From: Ianthella basta
Lineage: Eukaryota; Porifera; Demospongiae; Verongiida; Ianthellidae
Assembly: GCA_964019415.1 (NCBI GenBank)
Contig: OZ025883.1
Coordinates: forward strand, 2,394,086 to 2,458,085
DNA: 64,000 bases
Reading direction: 5' to 3'
Positions 1-64,000 of this stretch are shown in pieces. Within the stretch, counting starts at the first letter, position 1; each line of letters begins with the position of its first letter. Under the pieces are notes generated by a model that had not been told where the DNA came from, did not search any database, and saw only the letters and a list, made by a program, of their open reading frames with translations. Both the position numbers and the translations under genes were made by a program.

Positions 1-158
1 GAGCATGCTTGCACAGCAATGTTTGAGTGGTGGTTGTCATGGGAACTAGGAACAGAGGAGAAGGATCGGACTTGGCAAACTGTGTTGTCAGCAGTAGAGT
101 ACGCTGGACCAAGGCCTTCTCACAGCAACTCAAGACAGAGCTGTTCAGTCTCCAATGA
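1..158 (+). pseudogene. Partial Death-domain last exon of an upstream Ank-ROCO paralog
   Basis: The window opens inside the last exon of another member of the cluster. Reading from base 1 the frame gives FEWWLSWELGTEEKDRTW and then VLSAVEYAG, nearly identical to the C-terminal Death domain of gene E (60145-60455). After GGA at 106-108 one base is missing relative to D and E, so the frame leaves the conserved tail. In the ancestral frame the sequence continues to a TGA at 156-158, which aligns with the stop of gene E. The 3' flank to about 300 also resembles the 3' flank of gene E. Either the gene is decaying or one base was lost in the assembly. Confidence 0.75.
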
Positions 159-845
159 TTTGACCCCATGCAGCAGTACAGAACTCGCAATACATTGTAA
201 CTATACATACACAGTACTAGTATATTGTGTTGGTGTGTTCACTGTATCTGTATTGTATATAATGTTTTGTAAAATTTTTGTTGCCAACTGTCCTCAAAAA
301 TAATATTCATGATCCGCCATGCAAGCAAGATGCATGCTAATATTATTCGTCACGTGCATGCTACATTGCATTAAATTCTGCACAACTGCGAAGTATTACG
401 TGCTCGAGGACTGGATTGAGAGGATCGAGCCTTTGGGCAAAAGCTGGACTAATTTGTAATTTGCAATTAGTGAGTTATTATTATGCATTATTTTCAATGA
501 GGGTCTTGTAGTTGCATGTAGGGGAGGGAGCCTAACTCTCTGTTCAGGGGTCGGATTCCTTGTGGATCACCCAGGACTCCAGGAGGCACCATCTGGAGGT
601 GTGGGAACGGGTGGTGATAATTAACATGTGCCTCTTCCCATTGGATGGGGTGTCCGTAGAGTTAGAGTGCTCTGCTTGGGCTGAGGTGGCTATGTCACTG
701 TAGCGTACTGACCTTTGGTCTTCCTTGATTCGTTGGGCTAAACTTCTGTTATACTTTTTATCCTATATGTAAGCTCTCAGCAATTTGTGCAAGGAATACA
801 TGCAGTAGATGAGACACAAGAATCTAAGATCTAGAGTTGCTGTAG
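159..845. other. 3' flank, no gene seen
   Basis: Bases 159-300 are similar to the sequence after the stop of gene E (about 60456-60600), so this is probably 3' UTR and flank of the truncated gene at the left edge. I see no convincing exon from 300 to 845. Confidence 0.5.
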
Positions 846-1010
846 TGTAATGTGGTAGAGGCTCATGCTACGTTGTCTAGCAGGTTTATGAGGCATTGAT
901 GAGCGTTCATGTAGCTAAAAAAGATGGTTCGAGTAAAACATTTCAACCACGAGGGTCTTCATCAGTTTTGTAACTGATGAAGAACCCCTAGATCACCGAG
1001 TAATAACTCT
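846..1010. mobile_element. Foldback element, relative of those at 49.1 and 63.3 kb
   Basis: It begins with a GGTAGAGGCTCAT motif shared with the elements at 49112-49342 (opposite strand) and 63308-63482. It has a central inverted repeat: CTTCATCAGTT at 957-967 and AACTGATGAAG at 972-982, separated by TTGT. On the minus strand, 965-941 reads CTGATGA, then a possible short stem, then GAAA, which recalls a hammerhead ribozyme core. The edges are not defined because I found no empty site for this copy. Confidence 0.45.
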
Positions 1011-1216
1011 ACAGTTAAATTGACTCCACCGAACATGTACAGTGAATGCATTAGTGGTGCTTGTGGCCAGTAAACGAGTCAAAAGAGAGTATAAAATGAG
1101 GGATAACATTTTCTGCAGAGAGCAAAGCACAACAACGTACAGACACCGGCAAAGACCAGTTTAGACAGTTTTAAAGATCAGTTGACAGAGCTGCAAAGAA
1201 CCAAGCAAGAGCAAGA

Positions 1217-1745
1217 ATGGCCATTAGCCGTCACTGGAACCTCGCCTTCTCCCTGTGGGCAGCTGTCTCCTTCATTGCACTGCTCACTATTAGCCCTACC
1301 AACGCTGCACAATGCCGCCATTTGCATTGGAAGCTGTTCAGAACAGCATGAAGTCTCTTGGTGAGAACGTAGCACGTGGATCCATGTGTGGGGTCAAGAA
1401 GACAAACCCAGCAAAGAGAAGCCAGAAATAGGTAAATCAATGTGGATCAGTGAGGCAGATTTGATGAAGGCGTGGAATGCCTGGAAGGCTGAACTCAATA
1501 CTAAGACCAGTGCAACTTGTGCAAAGACCAGTGAAGGGTACAGAGACTGTGTTTCTAAAGCCAAACTTGGGGGAGTGACTCAGCTGTACAAGTGCACTAA
1601 GGTAGTAAATAATGAGTGCACAGAACATGATGGACCATTTGATGTGGTTGCTGCAAGGTTTGATTATGCATTCAAGAAAGTCGGTTCCAAGAGCCAGTGG
1701 ATCGTGAACACAGCCTGGCCATCTCAAACTTCTAACTGTCTTTAG
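1217..1745 (+). pseudogene. Disrupted gene for a small secreted cysteine-containing protein
   Basis: An ATG at 1217 opens a classic signal peptide: a short polar start, then a hydrophobic stretch (LAFSLWAAVSFIALL) ending in a plausible cleavage site (SPTNA-A). That frame stops at once. The next frame carries FALEAVQNSMKSLGENVARG (about 1321-1380), and the third carries a longer tail (about 1420-1745) with cysteines in CAKTSEGYRDC and YKCTKVVNNEC and the C-terminal end SNCL. The three segments follow each other, each shifted by the same step, as expected if two single bases were lost. An unrecognised short intron is also possible; a GTGAGA donor lies at about 1362. I do not recognise the family. 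Confidence 0.4.
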
Positions 1746-2883
1746 TAGAGCATCGCACATCAAGACAAGTTTAAAACTGAGTAGTATTATCAGTACGTCA
1801 AGCAGGATAATATAGGCAATATGTACGTTTATCAGCAACAGCTAACATCATAGATTCAATCATCTTGGTAGCCCTATGTGTAGCCATACATTGCTCACAG
1901 TTGCATTCATTTAGTCTACTTTACCGCACAATATCCACTTTACTTTATTGTATTCTGCTGGAATCTAGTTATTCAATTAGTATACAGTAATTGAATATGG
2001 TCACTACGTGCATGCAGTTAATATGAGATTCTGTGCTTCAAATATAATCATCTTAATGGTCCGTTAATTATACTGGTGCATGTTCTCCTACTAGTACTGT
2101 GTAGTTGCCTAGCCCCATGCATCACCTCCTGCCCTTGTATATTTCACTGCGCTTTTTATTGTGCAATAGCTATTAGGGGCTGTTACGCAAGACTAGTAGT
2201 TGCCCTTATTATATAATGTTCTCTGCATATCAAAAATTTCTCAATTGGGCTGGGTAGCTGAAGGCCAAATATTGTGTTGGGCAACAGAACTCAGCATTTA
2301 AAAAATCCAAGGGATTTGACATGATCTATGGGTACTTATTCTCTGTGTGCATAAAAACGTTTTCGCCATTACAAAATTAAGAATTTCGCCGGTCCATTTT
2401 AGCGATTTTTGCACTACTCGCTAAATTCACTAAAAAATCAACCCCTGTTAAAATTAGTAGCGCACTCGACGCACTCCGCCTCCGGGGCGGTGCACGTGCC
2501 GGTGGGTCGCGTAGGTGTACTGGATGTACATCTGATCAGATGAATCAGGATCCGGGGTTGCAGAGACTGTTCTACATGAACCAGCACTGAAGCTTGGCTT
2601 AGTACAATACGTCAACTCCTTGCATTTGCAGGGTACACCGCGCATGTGTTGTTAGCTACTTGACATACCGAAAATGTCCAATTAGCTAGGCCTACGTAGC
2701 TACGTAATCATAATGACGTGAAACTCATTCCAGCATAGCCAGAACCTGACCAGAGCACCCCTTTAGTGGTCAGACGCGAAACTGCTTTTTATAGGTACAT
2801 TGGCGAAGAGCCGGTTGAACCGAACGACAGCTGGTATGGTGTATGTTGGCTACATCTTTCGATGACGTCTGAAGGAAAGGTTT
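1746..2883. other. Intergenic region, upstream of the acetyltransferase gene
   Basis: No convincing gene is seen. A TGACGTGA sequence at 2714-2721, about 165 bases before the acetyltransferase ATG, resembles the CRE-type sites in front of the Ank-ROCO genes and may be part of this gene's promoter. Short open frames here are not supported by any recognised domain. Confidence 0.3.
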
Positions 2884-3795
2884 ATGGCGAATTTCATTGT
2901 TCGGCGCGCCACGACTCTGGACGATCTTCAATGGGTGATAGAACTGGCCACAGAAGAGGGTTGGAGACCCCGCGAGAAAGAAGCTGAGTGTTATTTCTCG
3001 GCAGGTATGGCTCCCAATTTCTTCATCGGTGAATTGAACGGGGAGCGAATCAGCTGCATGGGTGTTGTCAGGCACGGGACGTCCGTCGCTTTTATCGGCA
3101 ACTACATCGTTACAAAGCCTCATCGTGGACAGGGGTACGGGCTTGAAATGTGGAAAACAGCTGTAGCTGGCATTGGCGACCAGTGCAATACTCAGGGAGT
3201 TTCTGTGATGAACATGAAGAAGCAGTACCAGAAGCTCGGATATCACCCTTTTTGGATTATAAAGAGATTCGAGTTCACCACTTTATGTGCTCTTGAAGGT
3301 CTGGCTAACAGCCAGATTCCATCTTCAGTTGCACAAATCTTGCCAGCCAGTCAAGCTTACTTTGAGAAGCTGTTTGTCTATGGTGCAGAAATGGTGGGTA
3401 CCTCACAAGCTTGCAAGTCATTGCTAACTGCATGGTTATCACATGCTCAGGAGAGCAGCTGGGTTGCCATTGGCAACAAGGGTGAGGTGGTTGGATACCT
3501 GATCATGAGTAAAACCACTCGCTTCCCAGAGGATGGCTATCGTGTAGGTCCCTTCTTTGCTGATAGTGCTGCCATCGCTCGCAGCCTTCTAAAGGTTGCG
3601 GTTGGTTTTGCTAGTACAATTGAATCAAGCCATATATTTCTGGATGTTGCTGCTGATTTCAACCCCGAGGCTGTGAGCATATTCAAGACTGAACTTGGAG
3701 CCAAGTCAACATTTGAGTTTGTATTCATGGCTTCCAAAGAACCCAGCAAGCTTCACTGCAAAATGTTTGCTCTCGCAAGTATTGAAGTCATGTGA
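2884..3795 (+). CDS. GNAT-family N-acetyltransferase, single exon
   Basis: An intact 303-residue frame runs from ATG 2884 to TGA 3793. The N-terminal half is a GNAT fold: a conserved start (FIVRRATTLDDLQWVIELA), a beta strand VAFIGNYIV, then the acetyl-CoA loop KPHRGQGYGLEMW (Q/R-x-x-G-x-G type, about residues 79-91). The C-terminal half (about 150-303) looks like the second domain of YitH/HolE-type acetyltransferases (Acetyltransf_18), with GEVVGYLIMSK and YRVGPFFADS. The enzyme would move an acetyl group from acetyl-CoA to a small-molecule or protein amine; the substrate cannot be read from sequence. There is no signal peptide or membrane segment, so it is probably cytosolic. It lacks introns, unlike its neighbours, and is the only intact ordinary gene in the window. 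The start is the first ATG that gives the full GNAT domain. Confidence 0.85.
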   Translation: MANFIVRRATTLDDLQWVIELATEEGWRPREKEAECYFSAGMAPNFFIGELNGERISCMGVVRHGTSVAFIGNYIVTKPHRGQGYGLEMWKTAVAGIGDQCNTQGVSVMNMKKQYQKLGYHPFWIIKRFEFTTLCALEGLANSQIPSSVAQILPASQAYFEKLFVYGAEMVGTSQACKSLLTAWLSHAQESSWVAIGNKGEVVGYLIMSKTTRFPEDGYRVGPFFADSAAIARSLLKVAVGFASTIESSHIFLDVAADFNPEAVSIFKTELGAKSTFEFVFMASKEPSKLHCKMFALASIEVM

Positions 3796-4165
3796 AATAC
3801 ATGCATGCATAGTGTAACTACGCTGTACAGCAGAATGTTAATCTAACTTGTTGACTCTGACATATAATGCATATTTATTTATGTACAGTCAGTCTAACTA
3901 ACCAAGTGTGCTATTATATTGCCTCATATATACATATTTATCCTGCATGCTCATTTAGTGCAGACTATATGAGGTGGACTGCTGTTTATATGTATATGAG
4001 ACTGCTGATCATGAGTTCTCATTTGTATGACTGGTATGACTTGTGCTTTATCTGTGTGCATGTTGTGTGTATTGCTCTGCTTGGGGAATGCAATTTGGTA
4101 ACACTGCATGTATGCCATTTAATATGGCACTATTATGGGTTGGATGGGATTATACACTGTAAAAC
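3796..4165. other. Intergenic, nothing recognised
   Basis: AT-rich sequence after the acetyltransferase stop codon. It contains open frames but none with domain-like composition. I see no clear gene or repeat. Confidence 0.4.
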
Positions 4166-4480
4166 AGTGGTGGATTCAAACCCTTTGCAGGAGGTTCCCT
4201 TTGTTGCCAAGGCTGAAGCTCTCGATCACTGGTCACATTGACATAGCAACCCATTTCTCCCCACTCTGTTTCCCACTGCCAGAATGGGACTCTCCAAGAG
4301 TTAAGGCTGCAGCTCAGTCTTTAATTAAGGATGCCCCAAATGCAAGATCTTGTGCCCGCTTCTTGGCTGCCAGTAGATCAGAGTTGGGGGCTTAGTTGAA
4401 TGCCCTTCTTGTGTCAGCCCTCGGGCTGAGAATGGATGATGAAACAACCCGCATTACTGTTGGCCTCCATGTAAATCAGT
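4166..4480 (+). mobile_element. Fragment of a retrotransposon ORF
   Basis: The frame gives SCARFLAASRSELGA, then an in-frame TAG, then LNALLVSALGLRMDDETTR and ITVGLHV. This resembles the motif found downstream of the reverse transcriptase in many animal non-LTR elements (ARLLA...GDWL.ALP...LGLRLD.E..R.AVGLRLG), with the TAG in place of the tryptophan codon. The fragment is short and broken, so it is a relic. Confidence 0.5.
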
Positions 4481-4883
4481 TTTGTTTATTTTATATAATA
4501 TGACATTGTGTGTAAAACTTTAAAGATACAGACAGTGAGCTAAGTCTACGTACATACAAAGGTTTCTTTGCGAATGGCAGCTGCACATGACCTGCCGTTC
4601 ATTTAGAAGAAGATACGGTTTCGTGGTTGCACAAGTACAGTGAACGTTTTGCACCAGACTCTATATATTTGTAGCTAGTGCTTTAAAATGCACATCGGAA
4701 TATGAGAAGAGCAGAACCACTTTGATGGGGAGCTGCACAAGATCTAGAGTGTCTGTGTAGCTACATAGTGCTGTGTTTGGGTATGAGAGTGCTGTGTGTT
4801 GCATGTATTCATGTGTGCATGCATGTACGTGAGTGTAGCTGAAAAAAGCAGTCAAGTACTTCTCTATTCCACCTTTTACATTG

Positions 4884-4980
4884 CAACTCCATTCTTCCCT
4901 CAGTACCGTCGTCCCCCAGCTCCCAGCCACTAACAGAGGACCCTCCCCAGAGATGGAGGTGCTGACAACAACACAACAAG
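4884..4980 (+). pseudogene. Decayed linker exon of the Ank-ROCO family
   Basis: The sequence matches the Ser/Thr/Pro-rich linker exons of genes A-E (ends in CCCTCCCCAGAGATGGAG, then ACACAACAAG before GTATGTTCC). The acceptor reads TTGCAAC where functional copies read TTGCAGC, and the 5' part has small deletions. The following intron start also matches the cluster. It is probably a leftover of the decayed gene at 6.0-7.6 kb. Confidence 0.6.
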
Positions 4981-5242
4981 GTATGTTCCATGCAGTGTCA
5001 CTACACATGAATGCGCCTCACATTGTACTGAGCTAGTGTGGGTGATGTGTCTGTGTGTGATTGTATGCTTGTGTGTTGGGAGAACTGACCCAAGCCTCTG
5101 CACTATATAAATTGAGCTGCCGCAGAACACAAAAGAGTCGTTCGTAGCACCTCTGTGTATGCATACAAGTACGCATGTCATTAGTCTATGTGCTGTATGA
5201 TGTGTCTGTTAGCCCCTGCTGTGAGTGATGAAGCACCTCTTG

Positions 5243-5311
5243 TATGTTTCCTTCACATGTGCAGAAGTTGTGGTCACCTTTGACAGATTCTGCACATGTG
5301 AGGGAAACATA
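5243..5311. repeat. Inverted repeat, 24-bp arms
   Basis: Arms at 5243-5266 and 5288-5311 are reverse complements with one mismatch (TATGTTTCC... and ...GGAAACATA), separated by 21 bases. It could be the ends of a tiny MITE or a simple hairpin. No target duplication was found. Confidence 0.6.
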
Positions 5312-5412
5312 TGGTGCGGTGGTCAAGGAAGGTTAGTGTGGTGCCTACCTTGTACACAGGCACAGCTTATATATACAGTATATGGCTGAGCTAGAAAGTG
5401 TCTAACTCACCT

Positions 5413-5416
5413 TTGT

Positions 5417-5485
<69 letters not shown>
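5413..5485. repeat. (GT)n microsatellite
   Basis: About 70 bases of nearly pure GT dinucleotide repeat. Confidence 0.95.
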
Positions 5486-5486
<1 letters not shown>

Positions 5487-6015
5487 ATGTATATGTACAC
5501 ATATGTATAGGGGTGGGCAGAGGTGGCAAATATAATGCCTGAGTGTTCTTGCTAAAAATATTGCAGTAGTGTATAGTGGAATGAAAACAATTTTGCGATT
5601 TTGTGTGTTGATGTTTCATGTTTGTGTTTGATATTGTGTGCTTTGAGGTTCTCTTGCACAGGGAGCAGGTGAGAAGGGTGTTTGTCCATGGCTGCAAGCC
5701 AGGAGCATCAATTCCAGTTGAAGGCTTTTTAAAAGGCTGCCAGTGCTTTAATTAGAAGCAGGTCACTGACTTCTCCTTTCATAATTTCCTTTGTACTTCG
5801 ACTTCTACCATCCATCGGTACTCTCCATCAGATCGATGCCCCATTGCTTGGAGTACATCACTACTGCCCAGTTATTGCTGAATTCATAACGGCATTATAT
5901 AGCACTCTGGGCCTTGAAACTACATAACTTCATTTGTGCATGTATGAAGTGTACATGGCTTGCATGACAGCCATGCATATAGTTACTTATTATTGAATCA
6001 ATTTCTTTTCTGTAG

Positions 6016-7601
6016 ACTCATGTCTTCCTAATAAAGACCTCGAGACAGTTATCTCCGAGTTGTGCTACGCTGTGGGAGGGATCCATTCTGTTTCAGTCAG
6101 TTCTACTGGTGGTATCCTATCACTTGGATCTGCCAAGCTACTTGTCCCCAGCGGCGCCATCCCTCAAGGCAAAGCACTGCATGTCAGCTATGCTTTTCTC
6201 ATGGACAGTACGTTTTCTATACCAGAAGTCTATGGCATTGTCAGCACAGTGCTATATACATCAACTACAATACATCCCTGGTGAAGAAGCCAATTCTGCT
6301 CCACCTCAACCACTGGCATGCTGGAGGGATCAACAGCGCAGCATGGCTTTCCTCAAGGCCCCCTGTATAGCAGACAAGAGAGGCGTTGTTCCTTTTGTCA
6401 GCATCCCAATAAATCATTCTCAGGCAACAAGCAATTTGCAGTTTTGGAGCTGAAAGAAGATCTTTGCTGTGTTACCGTGGCAGTGGAGAAACTGGCAATC
6501 TTCTCAGTCCATGTAATTGTGGACTTCATCTATTGAAGAAGGTACACCTTGGCTATGCTGTGTCCTTTCGTCTGTACGTCACTTTTGATGACTATATATA
6601 CATGGAGCAAGGTATGTTATTCTTCATATTATTGAGCTTCTCATTGGCGAATGTGTGTGGTTATATATCCTATATAGATAAACTTGCATACTCAGTATGC
6701 ATTGTCATTGAAGGATGTGTACATCATTCACACTGCATGACTCTGATGCCTTCATCTGCTGCCTTGGGAATGCACTAATTAGGATGTGCCAAGCTATGTA
6801 GTTGTGCATAAAGAAAATGTTCTTAGCACATTGTGAATTGCTCTACCCCACAGCACCGGGATGCTGATCTGTCCACACACAGACAGAGCACTCTGTGGGT
6901 AAGTCTCTCCATTCTCAGCATGGGTCTTTGCATGAGGTTGCCTCACTGTGAGGGCACCCCGTAGGGTGGGAGGGGGTGGGTTGGTAGATAAAGAATGTCT
7001 CTGTTCTAGTGTTTGCATGTAACGTATAACACAGCAAGGTATGCTCCATGCAGTGTCACTACACACGTGTCATTCTCAACTCCCTTCAGACCAGTCCCCA
7101 GTACTGCCATCCTCCAGCTCCCAAAGTGGAGCTACCACTGCTGACAAGGGACCCTCCCCAAAGATGGAGGCACTGCCTACAACACAGCAAGGTATGCTCC
7201 ATGCAGTGTCACTACACACGAGTGCACCTCACAGTGTACCGAGTGTGGGAGGTGTGTCCCTACTGTCTCTGAGAGATCCCACTAACCCCAAGTCTGGCAT
7301 GCTAGACCCTCTCCCCCCGGGTGCTTGGCTGGTGCGAGGCTGTTTACTGTGTCCACTGTCTAAGCACCTTAGTGAAGGGTCTAGCTAGCTAGACTGGAGT
7401 GCACCTCACATTGTATAGGTGTGTGCTTGTGTGTGCATGTGTGTTTGGAGAGATTGGCACAAGCTCTTTACACTAAATTTAGCTGCAGCAGCATACAAGA
7501 GAGTGGTTCATAACACCTACTCTGGTCCCACCCCACCTACAGATGGACATGCCCTCTTCAACGTGGACTCCGTCCCCACCTCACAAGCCATGACGCTGTG
7601 A
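6016..7601 (+). pseudogene. Decayed ZU5-containing relative of the cluster
   Basis: Exon 6016-6611 follows a good acceptor (TTTTCTGTAG) and codes for a ZU5-type domain: ETVISELCYAVGGIHSVSVS, LVPSGAIPQGKALHVSYA, SLVKKPILLHLNHW, FAVLELKEDLC, then RLYVTFDDYIYMEQ before a GTATG donor. Reading it needs four frame changes (near 6270, 6330, 6420 and 6530), all in the same direction. Later exons match the cluster: 6854-6898 (equivalent of the 63-nt exon of B and C, with a TGA inside), 7090-7191 (linker, using the inner TTCAG acceptor) and 7543-7601 (DGHALFNVDSVPTSQAMTL and stop, a last exon that has lost its Death domain). ZU5 plus death-fold architecture is known from UNC5, PIDD and ankyrin-type proteins. 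No Ank-ROCO exon lies upstream. It is non-functional as assembled. Confidence 0.65.
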
Positions 7602-7604
7602 ACT

Positions 7605-7621
7605 TAACCCTAACCCTAACC
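7605..7621. repeat. Short telomere-like TAACCC repeat
   Basis: Nearly three units of TAACCC directly follow the stop codon of the decayed gene. The equivalent place after gene A (17604 on) lacks them. Confidence 0.6.
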
Positions 7622-7852
7622 TATAGCTAGTACAGAACTCACAGTACATTGTAACTCTAGCTATACATACACGCATATGGCAGTAGTATAGATTGCGTAG
7701 TGTTCCTTGTATTGCCATTTGCAGCTTTAATAGCGTGGCACGTGATCAGTTGATTAGTGAGACATTGCGCAACCCAGAATTTGCGGAAAGGGACAGCTCG
7801 ATCGAGCAAACTGTAGCAAGATAAAGCGAAATGTTGAAGCTTCAGAGTCGTT

Positions 7853-8400
7853 ATGGAGCCGGATTCTGAGATAGAAGCAATGGGTAAGTAAGCGCACTTG
7901 CCGGCCATTCGATAGTGGCCCACCTTTTAACAGCTTGCATGCCCGCCCCTCCTCTGTATGGTCTCTGTCAGCCAAGGATGACCTGGTCGCGCTACAGCGC
8001 CGGTTCCGTATTACAGAGGAGCTAGGGTCGAAAGAGCTACACAGGCAAAGCACAAAACAGCCTAAGGAAGCAAAAGTAAGGAGTATCCACTTGACATGGC
8101 ATTGTGGCTAACATTGAAACCTTAATTAATGTGTAGTATGATGCTGACACTCACTCACTGTGCATGTGTGCGTGCCTGCAGGGCGATTGATGAATGTTTG
8201 AAGCAGGGAACGAAGATCTCAAGAAGAGCCTCAGCCTGGTAGGGAGTCGTCAGAATGAGTTGAAGGATCGGAGAGCAGTTTGAAGAACTGATGGAGCATC
8301 GGCTGGACTACGAGCAACTGATTGCCGAGGAGCAGCATGCCATCAGTGAACTGGAGAAGAGGAGAAGAGAGAAACAGTGACAGATAAACCAGCAGTGCAA
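7853..8400 (+). pseudogene. Broken 5' end of an ODAD1/CCDC114-like coiled-coil gene, copy 1
   Basis: ATG 7853 begins MEPDSEIEAM, ending at a GTAAGT donor (exon 7853-7883). A second exon, 7972-8075, reads KDDLVALQRRFRITEELGSK, followed by a GTAAGG donor. A third region (8182 on) reads FEAGNEDLKKSLSLVGSRQN, ELKDRR and then, after a frame change, EQFEELMEHRLDYEQLIAEE and QHAISELEKRRREKQ before a stop. The LQRRFR start and the LIAEEQHAISELE segment recall outer dynein arm docking proteins (ODAD1/CCDC63 family), which are long coiled coils. Stops and frame changes show that it is a relic. The same fragment follows gene A. The family call is moderate because coiled coils resemble each other. Confidence 0.45.
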
Positions 8401-8764
8401 GGACAAGGGAGGGTGAGGGCGGAGCTGCTAGAGTGGAGTGGGCGGGGACTTACGTAGGATGGGGTGGATCTTAGAAGTAGAGTGGGTGGGGACGTGGGGT
8501 GGAGTGGGTGGGGCCTAAGAGATAGAAATGTATGAAGTTGTTCAGTGGTGTGCCTTGCCTCCCCCTCCTGCAGTGTCCACAGTAGCCAGCAGCAACACAT
8601 TAACACTTAGAAGATAAGAGTGATGGAAAACAGACTGGAGAATGTGATTGACATCATCACAGTGGTGTGTGTTCTTACATGAGACACAATGAGAGAGTGT
8701 TGTGTTGTGTATTGTTCTGAGTGGGCTGCTCTCTGTGTCTGTTTGAAGGTGTGGGCGGCCACAG

Positions 8765-8899
8765 GGAGGATCTCCAAGAATGACTGGGTGGAGTGATTGT
8801 GTCAGCTTGGAGTGGAGCTGTTGAAGGAGTCCCCTAGCCCCACCCTGCATTCCTGTTGGGCTCTTGCTCAAGTGTACAAGCCACTTCCTCATGATCAGT
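8765..8899 (+). pseudogene. mTOR FAT-domain exon fragment
   Basis: Following an acceptor (CCACAG) the frame reads GRISKNDWVEW, a TGA in place of tryptophan or arginine, then [20 protein letters not shown] and [10 protein letters not shown]. This is the mTOR FAT segment around WLRRLSIELLKQSPSPALRSCW. A cleaner copy lies at 37445-37571. The in-frame stop marks a pseudogene. Confidence 0.75.
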
Positions 8900-8969
8900 G
8901 AGTGGAGTGTGTGAATGTGCATCGGTGAGAGTGACTGGTGAGGTGCTCGGCCACTCAATCTCCCCTAAC

Positions 8970-9182
8970 TCTTTGCTCCCCCACCCTCTGCCACTCCTTT
9001 CTCTCCTCCCACTTTATCCCTCCCTCCACCTCCTCTTCTGCTCCTTCCTTCTCCTATTGTCCTCTCTGCGCTTCCAACCTTCCCTTATCTTCTGCCTCTC
9101 CCTTCTCCCATCCTCTCTGCCCCTCCCTCTTTCCCACCCTCTCTGTCCCTACCTTCTCCCTTCCCCATCTGCCCTTCTCTGC
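8970..9182. repeat. Pyrimidine-rich low-complexity tract
   Basis: About 210 bases of imperfect CTCCC/CTTCC repeats on the + strand. Open frames here on both strands (Pro/Ser/Leu-rich or Gly/Arg/Glu-rich) reflect composition only. Confidence 0.9.
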
Positions 9183-9256
9183 AGGGGGTAAGGTAAAGGT
9201 ATCAGTTGTTGCCATGGTGACATGTCCAATTACATGACCTGTTTCCTGTTCCTCAG

Positions 9257-9362
9257 ATAACGACTTCCCCCATGAGAAGGGCATTGACGTGTGTCGTCAA
9301 GTGCAGCTGCTGATTGATCCAGCCACTTCACATGAGAACCTCTGCCAGTGCTACATCGGATG
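9257..9362 (+). pseudogene. mTOR FATC exon, out of order
   Basis: After a CCTCAG acceptor the exon reads [20 protein letters not shown], then [15 protein letters not shown], ending at a GTGAGT donor. This is the C-terminal FATC domain of mTOR ([18 protein letters not shown] is nearly invariant in animals). Here it precedes kinase-domain fragments (11911, 12153) that should lie upstream of it, so the spacer is rearranged. Nearby at 9935 a TGTCCCTTT follows a CA-rich tract and resembles the start of the final CPFW exon. Confidence 0.85.
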
Positions 9363-9484
9363 GTGAGTGTGTGGTCCCCTTGTGTGTTGATGTGTGTGGG
9401 AGGTGGGAGGAGGGAGATGTACACTGAGTGTACATTGGGTAGTTGGTCATTGACTGGTGCCATGTAGTTTTTGTAGTATGCGTT

Positions 9485-9730
9485 ACACCTCCCTTCCCCT
9501 CTGCCCCTCCCACCCCTTCCCCTTTCCCTCCTACCTCTCCCCCCTCCTCGCCTACCACCCCTCCCACCCTTTCCCCTCTGCCCCTCCCACCCTTCCCTCT
9601 CTGTCCCTTTTACCCCTCCCCTCTGCCCCTCCCACTCTGCTCCTCCCACTCTATCCCTCTGCTCCTCCCACCCCTCCCACTCTGCCCCTCCCACCCCTCC
9701 CCCTCTGCCCTTCTCTCTCCTTTCTTCAGC
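9485..9730. repeat. Pyrimidine-rich low-complexity tract
   Basis: Imperfect repeats of CCCCTCCCACTCTG type. Its sister lies at 53570-53870, also just after the FATC exon, so the tract was duplicated with the mTOR debris. Confidence 0.9.
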
Positions 9731-9837
9731 TGCTGTTAGTGTACATGTGTGTTACAGTATTCCTCTTCATGCATGCTGTACAAGTCACTCACTGACTTAG
9801 TTGTAGTGAAATAATGCACTCTCTCATCTATCTCCCC

Positions 9838-9932
9838 TTTGCACACACTCACACCCACACCCACACCCACCCACCCACCCACCCACACACACATACACCC
9901 ACACACACACCCCCACACACACACACAGACAC
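9838..9932. repeat. CA / CCCA simple repeat
   Basis: Mixed CACACC and CCCA repeats running into (CA)n, ending at the possible acceptor of the last mTOR exon. Confidence 0.85.
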
Positions 9933-9949
9933 AAGTGTCCCTTTAACCT

Positions 9950-10529
9950 TCTTCCCGAGGCCTTCTTGTCTGCGGATGTGGACAATAATATGAAATACAT
10001 ACCCTGTCTATTATTATGTATTGTGAATAACTCATAATTTGGTATTAGGTCTTAGTTCCAGTGGAAGCTATTCATTAGAACACATGTCAGTGTAGTCTCC
10101 TGTTTAAGTGTTGCATGTCCTCAAGTGTGTGTGTAGGTGTGTGCATGGTGAGCTCCTGTGTGGTCTGTCATGTGACAAGACACTGTTCTAGCTACATGCA
10201 TGGCAAGGACTGGGTAGTCTCCTGTTCTAGTACTGCCCTGCATATTATAATATGACTTAGTCACTGAATGGCTTTGGTCACCTTGAGTGCATGCTTTTAG
10301 AACACGTAACTGTTTGCAGTGCTAGTAAGACATACAGTTAATTGTTAAAGGAGGTGTAGACCTGTCTACTGTCAGTAGTAATCTGGTGTTAGTAAGTAAG
10401 TTGGGGGGTAGGGGAGGGGTTGCTGTGTAAGAATGGGTCCCAGGGTTGAAGGTTGGGGAAGAAGAGATGATAGTGTATTGAGTGCATGAGTTAGTAGATC
10501 TAGAGTTGGTCAGTGTCTGAATTAGTGTG

Positions 10530-10564
<35 letters not shown>

Positions 10565-11373
10565 ATGATTTCTCTGACACTGATGGCTACAGGTATGTCT
10601 GTGTGTCAGTGTCAGAGTCTGATCTCACACCTTACAAGTGACTCTATACATAGCAGATGAAGTCCTTGTACTTACAATGGCTTCAGGTGACATTTATGAC
10701 TGTACATCATACATGCCTTGGGCACTTTCACTGGTAGACAGCTAGATTGCTGCTGCCCCACAGCTGGGAAGACAAACTGCATAGGTAATAGCTAGTCTGC
10801 AATAACAAGCTCATGGTCTGGTAATTATGTAGATGTGTTTCGTCATTGTTTGTTTGTTACCTGTTGGCACTCAACTTAGTGACTAGCATGTTATATTGTG
10901 TGTGAGTGGATATAGGCAATTCTGGGTTGTGGGGTTCTGGTAGTAGAAGGGAACCAGTTTAAGCATGTCACACAATTGTATTTAGCTATACTTGCACTTG
11001 TTCAGACTGCAAGATGGTTTGGCCCTAGCTGAGATGGCCTCCTTCACTTGCAATTGCAAAGCATAGCAAGACCATCACTCAACTAGTTCAAACCTGACAG
11101 CACACACAGGTGACCCCATGCATGCTCCTGTTTCCGGTATGGGCACAGGGGACAACTTACAAAGGTGCTCATTCTCTCATATCAAGGCTTCCCCACCTGC
11201 TGGCATGCAGGGCTTCTGGTCAGCTCAAAGAAGACAACAGAATTCCATACCTTTCAAGGAAGGTGGCAATTGGTGGGGAGGAGAATGATTGGAGGTGAGG
11301 GTGAGTGTGGGGTGATCAGTGAGGGGGTGGGACCTTGTGATGGAAGGTGGCTACATACTTCTGTATTTTGTTT

Positions 11374-11414
<41 letters not shown>

Positions 11415-11768
11415 ATGTGTGTGTGTGTGCATGCGCGCGCGCGCGTGTGTGTGTGTGTGTGTGTGTGTGGGTGTGTGTGTGGGTGTGTGTTTTACAATTC
11501 TGAAGTCATGATTTGAAAGAGAGTCAACAATGTCTCTTGCATGCTATTCACATACTATCCCTTCATGGTTATCACATATGGTGTGCAGTGTGTACATCTG
11601 TACATGTGTATGTATGTGTGTTCAATGAGCAGCATGCACTGTCATGCTGTCTTATGTGCAGTGTGTAGGTGCTCTGTAGTGCAGTGTCATCACTGCAGTC
11701 ACTTGATTGTCCTCTTCTGTAGCTGTCTCTTGCAATACTGAAACTTCCCTTGATCTGGAGCAAGATGT

Positions 11769-11845
<77 letters not shown>

Positions 11846-11910
11846 ATATGCATGCGTCTGTGTGCCTCCAGTGCCAGCCTTTTCCCTACTATATATACAA
11901 ACTTTCATTA
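9950..11910. other. Spacer without recognised genes, with GT repeats
   Basis: No gene is seen across nearly 2 kb. It contains GT microsatellites at about 10528-10563, 11374-11488 (with a CGCGCG interruption) and 11768-11844. Open frames here arise from the repeats. Confidence 0.6.
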
Positions 11911-12206
11911 GAGACTACCAGGGATGGAAGAAGTTTATTTTGAAGATTGAGTATAGGCTCATGTTGCAGGTGAGGGGGTGTGAAGTGGGAGGGGCAAGGG
12001 ATGGAAGGAGTGTTATTTGGTAACTTCTCTCTATGTGTGTGATCGACTGCTGCAGCATCGACTCTGTATGTGTGCACACACCCTCACCCCATCCTGTCCT
12101 GCCCACCTTCAGATGTTGACTGACTAGCTACGGCCATTTGTCTCTGCTGCAGATAGTGGAGGTGTTTGAGCACACACTGGAGAGCACTCAGGATGAACTC
12201 CAGTAG
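11911..12206 (+). pseudogene. mTOR kinase-domain exon fragments
   Basis: Two pieces. The first (about 11911-11969) reads RDYQGWKKFILKIEYRLMLQ up to a GTGAGG donor, matching IRDYREKKKILLNIEHRIMLR of the mTOR kinase domain. The second (12153-12206, after a CTGCTGCAG acceptor) reads IVEVFEHTLESTQDELQ and then TAG, matching the next segment, QKVEVFEHA. They are adjacent in normal mTOR order, but the rest of the kinase is missing. A sister of the second piece is at 54480-54533. Confidence 0.7.
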
Positions 12207-12279
12207 TTACAACATCTTTGTACAATGTGTACAGTCTCTGCTGTATACATGCATGCTGATTCATGTGCACCGGTGACGA

Positions 12280-12287
12280 TGACGTCA
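12280..12287. promoter_or_regulatory. CRE-type palindrome TGACGTCA, gene A
   Basis: A perfect TGACGTCA lies upstream of the first leader exon of gene A. The same palindrome occurs at the matching place in B, D and E. The motif is the binding site of CREB/ATF and related bZIP factors. Confidence 0.6.
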
Positions 12288-12329
12288 TTTACAAGCGTGG
12301 GAGGCGGGTAAATTGTCGTGTTCGTCTTT

Positions 12330-13054
12330 CGTGCTAGTTTAATAGTACTGGAGTCCGACTGGAGTAAGAATCTTAGTAGTGTTTGTTTGAGTCGTTGTCT
12401 ACCGGCCGGGCAGCCCTGAGCCTGCCAGGCGGCTTAGTGGAGGAACGGGGGGTAAGTCCTTTTGCAAATGGTTTGTGTGGAGTGGCTTGTTTGCTGTTTA
12501 GCTATAGGAAGAGTTCAATTGTGCAAATCTAGCTACAGTTCACTAGCTAGCTAATGGAGGTCAAGTAGTTAGCTAAGTCCCGTAATTTCTAGTGGCTTCA
12601 ACTGCTTATTTAGCTACAAAATTTTCCCTATCTTTCACGAAGGTCACCCTCTCTCCACCGCCTCTTAATAGTGTCCGGCCACTGACTGCCCAGTCTTAAC
12701 AGCTGACAGCTGCAGCAGCCTCGCTCGAAGTTTGCACTGCCGGCGCTGTTCACCGCTTCCACCGTATCAGCAGCGCCGTCCAGCCGAACACCTCAACACT
12801 CCTCCCTCCTTAACGCCTCGCCTCTCCGCGACCACCAAACCCAATTCATACCTCTACGGCTCAGTCTCGCGCCAGTAGCCCTCCGCATCCAACTGACTCC
12901 TCGACGCATTCGCTCCTCCAACACTTGCCGTTTCTCCAACACCCCGTCCATTAGCACCGTCTGGTTTCTACCCGTTCACCGTCCTGCTCAACGCCTCTAC
13001 ACTCCTCCCTCCCTCCTTACTGCCTCGCCTCCACCACCGTGAAGAGAATTGGAG
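12330..13054 (+). other. 5' leader of gene A
   Basis: The first leader exon ends at 12451 before GTAAGT; its start is not defined. The second begins at 12643 after TTTCACGAAG and runs directly into the coding exon without the intron that B, C and E have at this place. It is pyrimidine-rich with repeated words (CTCCTCCCTCC, GCCTCGCCTC) and contains no ATG before the coding start. The first exon matches that of gene E (54.7-54.8 kb) better than those of B, C and D, which form a second type. Confidence 0.6.
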
Positions 13055-15395
13055 ATGGCTCAATTTCTGAGAGAAGTGGAGATGGCTTTTTCTCAGAGAG
13101 AATTGGATCAGATGGCTCTTATTCATCCTTGTTATAAGGGTGACTTGTTCACAGTAAGGCGGCTAATTAAAGAGGGCCATAATGTGAACACCAGAGATGA
13201 GGATGGCAACACACCTTTAATACAGGCAGCTTGGAGAGGTCATGACCAAGTGGTGGAGGAGCTCATTAGAGAAGGTGCTCATGTGAATATTAAGGACAAT
13301 GGTCGACGAAATGCCCTTTACTGGGCCAGTTTGCTTGATCACAGTAGTATTGTGCAAACACTGTGTGCAGCTGGTGCAGATACCAATGTACAAGATCATT
13401 ATGGATGGACCCCTTTGATATGTGCAGCTTGGAGGGGTAGGGATGAGATAGTGTGCGAGCTGATTAGAGCAGGTGCTAGTGTGAATGTTGTCACTAGCCG
13501 TATACGTACATGGAAGGGGGAGTTACCTACTGGCTCAACAGCCCTGCATTATGCTGCTGAGTATGATAGAATTAAATGCTGGATTCTCCTCGTGGAGGCT
13601 GGAGCAGATATGACAATCAGGAACAAGGAATGCAAAACTCCTCTGGACCTTGCATTTGGTGACTTCCAACAAACTGTTCAACAGGCACAGTCTTCCTCTA
13701 CCAAGCGCATTGTAGCAGTAATTGGCAATGCTGAGCATGGCAAGAGTACACTGATAGCAGCTTTGCAGGCCGAGGGCAAAAGCATCTTCAAGAAGGTCGT
13801 CAACTGGTTTGCACAAGTGCAGGACATCAGCCAACGCACAGCTGGAATTGAAGCAGTTGAATTCTCCAGTCATAAGTATGGACAGACATTGTTCTATGAC
13901 TTTGCTGGTCAGGCTGATTACCATGGCCCTCATCAGTCCTTCTTGGAGGCCATGCTGAGCAAGCCAGGAGCGTCTGTGACCCTTTTACTTCTGGTGAAGG
14001 TAACTGATGAGGATGACGTAATCATACAACATATCACTCGTTGGCTACAACCTCTTGCTCTTACGTCAGCCCCATCCACTCCACAAGTGATCCTTGTTGG
14101 CAGTTTCCTTGACCGAGTAAAGTCCAAAGAGGAAGCAGCCGGGAAGCTGTTACGATGTAGTCAGTCAGTGCAGGAGGAGTTACCTTTCGACATCCAAGGT
14201 CCCTGTCTCCTGGACTGCCGCAAGCCTGAATCTGAGGGTATCAATCAGATTTGCGCCTTCTTTCAGGAGATTCAGCCTCTTCAGTTCAACTCTGATATTC
14301 TCTCATACAATCTCCGGTGGGTCCTAATACTATTGCAGGAAGCATTCTCTGTTCCGGCCATCACACTCCACACCTTCCAGTCATGGCTATTGAAAAATGC
14401 TGGGCTGCTCTCCATGAACTTCCCTGCAGCGGTGGAGGTGTGTTGTGACCTAACAGCAATTGGTCACGCCCTCTTTCTCCCCAACCGGCTGGACCCCTTC
14501 CAAAGTTGGCTTGTCTTGGACCTCCAAGCTGTTCTCCACAATGTGTATGGCACCTTGTTCAGTGGGTCCCGGGGCAAGGTCAACCAGTTTGGTCTCCTCC
14601 ACTGCAGTCAGCTGGTTGAGCTGTTTCCTGAATTGAATCCAACAATGATCCAAGAAGTCCTTATCAGCCTTGATTTCTGCATCCAGGTTGATTCAAAGTT
14701 GCTACGAGGCGATCTTGTGAAGCTAACTGCCGGTACTGAAGGAGAAGGATGGCTGTACTTCCCTGCTCTGGTGTCAGCCCAACCTCCTGAGCTCTTCCCA
14801 AAGGATACCAACCCACACCGCCTCCAGTGGGTGTGCTGGCAACTGAGGACAGAGGAGAAGCACCTCATCTCTGCACATCTCCTCCAATCCATTATCCTCC
14901 ATCTTGCATCCAATCATGTGTTCGCCCACGAGTTAGCCAGTGTCAGAGAACATTGCTGCAGCGTTTGGATGAATGGCCTTTCCTGGAGGTCCACCAAAGG
15001 CGTTGACATAGCTGTCCACGTAAGTGACTGCAGTGTGGTCCAGGTTGTAGGACACAGCAAGGCAGCACCAGAGAAACTTCTCCGATACATGTCAACCATT
15101 GTCCGAGATGTTATCAAGATGACCACCCAGCTGTCACCAAAGCTGAAGGCCACATCCTACATCGTCCACCCATATACACCTGCTATGTTGGAGGACACCA
15201 AAGCCCCTCCCCTTGACTCCTTGTATCCTGTTTCAAGTATTGTACATTGCATCAGTAATGGAGACGACCACGTTCTATCCCGCCAACAAGTTGGCCATCT
15301 TCCCAACCAGATGAGTCTCACTGAGTTGTTTGGAGGCTGGTGTCCTTCTCTGTCAGTTGTACAAGACATGGGCTTTCAGAAGGAGCCACAGAGGG
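13055..15395 (+). CDS. Gene A large exon: ankyrin repeats, Roc GTPase, COR
   Basis: Uninterrupted exon of 780 codons plus one base. Ankyrin repeats occupy about residues 24-200 (for example DGNTPLIQAAWRGHDQVVEE, GWTPLICAAWRGRDEIVCEL). A Roc GTPase follows: P-loop GNAEHGKST at 224-232, switch region QRTAGIE, DFAGQADYH at 282-290 (G3), and VGSFLD at 348-353 where G4 would be. A COR domain (about 405-700) includes AIGHALFLPN, WLVLDLQAVLHNVYGTLFSG, ELFPELNPTMIQEVLISLDF and GWLYFPALVSAQPP. ROCO proteins are nucleotide-dependent switches, dimerising through COR; ankyrin repeats would sense a ligand or partner. The start is taken at ATG 13055; in-frame ATGs at 13082 and 13112 are alternatives, and the sister genes start near the equivalent of 13112. 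The exon ends in phase 1 before GTGAGT. Confidence 0.88.
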
Positions 15396-15558
15396 GTGAG
15401 TGTGTGTTTCCTCTCCCTGTTTGATGAAAGCCATTCCTTCAGTGTACCACCTTATTGTACTCTCATATACATGTAATGGCCACCCATTCAACTAGTATGA
15501 TGTGGTGTTAACTAGCCTAAAAGTTGGACACTTGCTTCCTCCTCCTTTGTACCTGCAG

Positions 15559-17603
15559 CTCCACTCTCTTCAGACCTGCCCTCATTATTCAGCTCCCAAA
15601 ATAGAGCTACCACTGCTGACAAGGGACTCTCCCCAGAGATGGAGGCACTGACTACAGCACAGCAAGGTATGCTCCATGCAGTGTGACTACACACGAGTGC
15701 ACCTCACAGTGTACCGAGTGTGGGAGGTGTGTCCCTACTGTCTCTGATGGAGTCTCATTCAATCCACTAACCCCAAGTGTCATGTGGTGACCCCTTAGTG
15801 CACAGAGGAGGTTTAGTGTGTGGCTGTATGCAGTGACATTCAGATTTTGTGCTAATGTTAATTGGAGAATGGGGAATCCCCTTCTGCCGCCCTAATATGT
15901 TATCAGATTTGTGTATCATGTGTCTTCCCTTTCCATGAAGCTGTACAAGTCCTCAATCACTTTCGGGGCCAGTTCATTGAGGAAATGGATGCTAATGCTA
16001 TCGTCCTGGAACTTCTACACAACAATATCATTGATAGAGGGGATGAGAGGAGGATCGCAATGACCCTTGACCCAACACAGCAGAATCAGTTTCTTCATTT
16101 GATATTGAAGGAGAAGTGCACTGAGGATGCCTTTGAGACCGTCTGTGACATCATCATTGCAGTAAAGGGCAACCCAAAGATGAAAGCGTTGGGTGAATCT
16201 ATGAAGAGGAGACTGGAGACCGGTGGGTACATGTGTGTGTGTGTGGGGGGGGGGGGGGGGGCAACACTGTGTGTGGTTGCATGTGGTTGTACCTGTGTAT
16301 GGGAGCGTTGTATGCAGTGTGCATGGATTAATTGTGTGTTGCTGAAGAATTTAGCCAATCACTGCTCTGTTCTGCTTTTATTGCCTTGCAGCTCTACTCT
16401 CTTCAGACCTGCCCTCAGTATCATTGTCATCCAGCTCCAAAAGTGAAGCGACCACTGTTGACAACGGACCCTCCCCAGAGATGGAGGCACTGACAACAAC
16501 ACAGCAAGGTATGTTCCATGCAGTGTCACTACACTTGCCGCGGACTGCACCTAACAGTGTACCGAGTGTGGGAGGTGTGTCCCTACTGTCTCCGATGGAG
16601 TCTCATGCAATCCACTAACCCCAAGTGTCATGTGGTGACCCCTTAGTGCACAGAAGAAGCTTAGTGTGTGACTCAGTTACCCTCTGATAATCGGATTTTG
16701 TGCTAATGCTAATTGGGGAATGGGGAATTCCCCTCTTCAACTCCCTAGCATGTTATCAGGTTTATGTACCATGTGTCTTCCCTTTCCATGAAGCTGTACA
16801 AGTTCTCAATGACTTTCGGGACCAGTTCATTGAGGAAATGGATGCTAACGCTGTCGTCCTGGAACTCTTTCATGGAGGCTTTAACAGTGAGGGTGATAAG
16901 AACAAGCTGACACAGTTTGATGAACCAAGGCAATGTAACCAGTTCCTCCACTGGACTTTGGTACAAAAGTGTACTAAGGAGTCCTTCGAGGCTGTCTGCA
17001 GCATCATCACTGCAGTAAAGGGCAACCCAAAGATGACAGTGTTGGGCAAATCAATGAAGAGTAGACTGGAGAAAGGTGGGTAAGGTGTGTGTATGTGAGG
17101 GTGAGTGTTGCAGGAGGTGTGTGTGACTGCATGGACAGTATGTACATGTATGGGTGAGTAGGTGGGAGTCTGTGTATAGTGTGCATTTGTGTGTATGTGT
17201 ACATGTGTAAGTGAATGATTGATGGATGCCCCACTTCACTGTTGCTATTTGATCATGACCCACTCTTCATGTGCAGTTCCACTCGCTTCAGACCAGCCCC
17301 TAATACTGCCATCCTCCAGCTCCCAATGTGGAGCTATCACTGCTGACAAGGGACTCTCCCCAGAGATGGTGGCACTGACTACAACACAGCAAGGTATGCA
17401 CCATGCAGTGTGACTACACACTAGTCCACCTCACAGTGTACTGAGTGAGGGAGGCGTGTCCCTACTGTCTCTGTGAGATCCCACTAACCATAGCATACAA
17501 GAGAGTGGTTCATAACACCTACTCTGGTCTCATCCCACCTACAGATGGACATGCCCTCTTGAACGTGGACTCCGTCCCCACCTCACAAGCCAGGAAGCCG
17601 TGA
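15559..17603 (+). CDS. Gene A 3' exons: linker, CARD-I, linker, CARD-II, linker, short tail
   Basis: Six exons, all phase 1: linker 15559-15666, CARD 15941-16222, linker 16392-16508, CARD 16794-17075, linker 17277-17393, last exon 17545-17603. Joined to 13055-15395 they stay open and give 1,101 residues. The linkers are Ser/Thr/Pro-rich (SSDLPS...ATTADKG.SPEMEALTT). The CARD exons are each 94 codons. The first is type I (LLHNNIIDRGDERRI, QQNQFLHLILKEKCTEDAFE), the second type II (LFHGGFNSEGDKNKL, CNQFLHWTLVQKCTKESFEA). The last exon reads DGHALLNVDSVPTSQARKP: the Death domain found here in D and E is deleted in frame, and the stop aligns with theirs. CARD domains recruit caspases or adaptors by homotypic binding, so A is probably a sensor coupled to CARD signalling. 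Confidence 0.78.
16244..16260. repeat. Poly-G run in a gene A intron
   Basis: A run of about 16 G bases follows a GTGTGTG stretch just after the CARD-I donor. Its length in the assembly should be treated with caution. Confidence 0.8.
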
Positions 17604-17886
17604 ACTTTGACCCTAGTACATGATAACTCACAGTACATTGCATATACATACATGCATATGGCAGTAGTATAGATTGCGTATATAGTGTTCCTTGTATCAT
17701 AGATAGTAAAGACCACCTTTTTTACCATCTATGCTTGTATTGACGTGCACGTGGCACGTGATCAGTTGATTAGTGAGATATTGCGCAACTCAGAACTTTG
17801 CGGATGGCGGACAGCTCGATCGAGCAAACTATAGTAAGAAGAAGAGCAATGTTAATTATTGTTGAAGCTTCAGAGTCAACGTCGTT

Positions 17887-18400
17887 ATGGAGAGGAGCCG
17901 GATCCTGAGATGTAAGCAATGAGTAAGTAAGGGCACTTGCCGGCCATATGCATTTCGATAGTCGCGCACCTTTTAACAGCTTGCTTGCCCGCCCTTCATC
18001 TGCATGGTCTTCGTCAGCCAAGGATGACCTGGCCGAGCTACAGCGCCGGTTCCGTATATATTACAGAGGAGCTAGGGTCGAAAGAGCTACACAGGCAAAG
18101 CACAAAACAGCCTAAGGAAGCAAACGCACGCAGTACTTGACTTGGCATTGTGGCTAACATTGGAACCTTAATGTGTAGCTAGTGTGATGCTGACACTGTG
18201 CATGTGGGCCATGACTGAGATGTTGGAAGCAGAGAAGCAAGATCTCAAGTAGAACCTCAGCCTGGCAGGGAGTCGTCAGAATGAGTTGAAGGATCGCAGA
18301 GTAGTCTGAGGAACTGATTGAGCGTCGGCTGGACTATGAGCAACTGATTGCCAAGGAGCAGCATGCCATCAGTGAACTGGAGAGGAGGATCAGAGAGAAA
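17887..18400 (+). pseudogene. Broken ODAD1/CCDC114-like 5' fragment, copy 2
   Basis: The same layout as 7853-8400, placed just after gene A: a short first exon before GTAAGTAAG, then KDDLAELQRRFRI after a CGTCAG acceptor, then MLEAEKQDLK, NLSLAGSRQNELKDRR and AKEQHAISELERRIREK in different frames. Changes unique to this copy include a 4-base TATA duplication and several stops. It is more decayed than copy 1, and both were duplicated with the gene unit. Confidence 0.45.
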
Positions 18401-18535
18401 TAGTGACAGATCAGCCAGCAGTGCAAGGACAAGGGAGGATGAGGGGCTTAGCTGCTAGAGTGGAGTGGGCGGGGACTGACCAGTGCAGTGTCTGTCCATG
18501 GGGAAGCTAAGCCAGTGATGGTGATGGACCTTTTC

Positions 18536-18682
18536 CTCTCTCATCCCATCCCCTCTCCTCCCCTCCCCTCTCCCTCCCCTTCCACTTCCCTCCCCCTCCC
18601 CCTCTTTCCCTCCCCTCCCCTCTCCTCTCCTCCCCTCCCCTCCCCTCTCCTCTTCTCTCCTCCCCTCCCTTCCCCTCTCTGG
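18536..18682. repeat. CCCCTCTCCT low-complexity tract
   Basis: About 145 bases of near-pure C/T. Open frames over it are composition artefacts. Confidence 0.9.
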
Positions 18683-19365
18683 GGACCAGTGGGGTGGAGA
18701 TTTGGGTGAGGGGACCAGAGTGTGGTGGATGTTTGTATTAAGAGATTAAGATGGCCGCCTACTCCAGTTAATGCCTATTTACCAATATGTAGCTGCAAGT
18801 CTGTAGGAAGCATTTAGAATGTGGTGCAGCCAGCTGAAATCATCTGTGGTATCACAGGTCATGATATCGATGGTGCTGATACGAAAGAGATTTTGAGCTT
18901 TTGCTGCATCAGCCATTTTCCAGAGGTGAGGCTGAGTACCGTGTAAGCTGTAATTTTTGTTTTTGAAATTTTTTCGAATCACTTGAAAGGGTCATTTGCA
19001 ATTTTGTTTTCAAGAATGGTCACCTAATTTTTTGTATTGGTATCATATGCAGTGTATTTAAATACTAGGAGTATTAAGCTCGAAATATTCACGAGAATAT
19101 ATTTTTCGAGAATGCCAACTGCCTCGCAACATGTGTGAAAATAAAAGTCTTGCAGCAATTAGATCGTACACTGTGCAAGGCTTCTCTGCATAGTTGTACA
19201 ATGAAATGATGGCGGAATAAGGAGTGTGTTGAGTGTGAGGTAGAATCAAGCTATTGTCTGTACACTGTAGTGTTCAATTCTTTAAATGTCACTCAAGCAT
19301 AGCATATCATCTTGTATATGTAGTGTATGTATTGGGTAAATGTTGAGCTCATCATCAGTCGCCTC
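18683..19365. other. Spacer, no gene recognised
   Basis: AT-rich sequence with a close sister at 48460-49111 and 49354-49400. Bases 19273-19295 are the empty counterpart of the insertion site of the foldback element at 49112-49342. Confidence 0.5.
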
Positions 19366-19368
19366 GAT

Positions 19369-19480
19369 CTGTGGGAATGTTCTATGATGAGTGAGTACAT
19401 GCAGATGATCCCAGAGGACAATGTTGAGTGGTGTTCTACCGGTCAGTGACAGCAGTGAAGGGAGAGGTACCTGCTGGCTG
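19369..19480 (+). pseudogene. mTOR FAT fragment
   Basis: Across two frames it reads MMSEYMQMIPEDNVEW and then FYRSVTAVKGEVPAG, matching SMEEYTCMIPRDTHDGAFYR of the mTOR FAT domain. A frame change separates the parts. Sisters are at 38790-38880 and 50041-50165. Confidence 0.6.
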
Positions 19481-19559
19481 GGTGAGGGGAGGGGGTAATC
19501 AATTAATCAATTGGTACAGCTTTTCTCCTCAGTGGGAGGTCACCCTAAACACAGTAATA

Positions 19560-20130
19560 TAGTTATTTAATGGCTAGAAATAAGCACAGTTCTGCATTAA
19601 TCATACTTGGTCTTCCATTAATTTTTGCTATCGCTTCATTAAGCACTTCAACATTTCTTTCTTGTCCTCCTCATTTTCAGCCACTAGCACCAGATCATCA
19701 CCAAAACAACAGAAATTGTACCCTACTCCCTTCTAACTGCACTCCACCCTGGAAACTCTCCCATGCCTCTCTCACTGTGTTGTCCATCACTAGGTTGAAC
19801 AGTCATAGTGACATCGTACACTCCTGTCTCACACCCCCGCTACACCAAACCACTCTGAGTTCTTCCCCTATACCCATGCACATGCTACACTTTGTAAGTA
19901 CAGTGACTTCACTGCTTCCTTCAGCCTCCCTCTGACGCCAGACCTCTCTAAAACCTGCCATAGCAGCTCTCTGTCAAAGCTTTCTCTAAGTCCACACATA
20001 CAATCATCATCACTCTATTCTTCTCAGTTGTCTTCTCCCCCATTGGCCTTACAGTGAAAATCTGGTCAATACAGCTTCTCTTCTTCCAAAATGCACCGTG
20101 CTCTTCTAGCACTTTCTGCTCAGTGTTGGC
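19560..20130 (-). mobile_element. Non-LTR retrotransposon reverse-transcriptase fragment, copy 1
   Basis: The minus strand reads CIDQIFTVRPMGEKTTEKNR and then IVCVDLEKALTES, a reverse-transcriptase core around the first catalytic aspartate. The region holding the FADD box is broken here. The sister at 50215-51245 is longer. This copy ends abruptly at about 20128, where the sequence joins spacer found at 51712 in the other copy, so about 0.85 kb has been deleted. Confidence 0.75.
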
Positions 20131-20250
20131 TCTTACCCCCCACAATGCCATACATTCACCTAGTAATACATTATGTGAACTGTACATGTTTGGTTTACAC
20201 TACACACACTCTATTGTATGTGTTGTCTGTCTCCACTACTCCCTCTGCAG

Positions 20251-20410
20251 TGAGCTGTTCAATGTGTCCTTTGTCTCCTGCTGGATGGCGCTGGGGATGG
20301 CTCAGAAGAAGGACTTGGTGGGCAATCTGAAGCTGGTTCTCTCTGTCCCCAACATCCCTGAGATCACACCGACACTCCTCAACCTTGCAGAGTTTATGAA
20401 ACACTCCAAG
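20251..20410 (+). pseudogene. mTOR FAT exon fragment
   Basis: After CTCTGCAG the frame reads [40 protein letters not shown] and [13 protein letters not shown]. It matches mTOR around FVSCWTEL and [15 protein letters not shown]. The exon itself is open, but its neighbours are broken. Confidence 0.85.
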
Positions 20411-20579
20411 GTGGCTTCTGTAAGCTGGGCTCTTACTGAGTGTGCTCTTATTGGGTGTGCTCTTATTTATTGGGTGTGCTCTTATCGTGTTGGCTTTGGT
20501 GTGCTTTAACTATAGGCAGTGGGCCTATATTAGTACCGTTACTATAGAACATGTCCACTGATTGTAGCCCCTCCCCCAG

Positions 20580-20713
20580 GGTGACCTGACACTGAACCCT
20601 GCCCTCCTGGGGGAGTGTCCCTAGAACTACCGAGCATATGCCAAGGCCCTCCACTACAAGGAACTGGAGTTCCACAAGGGACCCAGCAGCAAGATTGTGG
20701 AGTCCCTCATCAG
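20580..20713 (+). pseudogene. mTOR FAT exon fragment with stop
   Basis: Reads DLTLNPALLGECP, TAG, then NYRAYAKALHYKELEFHKGP and SSKIVESLIR before GTGAGA. It matches CRAYAKALHYKELEFQKGP of mTOR. The preceding ELF... exon (20251-20410) is in the normal order and distance. The in-frame TAG makes the pair non-functional. Confidence 0.85.
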
Positions 20714-21408
20714 GTGAGAGGGAGGTGTGTGTGTGGTGTGAAGTGTGTGTTTATGTATGTGTACATGTTTGTGTGTGGGATGGAGTGTGTTTAGGAACAC
20801 AGTTTGGTGCTATTGTTCACATTTTCCAGTTTTGTCTGTCACACACACACACACAACTATAGCTACACTCACATGTAGTGTGCTGGTTAGGAGGGAGAAA
20901 CTCTTCTTGAAGCTCTAGAGTGCACAGTTGTGATGTGCTTTCAGGGAAAGAGTGGTTTTGGTATGTATGGAAGGTGTGTGTGTACACAAGATAGGCTTTT
21001 GTGTGTAGTTCACTATAGGCCATTGTAGGCATTGTCTGTGGTCAGTGCTCACCTCACGACTGGTGAGCAAGTGCACTGGAGTGTGTGTGACCTTGTCAGC
21101 TGAAGCAGTGCTGACCAGCACACAAGGAAGGGTATCAGATTACATGGCCCCCTTTCATGGGGAAATTCCCTTCTACGTCCAATTCCCGCTCACCCCTCCC
21201 ATCACATCCCTTTCTTCTTCCCTTCTGTCATTCCCTGTCCTACCTCCACCTCCCCTCCTCTGCCCCTCCGTTCTCTGACCTCTCTCCAGTGGAATGCTTG
21301 TTACATTTACAATAGACCTCGTCATGCACTATACAAGTCTGTCTTTATGTTATGTAGCTATTTATTAGAATAATGTACTCTCTAACCCCTGTCTTCCCTG
21401 TGCACACA

Positions 21409-21452
21409 CACACACATACACACACACACACACACCCACACACACCCACACA

Positions 21453-21508
<56 letters not shown>
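21409..21508. repeat. (CA)n microsatellite ending in a splice acceptor
   Basis: About 100 bases of CA repeat ending CACACAG. The CAG at its end is exactly where the last mTOR exon begins. Confidence 0.9.
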
Positions 21509-21511
<3 letters not shown>

Positions 21512-21523
21512 TCCCTTTGGTAA
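21509..21523 (+). pseudogene. Last mTOR exon remnant (CPFW end)
   Basis: GTGTCCCTTTGGTAA completes the FATC tail when joined to the preceding donor (...IGW then CPF). The native end CPFW-stop needs TTTTGGTAA; here one T is missing, so the last tryptophan and the stop are out of frame. The same defect is at 41727-41741. Confidence 0.6.
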
Positions 21524-21869
21524 TACGCAACACAGTATAATAGTGCGAAATGTTTTGATATTGAGCCTACAATTGTAGTCCTTAAGATTCTAATGAATGT
21601 TGCATGTGTTGTGTCTGTACAGAGCATGAGGAAGGAAGGCTGTGTTAGCAAGATGAATTCAAAGTCCAGCTTGTCATGGCGTGGCGATTACAGCCAAGTT
21701 TATAACACTGCAGTCACTGCTGTGTGTAGACATGTATGTGATGTGTGTGCTGGTTTGAGTTTGTTGATGAACCAGCTATGTACAGCTATATATATTGAGA
21801 CCGAGGGCAGTGAAAGCATGCAGCAATGTTGTAATCCCCTGTGCACGTGTGTTTACGGGCACTTGATTA

Positions 21870-21877
21870 TGACGTCA
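21870..21877. promoter_or_regulatory. CRE-type palindrome TGACGTCA, gene B
   Basis: TGACGTCA upstream of the gene B leader, in GATTATGACGTCATACACAA, identical to that of gene D. Confidence 0.6.
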
Positions 21878-21899
21878 TACACAAGGGACGCAGGAGGTT

Positions 21900-23307
21900 G
21901 CAGTCAGACAGAAAGGTCGTTTAGTTGGGCGTGGATCGCTCGAGTTTCGTAACCTGCCGGGAGCCCTGGCTGCCTACCCACATGCTATAGCCAGCCAGCT
22001 GCAGGCGTCCCTTACAGCGGAGGAACAAGTGAGTCTTTTAGATCTGTTGGATTAACTTTAAGTTTAAAGTGTTCAAATTCTATAGCTGCTTCAACCATAT
22101 GCATCTCCCGCGTGGTATCTATAGTTGAGTATCTGTGCTTGAACTGCTCATTGTAGAGAGGGGACCAACTTCACGAGCCTTTTCCCACCCTTTATACAGG
22201 TCAACGCTTCCGCTTACCACGTAACGTCAGCCATCTGCTGGTCTCCCTATTTGCTCACCCAGCTAGCTGCGCTCCTCCAGCGGCGGAACACATTTCGTTT
22301 TCCGAGTCCACTAGCACTGCTTGGTTCTATCTTCGTTCCACCGTCACACGAAAGAAGCATTGTCTGAACTGCTCAAGCCTCCAGTACTCCTTGCCTAGCG
22401 CCTCAGCCCAAGCTGCCCAACCCCTCTACACTCTTCATAAGGTTTCACCTCCTTCTACCCCTAACTGCCAAAAGCTATCTACTCGCTTACCATTTTAGCT
22501 AACAGCCTCGCTCGTTATCTGTGCTGACCAGTCCACCATCATCAGGGCACCGCCTCTCCACTCTCCCTCCCTACTGCTTCAACTCAGCACCTCTACACAC
22601 CTCCCTCGGAATCCATAGCACCTTGCCTACTCCACGAGTGGTCATCAACACATTCAACTCACATCTCTAAGCTCCTCCAACACTTGCTGTTTCTCTAACA
22701 ACCCGTCCATTAGCACCATCTGGATTCTACCCATTCACCGTTCTGCTCGACACCTCAACACACCTCCCTCCTCACCGCCTTGCCTCCTCCACCGACTATC
22801 AACAGCTGCAACTCTCTGCTCCTTCCTCACACAACGGCCGACAGTAGCAGCCAACACCTCTGCACTTCTCCCTCCCTAGCGCCTCAGCCCAACACCTCTC
22901 CAACTGGTGAGTGCTCTTATACTGTATTGCAGTAGTGCATCCAAGACACGTGGTGCTGTAGGTGGGTGAACCTGTGCCCTAGCTGGAGCTTTGAATGGTA
23001 GCCAGTACCCTGCATGTGAAGGGGCTGTATTCAAGGTGGATCTGGCAAGGGCTACTATTGGCCTCAGGCCCCTCCTTCCTTAGCCTATTGGTATAGATGG
23101 AGCAAGTTAAGATGGCTTGTAGCACATGTTGAGTCATTTCGAGTCATTAGCAGTAAATTGTAGCCAGTTCTAGTAATGAACCATATTATTTAGTATAGTC
23201 AGGCATTTTGAGAGTCATTTTGTCTCTCTGTGTGTGAAGTTGTTCATCTAACAAGTGGTCCATTGTGTCTTTTGTAGGTCACACCTTCACTTGCACTTAG
23301 CAGAAAG
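21900..23307 (+). other. 5' leader of gene B, three exons
   Basis: Leader exon 1 ends at 22028 (GGAACAA, then GTGAGT). Exon 2 is 22200-22906, from a TTTATACAG acceptor to CCAACTG before GTGAGT. Exon 3 begins at 23278 after TTTTGTAG and carries the ATG at 23308. Exon 2 is 707 bases of C/T-rich sequence with no ATG on reading through it. The intron 22907-23277 is strongly conserved in C and E. Confidence 0.6.
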
Positions 23308-25591
23308 ATGGCTCTTTGGGATGCTTGTAGTGATGGTGACTTGGAGGAAGTGAGGCAGCTAATTCTAAAGGGTCATAATGTGAACACCAGAGGTGGGTAT
23401 GGTGCAACACCTTTAATACAGGCAGCTGGGTGGGGTCGTGACCAAGTGGTGGAGGAACTCATCAAAGAAGGTGCTCATGTGAATGTAAAGGACAATAGTC
23501 AGCTAACTGCCCTTTACTGGGCCAGCTGGTTTGATCATTGGAGTGTTGTGAAAAGACTGTGTGCAGCTTGTGCAGACACCAATGTACCAGATCGAAGGGG
23601 AGTGACCCCTTTAATGTGTGCAGCTAGGTGGGGTAGTGATGAAATGGTGTGTGAACTGATTAGAGCAGGTGCTAGTGTGAATGTTGTCACTAGCCATGAG
23701 TGGTGGTATGGGGGTCTAGCTGCCGGCTCAACAGCCCTGCATTTTGCTGCTGGCTACAACAATATTAAATGTGGGGTTCTCCTTGTGGAGGCAGGAGCGG
23801 ATATGACAGCAAGGAACAACGACTCCAAATCTCCCCTGGATCTGGCATCAGGAAACTTTCGGCAAACTATTCGACAGGCACAGTCTTTCTCTACCAAGCG
23901 CATTGTAGCAGTAATTGGCAATGCTGAACATGGCAAGAGTACACTGATAGCAGCTCTGCAAGCCGAGGGCAAAAGCATCTTCAAGAGGTTCACCAACAGG
24001 TTCACACAAGTGGACGACATCAGACAACGCACTGCTGGAATTGAAGCAGTCCAGTTTTCCAGTCGTAAATATGGACAGACCTTGTTCTATGACTTTGCCG
24101 GTCAGGCTGATTACCACGGCCTTCATCAGTCCTTCTTGGAGGCCATGCTGAGCAAGCCGGGAGTGTCTGTCACCCTGTTACTTCTGGTAAAGGCAACCGA
24201 CGAGGAAGATATCATCACACAGCAAATCACTCGTTGGCTGCAACCTCTAGCTCTTACATCAGCCCCATCCACTCCACAAGTGATCCTTGTTGGCAGTTTC
24301 TTGGACCAAGTAAAGTCCAAAGTGGAAGCAGCTGAGAAGCTGTTACGATGCATTCAGTATGTGCAGGAGGAGTTGCCTTTCAGCATCCAAGGTCCCTGTC
24401 TCCTGGACAGCCGCAAGCCTGAATCTGAGGGTATCAATCAGATTTCCACCTTATTTCAAGAGAACCAGCCACTCCAGTTGAACTCGGACATCTTCCCTTA
24501 CAGTCTTCACTGAATCATGAAGCAAATGCAAATTACCCTCTGTGCTCCAGCCATCACACTCCACGCCTTCCATTCGTGGCTGCTGGACGAAGCCAAGCTG
24601 GTTCTCAGAAACTTTCCCCCACCTGAGAGCTTATGTCGTGACCTAACGGCAGTTGGTCACGCCCTGTTTCTCCCCAACAAACAGGATCCCTCTCAAAGTT
24701 GGCTCATTGTGGACCTCCAAGCTGTTCTCCATAACGTGTATGGCACCCTGTTTAGTGGGTCCCAGGGCAAGGTCAACCAGTTTGGTCTCCTCCACTGCAG
24801 TCAGCTGACCAAGCTGTTTCCCAAAATGGATCCAACAATGATCCAAGAGGTCCTTATCAGCCTTGAGTTCTGCATCCAGGTTGATGCAAGGATACTGCGA
24901 GATGACCTTATGAAGTTAACTGCCAGTACTGAGGGCGAAGGATGGCTGTACTTCCCTGCTCTGGTGTCAGCCCAACCTCCTGAGCTCTTCCCAAAAGATG
25001 CCAACCCACACCAACTCCAGTGGGTGTGCTGGCAACTGAGGACAGAGGAGAAGCACCTCATCTCAGCAAATCTCCTCCAATGCATCATCCTCCGTCTTGC
25101 AGCAAATCACGTTTTTACCCACAAGTTACCCAGTGCGAGACAGCACTGCTGCAGTGTTTGGATGAATGGTATTTCCTGGATGTCCATTACAGGGGTGGAC
25201 ATTGCAGTCCAGATAAGTAATGGCAGTGTGATCCAGGTTGTTGGATACACTGAAATGGAGCCTGAGAAACTTCACCGATATGTGTCAACCATTGTCCAAG
25301 ATGTCATCAAAGCAACTACCCAGCTGTCACCGAAGCTAAAGGCCACATCCTACATCATCCACCCATACACATCCAGTATGTGGGAGGACGACAAAGCCCC
25401 TCCCGCTGACTCGCTTTATCCTGTTTTGAGTATTGTTAACAGTATCAATGATGGAGGTGACCATGTTTTATCTCTGCTAAAAGAGACTGGTTGTCTTCCC
25501 CGCCGGACGAGTGTCACTGAGCTGTTTGGAGGCTGGTCTCCTTCTCTGTCAGTTGTACAAGACATGGACTTTAAGAAGGAGCCACAGAGTG
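23308..25591 (+). CDS. Gene B large exon: Ank-Roc-COR with an in-frame stop
   Basis: ATG 23308 opens MALWDACSDGDLEEVRQLIL, ankyrin repeats to about residue 190, then Roc with P-loop GNAEHGKST at 204-212 and DFAGQADYH. At 24511 a TGA replaces the tryptophan codon found in the paralogs (C and D read NLNWVL; A reads NLRWVL), ending the first frame at 401 residues between Roc and COR. The same frame stays open for another 359 codons and carries a well-kept COR domain to the phase-1 donor at 25592. Either the gene has just lost function, or it makes a truncated Ank-Roc protein, or the base is an error. About 30 nt around the stop (HIMKQMQITLC) has diverged from A more than the rest. Confidence 0.8.
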
Positions 25592-25767
25592 GTGAGTGTG
25601 TTTCCTCTCACTGTTTGATGGAAGCAATTCCTTCAGTGTACCTCCATATTGTACCCTCATATACATGTAAAGGCCACCAATTCAACTAGTACGATGTGGT
25701 TTTGACTAGCCTAAAGGTTGGACACTTGCTTCCTCCTCTTTTGTACCTGGACCTCCAATCTCTTCAG

Positions 25768-27215
25768 ACCTGCCCTCAGTACCGTCATCCTTCAGCTCAC
25801 AAAGTGAAGCTACCACTGCTGACAAGGGACCCTCCCCTGACATGGAAGCACTGAGAACACATCAAGGTATGCTCCATGCTGTGTCACTACACACAAGTGC
25901 ACCTAACAGTGTGCGGAGTGTGTGAGGTGTGTCCCTAGCTACTGTCTCTGATGGAGTCTCATGCAATCCACAAACCCCTAGTGTCATGTAGTGATCCGTT
26001 AGTGCGCAGAGGAGGTTTAGTGTGTGGCTCAGCTGGTGACATTCAGATTTTGTGCTAATGCTAATTGGAGAATGGGGAATCCCCACTTTAACTGCACATA
26101 CATGTTATCAGGTCCGTGTACCATGTGTCTTCCCTTTACATGAAGCTGTACAAGTACTCAATCTTTTTCGGGACCAGTTCATTGAGGAAATGAATGTTGA
26201 TGCTGTCGCTTGGGAACTTCTTCACAGAGGCTTTATCAGTGCGGGCGATAAGAACAAGCTGACACAGTTTGATGAGCCAAGGCAATGCAATCAGTTCCTC
26301 CACTGGACTTTGGTGCAAAAGTGTACTGGAGAGGCCTTTGAGACTGTCTGCGATATTATCACTGCAGTTAAGGGCAACCCAAAGATGAAAGCACTGGGCA
26401 AATCTATGAAGAGGAAACTGGAGACAGGTGGGCATATGTGTGTGTGAGGGAAGAACTGCAGCTCCATGGATGAGTGTTGCAGCAGTTTTGTGTGGCTGGG
26501 TATTACATGTATTGGTGATTAGGTTGGAGTCTGTGTATAGCGCATTTGTGTGTATGTGTACATGTGTAAGTGAATGATCGAGGGATGCCCTGCTTTATTG
26601 TTGCTATTTAACCCACTCTTTGTATACAGCTCCACTCTTTTCAGACCAGCCCTCAGTACCGTCATCCTCCAGCTCCCAAGGTGGTGCTACCACTGCTGAC
26701 AAGGGACCTTCCCCAGAGATGGACGTACTGACTACAACACAGCAAGGTATGCTCTATGCAGTGTCACTACACACAAGTTCGCCTCAGAGTGTACCGAGTG
26801 TGGGAGGTGTGTCCCTACTGTCTCTGATGGAGTCTTCTGCAATCCACTAATATAACCCCAAGTGTCATGTGGTAACCCCTTAGTGTACTGTCAGAGGAGG
26901 TTTAGTGTATGGCTCAGTTAGTTGGTGACATTCAGATTTTGTGGTAATACTAATTGGCGAATGGAAAATTCCCCCATCAGCTGGTTCACTCTGTCAGGTT
27001 TGTGTGCAGGGACTTTCCCAGAAGTTGCAACAGAAAAATGTAACCCTTATGTCATGTGACAGTCACATGGACCAATTGATATGCACAGTGGCTAAGCATA
27101 GTTTGACAAGTAACTCTATCTACGCTTGGTGATTGGTCCATGTCCCACAGCTTCAATGCAGTGACACTACATGCACACAAGTGAACAGTGTTCCGAGTGT
27201 GGGAGGGACCATTTG

Positions 27216-27287
<72 letters not shown>

Positions 27288-27997
27288 TTTATAATTTGTA
27301 TCACGGGCTGCTGTGGATGTCCCTTTCGTGTCCTTGCTCTACCCTACAGGAGCAGCCTCCTCAAGTGTTCAGGAACGCAGAATTGTGCTCTGTCAGCCAG
27401 TGCACTTTGTGGGTAAGTCTGTCCATCCTCAGCATGGGTCTCTGAGGGCATGGGGCTACCTACTGTGAGGGCACCTCATGCATATGGGGTGGGAGTGGGT
27501 TGGGTTGGTAGAGACAGGACATGTGTATGTAGGGTATTACACTCTATTGCTATAATTGCCAATTTTTGTCAAAACCAATCCCCCCTCCCCTTCTCCCTTA
27601 GGTCACAGGCAGTGTATCATGCTGTTCAGAAAATTTGTGAGCCGTAATGCAGCAGGCAAGGGGTGGGCAGTGCTGGAGGGGGTGGGGCTATCCACTGAGG
27701 CCATTGATGAGTGTTACGCCAACTTACCCCATGATGAGCAAGAGGCTGTGCAGTCTGGCTTGAATAGGTGGAAGGACGGTGAAGGGGTCACCCCAGCCAT
27801 CTGGAAGGTGCTATTTGAAGCAATGGACTACGCTGGCATTGCTGTACAGCACATCACATCACTGGAGGAGGAACTCCTCAAAGGTACAGTCCTCAATCAG
27901 CTGGTCAACTGAGCATATCTTGTCTGCTGTTGACTGAATGTTGAGCACTTCCTCCTCCTTTGTTCCTGCAGCTCAATTCTCTTCAGACCTGCCCTGA
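25768..27997 (+). CDS. Gene B 3' exons: linker, CARD-II, linker, short exon, Death-1, stop
   Basis: Phase-1 exons: linker 25768-25866, CARD 26146-26427, linker 26630-26746, a 63-nt exon 27350-27412 (GAASSSVQERRIVLCQPVHF), Death domain 27602-27883, last 27972-27997. The first linker has lost its usual acceptor (GGAC instead of GCAG), but an inner TCTTCAG 15 nt downstream keeps the frame. The CARD is type II (HRGFISAGDKNKLTQFDEP). The Death exon reads FVSRNAAGKGWAVLEGVGLS, NRWKDGEGVTPAIWKVLFEA and YAGIAVQHI. The last exon is the start of a linker, ending AQFSSDLP and TGA. With the upstream stop ignored, the frame is continuous. Confidence 0.72.
27219..27287. repeat. (GT)n microsatellite in a gene B intron
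   Basis: About 68 bases of GT repeat before the 63-nt exon. Gene C has only a few units at the same place. Confidence 0.95.
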
Positions 27998-28574
27998 GTA
28001 CTGTCCAGCTTACACTTGTTCTGGTCCTAACCCTCCACAGATGGACACGCCCACTTTCACATTGACTCCGCCCCCACCTTACAGCTGTCAAGACGTTCAT
28101 TGTGCTCATTGCATGAATTGCAGAACTCACAGAACATTCATTTCGCTTTTACAGCTATGTACATACACATTTAATTTTATAAGTAATCATTTTGTAATGA
28201 TATTCATGACCAAACTTCAAAATGTCGACGATCCACAAGCACACGAGCGTCCAAATCATGATCATGTACACATATAGCTGTGTTTCATGTTTCCACATGT
28301 GAGGTCCTGCAGCTGATCAGCAACTTTTTTGCGACTGATCATGACTGGAGTTATCCAAAGCAGGGGTAGCTATATATAGTCCGTATGCGCTTTCCAATTC
28401 AGTTGTGTAAGACTTACTCCCATGATATATATAGTAATAGTAAAGAAGGAGCATGTTTTGTGTCTTGCATGAGTTTGTCCATGTCGGCCGCATTTCTTGT
28501 TGTATGACTGTCTCTCTTTTCTAGTGTACCAGCCGTACATGCATGGTCTTTCCAGACCACTTTGACAGTCTCTA

Positions 28575-28852
28575 TTGTATTGTATTGTATTGAATTATTA
28601 TACTGGTACTCCACTTAGCCCAGTGGACTACTTTACAGGGAGCAGGTACATAGAGAAAAAAGAGTGATGATGAGGAGCTAACATAAGTAATGGGTAGGTA
28701 ATGGATTCTACATATGAGAGGATATGACAATAAAGTTATATGTACATCAAGTTACAATAGGTTAGTTACATAGTTACAAGTTACAATACAATTACAACTA
28801 GTAATGGGTAAGTAATGGATGCTACATATGAGAATACATGACAATAAAGGTA
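28575..28852. mobile_element. Insertion of about 280 bp with internal direct repeats
   Basis: The flanks (GACAGTCTCTAT on the left, ATGGCTGCGCTCTGG on the right) are contiguous in the sister spacer at about 48210-48240. The insert starts with a TATTG repeat and contains two near-identical blocks (28688-28740 and 28803-28855, beginning AGTAATGGGTA). I cannot assign it to a class. Confidence 0.5.
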
Positions 28853-29190
28853 CTACAAATGGCTGCGCTCTGGAAGGCCGTAGACCTCGAGAGCCACTAT
28901 AGATAGGAATGATATCATCCCTAGAGTGAGTTGTAGGTGGGATGCACCAAATTTCTAGTATGGTTGCCCCTTAAGTTGAGTCTTGATGTGTAATAGAGGA
29001 GAGTAACTAGGATGTGGAGGGCATGGAGGCATTTATTATAATGTGTAGCTAGCTTTGTTGCTGTTTAATGTAGTGTGGAGAGGTTTGTGTCCCTCAAACT
29101 ATCTCACCCAATGATGTGGTGTGTAGTGCAATTTACTGTACAATATGGTCACTACACATGTGTGCATGTATTATTGGGTGAGCCTGAACA
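28853..29190. other. Spacer with conserved short-exon candidate
   Basis: ATGGCTGCGCTCTGG opens MAALWKAVDLE. Related starts follow D (48229, MDALWRAVDLEQAGE before GTGAGT), C (36003 on, no ATG) and E (60896). The TGATGTGTAAT block after it is also shared. It may be a degenerate first exon. Confidence 0.35.
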
Positions 29191-30250
29191 AGCCCCACTC
29201 TAGTGTGTAGTCTATGCTTGGGGTCAGCTGGCTATCTACCTAGCTATCAGTTAGGCATCAGTGGCTGCATACATGGCCAGGGTTTGAGGCTCATTGGGGT
29301 CTGTTTCTTGGCCACACCACATGATGGCTAATGGAACTGCCTGCATCCAAAGTTCTTGTTGTGGATTCGCGTTAGGACACCAGAATTGGCTGTCTTCGCA
29401 GGCAAAGAACCAGAGCATCTTTACATTTGCACAGTGGGTGGCCGTATGCTACGGATACACTGTGGAACAATGAACAGAATGGCCCAGGGTGTGACTGGTC
29501 CATACTTTCTATTCTTTGTCAACTATTCAATCCTAGGCCTGTGGATGCTGGAATGCGGTGGATTAGTGGGAGAGTATGCACAGGCTATACCATTTGTGGG
29601 GCATTGTTGGCAGTGAACAGCTTTCTATCTGGGATGTAAACCTTCGGCAACTGTATGCTTGTTTCATTTGTGATTCACCTAGCAATGGGCTCTAATGTAG
29701 TGTTCAAATTGTGCAAATTGTCACACATCTTGTCCAAGTCTGTCCTGCATCATCTTGCAGTGGCTGTGTGTGTCATTGTGTGTGCATGTGCATGTGTTTG
29801 TAAGCACCACACTGTGTGCATAGCAATGTGTGTGTTGTGTGTACATGAAGGTAGCAATGTGTGCACATTCCACACCACCAGGCCTGTCCACACTTCCAAG
29901 CTCTTTCCATTCTCCTCAACCCGTCTACAGCAACAAACCTTGCCCACTGTAAAAGTGAGTTCATTACTTTGGAGTACACCCATCACTTCTTATACCTTCA
30001 ATTCCCACTCACCCCTCCCATCACATCCCTCCCTTCTCCCTTCCTGTCATCCCTTGTCCTACCCCCCATCCTCCTCCACCCCCTCCCCTTGTTCTCTGCT
30101 CCTACATAATAGAATACTAATGTTCTCTGCCCCTCTCCTCCGGTGGAGTGTGTGTTACACTTGCAATAGTCCTTGTCATACTGTATTACACTATACATAC
30201 ATGTCTGTCTTTGCATTATGTAGCTATTTATTAGAATATTGTACTCTTTT
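29191..30250. other. Duplicated spacer, function unknown
   Basis: Bases 29191-29380 match 39890-40070 and 63948-64000. An open frame at 29439-29639 (NNEQNGPGCDWSILSILCQL, then PRPVDAGMRWISGRVCTGYT) looks protein-like but I do not recognise it. The segment 29715-29945 matches 51425-51640. I see no complete gene. Confidence 0.4.
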
Positions 30251-30263
30251 CCCTGTCTTCTCT

Positions 30264-30267
<4 letters not shown>

Positions 30268-30334
<67 letters not shown>

Positions 30335-30361
30335 CACACACACAAACACAGATGCACACAC
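30268..30361. repeat. (CA)n microsatellite ending in CACAG
   Basis: A CA repeat that again ends where the last mTOR exon would start (GTATCCCTTGAC, a degraded form of GTGTCCCTTTGG). Confidence 0.85.
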
Positions 30362-30681
30362 AGGTATCCCTTGACACAGAACAGTGTATAGTGCGAGCTC
30401 TTTTGATATTAAGTCTACAATTGTACTCCTTCAGATTCTAATGAATGTTGCATGTGTTGTGTCTGTACAGAGCACGAGGAAGGAAGGCTGTGTTGGCAAG
30501 ATGAATTCAAAGTCTATCATGGCATGGCATGCTGATTATGTTTATAACATTGCAGTCATTGCTGTGTGGGGACATGCATATATGGTGTGTACGTGGGTTT
30601 TCAGTTTGTTGAGAAGATATTTATATTCATAATTGCATGAGCTTGAGCACATGTACAGTGAAGGCATCTGCAAGATGCGAG

Positions 30682-30700
30682 TCACGTGATTATGGCGTTA
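30682..30700. promoter_or_regulatory. Altered CRE and E-box, gene C
   Basis: At the place of TGACGTCA the sequence reads TGGCGTTA (30693-30700). A perfect CACGTG E-box sits just upstream (30683-30688) and is absent from the matching positions in B and D. Confidence 0.45.
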
Positions 30701-30719
30701 TACGCAGTCAGGGATGCAG

Positions 30720-31746
30720 GTAGTCGTCCCCAGCACACTTCCGGCCGCCATTTTGCAGACGAGACTAAGATGCAGGTTCCCCCAGTGGTCTCGGCACAGA
30801 AAGGTCGTTCAGTTGTTCACTGGGCATTCCCTAGCTTGTTGGGAGCCCTGACTGCATGCATGTTATAGCCAGCCAGGCAGGCGTCCCTTGCAGTGGAGGA
30901 ACAAGTGAGTCTTTTCTAGATCTGTTGGATTGGGTTCAAGTTCTGTAGCTGCTTCAACTATCTTCCTCGTGGTAGCTAGCTAGCTATAGGTATTAAATAG
31001 AGTAGCTATCTATGCTTCTATTACTCTTTGTAGAAGGACGACTAGTAAGCTTCACTAGCCTTTTCCCATCTTTCATACAGGTCAAATCCTCTGCTTACCA
31101 CGCAGCGCCAGCCATCTGCTGCTTTCTCGCCTTTTTACCACAGCCAACGGACTCCTCGACCTATAGCTGCGCTCCTCCAACCGATCGAGAGGGAAGTCTT
31201 CGTGTTTACCCCGTTCACTAGCACTGTCTGGTTGTACCTTGGTTCAGCAGTCACAGCGAAAGAACACCGTCGGACCTGCCCAAAAATTCCACAGTACTCC
31301 CTGCCTAGCGCCTCAACCCAACATCTCTCCAACTGGTGAGTTCTCTAATTATACTGTATTGCAGCAGTGCATCCAGCACACGTGGTGCTGTAGGTGGGTG
31401 AACCTGTGCCCTAGCTGGAGCTTTGAACGGTAGCTAGTCCCTGCACATGAAGGGGCTGTACTCAAGGTGGATCTAGCAGGGGCTACTATTGTCCTCAGGC
31501 CCCTCCTTCCTTAGCCTATTGGTATAGATGGAGCAAGTTAAGATGGCTTGTAGCACATGTTGAGTCATTTCGAGTCATTAGCAGTAAATTGTAGCCAGTT
31601 CTAGTAATGAACCATATTGTTTAGTAGTCATGCATTTTGGGAGGTGTTTTGTCTCTCTGTGTGTGAAGTTGTTCACCCAACAAGTGGTCCATTGTGTCTT
31701 CTGTAGGTCACACTTTCACTTGTACTTCTATTAGAGAGAATTGGAG
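30720..31746 (+). other. 5' leader of gene C, three exons
   Basis: Exon 1 ends at 30904 before GTGAGT. Exon 2 is 31081-31335, shorter than in B and D because the inner repeats are missing, and contains no ATG. Exon 3 begins at 31707 after CTGTAG. The intron 31336-31706 closely matches that of gene B. Confidence 0.58.
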
Positions 31747-34027
31747 ATGGATCTTAGGAGCGCTTGTAGAAAGGGTAACTTGGAGGAAGTGAGACGGCTA
31801 ATTAAAGAGGGCTGTAATGTGAACACCAGAGGCGGGTATCATGGCACAACGCCTTTAATAGAGGCAGCTATTAGGGGTCATGACCAAGTGGTGGAGGAGC
31901 TCATGAGAGAAGGTGCTCATGTGAATGTAAAAGACAATGAGCAACGAACTGCTCTTTACTGGGCTAGCTGTAATGGTCATTGTACTATTGTCACTACACT
32001 CATTGCAGCTGGTGCAGACATCAGTGTACCAGATCAAAGGGGAGTTACCCCTTTGATGAGGGCATCTGATTGGGGTAGGGATGAAGTGGTGTGTGAACTG
32101 ATTAGAGTAGGTGCTAGTGTGAATGTGGTCACTAGCCAGAGCTGGTATGGGAAGGTAGCTGCTGGCTCAACAGCCCTGCATTTTGCTGCTAAATACAATC
32201 ACGTCAAATGTGGTGTTCTTCTCATGGAGGCAGGAGCAGATATGACAGCAAGGAACAAGGACACCAAATCTCCCCTGGACCTTGCATCAAACAACTTCCA
32301 GCAAACTATTCGACAGGCACAGTCTTTCTCTACCAAGCGCATTGTAGCAGTTTTTGGCAATGCTGAACACGGCAAGAGTACACTGATAGCAGCTCTGCAA
32401 GTGGAGCACAAAGGCCGATTGAGGAAGTTCATCAACAGGTTTACTAATGTGCAGGACATCAGCCATCGCACAGCTGGAATTGAAGCAGTTCAGTTCTTCA
32501 GTCGCAAGTATGGACAGACATTGTTCTATGACTTTGCTGGTCAGACTGATTACCATGGCCCTCATCAGTCCTTCCTGGAGGCCATACTGAGCAAGCCGGG
32601 AGTGTCTGTGACCTTGTTACTTCTGGTAAAGGCAACCGACGGGGAAGACATCATCACAAAGCAAATCACTCGTTGGCTGCAACCTCTAGCTCTTACGTCA
32701 GCCCCATCCACTCCACAAGTAATCCTTGTTGGCAGTTTCTTTGACCAAGTTAAGTCCAAAGAGGAAGCAGCCGAGAAGCTGTTACGATGCACTCAGTCAG
32801 TGCATGAGGAGTTACCTTTCGATATCCAGGGTCCCTGTCTCCTGGACTGCCGCAAGCCTGAGTCTGAGGGTATCAATCAAATTTGCACCTTCTTTGAAAA
32901 GATTCACCCGCTACAGTTAAACCCCAGCACTCTCTCTTATAACCTTAACTGGGTCCTAGCGCAGTTGAGGAAAGCGTTCTCTGTTCCAGCCATCACATTC
33001 CAGACCTTCCAGTCATGGGTAGAAGAAAATGCTAAAACACTCCTTTGGCATTTACCCCCACCTGAGGAGGTGTGTCGTGACATAACAGCAGTTGGTCACG
33101 CCCTCTTTCTCCCCAACAAGCAGGACCCCTCCCAAAGTTGGCTCATTTTGGACCTCCAAGCTGTTCTCCATAATGTGTATGGCACCCTGTTCAGTGGGTC
33201 CCAGGGCAAGGTCAACCAGTTTGGTCTCCTCCACTGCAGTCAGCTGGCTGAGCTGTTTCCCAAGTTGGATCTGACAATGATCCAAAAAGTCCTTATCAGC
33301 CTTGATTTCTGCATCCAGGTTGATGCAAGGATACTGCGAGAAGACCTTGTGAAATTAACTGCCCGTACCATGGAGGATGGATGGCTGTACTTCCCTGCCC
33401 TGGTGTCAGCCCAACCTCCTGAGCTCTTCCCAAAGAATGCAGACCCACACCACCTCCAGTGGGTGTGCTGGCATCTGAGGACGGTGGAGAAACACCTCCT
33501 CTCAGCAAATCTTCTCCAATCTATCATCCTCCGTCTTGCAGGCAATCACGTGTTCACCCACGAATTACCTGGTGTGAGAGAGCACTGCTGCAATGTTTGG
33601 ACAAATGGCCTTTCCTGGATGTCCATCACAGGTGTGGAGGTAGTGGTCCAGATAAGTGACAGCAGTGTGGTCCAGGTTGTCGGACGCAGCAAAGCAGGAC
33701 CAGAGAAACTACTCCAATATGTGTCAACCATTGTCCGAGATGTCATCAAGACAACTACCCAGCTGTCACCAAAGCTGAAGGGTACATCATACATCATCCA
33801 CCCATACACACCTGCTATGTGGAAGAATACTAAAGCCCCTCCTCCCGACTCCTTGTATCCTGTTTCGAGTATCATTCGTTGCATCAGTGCTGGAGGTGAC
33901 CATGTTCCATCCCGAAAGCAAGCTGGCCATCTTCCCAATCAGACGAGTCTCACTGAGTTGTTTGCAGGCTGGTCTCCTTCTCTATCAGTTGTACAAGACA
34001 TGGACTTTAAGAAGGAGCCACAGAGTG
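31747..34027 (+). CDS. Gene C large exon: Ank-Roc-COR, intact
   Basis: ATG 31747 starts MDLRSACRKGNLEEVRRLIK. Ankyrin repeats run to about residue 190, and the Roc P-loop is FGNAEHGKST (glycine 204) with DFAGQTDYH at G3 (T where others have A). COR follows with AVGHALFLPN, LVKLTARTMEDGWLYFPALV and the conserved end SPSLSVVQDMDFKKEPQSG. The frame is open for 760 codons plus one base to GTGAGA. It is one of only two intact large exons in the window. Confidence 0.88.
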
Positions 34028-34190
34028 GTGAGAGTGTGTTTCCTCCCCTTGTTTGATGGAAGCAATTCCTTTAGTGTACCCCCTTATTGTACCCCCATAC
34101 ACATGTAATGGCCACCCATTCAACTAGTATGATGTGGTGCTGACTAGCCTAAAGGTTGGACACTTGCTTCCTCCTCCTTTGTACCTGCAG

Positions 34191-35478
34191 CTCCACTCCA
34201 TTCAGACCTGCCGTCAGTACCGTCATCCTCCGGCTCCCATAATGGAGCTACTACTGCTGACAAGGGACCCTCCCCAGACATGGAAGCACTGAGAACACAT
34301 CAAGGTATGCTCCCTGCTGTGTCACTACACTCAAGTGCATATCACAGTGTACCGAGTATGGGAGGTGTGTCCGTACTGTCTCTGATGGAGTCTCATGCAA
34401 TCCACTAACCCCAAGTGTCATGTGGTCACCCCTTAGTGCATAGAGGAGGTTTAGTGTGTGGCTCAGTTTGTCAGTGACATTCAAATTTTGTGCTAATGCT
34501 AATTGGAGAATGGGGAATTCCCTCATCAGCTGCTTCACTCGTTTTCAGGTTTCTGTGCAAGGACTTTCCCTGATGTTGCAACAGATAGGTCTCATGTCAT
34601 GTGACAGTCACATGGACAAATTAATAAGCACAATGGATAAGCATAGTTTGACAGGTCTACACTTGGCGATTGGTCCACGTCCCACAGCTTCACTGCAATG
34701 TCACTACAAACGCTGCACAAGTGCACAGTGTGCCAAGTGTGGGAGGAACCATTTGATGTACTTGTTTGTGTGTGTAATTTATATTATGAACTGCTGTGGA
34801 TATCCCCTTTGTGTCCTTGCTCTACCCTACAGGAGCAGCCTCCTCAAGTGATCAGGAACGCAGAATTGTGCTCTGTCAGCCAGTGCACTCTGTGGGTAAG
34901 TCTCTCCATCCTCAGCATGGGTCTCTGAAGGCATGGGTTACCTGACTGTGAGGGCACCTCGTGGGGGGGGGGGGGAGTGGGGTGTGTTGGCAGAGCTAGA
35001 TCAGGTGCATGTACAGTAGTACACTCTATTGCCATTTACCTCTTTTTGTCACACCCATCCCCACCCCCCCTCCCCCACTTAGGTCACAGACAGTGTGTCA
35101 TGTTGCTCAGAAGGTTTGTGAGTCGGAATGCAGCAGGCAAGGGGCGGGCAGTGCTGGAGGGAGTGGGGCTTTCCTCTGAAGTCATTAACATGTGTTACTC
35201 CAACTCACCTCATGACGAGGAAGAGGCTGTGCAGTCTGGCTTGAACAGGTGGAAGGATGGTGAAGGGGTCACTCCAGCCATGTGGAAGGTCCTATTTGAA
35301 GCAATGGACTACGCTGGTATTGCTGTACAGCACATCACATCGCTGGAGGAGGAAATCCTCCAAGGTACAGTCCACAGTCAGCTGGTCAACTGAGCATGTC
35401 TTTTTTGTTGTTGACTGAATGTTGAACACTTCCTCCTCCTTTGTACCTGCAGCTCCACTCTCTTCAGACCTGCCCTGA
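34191..35478 (+). CDS. Gene C 3' exons: linker, short exon, Death-1, stop
   Basis: Phase-1 exons: linker 34191-34304, 63-nt exon 34833-34895, Death domain 35083-35364, last 35453-35478 (APLSSDLP and TGA). With 31747-34027 this gives 921 residues. There is no CARD exon: between the linker and the 63-nt exon only a conserved intron remnant remains (about 34548-34680), which also occurs in B (26996 on). The Death exon (NAAGKGRAVLEGVGLSSEVI, GVTPAMWKVLFEAMDYAG) is close to B. If the last linker exon were skipped, an exon at 35523-35677 would add DGHTHFHIDS and a hydrophobic end (VYSYVVWLIVFVMFA). Confidence 0.75.
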
Positions 35479-35699
35479 GTACCATCCAGCTTGCACCTGC
35501 TCTGGCCCCACCCACTCTGCAGATGGACACACCCACTTTCACATTGACTCCACCCTACTTTATAGCTGTCAATATGCATGTTCATTGTGCCCAGTACAGT
35601 TCTCACAGAACATTGCTTTACAGTGTTTTGTATACAGTTATGTAGTTTGGCTTATCGTTTTTGTAATGTTTGCCTAATAGTAATTATTCATGTTTGAAC

Positions 35700-36540
35700 T
35701 GCAAAGTGTCCACGAGCAAGTGCCCCTAATCATGCAGCTGCAAAATGGACAGGATCCATGTGTGAGTTGCCCCTTTCCGAAATGTGCTTGACTGATCTTA
35801 AGCTTGCCCAAGCTTAAGAGTGTTCAAGTGTGTACTCCTTCCAGGTATAACTTGATGGAGCAGTTAGGGAAGCAGATCTGTTTCATGTCTTAGTTTGTCT
35901 CTGTTGGCTCGCTTCTTGTTTGCAGTGGGTATCTGTTCTCGAGTGAGCCTGTCATTCATAGTCTTCCCAGCTGCAGACTTCAACAGTCTCTATACTACAA
36001 GTGGACGCGCTCTGGAGGGCCGTAGACCTTGAGTGGGCGAGTGGGAGAGTGAGTTGTGGGCAGAATGCACCAGTTCTCTCACCAAGTATTAGCGCCCCCT
36101 TCAAGTCTTGATGTGTAATACATAGATTAGAGTAACTAGGATGTGGAGGGCAAGGAGGCGTTTATTATTGTAATGTGTAGCTAGCTTAGTGGTAGCCTGG
36201 TCCAGGCAGCCTGTATATGTGTCAGTCCTTCAACACTCCTTTCTGTGGTCACCACACACTGCACCCCCTTACTAGGCTGGTGCCCGGCCAGTCCTCCACC
36301 CCCGCCTTAACTGGTGTCATTACCTGTATTGATTACTGAGTGTCGTGTGTACATTCCAGAGGGTTCCCCCTTTACCCAGCCTTCCCCACTCCTTCCGGTT
36401 GTGTTAACCTTATTTATGTCCATTAATATGACATGTGATTGCATGCATGTCTATTACCAATGTGTACACATCCCAGTTGGTAATTAAGTTAGTAAAGCAC
36501 AGTGTGTTGTGTCCTACCACCAGACTCCCCTCACACTGTG
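35700..36540. other. Spacer after gene C
   Basis: It contains the shared GACGCGCTCTGGAGGGCC block (36003 on) and the TGATGTGTAAT block. Otherwise no gene is seen. Confidence 0.4.
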
Positions 36541-36706
36541 TACAGGTGAAGGAGACATGGAAGAGGCTGTAACCACAGTGAGTCAGGTGTGAAGAAGATG
36601 GCCGTCGGACATCACCTCAATGAGTGCTCTTACACAATTGAGTGAAGCCACAACTTGCTCTCAGGAGAGAGGGTCAAGAGGCAGGACTTTGTCAAGTTGG
36701 ATGAAG

Positions 36707-36885
36707 GTAGGGGAGATTTGGGTGTGGAGACCAGTGGGGTGGAGTTTGGGTATGGGGACCAGTGGGATGGAGATTTGGGTGTGGTGACCAGTGGGGTGCA
36801 GATTAGGGTGTGGGGACTAGTGGGGTGGAGATTTGGGTGTTGGGACCAGTGGGGTGGAGATTTGGATATGGGGACCAGAGAGTGT
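36707..36885. repeat. Minisatellite, unit about 29 bp
   Basis: About six imperfect copies of a unit containing GGGGACCAGTGGGGTGGAG. Single copies occur at about 18680 and 48460, so the array expanded only in this spacer. It is G-rich with repeated GGGG runs. Confidence 0.8.
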
Positions 36886-37444
36886 GATATTCACTGAGGG
36901 GTACTGGTACCATTGCCTATGTCTGTGTTTCTCACTTGAGCTCCTTGTGTTTACTTGTACTTGTTTCATAAAGAACTACGTATCACTTCCCTGAAAATTA
37001 CATATTCCCTTAAGCTACTGTGTATTGCAAATTTTTCCAGACCCAAAATTTTGTAAATCACTGTCAGTATGTGAGTCAGAAATGTTCACAATTAAAATTT
37101 TTAATGGAGACTCTACTAATTAATGTTTTAATGTCTTCTGTGACCAACAGCAGAACCAGTAGCTTCTGAAATGGAGCAAACAAGTGCTTCCATCAACATT
37201 TATTAATCCGCCAACTTCCTATGGCATCATACTGCTTATTATCATTACACCGTGTCTGTTCATAAATGGCTTGGGTCCGGTGCGTCCTATGGGGGGGTCC
37301 AATGCATCTTATGGAAAGGGGGGGGGGGGGAGCAATGTGTCCTATATGAGGGTCAAGTGCGTTCTAAATGGGGTGCAGTACGTACTATAGGGTCTTGCTT
37401 TCATGGTCTCCCTTGGTCTTGTTGGTCTCCCTTGATTTCCACAG

Positions 37445-37571
37445 GGAGGATCTCCAAGTATGACTGGGTGGAGTGGTTGTGTCAGCTTGGAGTGGAGCTG
37501 CTGAAGGAGTCCCCTAGCCCCACCCTGTGTTCCTGTTGGGCTCTTGCTCAAGTGTACAAGCCACTTCCTCA
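37445..37571 (+). pseudogene. mTOR FAT exon fragment
   Basis: Reads [20 protein letters not shown] and [20 protein letters not shown] after a CCACAG acceptor. The best-preserved copy of this segment, with no stop, but isolated from the rest of the gene. Confidence 0.8.
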
Positions 37572-37711
37572 GTGGGTGGAGTGTGTGAGTGTGGGTGTGA
37601 GATTGACTGGTAACTGGCTTGAGTGAGCGGCAGTGGCAGTACTCTATACTGAGACTGTTTTGGGAATATAAATCAATTTTAACTGTAAATACAAAAAATG
37701 TTTTGTATTTA

Positions 37712-38410
37712 CAGTGCTCCAATCCTAAAGGTTCCACAATGAGATAGCACAGCTATTACTATGTGATGAAAATTTCAAAATTCAGACACAAACAACCTAC
37801 CTAATAAAAGAATCTTCATTCACTGTGCAATTGAAACCCAAAATAGCTTGTGAATGAGAATTTCCAGAAAAAACATACTTAAGAATGTCAGCCTTAAATT
37901 CTGTGAATTCAAAATCTCTAATGTCAATTGCATGATCATTGGTGCATTAGGCAAACCCTATAGTAGAGACCTGAAGTACATATGGAACGTTATTGTGCAC
38001 TGTTCAGGCATCCATTAAGATACTATGGGAGCTTAACTCATATTCGCTGGTTAGATCCTATCTAAACACTTGAGGCACTAAAACCACTTTTTGTAAATAA
38101 CTTTGCCTCTAAAGTTTGTAACAAGGTGAATGACTTGGAAATATTAGAAGATTTACTAAAGTTGTTTCCTTAAAATTTTTGGATCTTAACTATAACTCCC
38201 TCCAGAAATACTATCTAAAAACATAATTTCAATTAGACATAAATAATTATTCATAGCATTTGTCACATGACCTCTCCTCCCACACACGCATGACGTATTT
38301 GGTCAAACCTGACCCAGAAATGTGTATCGCAACTTGTTATTAATCATCACAGAGGCACATTATCTTTTTTTCCTCAAAACAAAAATGCAACCTTTAGGAT
38401 TGGAGCACTG
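37712..38410. mobile_element. Tc1/mariner-type MITE
   Basis: Perfect 22-bp terminal inverted repeats start CAGTGCTCCAATCC at 37712 and end GGATTGGAGCACTG at 38410. Both ends are flanked by TA, as expected for a Tc1/mariner insertion. The 655-bp interior is AT-rich, unlike its surroundings, and has no transposase frame, so it is non-autonomous. Confidence 0.8.
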
Positions 38411-38697
38411 TAAAAGTGTTGGAATATTAAAAAATACTATTTTCTGAATAAGGCAACTTTGTCAATGAAAGGTTTGTGTTTTGCTGAGGAGGTGTGTGAA
38501 AATTTTGGCCAGTGAAATTTGTGACAATTTGTTTCATTGTAGTAAATTGGGAATTTTCATTGCAAAACTTTGATAAAATTGCATGCAGTGTTTGTCACTG
38601 TGGTAATGAGCATGTGAAAGTGATGTGAATCAATGATATACTTGCATTTTTACTCACTATTAAGTCACATGACTGTCATGTGACTTGGTTATTGCAG

Positions 38698-38880
38698 GGA
38701 GAAGCTGTTCAAGCTGTCTGATGTGAAGTGGTGGATTGTGGATGATGACATCTGGTGTGACAGCAGACTTGGTCGGGGGCCGGGTGGAGTGGGCTACAAT
38801 GAGTGAGTGGACAGTGTTGAGGGGTGTTCTACTGGTCAGTAACAGCAGTGAAGAGAGAGGTACCTGCTGGCCCAACAGGT
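38698..38880 (+). pseudogene. mTOR FAT fragments
   Basis: After an ATTGCAG acceptor: REKLFKLSDVKWWIVDDDIW, then in other frames GVFYWSVTAVKREVPAGPTG. The second part matches AFYRAVLALHQ of mTOR; the first plausibly corresponds to the segment ending KWTLVNDE. Related pieces are at 41175-41230 and 53036-53066. Confidence 0.5.
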
Positions 38881-39198
38881 GAGGATTCTGTGTGTGAGTG
38901 CACTGTTAAGACTGCTGTACATGTGCTGTCCTGTATAACCAGTGCTATTGATCAGAGCTCAGTACACAGCCTTACACTTAAACCTGCCACAACTCTTGTT
39001 ATGTATGATTAGCTGGTTGCATTTGGGCATGAGGTTAAGTGCCATCTTGGTGAGTGTGGATGGAACACAGTTTGGTGTCCTTGAAAAGATAGCACTGACT
39101 TCCTGTGGTTTGTAACACTGCTGGCATGCCTGTGTGAACACCTCGTATAGGTCTCTGTTTAGGATGTTCTTCTGTTCTAGTCAAGAAGTGGACACACA

Positions 39199-39344
<146 letters not shown>

Positions 39345-40409
39345 GTATCTACAGTGTACATAGGCAGAGTTTATATTGATACCATGCCAGTATATCTGTA
39401 ATTGGCCTGTATGATCTTCACTAAATACATCAGACTAGCTACACAGAGCACCAAACACTGAAACTGTTGAAGACAGGTAGACTCATGCACTGTGTGTTTG
39501 GGCATGTTAGATTAATGCTTATCAGCTAACCAGTTAATCTGTTGTTTGTGTCTTCTAAATTGAATCCTATTTATTTGTGTGGACATCATTTTGGTCCTTT
39601 ATATTAAAGTAGTCATTCACACACTCAAAGAGTCGAGTTTACTGTGAACACATCAATTGTAAGATCCAAGTCCATACCCTGGACACAGCTCACCCTGATG
39701 GTGTGTTGTGTACAATGGGAGGACGTACCTCCTCAACTAAGTATGCTATTGGTGTTGTTTAATGTGGTGTGGAGAGGTTTATGTCCCTCAAACTATCCCA
39801 CCCAATGGTGCGGTGTGTAGCACAAGTTACTGTCCCATACAGTCGCTACCATGTGTACATGCGTTATTGGGTGAGCTTGAGCAAGCCTCGCTCTAGTGTG
39901 TAGTCTATGCTTAGGGTCAGCCGGCTATCTACCTAGCTATCAGTTAGGCATCAGTGGCTGCACACATGGCCAGGGTTTGAGGCTCATCAGGGTCTGTTTC
40001 TTGGCCACACCACAAGATGGCTGATGGGACTGCCCACATTCAAAGTTCTTGTTGTGGATTCACATTAGCACTGTTAGAAATTCGGTGTGACGATCACACC
40101 AATCAGCGATCACACCAAGGGTGTGATCATTCACAGTGTTTGCACAGCGTGATAGAGATGGTCACACCAAATCCGCCATTATCGCTACTGCAAAACCGTG
40201 CGTTGCCATTTTGTTGTTGTGCAACCTAGGTATCCTAGGCAATGAAGGAGTAAGTACAGTCGGGTACGGTGCCGAAGCTTTTCAGGCTACAGAATGTGCA
40301 GCAGGAGGCTTTAGTGGGCTCTTATTCAGTGTACTTTAACTATAGGCAGTAGGCCTCTATTAGTACTGTTACTATAGAGCATGTTCACTGATTGTAGCCC
40401 CTCCCCCAG
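39345..40409. other. Spacer, sister of 63.1-64 kb and 29.2 kb
   Basis: No gene is seen. Bases 39534-39544 (TTAATCTGTTG) are the empty form of the insertion site at 63297. Bases 40080-40160 contain repeated GATCACACCAA / GTGTGATC words forming small hairpins. Confidence 0.45.
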
Positions 40410-40535
40410 GGTCACCTGACACTAAACCCCGCCCTCCTGGGGGAGGGTCCCATGAGCGTATGCCAAGGCACTCCACTACAAGGAACTGGAGTTCCACAAG
40501 GGACCCAACACCAAGATCATTGAGTCACTCATCAG
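40410..40535 (+). pseudogene. mTOR FAT exon fragment
   Basis: Reads HLTLNPALLGEGP then, after a small deletion, AYAKALHYKELEFHKGPNTK and IIESLIR before GTGAGG. Confidence 0.8.
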
Positions 40536-41592
40536 GTGAGGTGTGTGTGAGCGGTGCATTGTGTGTTTATGTACATATGTGCAGATGTTTGTGTGTGGGA
40601 AGGAGTGTGTTTAGGAACACAGTTTGGTGCTCTTGTTCCCATTTCCAGTTTTGTCTGTCACACACACACACAACTATAGCTACACTCACATGTAGTGTGC
40701 TGGTTGGGAGGGAGAAACTCTTCTTGAAGCTCTAGTGTGCACAGTTGTGATGTGCTTTCAGGGAAAGAGTGGTTTTGGTATGTGTGGAAGGTGTGTGTGT
40801 ACACAAGATAGGCTTTTGTGTGTAGATCACTATAGTCCATTGTAGGCATTGTCTGTGGTCAGTGCTCACCTCACGACTGGTGAGCAAGTGCACTGGAGTG
40901 TGTGTGACCTTGTCAGCTGAAGCAGTGCTGACCAGCACACAAGGGAGGGTATCAGATTACATGGCACCCTTTCATGGGGAAATTCCCTTACTATGTGTGG
41001 GTGTATGTGTATTGTACATTCAAGTCATGAGGTGTGACTGGAAATGAAGTGATAACTACACTTCACATATTAGCCACGTTTAACTACACTTAGCTGCATG
41101 ATGCTGAGCATGTGACAGTCATGTGACTTTACAATTTGATTACATTACATGACTGTCATGTGACTTGGTTATTGCAAGAGAAACTGTTCAAGCTGTCTGA
41201 TGAGAACTGGTGGATTGTGGATGGCAACAGCCTCGGCACTCAACTTATTGTGACAGCAAATAGCTATACACTTTCACTGCAGTTTATCCCTTGTTGCTAT
41301 AGCAGCATGCCCTGCCCACTGTAGAAGTGAGTTCATTACTTTGCAGTGCACCCATCGCTTCTTGTATGTCCAATTCCCACTCACTCCTCCCATCACATCC
41401 CTTTCTTATTTCCTTCTGTCATCCCCTGTCCTACCTCCACCTCCCCTCCTCTGCCCCTCCTCCGTTCTCTGCCCTCTCTCCTCCAGTGGAGTGCTTGTTA
41501 CATTTACAATAGACCTCGTCATGCACTATACAAGTCTGTCTTTACATTATGTAGCTATTTATTAGAATAATGTACTCTCACCCCTGTCTTCC

Positions 41593-41729
<137 letters not shown>

Positions 41730-42079
41730 TCCCTTTGGTAATATGCAACACAGTATATATTGCGAAATGTTTTGATATTGAGTCTACAATTGTAGTCCTT
41801 CAGATTCTAATGAATGTTGCATGTGTTGTGTCTGTACAGAGCACGAGGAAGGAAGGCTGTGTTGGTAAGATGAATTCAAAGTCCAGCTTGTCATGGTGTG
41901 GTGATTACAGCCAAGTTTATAACACTGCAGTCACTGCTGTGTGTAGACATGTATGTGATGTGTGTGCTGGTTTGAGTTTGTTGATGAACCAGCAATGTAC
42001 AGCTATATATATATATTGAGGCCGAGGGCAGTGAGCATGCAGCAATGTTGTAATCCCTTGTGCACACGGCACTTGATTA

Positions 42080-42087
42080 TGACGTCA
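42080..42087. promoter_or_regulatory. CRE-type palindrome TGACGTCA, gene D
   Basis: Same sequence and context as in gene B (21870). Confidence 0.6.
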
Positions 42088-42099
42088 TACACAAGGGAC

Positions 42100-43283
42100 G
42101 CAGGAGGTTGCAGTCAGACAGAAAGGTCGTTCAGTTGGGCGTGGTCGCTCGAGTTTCGTAGCCTACCGGGAGCCCTGGCTGTTTATGAGCATGCTGTAGC
42201 CAGTCAGCCAGCTGCAGGCGTTCCTTACAGTGGAGGAACAAGCGAGTCTTTTAGATCTGTTGGATTAACTATAAGTTTAAAGTGTTCAAGTTCTATAGCT
42301 GCTTCAACCATATGCATCTCCCGCGTGGTATCTATAGTTGAGTATCTGTGCTTGAACTGCTCATTGTAGAGAGGCGACCAACTTCACGAGCCTTTTTCCA
42401 TCCTTTATACAGGTCAACACTTCCGCTTACCACGTAACGTCAGCCATCTGCTGGTCTCCCACCCTATTTGCTCACCCAGCTAGCTGCACTCCTCCAGCGG
42501 CGGAACACATTTCGTTTTCCGAGTCCACTAGCACCGTATGGTTCTATCTACGTTCCACCGTCACACGAAAGAAGCACTGTCTGAACTGCTCAAGCCTCCA
42601 GTACTCCCTGCCTAGCGCCTCAGCCCAAGCTGCCCAACCCCTCTACACTCTTCATAGGGTTTCACCTCCTTCTACCCTTAGCTGCCAAAAGCTAGCTACT
42701 CGCTTGCCATTTTAGCTAGCAGCCTCGCTCGTTATCTGTGCTGACCAGTCCACCATCATCAGGACACTGCCTCTCCACTCTCCCTCCCTACTGCTTCAAC
42801 TCAGCACCTCTACACACCTCCCTCGGAATCCATAGCATCTTGCCTACTCCACGAGTGGTCATCAACACATTCAACTCACACCTCTAAGCTCCTCCAACAC
42901 TTCCTGTTTCTCTAACAACCCGTCCATTAGCACCATCTGGTTTCTACCCATTCACCATTCTGCTTAATACCTCAACACACCTCCCTCCTCACCGCCTTGC
43001 CTCCTCCACCGACTATCAACAGCTGCAACTCTCTGCTCCTTCCTCACGCAACGGCCGACAGTAGCAGCCAACACCTCTGCACTCCTCCCTCCCTAGCGCC
43101 TCAGCCCAACTGTTGAGTCATTTCAAGTCATTAGCAGTAAATTGTAGCCAGTTCTAGTAATGAACCATATTGTTTAGTAGTCATTTTGTCTCTCTGTATG
43201 TGAAGTTGTGCATCCAACAAGTGGTCCATTGTGTCTTCTGTAGGTCACACCTTCACTTGTTCTTCTATTGGAGAGAATTGGAG
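42100..43283 (+). other. 5' leader of gene D, altered
   Basis: Exon 1 ends at 42241 but its donor is GCGAGT where the sister genes have GTGAGT. Exon 2 begins at 42413. Its end is lost: a deletion fuses CAGCCCAACTG to TTGAGTCATTTC from deep in the next intron, removing the donor. The acceptor at 43241-43243 remains. An ATG at 42538 opens a 25-codon upstream frame ending at 42615, absent from B. Confidence 0.6.
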
Positions 43284-45529
43284 ATGTCTCTTTTTGATGT
43301 TTGTAGAGCGGGTGACTTGTTCAAAGTGAGGCGGCTAATTAAAGATGGGTCTAATGTGAACACCAGAAGTGAGTATGGCACAACACCTTTAATAGCGGCA
43401 TCTATTAGGGGTCATGACCAGGTGGTGGAGGAACTCATCAGAGAAGGTGCTCGTGTGAATGTAAAGAACAATTCTCAGCGAACTGCCCTTCACTGTGCCA
43501 GCTGGAGGGGTCATTGCAGTGTTGTGAACACACTGCTTGCAGCTGGTGCAGACACCAATGTACAAGACCAATGTGGAGTGACCCCTTTGATGAGGGCAGC
43601 TGAGTGGGGTAGTGATGAAATAGTGTGTGAACTGATTAGAGCTGGTGCTAGTGTGAATGTTGTCACTAGCAGTGAGTTGTATGGGGTAGCTGCTGGCTCA
43701 ACAGCCCTGCATTTTGCTGCTGAATACAATTGGATTAAATGTGGAGTTCTCCTCGTGGAGGCTGGAGCAGATATGACAGTCAGGTACAAGGACTTCAGAT
43801 CTCCCCTGGACCTTGCATCAGGTTACTTCCAACGAACTATTCGACAGGCACAGTCTTTCTCTACCAAGCGCATTGTAGCAGTAATTGGCAATGCTGAACA
43901 CGGCAAGAGTACACTGATAGCAGCTCTGCAAGCCGAGGGCAAAAACATCTTCAAGAGGTTCACAAACAGGTTCGCACAAGTGCAGGACATCAGGCAACGC
44001 ACAGCCGGTATTGAAGCAGTCCAGTTCTACAGTCGTAAGTATGGACAAACATTGTTCTACGACTTTGCTGGTCAGGCTGATTACCATGGCCCACATCAGT
44101 CCTTCCTGGAGGCCATGCTGAGCAAGCCAGGAGTGTCTGTGACCCTGTTACTTCTAGTAAAGACAACCGACGAGGAAGACATCATCACACAGCAAATCAC
44201 TCGTTGGCTGCAACCTCTAGCTCTTACGTCAGCCCCGTCCACTCCACAAGTGATCCTTGTTGGCAGTTTCCTTGACAGAGTAAAGTCCAGAAAGGAAGCA
44301 GCCGAGAAGCTTTCACGATGCACTCAGTCAGTGCAGGAGGAGTTACCTTTCGACGTCCAAGGTCCCTGTCTCCTGGACTGCCGCAAGCCTGAATCTGAGG
44401 GTATCAATCAAATTTGCATCTTCTTCGAAAAGATTCACCCGCTACAGTTAAACCCCAGCACTCTCTCATACAACCTTAATTGGGTCCTAGCACAATTAAG
44501 GAAAGCATTCTGTGTTCACGCCATCACATTCCAGGCCTTCCAAACATGGGTAGAGGAAAATGAGGAGACACTCCTTTAGGATTTACCCTCACCTGAGGAG
44601 GTGTGTCGTGACCTAACAGCAGTTGGTCACGCTCTTTTTCTCCCCAACAAACAGGACCCCTCCAAAAGTTGTTCTCCACAGCGTGTATGGCACCCTGTTC
44701 AGTGGGGCCCAAGGAAAGATCAACCAGTTTGGTCTCCACTGCAGTCAGCTGGCAGAGCTGTTTCCCAAGTTGGATCCGGTAATGATTCAAGAGGTCCTTA
44801 TCAGCCTCGAGTTCTGCATTGAGGTGAATGCAAGAATGCTAGAAGATGATCTTGTGAAGTTAACTGCTGGTACTGATGGAGAGAGATGTCTGTACTTTCC
44901 TGCTCTGGTGTCAGCCAAGCCTTGCGAGCTCTTCCGAAAGGATTCAGGGCCACAGAACTTCCAGTGGGTATGCTGGCAATTGAGGACAGAGGAGAAGCAC
45001 TTCATCTTTGCCCATCTCCTCCAATCCATCATCCTCCGTCTTGCAGCCAATCATGTGTTCACTCACACGTTACCCAGTGTGAAAGAGCGCTGCAGTGTTT
45101 GGGTGAATGGACTTTCCTGGAGGTCCACCAAAGGTTTAGACATTGCGGTCCAGACAAGCGACAGCAGTGTGATCCAGATTGTCGGATGCAGCAAAGCAGG
45201 ATCAGAGAAACTGCACCGATACTTATCAAGCATTGTCCAAGATGTCATCAAAACAATTACCCACCTGTCACCAAAGCTGAGAGCCACAGCCTACATCGTC
45301 CACCCGTACACACCGTCTATGTTAGAGAACACTAAAGCCCCTCCCATTGACTCCTTGTATCCTGTTTTGGGTATTGTCCATTGCATCAGTGATGGAGATG
45401 ACCACGTTCTATCTAGACAACATGTTGGCCATCTTCCCAACCGGATGAGTCTCACTGAGTTGTTTGGAGGCTGGTCTCCTTGTCTATCAGTTGTACAAGA
45501 CATGGACTTTAAGAGGGAGCCACAGAGTG
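43284..45529 (+). pseudogene. Gene D large exon: Ank-Roc-COR, disrupted
   Basis: ATG 43284 opens MSLFDVCRAGDLFKVRRLIK, five ankyrin units, Roc with GNAEHGKST at 202-210 and DFAGQADYH, and the start of COR. At 44577 TAG replaces the TGG of LLWHLP, ending the product at 431 residues. Further on, 23 bases (compared with C) are missing near 44671, changing frame within the WLILDLQAV segment of COR. The remainder (to 45529) is well preserved in the new frame (LHSVYGTLFSGAQGKINQFG, ELFPKLDPVMIQEVLISLEF). Two independent lesions make this the clearest pseudogene of the five, although an Ank-Roc product could still be made. Confidence 0.8.
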
Positions 45530-45690
45530 GTGAGTGTGTTTCCTCTCACTGTTTGATAGAAGCAATTCCTTCAGTGTACCTCCTTATTGTACCATCATAT
45601 ACATGTAATGGCTACCCATTCAACTAGTATGACGTGGTGTTGACTAGCCTAAAGGTTGGACACTTGCTTCCTCCTCCTTTGTACCTGCAG

Positions 45691-46742
45691 CTCCACTCTC
45701 TTCAGCCCTGCCCTCCAACTTCCAAAGTGAAGCTACCGCTGCTGACAAGGGACCCTCCCCAGAGATGGCTACACCGACTACAACACAGCAAGGTATGCTC
45801 CATGCTGTGTCACTACACACAAGTGCACCTCACGGTGTACCTAGTGTGGGAGGTGTGTCCCTACTGTCTTTGATGGAGTCTCATGCAATCCACTAACCCC
45901 AAGTGTCATGTGGTGACCCCTTAGTGCACAGCGGAGGTTTAGTGTGTGGCTCAGTTAGCCGGTGACATTCAGATTTTGTGCAATTGCTAATTGGGAGATG
46001 GGGAATCCCCCTTCAGCTACCCTAACATGTTATCAGATTTGTGTACCATGTGTCTTTCCTTTCCATGAAGCTGTACAAGTACTTGATGACTTTCGGGACC
46101 AGTTCATTGAGGAAGTGGATGCTAATGCTGTCGTTCTGGAACTTCTACACAACAAGATCATTGATAGAGGCGATGAGAGGAGGATCACAATGACCCTGGA
46201 CCCAACACAGCAGAATCAGTTTCTTCATTTGATATTGAAGGAGAAGTGCACTGAGGGTGCTTTTGAGACCGTCTGTGACATTATCACTGCAGTTAAGGGC
46301 AATCCAAAGATGAAAGCATTGGGCGAATCTATGAAGAGGAGACTGGAGACAGGTGAGTATATGTATGGAGAAGGAGACTGTGTGCGTGGGTGCATGTGGT
46401 TGTGTCTGTGTATGGGAGTGTTGTGTGCAGTGTGCATGGATGTGTGTGTTGCTGAACACTTAATTTTAGCCAATCACTGCTGCATTTTGCCATTTTTGCA
46501 TTGCAGCTCCACTTTCTTCAGACCTGCCCTCAGTACCGTCATCCTCCAGCTTCCGAAGTGGAGCTACCACTGCTGTGGAGATGAGGAAGGTCTTGTCCAA
46601 GGAGAGTCATCCTCTGCCTCCAGTGGCCAGGTAAGGTCAGTGAACCTCTCACACTCATGTACTAGCACAACTTGGGATACGGACTGAGAAAGGGTGTAAT
46701 TTACCTTGTTTGATGGAGTGTGTGGGTAGGCGTGTGTGCAGG

Positions 46743-46777
<35 letters not shown>

Positions 46778-47369
46778 ATGTGTGTGTGTGTGTGTTCCTT
46801 GTGTGGAACAAGCCCAAGTACTCTGATTAGAGAGGTAGTTTGGCCCATATCTGTCAGTGATTGGGACGGTGTGCGTGTGTGCACGCACATGTGTGTGTGT
46901 GTGTGCGCTTATGTATAGCTGACTTTGTTGGTCAATTCCTACTCCACTGCACTTCTTGCTTTGCAGCTCCACTCTCTTCAGACCTGCCCTCAGTCCCGTC
47001 ATTCTCCAGCTCCCAAGGTGGAGCTACTACTGCTGACAAGGGACCCTCCTCAGAATTGGAGGCACTGCCTACAACACAGCAAGGTATGCTCCATGCAGTG
47101 TCACTACACACGAGTGCACCTCACAGTGTACCGAGTGTGGGAGGTGTGTCAGTGCATGTGTGTTGGGCCCAAGCTCTCCACACTCCAGCGGTACCTTTCT
47201 ATCCGAACACTTTTGGGGCACGTCCAAGCGCCCTGATTAGAGAGGTAGTTTTACATAGTATATCTGTACTGCCCTTATAAGAGAGGTGGCCTGAATTTGG
47301 GTGTACTTTGTTAGTAAGCTCTTTGTGTTTTCTGAGTGGAGCAGGTGTGTTTGTGTATTAGTGTATGCT

Positions 47370-47449
<80 letters not shown>

Positions 47450-47841
47450 TGTGTGTGTTGAGAGATGAAAACAGCACACAAGTTTGTGGTTTATAAAACC
47501 TACTCTGGTCCACGCCCCCCTCAGATGGACACACTCACTTCACTATTGACTCTACCCCCACCTTACAAGCCATTATGAAGTTCATTGTCTGTGAAGTTGC
47601 AGCAGACTGGAGCCAAGTAGCCATCTATCTTGGTGTGGAGGTGTCTGTAATAAACACTACAGAAGAGAACCACAGAAGCTGTGCACTTGCTTGTGCGGCC
47701 ATCTTCGAGCAGTGGTTGTCGTGGGAACCTGGCACAGGGGAGAAGGACAGAACTTGGCGCACTGTGTTGTCAGCTATTGAGAATGCCGGACACAAGGCCT
47801 TTTCATGGCAACTGAAGACAGAGATCTATCATCTCCGGTGA
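45691..47841 (+). CDS. Gene D 3' exons: linker, CARD-I, altered linker, linker, Death-2
   Basis: Exons: linker 45691-45792, CARD 46071-46352 (type I, LLHNKIIDRGDERRITMTLD), altered linker from 46507, linker 46967-47083, last exon 47525-47841. The altered linker diverges after SGATTA into VEMRKVLSKESHPLPPVA and reaches GTAAGG at 46632 in phase 2 rather than phase 1, so it would have to be skipped to keep the frame. The last exon codes for Death-2: FIVCEVAADWSQVAIYLGVE, IFEQWLSWEPGTGEKDRTWR, TVLSAIENAGHKAF, ending IYHLR and TGA. Because of the upstream lesions these exons are probably not reached by the main frame. Confidence 0.65.
47378..47458. repeat. (GT)n microsatellite in a gene D intron
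   Basis: About 80 bases of GT with one CGCG interruption. A smaller one lies at 46745-46796. Confidence 0.95.
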
Positions 47842-49111
47842 ACTTAGACCCAGTACAGAACTCAAAGTATATTGTATGCACACACACACTAGCTGTAATT
47901 GTGTTGTACTAGTACGGTTCTCTTGTTTATTGTATAATGTTATATTTGTAATTCTGTGTCATGAGCTGTAATATGTTCATGGTCGATCCTCTTCCACGTG
48001 ATGCACTCATGATCACGTGCACAGAAAGTGATCAGCTGCGAAAGTGGATTTCTCGGATTATATAGCTCGCGGATATATATCACGTGAACAGCTCTTCTAG
48101 CTAGCAGTGGAAGCCTCTCTTCTGCTTAAGCTTGTACAATTATAGAGGTTTTGATTTCTCCTCGACTGGATCAACTCCAGCAGTCATAGTTTTTCCAGAC
48201 CACTTTGACAGTCTCTATACTATGAATGGACGCGCTCTGGAGGGCCGTAGACCTCGAGCAGGCGGGAGAGTGAGTTGCAGTGAGTCAGGTGTGAAGAAGA
48301 TGGCTGTCGGACATCACCTCAATGAGAGCTCCCACACAATTGAGTGAAGCCATAACTTGATCTCACTCCTCGGTGTATCTAGTGAGGTCTCAACTTGCTC
48401 TCAGGAGAGAGTGTCAAGAGGCAGGACAAGGTAGGTCAAGTTGGATGAAGGTAGGGGAGATTTGGGTCTGGGGACCAGAGAGTGGTGGATGTTTGTGTTA
48501 AGAGACAAAATTGAACACTATTGAAGGACAGTAATTCATCTTGACTTTGGGATGAATGAGAGTAGAGAGTGTTCACTAAAGATGGCTACCTACTCTAGTT
48601 AATGCCTATTCACCAATAGCTGCAGGTCTGTAGGAAGCATTTTAAAATGTGGTGTGGCCAGCTGAAAATCATCTTTGGTGCCACAGGTCACAACGGTGCT
48701 GCTGTAAGAAAGAGGTTTTGAGCTTTCACTGCATCAGCCTTTTCCAGAAGCGAGGCTGAGTATCGTGTAAGCTCAAATGTTTGCTGGACGAAGATTTTGC
48801 GAATTGCCACTTGGAAGGGTAATTTGTGATTGGTCACCAAGTTATTTATATTGGTATCATATGCAAATGTATTTAAATTTTAGTAGAGGGAGTAGAAAGC
48901 ATTAAATATTTGCGAGAATATGTTTTTTTGCTAATACGAACTGTCTCACAAATTTCATGACAATAAACTCTTGCAAAAAATTAGAGCTTACACGGTGCAA
49001 GACTGCTCCACATAGTTGCACAATGAAAAGATGGCGGACTAAGGAGTGTGTTGACTGTGAGGTAGAGTCAAGCTATTGTCTGTACACTGTAGTGTTCAAT
49101 TCCTTAAATGT
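47842..49111. other. Spacer after gene D
   Basis: It holds the shared MDALWRAVDLEQAGE start (48229, followed by GTGAGT) and a block (48275-48460) that matches 36575-36710. No complete gene is seen. Confidence 0.45.
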
Positions 49112-49353
49112 CCAATGATACGAGATTCTTGAGCAAGACACAACTGATAATGATAAATCAATCAAATGCAGGACGTTTCGACCCGAAGGTCTTTGTCAAC
49201 TGAGTACAGCATCCTGTACGCAGTTGACAAAGACCTTCGGGTCGAAACGTCCTGCATTTGATTGATTTATCATTATCAGTTGTGTCTTGCTCAAGAATCT
49301 CATATCATTGGATTATCAACGCAACTATGAGCCTCTACAATATCCTTAAATGT
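49101..49353. mobile_element. Foldback element with 11-bp target duplication
   Basis: The element is 49112-49342. Two arms of about 98 bp (49112-49209 and 49214-49311) form a hairpin with a 4-base loop and only two mismatches, followed by a 31-bp tail ending in GAGCCTCTAC. The 11-bp sequence TCCTTAAATGT flanks it on both sides (49101-49111 and 49343-49353). The sister spacer at 19273-19295 has the site once and no insert. Confidence 0.85.
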
Positions 49354-50040
49354 CACTCAAGCATAGCATATCATCTTGTATATGTAGTGTATGTATTGGG
49401 TAAATGTTGAGCTCATCACCAGTCAACATCTGCAATAGTCCTCTCTCAGTAGGTGTGAAACTAAAACCTGAGTCATCCCACAAGTGATGTGTCCATGGCT
49501 GCCCCCTTCCTACTGCCCTGAGCTGTTGGTGTGTGTGTTGAGTTTGATGTTGAGAGAAGTATTGAGAGTGTTTGAGTGCATGTAGAGTGGTTGTGAGTTG
49601 TGATATAGTGTGCATTGGTTGTGTGTGTGATGTGGTTGTGTTGACTCTGTTGTGTTCCTATGTAGATGAGAGTGAAGTGTTTGACAGGGAGTGGAGGCAT
49701 AAGAGTGGAGCAGGGACACTGTGCAGGCCAACCCAGGGCTAACATCAGATCAGTCTTGTCTTTGAAGTACTGTATGTACAGGTAACACACCTATGTATAC
49801 ACATGAACATTTGTACACACACACATGTACACTCCCTCACAAACAAACACACACACAGTGTCCTTCCCATTTATAACGACGATCTGCCCCCTGTCCTCCC
49901 CTTTTCCACCACCTGTCCCCCTCGCCTGTCCCCCCACTGTCCCACCTGTACATGTTTCCCCTCACCTGTCCCTCATGTCCCCTCACCTGTCCTCACCTGT
50001 CGCCTCACCTGTCCCTTTCACCTATCCCCTCCCACAGCAG

Positions 50041-50165
50041 GCTCGGTCTGGGGGAGTGTTCTATGATGAGTGAGTACATGCAGATGATCCCAGAGGACAG
50101 TGTTGAGTGGTGTTCTACCGGTCAGTGACAGCAGTGAAGGGAAGAGGTACCTGCTGGCCCAACAG
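50041..50165 (+). pseudogene. mTOR FAT fragment
   Basis: Reads SMMSEYMQMIPEDSVEWCST then FYRSVTAVK in a second frame. Equivalent to 19369-19480. Confidence 0.6.
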
Positions 50166-50214
50166 GTGAGGGGAAGGGGCAATCAATTAATCAATTGGTA
50201 CAGCTTTTCTCCTC

Positions 50215-51245
50215 AGTGGGAGGTCACCCTAAACACAGTAATATAGTTATTTAATGGCTAGAAATAAGCACAGTTCTGCATTAATCATACTTGGTCTTCC
50301 ATTAATTTTTGTTATCACTTCATTAAGCACTTCAACATTTCTTTTGGTGTCCTCCTCATTCTCAGCCACTAGCACCAGATCATCAGCAAACAACAGAAAT
50401 TGTACCTTACTCCCTTCTAACTGCACTCCAAACTCTCCCTTGCCTCTCTCGCTGTGTTGTCCATTACTAGGTTGAACAGCCAAGGTGACATCGTACACTT
50501 CTGTCTCACACCCTTTGCTACACCAAACCACTCTGAGTTCTTCCCCTGTACCCATACACATGCTACACTTTGTAAGTACAGTGACTTCACTGCTTCCTTC
50601 AGCCTCCCTCTGACGCCAGATCTAGCTGTCTAAAACCTGTCATAGCAGCTCTCTGTCAAAGCTTTCTCTAAGTCTGCACATGGGATCATCATTGCTTTAT
50701 TGAATTCTTCTCGGTTGTCTTCTCCCCCATTGGCCTTACAGTGAAAATCTGGTCAATACAGCTTCTCTTCTTCCAAAATGTACCGTGCTCTTCTAGCACT
50801 TTTTGCTCAGTGATGGCTCGTACCCTCTTATCTACTATATACAGTGGCATACACCTTCCCTGGTACACTTGAAAGGCTAATTCGCCGATAGTTCTTGCAC
50901 CGTGTTCAGTCCACTGCTACAATACCACTCTCCCAGGCCATATACAACATATTCTATGCAGCCATTGCACCTCTACCTCACCTTCTGCCTTAAGTACTTC
51001 ACCTGTTGTCCCACACACTCCAATGGCTTTACTACTCTTCAACCACCAATGCACTCCCGTACCTCGTCCACACTAATCTCCTCAGTGCATTCTACAAACT
51101 GCATGGTCTGCATCCTGGTTCTCTCTCGGCCCCTCCCTGTGATCTGGTCCCTGAGCACTGTTGTTCTAGTCACTCTCTAGTAATGAGGCAAAGTACTCCT
51201 TCCATCTCATCCTGACCTCTTCTTCCTCACACAGGACTTGTTCAC
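50215..51245 (-). mobile_element. Non-LTR retrotransposon reverse-transcriptase fragment, copy 2
   Basis: The minus strand reads, in order and with stops, VLCEEEEVRMRWKEYFASLL, CIDQIFTVRPMGEKTTEKN, and VQFLLFADDLVLVAENEEDT. The last holds the FADD catalytic box of reverse transcriptase. It is a LINE-type element lacking its ends. Copy 1 at 19560-20130 shares the 3' half and the same flanks, so the insertion predates the spacer duplication. Confidence 0.8.
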
Positions 51246-51824
51246 TGTCATCACAGACAATGGACAAGTACTTCGTAACCAGGTAAAGGGGCAGTGTACT
51301 GAATGCTCCCTTGTGTGTTGAACATCCGAGCAACTGGTTTCATCTTCCTGTCTTCACCCTCCCTCCATTTCCTCCCCTTCCCTCCCACTCCTCTCCCCTC
51401 CCTTCTCTAATGTATGTAGTGGTCAATTGTCACACATCTTGTCCAAGTCTGTCCTGCATCGTCTTGCAGTGGCTGTGTGTATCATTGTGTGTGTATGTGC
51501 ATGTGTTTGTAAGCACCACACTGTGTACATAGCAATATGTGTGTGTTGTGTGTACATGAAGGTAGCAATATGTACATTCCAAACCACCAGGCCTGTCCAC
51601 ACTTCCAAGCTCTGTCCGTTCTCCTCAACCCGTCTTCAAACTGCCGCACTTCCATTGCCTGTTTGTCAGGCACACTCAGTGACATGTAACTATGTGACTG
51701 GACTCAGGCTCCCCCCACAATGCCATACATTCACCTAGTAATACATTATGTGAATTGTACATGTTTGGTTTACAATACACACACTCTATTGGATGTGTTG
51801 TCTGTCTCCACTCCTCCCCTGCAG

Positions 51825-51984
51825 TGAGCTGTTCGATGTGTCCTTTGTCTCCTGCTGGATGGAGCTGGGGATGGCTCAGAAGGAGGACTTGGTGGTCAAT
51901 CTGAAGCTGGCTATCTCTATCCCCAACATCCCTGAGATCACACTGACACTCCTCAACCTTGCAGAGTTTATGGAACACTCCAAG
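51825..51984 (+). pseudogene. mTOR FAT exon fragment
   Basis: Reads [20 protein letters not shown] and [15 protein letters not shown] before GTGGCC, closely matching the animal mTOR sequence. The exon itself is open. Confidence 0.85.
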
Positions 51985-52134
51985 GTGGCCTCTGTAAGAT
52001 GGGGCCTTACTGAGTGTGCTCTTACTGGGTGTGCTCTTATTGTGTTGGCTTGGTGTGCTTTAACTATAGGCAGTGGGCCTATATTAGTACCATTTCTATA
52101 GAGCATGTCCACTGATTGTAGCCCCTCCCCCAAG

Positions 52135-52267
52135 GTCACCTGACACTGAACCCCGCCCTCCTGGGTGAGTGTCCCTAGAACTACTGAGCATATGCCAAGG
52201 CCCTCCACTACAAGGAACTGGAGTTCCACAAGGGACCCAACACCAAGATCATGGAGTCCCTCATCAG
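52135..52267 (+). pseudogene. mTOR FAT exon fragment with stops
   Basis: Reads HLTLNPALLGECP, stop, NY, stop, AYAKALHYKELEFHKGPNTK and IMESLI before GTGAGA. Confidence 0.85.
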
Positions 52268-52392
52268 GTGAGAGGGAGGTGTGTGTGTGATGTGCACTGC
52301 GTGTTAATGTATGTGTACATGTTTGTGTTTGGGAAGGAGTGTGTTTAGGAACACAGTTTGGTGCTCTTGTTCCCATTTTCCAGTTTTGTCTG

Positions 52393-52536
<144 letters not shown>

Positions 52537-53340
52537 CTATAGCTACACTCACATGTAGTGTGCTGGTTGGGAGGGAGAAACTCTTCTTGAAGCTCTAGAG
52601 TGCACAGTTGTGACGTGCTTTCAGGGAAGGAGTGGTTTTGGTATGTATGGAAGGTGTGTGTGTACACAAGATAGGCTTTTGTGTGTAGGTCACTATAGTC
52701 CATTGTAGGCATTGTCTGTGGTCAGTGCTCACCTCACGACTGGTGAGCAAGTGCACTGGAGTGTGTATGACCTTGTCAGCTGAGGCGGTGCAGCACACAA
52801 AGGTATCAGTTTACATGGTCACCTTTCATGGTAGAATTCCCTTACTATGTGTGGGTGTATGTGTAATGTACATTCCAGTCGTAGTCATGAGGTGTGACTG
52901 GAATGAAGTGATAACTACACTTCACATATTAGCCACGTTTAACTACACTAAACTGCATGATATTGAGCATGTAACTGTAATGTGACTTTACAATGTGAGT
53001 ACATCACATGACTGTCATGTGACCTTGTTATTGCAGAGAGAAGCTGTTCAAGCTGTCAAGTGAAGGTGAACTCAATTTCACGCTTAAGTGAGTTCAACTG
53101 TAAAGTGAAAGTGAGTACACTTGTAGAGCAGCACACGGTGTGTGTATGTGTGTAGTGTTTACCTCATGTCTTGTGTGTGGTGTTCAGTGTCACTCCACAC
53201 AGTGTGTGTATGTGAGTGTAGTGTTTACCTCATGTCCACACTCCACCCTCTCCCTCTGCCCCTCCCTCCATGGGTAAAGGATATCAGTTGTTGCCATGGT
53301 GACATGTCCCAATCACATGACCTGTTTCCTGTTCCCCAAG

Positions 53341-53445
53341 TAACGACTTCCCCCATGAGAAGGGCATTGATGTGTGTCGTCAAGTGCAGCTGCTGATTGG
53401 TCAAGCCACTTCACATGAGAACCTCTGCCAGTGCTACATTGGATG
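53341..53445 (+). pseudogene. mTOR FATC exon
   Basis: Reads [35 protein letters not shown] and then GTGAGT, nearly identical to 9257-9362. The FATC tail is essential for mTOR kinase activity, but no kinase domain precedes it here. Confidence 0.85.
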
Positions 53446-53569
53446 GTGAGTGTGTGGTTTCCTTGTGTGTTAATATGTGTGGGAGGGGAAGGAGGGAGAT
53501 GTACACTGAATTACAGTGGGTAGCTGGTCATTGACTGGTGCCATGTAATTAGTGTAGTGTGTGTTACAC

Positions 53570-53870
53570 CTCCCTCCCACTCTGCCTCTCCCACCCCTCG
53601 ACTTTGCCACTTCTATCCCTCCCCTTTTGCCACTCCCATCCCTCTGTCCCATCCTGCCCCTCCCACCCCTTCCCCTCTGCCCCTTCCACCCCTCTTTGCC
53701 CCTCCCTCCCCTCTCTCTCCGCTCCTCCCACCCCTCTCCCTCTGCCCCTCCCACCCTCTTTGCCCCACCCTCCCCTCCCTTCTACCCCTCCCACCCTCCT
53801 CCTGCCCCTCCCACCTTCCTCCTGCCCCTCCCACCCCTCTCCCTCTGCCCCTCCCTCTCCCTTCTCCAGC
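53570..53870. repeat. Pyrimidine-rich low-complexity tract
   Basis: Imperfect CCCCTCCCACC repeats, sister of 9485-9730. Confidence 0.9.
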
Positions 53871-53939
53871 TGCTTTTAGTGTAATATGTGTTACTATACT
53901 CCTCTTAATGCATGCTGTACAAGCCACTCACTAACTTAG

Positions 53940-54420
53940 TGACTTAACAAAAGTATACGTTTGGTCCAAGTGACTGTGCACATGTATGGCTTACAGATTG
54001 ATTTGGGGGTTTAATATTGCTAGTTATTATTATTAAATACTAATATTACAGTGCAACATGATGATTGATTGATTTAACATCAGGGAAAGTCCCCATGCTC
54101 ATAAATGTGGGTGTAGCTGTCACTGGGTTGTCATATAATATTCTGTAACAAGCTATGACTCACTTTTCATAGCTATCCTCTGCACTGGTAGCTAATTACA
54201 AATAGCTAGCTATTCATTGCATGCATTAGTGAGTAGTGTGGTTTAGCTCTGTTAGCTTAAACCCTCCCCCTCTGCTGTGTCAGTCTAAGAAATGGAAATG
54301 GGCACCTCCAGTCTCTGTTGTGCTAGTTCACACACCAGGTCACTATGGTCAGGAGTCCAGTTATGAGGCTCTCCATCTGACACAAGAGTAGCTATTTCAC
54401 CCTACAAACGCTCATCCCAT
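53940..54420. other. Spacer, no gene recognised
   Basis: AT-rich sequence without a recognised repeat or exon. Confidence 0.4.
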
Positions 54421-54479
54421 TCTATCTGCCCACCCTCAGATGTTGGCTGACTAGCTACGACCACTTGTCTCTGCTGTAG

Positions 54480-54533
54480 AAGGTGGAGGTGTTTGAGCAC
54501 ATACTGGAGAGCACTCAGGATGTAACCCAGTAG
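54480..54533 (+). pseudogene. mTOR kinase-domain fragment
   Basis: Reads KVEVFEHILESTQDVTQ and TAG after CTGCTGTAG, sister of 12153-12206. It lies about 100 bases before the promoter of gene E, as in gene A. Confidence 0.7.
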
Positions 54534-54635
54534 TTACAACCTGTGACATTGTTATGTGTATCACCAAAGGACACTGCACTCACTAGTGCACTGCTGTACG
54601 TGTGTGCTGATTCAAATAATTAAGTGCGCTCATTA

Positions 54636-54643
54636 TGACGTCA
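54636..54643. promoter_or_regulatory. CRE-type palindrome TGACGTCA, gene E
   Basis: TGACGTCA upstream of the first leader exon; context resembles gene A (12280). Confidence 0.6.
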
Positions 54644-54679
54644 TTCGCGCACGTCCGGCCAAGTGTTTGGTGAAGTTAT

Positions 54680-55880
54680 TTGAGTCTTTCAGTTGTTCTA
54701 GTCTCGTTTCCAGGGTCAGTGCTAGATACAGTTATATACAGTCGAGTTTGTTAGAGTCGTTCTCTACCGGCCGGGCTGCCCTAGGCCTGCTTGGCAGCTT
54801 AGTGGAGGGACGAGCGGTAAGTCTTTTTGCTAGTGGCTTGTGTGGAGTGGCTTGTTTGCCGTTTAGGAAGCGTTCAAGTGTGCAAATCTAGCTACAGTTC
54901 ACTAGCTAGCTAATGGTTGTCAAGTAGTTAGCTAGGTCCCGTAATTTCTATCTGCTTCGACTGCTCATTTAGCTACCAACGTTTCTCCATCTTTCATGCA
55001 GGTCACCCTCTCTCCACCGCCTCTTAATAGCCACTACCCAGTCTTCTTCGATCTTCGCTCGAAGTTCGCGGTGTTCGTTCCACCGTCATCAGCATCCCCT
55101 CCAGCTGAACACCTCTAGCTACTCTTCTCCCTCCTTAACGCCTCGCCTCCTCCGTGACCAACACATCCAACTTACACCTCTACGGCTCAGTCTCACGTGA
55201 GTAGCCCTCCCCGACGTGTTCGCTTCTCTAACACTTCGCGTTTCTCCAACACTCCGTCCATTAAGCACCGTCTGGTTTCTACCCGTTCACCGTCCAATTC
55301 AACACCTCTACACACCACCCTCCTTGCTGCCTTGCTTCACCGCCGACTACCAACAGCTGCAACTTCTCGCTCATTCCTCACGCAACGGCCGACAGTAGCA
55401 GCCAACACCTCTGCACTCCTCCCTCCCTCCCTAGCGCCTCAGCCCAATAGCTCCAACTGGTGAGTGCTCTTATACTGTATTACAGTAGTGCATCCAACAC
55501 ATGTGGTGCTGTAGGTGGGTGCGTGAACCTGTGCCCTAGCTGGAGCTTTGAATGGTAGCTAGTACCCTACATGTGAAGGGGCTGTACTCAAGGTGGATCT
55601 AGCAGGGGCTACTATTGGCCTCAGGCCCCTCCTTCCTTCTATCCTATTGGTATAGGTGGAGCAGTTAAGATGGGAATTGGAGCACAGTTGAGTCATTTAG
55701 AGTCATTAGCAGTAAATTGTAGCCAGTTCTAGTAAATGAAATGAACCATATTGTTTAGTAGTCAGGCATTTTGGGAGGCATTTTGTCTCTCTGTGTATGA
55801 AGTTTTTCATCCAACAAGCAGTCCATTGTCTCTTCTGTAGGTCACACCTTCACTTGTACTTCTATTAGAAAGAATTGGAG
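54680..55880 (+). other. 5' leader of gene E, three exons
   Basis: Exon 1 ends at 54816 before GTAAGT, like gene A. Exon 2 is 55002-55459 and has no ATG. Exon 3 begins at 55841 after CTGTAG. So E has an A-type first exon combined with the intron that B and C have, which A lacks. Confidence 0.6.
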
Positions 55881-58175
55881 ATGGATTTTTGTGATGCTTT
55901 TGAAGAGGGTGACTTATTTAGAGTGAGGCGGTTAATTAAAGAGGGCCATAATGTGAACACCAGAGGTGAGTATGGCAGAACACCTTTAATAAAGGCAGCT
56001 ATTAAGGGTCATGACCAAGTGGTGGAGGAGCTCATCAGAGAAGGTGCTCGTGTGAATGTAAAGGACTATTCTTCACTAACTGCCCTTTACTATGCCAGCT
56101 GGTGTGGTCATTGTGGTGTTGTGATAACACTGTGTGCAGCTGGTGCAGACTGCAATGTACAAGATGAATTGGGACTGATCCCTTTGATGTGGGCAGCTAG
56201 GAAGGGTAGTGACAAAATAGTGTGTGAACTGATTAGAGCAGGTGCTAGTGTGAATGTTGTCACTAGCAGTGAGTGGAGGTATGGGGGGCTAGCTGCTGGC
56301 CCAACAGCCCTGCATTTTGCTGCTAAATACAATAGCATTAAATGCGGGGTTCTCCTTGTGGAGGCAGAAGCGAATATGACAACAAGGAACGAGGACTCCA
56401 AATCTCCCCTGGACCTTGCATCAGGTGACTTCCAACAAACTATTCGACAGGCACAGTCTTTCTCTACCAAGCGCATTGTAGCAGTGATTGGCAATGCTGA
56501 ACATGGCAAGAGTACGCTGATAGCAGCTCTGCAAGCCGAGGGCAAAAGCATTTTTGAACAGCTCATCAACAGGTTTGCACAAGTGCAGGACATCAGCCAA
56601 CGCACAGCTGGAATTGAAGCAGTTGAATCTCCAGTTGTAAGTATGGGCAGACATTGTTCTATCACTTTGCCGGTCAGGCTGATTACCACGGCCCTCATCA
56701 GTCCTTCCTGGAGGCCATGCTGAGCAAGCCAGGAGCGTCTGTGACCCTATTACTTCTGGTAAAGTCAACCGACGAGGAAGACATCATCACACAGCAAATC
56801 ACTCATTGGCTGCAACCTCTAGCTCTTACATCAGCCCCATCCACTCCACAAGTGATCCTTGTTGGCAGTTTCCTTGACCAAGTAAAATCCAAAGAGGAAA
56901 CAGCCGAGAAGCTGCTACGATGCACTCAGCCAGTGCAGAAAGAGTTGCCTTTCAACATCCAGGGTCCCTGTCTCCTGGACTGCCGAAAACCTGAATCCGA
57001 GGGTATCAATCAGATTTGCATCTTCTTTGAAAAGATACACCCACTACAGTTAAACCTTGGCACTCTCTCATACAACCTTAACTGGGTCCTAGCGCAACTG
57101 AAGAAAGCATTCTTTGTTCCAGCCATCACATTCCAGACATTCCAGTCATGGGTACAGAAAAATGCTGATACGCTCCTTTGGCATTTACCCCCATCCGAGG
57201 AGGTGTGTCGTGACCTAACAGCAATTGGTCACGCCCTCTTTCTCCCCAACAAGCAGGATCCCTCCCAAAGTTGGCTCATCTTGGACCTCCAAGCTGTTCT
57301 TCACAATGTGTATGGCACCCTGTTCAGTGGGTCCCAGGGTAAGGTCAACCAGTTTGGTCTCCTCCACTGCAGACAGCTGGCTGAGCTGTTTCCCAAGTTG
57401 GATCCGACAATGATCCAAGATGTCCTTATAAACCTCGATTTCTGCATCCAGGTTGATGCGAGGATACTACGAGAAGACCTTGTGAAGCTAACTGCAGGTG
57501 CTGAGGGAGATGGCTGTACTTCGGGCGGATGGCTTTACTTTCCTGCACTGGTGTCAGCCCAACCTCGTCGGCTCTTCCCAAAGGATGCAGACCCACACCA
57601 CCTCCAGTGGGTGTGCTGGCAACTGAGGACAGAGGAGAAGCACCTCATCTCAGCACATCTCCTCCAATCCATCATCCTCCGTCTCGCGGCCAATCATGTG
57701 TTTGCCCACGAGTTGGACAATGTGAAAGAGCACTGCTGCAGTGTTTGGACGAATGGCCTTTCCTGGATGTCTACTAAGGGTGTGGATGTAGCAGTCCAAA
57801 TAAGTGACAGCAGTGTGGTCCAGGTTGTTGGACGCACCAAGGCAGGACCAGGCAAACTTCAACGATACGTGTCTACCATTGTCCAAGATGTCATCAAGGC
57901 AACTACCCAGCTGTCACCAAAGCTGAAGGCTACTTCCTACATTGTCCACCTGTACACACCTGCTATGTGGAAGAACACCAAAACCCCTCCCTCTGACTCC
58001 TTGTATCCTGTTTTGAGTATTGTACGTTGTATCAGTGCTGGAGACGTCCATGTTCTGTCTCGACAACAAGATGGCTGTATGGCCCACAGACTGAGTCTCA
58101 CTGAGTTGTTTGAAGGCTGGTCTCTTTCTCTGCCAGTTGTAAAAGACATGAACTTTAAGAGGGAGCCACAGAGTG
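55881..58175 (+). CDS. Gene E large exon: Ank-Roc-COR with a one-base deletion
   Basis: ATG 55881 opens MDFCDAFEEGDLFRVRRLIK, ankyrin repeats, and Roc with GNAEHGKST at 204-212. Near 56627 the paralogs read GAATTCTCCAG or similar while E reads GAATCTCCAG: one base is missing just before the DFAGQ motif and the frame ends at 280 residues. The next frame continues from FAGQADYHGPHQSF through an intact COR to the phase-1 donor at 58176, with a small unique insertion (DGCTSG, about 57512-57529). One base separates this from a fully open gene, so an assembly error is a real possibility. Confidence 0.8.
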
Positions 58176-58247
58176 GTGAGTGTGTGTTTCCTCTCCCTGT
58201 TTGATGGAAGCAATTCCATCAGTGTACTTCCTTTTTGTACACTCATA

Positions 58248-58731
58248 TCTTATTATAATAAGTATAACTCATAATTTCGTTGTTCGGGATATACTTCTTC
58301 AGTTCTGGGCGGAACGTCATGAAACGCAGTAGGATTACGAAGAGGCGTAGTGTGAGTAACCTCGCCGAGTCAAAATTTGGTTTAACGTCGTTCCGAGTTC
58401 TTGCCACTTTTACGGTTGCCACCATATCTAAGAGATAGGGAAGAGATTGTGTTTCGTTGTTCAGAAACTCCAATTTTTCACGAATCTTCACCAAACTTAG
58501 AAGAGCACATCATGGCAATACGGGGGTGGGGGGTGACCTAAGGTGGTTAGTGCCTTCACCACTGGACGTTTTTAGATGAAATGGATTAACATAAGGCAAT
58601 TCTGTGCTCATGAAGTTTTTCGGAGTGAGTCTACGGAATGCTTGCAATTAAACGGACAGTTTTGATTGGTTACACACTCAAATTACGAACTGTAGACTGG
58701 GAACCCACCCGAAGGGTGGGCATTCAGCTAA
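58248..58731. mobile_element. Short non-autonomous Helitron
   Basis: The insert begins TC (58248) and ends CTAA (58731), lying between A and T. A hairpin, CCCACCC-GAA-GGGTGGG at 58704-58720, stands 11 bases before the 3' end. These are the diagnostic Helitron features. The same intron in gene D reads CATCATATACATGTAATGG without the insert. The 484-bp element also has a perfect palindrome, CTTATTATAATAAG, right at its 5' end. No Rep/helicase sequence is present. Confidence 0.85.
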
Positions 58732-58846
58732 TACATGTAATGGCCACCCACCCATTCAACTAGTATAATGTGGTGTTGTGTTGTGTTGTAATGTGTTGAC
58801 TAGCCTAAAGGTTGGACACTTGCTTCCTTCTCCTTTGTACCTGCAG

Positions 58847-60455
58847 CTCCACTCTCTTCAGGCCTGTCCTCAGTGCCATCATCCTGCAGCTCCCAAAGTG
58901 GAGCTACCACTGCTGACAAAGGACCCTCCCCAGAGATGGAGGCACTGACTACAGCACAGCAAGGTATGTTCCATGCAGTGTCACTACGCATGAGTGCACT
59001 TCACAATGTACCGAGTGTGGCAGGTGTATGTCTACTGTCTCTGATGGAGTCTCATGAAATCCAATCCACTAACCCCAAGTGTCATGTGGTGACCCCTTAG
59101 TTCACAGAGAAGGTTTAGAGTGTGGCTCAGTTAGCTGGGGACATTCAGATTTTATGGTAATGGTAATTGGGGAATGGGGACTCCCCCTTCAACTGCCCTA
59201 ACATGTTATCACATTTGTGTACCATGTGTCTTCCCTTCCATGAAGCTGTACAAGTACTCAATCTCTTTCGGGACCAGTTCATTGAGGAAATGGATGCTAA
59301 TGCTGTCGTCCTGGAACTTCTACACAACAATATCATTGATAGAGGTGACCAGAGGACAATCACAGCAAACACTAACCCAACACAGCAGAATCAGTTTCTT
59401 CATTTGATATTGAAGGAGAAGTGCACTGAGGATGCCTTTGAGACTTTCTGTGATATCATCACTGCAGTAAAGGGCAACCCTAAAATGAAAGCGTTGGGTG
59501 AATCTATGAAGAGGAGACTGGAGACGGGTGGGTATATGCGTGTGTGGGGAGGAGACTGTGTGCATGGGTGCATGTGGTTGTGTCTGTGTATGGGAGTGTT
59601 GCGTGCAGTGTGCATGGATGTGCGTGTTGCTGAATATTTTAGCCAATCACTGCTCTGTTCTACTTTTTGCTTTGCAGCTACACTCTCTTCAGACCTGCCC
59701 TCAGTACCATCATCCTCCAGCTCCCAAAGTGGAGCCACCACTGCTGACAAGGGACCCTCCCCAGAGATGGAGGCACTAACTACAACACAACAAGGTATGC
59801 TCCATGCAGTGTCACTACACACGAGTGCGCCTCACAGTGTACCAAGTATAATAGGTGTGTCAGTGCATGTGTGTGCGGACATGAGCTCTTCATGTTGTAG
59901 TGGAACCTGGCTATTCTGGACACCTTTGGGACAGGCCGATATGTCCTGATTAGAGAGGTGGTGTTGCATTTTGTCTGTGTGTCACTGAAATGGCACAGTT
60001 GGTAGTGTCCTCATTATACAGGTTCTGATTTCTGGTGTCCCTTATTTTTTAAGAGGTGTATATGTGAATGTGTACTTGAAGGGGTTAGAACATTACACTA
60101 GTGAGTGGTTTCTAACACCTACTCTGGTCCCACCCCCTTCTCAGATGGACACATGCACTTCACTATTGACTCCACCCCCACCTTACAAGTCATTAGGACG
60201 TTCATTGTCCGTGAAGTTGCTGAGCACTGGATCCTGATAGCCGTCTACCTTGGCTTTGAATCCTCTGCTATCATGATGATGAAGACTGACCAAAGTAAGC
60301 GTGCTTGCACAGCAATGTTTGAGCGGTGGTTGTCATGGGAACCAGGGACAGGGGAGAAGGATCGGACTTGGCAAACTGTGTTGTCGGCAGTAGAGTATGC
60401 TGGACATGAGGCCTTCTCACTGCAATGCAGGTCAGAGCTGTTCAGTCTCCAGTGA
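58847..60455 (+). CDS. Gene E 3' exons: linker, CARD-I, linker, Death-2
   Basis: Phase-1 exons: linker 58847-58963, CARD 59246-59527, linker 59678-59794, last exon 60145-60455. The CARD is type I (LLHNNIIDRGDQRTITANTN, QQNQFLHLILKEKCTEDAFE). The last exon encodes DGHMHFTIDSTPTLQ and then Death-2 (FIVREVAEHWILIAVYLGFE, MFERWLSWEPGTGEKDRTWQ, TVLSAVEYAGHEAF), ending LFSLQ and TGA. Death domains bind other Death domains in adaptor complexes, so E would combine CARD and Death signalling. All joins are in phase. Confidence 0.75.
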
Positions 60456-61017
60456 ACTTAGACCCCAGCAGTACAGAACTCACAGTACATTGTAACTATA
60501 CATATACAGTACTAGTATATTGTGTTGGTGTGTTCACTTGTATCTTAATTGTATGTTTTGTAAAACAAATGTTGCCAACTGTTCTCTGTAATGATATTCA
60601 TGATCCACCATGCAAGCAAAATGCAAGCTAATATAATTTGTCACTAAATTCTGCACAGTATCTAAGTATTCCACGTGCTCGAGGACTGGATCGGAGGAGC
60701 GGTTTTGCGAACGCTGGACTTCACTCTGCGTCCCAAAGTATGTTCTGTAGCGGGGTTCGAGGTGAAGACTGTGATGGCGCATGCGGGGAATTATAAGGAA
60801 TGAGCTAGTGTTTGGTTCTGCAGCGAATGTCTCTCTTCTCCAGTGAGTCGGCCCCAGTCTTTCATAGTCTTCCCGGACCACTTGATAGTCTCTAATGGAC
60901 GTGCTCTGGAGGGCCGTAGACCTCAAGCGGGTGGGAGAGTGAGTTGTGGGTGGAATGCACCAGTTTTCTCACCAAGTATTGGCGCCCCCTTCAAGTCTTG
61001 ATGTGTAATACATATAG
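60456..61017. other. 3' flank of gene E and conserved short-exon candidate
   Basis: 3' UTR-like sequence shared with 159-300, then ATGGACGTGCTCTGG (60896 on) matching the MDALWRAVDL starts after the other genes. Confidence 0.45.
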
Positions 61018-62158
61018 GTGTGTAAAAATGTTTCCTCCAAAAACAAGGGCAGATGTAGGAATGGTGCAGTGTGTCACTGGAGGGCATGGCAAATCACCTG
61101 GCACAAAAACTGTAGGAACAAGGAGGGCCAGTCCATGCAAAGAGGAGGGCCAGCCTGTCCACGCAAACCCAGATCATTAACATCCGCTGACTTTGAATAC
61201 ATTTGCACCATCCCTACGTCTGGCAACATTTTGCTGCGCCTTCTGCTACTTACCATTCCGACTATTCAGTTTCCCCTTTACACCCACAGGTACAGCTTGA
61301 CAATTTGCCCAGCTCTCTGCTTTGCTGTGCACTATCTTTTTCCACCAGGTAGTCCCTGCAAATTGCTTGCTACTCAATCTACTTTGCTATGCTCCAGAAT
61401 CTAGGACCTCCTACTCTTCCAATTCTTTGTGTGTTTCCATATGTAAGTATCAGTTGCAGGCTCCATATTCTATGGGTTAATTCATCTCTTATGTAGCCAT
61501 CTTACTCTGTCATGAGACCCCAGCAAACCACTAAGCTCAACTGCAGTGGCAATACTCCTCATAGCTGTGCACTACATCGCTGTCAGTACACTACACTGCC
61601 AATGTTTGTGAAGTTCAACTTTCATAATACGTATATCCAGGTAGCTAGTGTCTTACAGTATATCAGAAGACACCTGTACATATGCATGCGCCACTGTGTA
61701 CCAGATTCTGCAATATTGCTATATGGCTGTACAGCCTTTTCTTATCAGTGCTTTAGTCATGTACATGGGTGTATGCATGCAGCTTGGTGATGTGTAGATG
61801 AGAAGATGCAAAGCTGGAATATAGGCATACAATTTAAGTCGTGTGTATTAGCCCTTTCATTTGTTATTGCACACTCACAATTGCATAACAAGATGCAGGT
61901 GGAGAAAAAGAGGATGGTAGCAAGACCGCAAGCACAGCAAAATGTTGCCAGATGTAGGGATGGTGCAAATGTATTCAAAGTCAGCGAATGTTAATGATCT
62001 GGGTTTTGCATGGACAGGCTGGCCCTCCTCTTTGCATGGACTGGCCCTCCTCCTTGTTCCTACGTTTTTTGCGCCAGGTGATTTGCCATGCCCTCCAGTG
62101 ACACACTGCACCATTCCTACATCTGCCCTTGTTTTTGGAGGAAACATTTTTACACACC
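61018..62158. mobile_element. Large inverted-repeat pair, about 240-bp arms
   Basis: The left arm (about 61018-61257, starting GTGTGTAAAAATGTTTCC) and right arm (about 61924-62158, ending GGAAACATTTTTACACACC) are reverse complements at high identity. The interior of about 660 bp has no recognised protein. The left junction interrupts the shared TGTAATACATA spacer sequence. It looks like a long-TIR DNA transposon without its transposase, or two head-to-head copies of one repeat. Confidence 0.65.
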
Positions 62159-62159
62159 C

Positions 62160-63296
62160 TTGTTTCTTGACTTTTATGGAATGTAAATTTCAGATGGGCA
62201 ACGGCTGGTCTGCTTGAAAGGCTTCCAAACAACAGTGGCAACAAAGAAATCAATGTGACCCAAATGCATGGCAGGGTGTGTAGCACATTGTGGGATGTGG
62301 CTGGGTGGGCAACCCAGGGTAAACTGTGGTGGGTGGGTGCAAGATGCATTCCTTCTGTTTGGATAGGCTATCATGTTGCAGAGTTAGCTGTGAAAAGGGT
62401 AGGACGTCAGAACAGGGGGCTAGGGGGCTGTAGCCCCCCAAAAACTACTTGCTTCAGGAAATTGTGGCGGTAGGCAAGACTGGCTTGGTCACGGAGTAAC
62501 ACTCACAATCCCAAGCATATTTCATTGCCACTCTGACTCACTGTTTGGAGGGATATTGGCTATAGCTAAGTATATACCCACACCACAGGGGCCTCTACAT
62601 GCATGAATGACTGCATGTCACTGAATTGTCCCATCTCATAACACCCCATGATTGTTACTATTCGTAGCTGTCCTCTGTAGTAGCTGGTAGGCACAGATTG
62701 CTGCCTCCTCAATTCTGTGAGTGAGTGCACTGTTAAGACTGCTGTGCTGTCCTGTGCAGCCAGTTCTATTGACCGGAGCTCAGTACATAGCTTTACACTT
62801 AAACCTGCCACAACTCTTGCTATGTAGGATTAGCTGGTTGCATTTGGGCATGATATGAAGTGCCATCTTGGTGAGTGTGGGCGGAGCACAGTTTGGTGTC
62901 CTTGAAGAGGTAGCACTGACTTCCTGTGGTTTGTAACACTGCCAGCATGCCTATGTGAGCACCCTGTATAGGTCTCATTGGGCCAGGAGGTGACTGCACT
63001 GAGCAAGCTGTTTAGGATGTTCTTCTGTTCTAGTCAAGAAGTGGACACACAACACACATACACACACACTGCAAAGTCACAAAGTGTACACACACACACA
63101 CACACATGTGTCTACAGTGTACATTGGCAGTGTTTATATTGATACCATGCCAGTCTATCTGTACTTGGCCTGTATTATCTTCACTAAATACATCAGACTA
63201 GCTACACAGAGCACCAAACACTGAAACTGTTGATGACAGGCAGACTCATGCACTGTGTGTTTGGGCATGTTAGATCAATGCTTATCAGCTAACCAG
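62160..63296. other. Spacer, no gene recognised
   Basis: Bases from about 62700 repeat 38890-39530 with a shorter CA tract. No gene is seen. Confidence 0.45.
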
Positions 63297-63493
63297 TTAA
63301 TTTGTTGATTCGGTAGAGGCTCATAGCTGCGATTGTAGATTTAGCAAATAATTAGATGTGTGTGACGTTTCGGCTCGAGAGCCTTTGTCAACTGCTTACA
63401 GTGTAAGCAGTTGACCGAAACATCCTGCGACCCTCCTTTCTTCAAGCTGCAGTATTGCTCATCTAATTATTTGCTAAATCATTTAATTTGTTG
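63297..63493. mobile_element. Foldback element with 11-bp target duplication
   Basis: Element 63308-63482, flanked by TTAATTTGTTG on both sides (63297-63307, 63483-63493). The outer arms start GATTTAGCAAAT at 63338 and end ATTTGCTAAATC at 63480; an inner hairpin, CAACTGCTTAC / GTAAGCAGTTG, is at 63389-63413. Its start (GGTAGAGGCTCATAGCTGCG) and GACGTTTCG core relate it to 49112-49342. The empty site is at 39534-39544. Confidence 0.8.
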
Positions 63494-63744
63494 TTTGTGT
63501 CTTCTAAATTGAATCCTGTTTATTTGTGTGGATATCATTTCGGCCCCTTTTAAAGTAGTCATTCACACACTCAAAGAGTAGAGTTTCATGTGAACACATC
63601 AACATTGTAAGATCCAAGTCCATACCCTGGACACAGCTCACCCTGATGGTGTGTTGTGTACAGTGGGAGGACCTCCTCAAGCTAAGTATACTATTAGTGT
63701 TGTTTAATGCAGTGTGGAGTGGTTTGTGTCCCTCAAACTATCCC

Positions 63745-63864
63745 ACCCAATGGTTAGTCTCAGTTCCAGACCCTATTTCTCCGCGCGCATATTATTGCAC
63801 AATCACGTCATTAACTAAAAATGGAGGGGAGAAGCGGTCTGGGCTACGCGAGACTACCCAATGG
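63745..63864. mobile_element. Small MITE of about 100 bp
   Basis: An insert (63754-63855) with imperfect inverted ends (AGTCTC...CCAGACC and GGTCTGGGCTACGCGAGACT), flanked by ACCCAATGG on both sides (63745-63753, 63856-63864). The empty site is present at about 39798-39806 and 29109. A 9-bp duplication fits Mutator-like elements, but hAT is not excluded. Confidence 0.7.
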
Positions 63865-64000
63865 TGTGGTGTGTAGTGCAAGTTACTGTCCCATATGGTG
63901 ACTACACATGTGTGCATGTATTATTGGGTGAGCCTGAGCAAGCCCCACTCTAGTGTGTAGTCTATGCTTGGGGTCAGCCGGCTATCTACCTAGCTATCAG

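Follow-up and report, generated by a model that had tools for sequence, protein, structure and literature searches.

Candidate receptor genes with an ankyrin-GTPase core and exchangeable CARD and Death exons in the sponge Ianthella basta

What might genes encode in which a large ankyrin-GTPase exon is followed by varying sets of CARD and Death exons? The question is raised by a stretch of the Ianthella basta genome (OZ025883.1, positions 2394086-2458085; contig C16 of a 96-contig genome of 209 Mb), which at its full length of 64,000 nt is called the window here and which carries five such large exons in tandem (genes A to E), spaced 8.4-12.6 kb. A sequence-only reading of this DNA had taken them for ankyrin-Roc-COR genes that diversify in the manner of NLRs, with a GTPase replacing NACHT.

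Core domains of a tandem gene cluster

The five large exons are paralogous copies, of which A and C alone have an uninterrupted frame; the other three are broken, B by a nonsense codon and D and E by frameshifts, the frameshift region of D being 29 nt short of the register of its sister exons (Table 1). The starts of the large exons of A, B and D were left unfixed by the splice-motif script. The cluster extends past the window, with more copies on either side. A stretch comprising the ZU5-like piece, A and B is duplicated about 40 kb upstream (A' and B') at 97-99% protein identity where measured (ZU5, A, CARD, Death-1), and the B core of this duplicate matches from residue 216 on only. As for the ZU5 domain that had been ascribed to a decayed neighbour, a match is present but it is weak and under the cut-off; the fragment has a 98.9% identical copy 39.7 kb upstream. 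Gene A, read here as lacking a Death exon, is followed near position 17,500 by a Death-2-like start without the Death-2 domain proper.

Table 1. Positions of gene parts and spacer repeats within the window
Feature	Position	Strand	Remarks
Sixth gene, Death-2 exon, 3' part	1..155	+	large exon at C16:2389140, outside the window on the upstream side
Spacer copies near decayed ZU5 neighbour	starts 4932, 7056
Decayed neighbour, ZU5-like fragment	5997..6281	+	E 0.017, below cut-off
Gene A, large exon	13043..15395	+	open; start is the open-frame start; ankyrin repeats, Roc-like GTPase, then ~375 aa with no recognised fold; phase 1 donor after 15395
Gene A, first spacer repeat	15558..15767	+
Gene A, CARD-I exon	15941..16222	+	282 nt, phase 1-1
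Gene A, CARD-II exon	16794..17075	+	282 nt, phase 1-1; CARD by paralogy with CARD-I
Gene B, large exon	23293..25591	+	start approximate; single in-frame TGA at 24511-24513
Gene B, CARD-II exon	26146..26427	+
Gene B, Death-1 exon	27602..27912	+	to stop; possible internal phase 1 donor after 27883
Gene C, large exon	31735..34027	+	open; acceptor ctattag immediately 5' of 31735
Gene C, Death-1 exon	35083..35393	+	possible internal donor after 35364
Gene D, large exon	43272..45529	+	start approximate; frameshift between 44326 and 45088
Gene D, CARD-I exon	46071..46352	+
Gene D, Death-2 exon	47525..47841	+	includes stop
Gene E, large exon	55869..58175	+	frameshift near 56,630
Gene E, CARD-I exon	59246..59527	+	strongest CARD match of any one copy (Pfam E 2.8e-3), under the cut-off
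Gene E, Death-2 exon	60145..60455	+	includes stop
Further spacer copies	starts 16391, 17279, 25755, 26617, 34190, 45690, 46506 (short), 46954, 58846, 59671

Pfam scans revealed ankyrin repeats in all five large exons, with E values no worse than 1e-28. A P-loop GTPase was matched in A to D, while in gene E, scanned in two pieces on account of its frameshift, just the start of the GTPase matched, and weakly (E 0.006-0.03). The type of GTPase is less sharply marked: among the window genes Roc exceeded its curated cut-off in B alone (28.5 vs 27 bits), Roc matched 27 of 28 cores at E<=0.01 with MMR_HSR1 and GTP_EFTU scoring similarly, and a PDB profile search with the GTPase returned just EF-Tu at E 0.49 or worse. 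The core also carries the motif DFAGQ..Y...H..F, which we take to be Roc-like.

The region following the GTPase looks COR-like by eye; we do not claim COR identity for it. Pfam gave no COR match in the window cores, in sets of 23 and 28 members or in a paralogue on contig C4, and a PDB profile search gave none at E<=10. Comparison by hhalign with the COR proteins of this same genome reached a probability of 0.11, hmmsearch --max scored the 28 real cores at -0.7 bits at most as against up to 8.4 bits among 1,148 shuffled or reversed decoys, and the AlphaFold2 model had a mean pLDDT of 52, most residues past 389 scoring below 50. The five exons lie where the sequence-only reading placed them and carry ankyrin repeats, but three are interrupted, the COR domain it named was detected by no test, and Roc passes its cut-off in one gene of the five.

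The three plus-strand frames of positions 11,000-20,990, some 10 kb around gene A, gave Pfam matches of the ankyrin and GTPase types only, with no protein kinase at E<=0.5. NACHT genes are numerous genome-wide, at least 102 (of 469 candidates), and none of these 102 scored matches (the best of the 469) lay inside the seven intervals that hold the ankyrin-GTPase clusters. On contig C10 one Death-1 match lies 3.3 kb from a NACHT match on the same strand. Given that COR was undetected by every test, that the surroundings of gene A yielded no kinase and that the core is without NACHT, we do not class the family as ROCO, the label it had been given, nor as DAPK or NLR. It would be NLR-like in its working and closest in build to DAPK1 minus the kinase. 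Apart from COR, and with the GTPase called no more than Roc-like, we regard the domains as established.

CARD and Death exons and their exchange

The effector sets read from the letters alone (CARD-I and CARD-II in A, CARD-II and Death-1 in B, Death-1 in C, CARD-I and Death-2 in D and E) held up, and profile searches did match CARD and Death folds in these exons, the weak death-fold matches coming from exon-by-exon Pfam scans. A profile of 14 CARD copies found the NLRP1 CARD in PDB (best E 6.8e-4), and Pfam CARD matched 5 of the 14 copies, the best at E 2.8e-3 and so below the cut-off; for CARD-II of gene A Pfam gave no match of its own. The AlphaFold2 model of the gene E CARD (pLDDT 94.9) has seven helical segments: a first helix in two parts, then five further helices. 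Foldseek with this model returned, among the best 50 of 138 matches, nearly all CARDs at TMq 0.55-0.79 (0.74-0.78 for those of Apaf-1, caspase-1 and RIG-I), at E values never below 0.001 and with two designed proteins included. As modelled, this exon has the hallmark of a CARD, a death fold of six helices of which the first is split.

The profile matches of Death-1 and Death-2 are weak but consistent and point to death domains. A profile of seven Death-1 copies found the CRADD death domain at E 5e-3 and then FADD at 0.48. Death-2 matched Pfam Death at E 8.8e-4 in D (19.8 of 22.6 bits) and 1.1e-3 in E, below the curated cut-off, and was not singled out by the PDB search (CRADD, E 1.4); hhalign joined Death-1 to Death-2 at 89% and E 2.3e-6. 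Pooled dN/dS was 0.29 for CARD (23 copies), 0.39 for Death-1 (14) and 0.35 for Death-2 (4), and the effector exons evolve under purifying selection.

Splice boundaries were located with a fixed splice-motif script in 44 core pieces and in 30 CARD, 17 Death-1 and 16 Death-2 matches, some of the loci overlapping. Every located boundary was phase 1, in counts that omit matches without the motif: 41 core donors, 27 CARD acceptors, 24 CARD donors, 12 Death-1 acceptors, 14 internal Death-1 donors and 14 Death-2 acceptors. At 282 nt, the window's CARD exons are symmetric. Since every located core or effector splice site is phase 1, cores and effectors could join freely, and from this phase pattern core and effector exons are presumably joined in one mRNA. 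The splice pattern itself is established, and the order of exons is unchanged in the C4 paralogue, whose core identity is 67%; there the CARD and Death-2 acceptors and the CARD donor were identified by eye, the core-donor pattern of the script being unmatched. At the other end, the core exon has a good 5' acceptor in the 22 copies listed, nearly all ending in AG, which lies 12 bases 5' of a methionine invariant in 28 cores, and an additional 5' exon is likely.

Genome-wide, the family comprises at least 62 large-exon loci, being 58 scored (the best of 1,283 candidates) plus A', B', D and E. Of the 58 scored loci 44 were matched without interruption, in two cases over part of the length; 7 contained stops and 7 were split. 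CARD or Death exons lie within 9 kb downstream in 59 of the 62 by raw count, with strands that agree by eye, and Death-1 or Death-2 in 57. Together with the paralogy of the five window copies, the purifying selection on the effectors and the uniform phase, this recurrence speaks against a chance arrangement. The commonest effector string was CARD-D2 (31 loci), followed by D1 (14), D1-D2 (7) and CARD-D1 (4); CARD-CARD occurred twice, D1-CARD-D2 once, and three loci had none. These strings draw on 52, 46 and 29 matches on or near the cluster contigs, out of the best 150 of each of three death-fold searches; as the matches (at least 150 per search) are spread across many contigs, other genes also carry these death-fold families. 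The copy number and the lack of any scored NACHT match in the seven intervals support the earlier proposal that these genes diversify as NLRs do, with a GTPase where NACHT would stand. A side observation on this genome concerns mitochondrial COX1, which uses code 4: TGA stands for Trp, AGA for Arg and ATA for Ile. The sites behind this call are presumably conserved in other animals, and the gene suggests a sponge or some other non-bilaterian.

That effector exons are swapped had also been proposed, and the uniform splice phase agrees with it, as does the way in which the sets barely follow the core phylogeny. A maximum-likelihood tree was made for 33 of the 62 cores, with the ankyrin part excluded and one locus without effector (L031) omitted. 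On this tree the effector string required at least 13 changes, against an average of 15.3 in 300 label shuffles, 19 of which needed 13 or fewer; in a two-state version (CARD-first, Death-1-first) it required 10 against 10.5, with 146 of 300 shuffles at or below that value. The full labels therefore follow the tree slightly (19/300). As many as four effector strings, D1, D1-D2, CARD-D1 and CARD-D2, occur among six cores that are 96.0-98.2% identical in DNA. The weak link between cores and effectors could also arise from gene conversion of the cores alone.

The sequence just after the core is more alike among genes than the core itself. In the 23 of 31 genes with a spacer repeat within 400 nt, between-gene difference was 3.8% in the 120 nt following the core and 8.0% in the spacer, while the 1,500 nt of core next to them differed by 12.5%. 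The simplest reading of this homogenised intron is recombination or gene conversion; alternatively, the intron may be functionally constrained. The spacer has splice-like signals (an acceptor pattern in 44 of 79 local matches and a donor pattern in 40, phase 1 in 39 of the 40). Despite these signals, a dN/dS of 1.02 and the lack of any third-position excess in 32 copies leave a role as coding linker unsupported. A genome-wide transposon is argued against by the confinement of all 42 spacer matches to the ankyrin-GTPase cluster intervals, as far as scored (the best 40 of 199 candidates).

Selection on the ankyrin repeats

Selection was analysed in 28 open cores, namely A, C and 26 of 30 returned loci, excluding one that repeats C (L017) and three with stops (L040-L042). 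Counted over pairs that are not independent, with values that recombination among paralogues can inflate, dN/dS was 0.97 in the ankyrin domain (above 1 in 177 of 373 pairs), 0.31 in the GTPase and 0.35-0.37 in the remaining core. Purifying selection on the GTPase, as on the effectors, we regard as established. The ankyrin domain supplied 30 of the 50 most variable residues, many of which recur at 33-residue intervals.

Positions 2, 3, 5, 13 and 14 of the repeat, which we take to be contact sites of engineered ankyrins (DARPins), were chosen once the list of variable residues was known and had a pooled dN/dS of 2.21 (site bootstrap 1.25-3.87) vs 0.74 in the remaining domain. The ratio was 2.00 vs 0.68 in 17 non-redundant cores and 2.27 vs 0.74 in eight sequences beyond the 28, of which some belong to interrupted genes and one nearly duplicates A. 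A pairwise dN/dS above 1 at these sites we regard as established. Mean entropy at the contact positions was 1.65 vs 0.51 in the remaining domain (Mann-Whitney p 7e-10). It peaked at shift 0 and stayed at 1.10 or less when the mask was moved 1 to 16 residues in either direction. A loop at residues 135-142 was also fast-evolving (1.71). Positions 26 and 33, which presumably belong to the DARPin set as well, were not variable (both with a mean entropy of 0.38), whereas positions 10 (1.43) and 16 (1.15) were, and this weakens the DARPin analogy. DARPins themselves are described, in the accessible part of the source, as binding via randomised positions of the concave face (PMC8229355). The sequence-only reading had contained nothing on fast-evolving contact sites.

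A candidate receptor family and its known counterparts

We read these genes, with a probability of about 0.6, as a multigene family whose products are receptors inside the cell, for immunity or for self/non-self recognition, with exchangeable CARD/Death output. We infer that a ligand would be bound by the hypervariable ankyrin surface (positions 2, 3, 5, 13 and 14 in every repeat, the framework beneath being more conserved), that the Roc-like GTPase would then switch, and that the C-terminal CARD and/or Death domains would seed death-fold assemblies acting on caspase or NF-kB-type partners. The gene plan would be a single large core exon, next the CARD exons, symmetric in phase 1, and then a Death exon, and recombination between genes in the intron would provide a sensor with a new output. 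More tentatively, and at somewhat less than even odds, the family may amount to a natural, germline-encoded repertoire of DARPin-like binders, with positive selection at paratope-equivalent positions and with effectors exchanged across the homogenised intron and spacer, such that recognition and output evolve independently. Caution towards the receptor reading is called for by the three broken genes among the five of the window, the 14 interrupted loci among the 58 scored and the failure to detect COR, the usual partner of Roc.

The order of domains would also suit DAPK-like cell-death regulators, in which the ankyrin repeats bind self partners and expansion and divergence reflect the number of such partners, not immunity: the available text on DAPK1 gives its order as kinase, then ankyrin, Roc-COR and Death (PMC6320773), and the Death exons of this family are likewise C-terminal. 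We think this unlikely, as neither a kinase (around gene A) nor COR was detected and as at least 62 clustered copies with a binding-surface dN/dS above 1 are more in keeping with an arms race than with a housekeeping role. A little further down in probability is an allorecognition system, in which ankyrin variants and effector sets would mark individuals and a mismatch on tissue contact would lead to cell death. The clustering of the genes, their cell-death domains and their diversifying surface speak for it, and positively selected fungal ankyrin NLRs are discussed in connection with non-self recognition in the accessible part of PMC4986451; against it, Pfam finds no extracellular domain in the large exons of the window.

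Very improbable, in our judgement, is that large exons and death-fold exons are separate genes lying side by side, with no fused receptor. The spacer repeats between them, which lack coding constraint, would agree with such an arrangement, but the uniform phase-1 donors and acceptors, the symmetric 282-nt CARD exons, the effector exons found downstream on agreeing strands in 59 of 62 loci and the order preserved in the 67% paralogue argue for joined exons.

If the receptor reading is true, an early animal has an NLR-like receptor class with another switch, another sensor and its effectors at the opposite end, a class in which sensor and output recombine freely. The ankyrin framework would make the binding surface and its ligands testable by existing DARPin methods, and surveys restricted to NACHT or LRR could then overlook much of an animal's intracellular receptor set. 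Among the open-licence PMC matches listed, none described this ankyrin-GTPase family by its title or the start of its abstract.

The nearest known systems share parts of this design, each being compared here from the accessible portion of its source. DAPK1, a ROCO protein, has ankyrin repeats, a Roc-type GTPase and a C-terminal Death domain in the same order (PMC6320773), whereas the present family has CARD exons and at least 62 clustered copies, with COR undetected and no kinase around gene A. In Trichoplax, likewise an early animal, at least 17 ROCO genes are reported, with Roc-type GTPases joined to CARD or Death; LRR and TPR are named in that portion of the text and ankyrin is not, nor is tandem effector swapping mentioned there (PMC11378527). 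The same source describes brown-algal LRR-ROCO genes as candidate immune receptors with a GTPase core, exon shuffling and diversifying selection; there the LRR sensor exons shuffle, whereas here it is the effector exons, the ankyrin sensor being contained within one exon. Bacterial systems with effector-associated domains likewise have a Ras-like AP-GTPase that replaces the STAND NTPase (PMC8195603), but they are bacterial and their effectors reside in separate genes. In another demosponge, Dysidea avara, CARD, DEATH and NACHT sets are similarly large, with 39, 128 and 230 domain-containing genes, respectively (PMC12909245); its NLRs have a NACHT-LRR core with N-terminal effectors, in contrast to the GTPase core and C-terminal effectors of the present family. 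Fungal ankyrin NLRs, compared among repeats and alleles of one locus and not, as here, among paralogous genes, have a NOD-type (NACHT or NB-ARC) switch in place of the Roc-like GTPase, and yet resemble this family in their positively selected ankyrin positions, which lie on the concave face, in the inner helices and the beta-hairpin (PMC4986451).

The long-sensor paralogue

At the locus L048, on contig C4 of the same genome, we found a giant ankyrin array joined to the same GTPase core as that of the Ank-GTPase family in the window. The open frame of this paralogue is 2,557 aa long, and Pfam recognized 29 ankyrin stretches in the part of the array that lies within C4:650001-654785. The core is followed downstream by a CARD exon and then by a Death-2 exon. 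L048 represents a long-sensor subfamily of the Ank-GTPase family on C4. Grouped matches to Death-2, Death-1 and CARD were also seen on contig C2 (1.1-2.1 Mb), and their order differs from that in the Ank-GTPase genes.

Features of the Ank-GTPase family and of COR-A-positive proteins
Feature	Location	Evidence
Family-specific spacer repeat	window 15558-17473, plus other copies	splice-like signals
Giant-ankyrin-array paralogue	L048:1-4785 (C4:650001-654785)	Pfam Ank, open frame
COR-A-positive proteins	L001-L006 (C20, 3.93-4.32 Mb)	Pfam COR-A match

The spacer repeat and other features of the window

The spacer repeat, positioned ~145 nt 3' of many core exons and recurring ahead of effector exons, carries splice-like signals and shows no coding constraint. 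Between genes, the spacer and the intron preceding it differ less than the coding core. By eye, CARD-I and CARD-II (window 15934-17080) of gene A, the first tandem gene, are alike at their ends and different in their middles, as if recombination had occurred within the exon. Elsewhere in the window, an open frame at 2866-3795 matched GNAT acetyltransferase twice in Pfam (E 2.4e-11 and 3.1e-10), and an inverted pair (61017-61239 and 61932-62158) is 95% identical over 227 aligned bases.

COR-A-positive proteins

A single stretch of contig C20 holds several copies of COR-A-positive proteins, the open frames of which, judged by eye, continue into kinase-like sequence. These copies may represent a further ROCO-like expansion within this genome.
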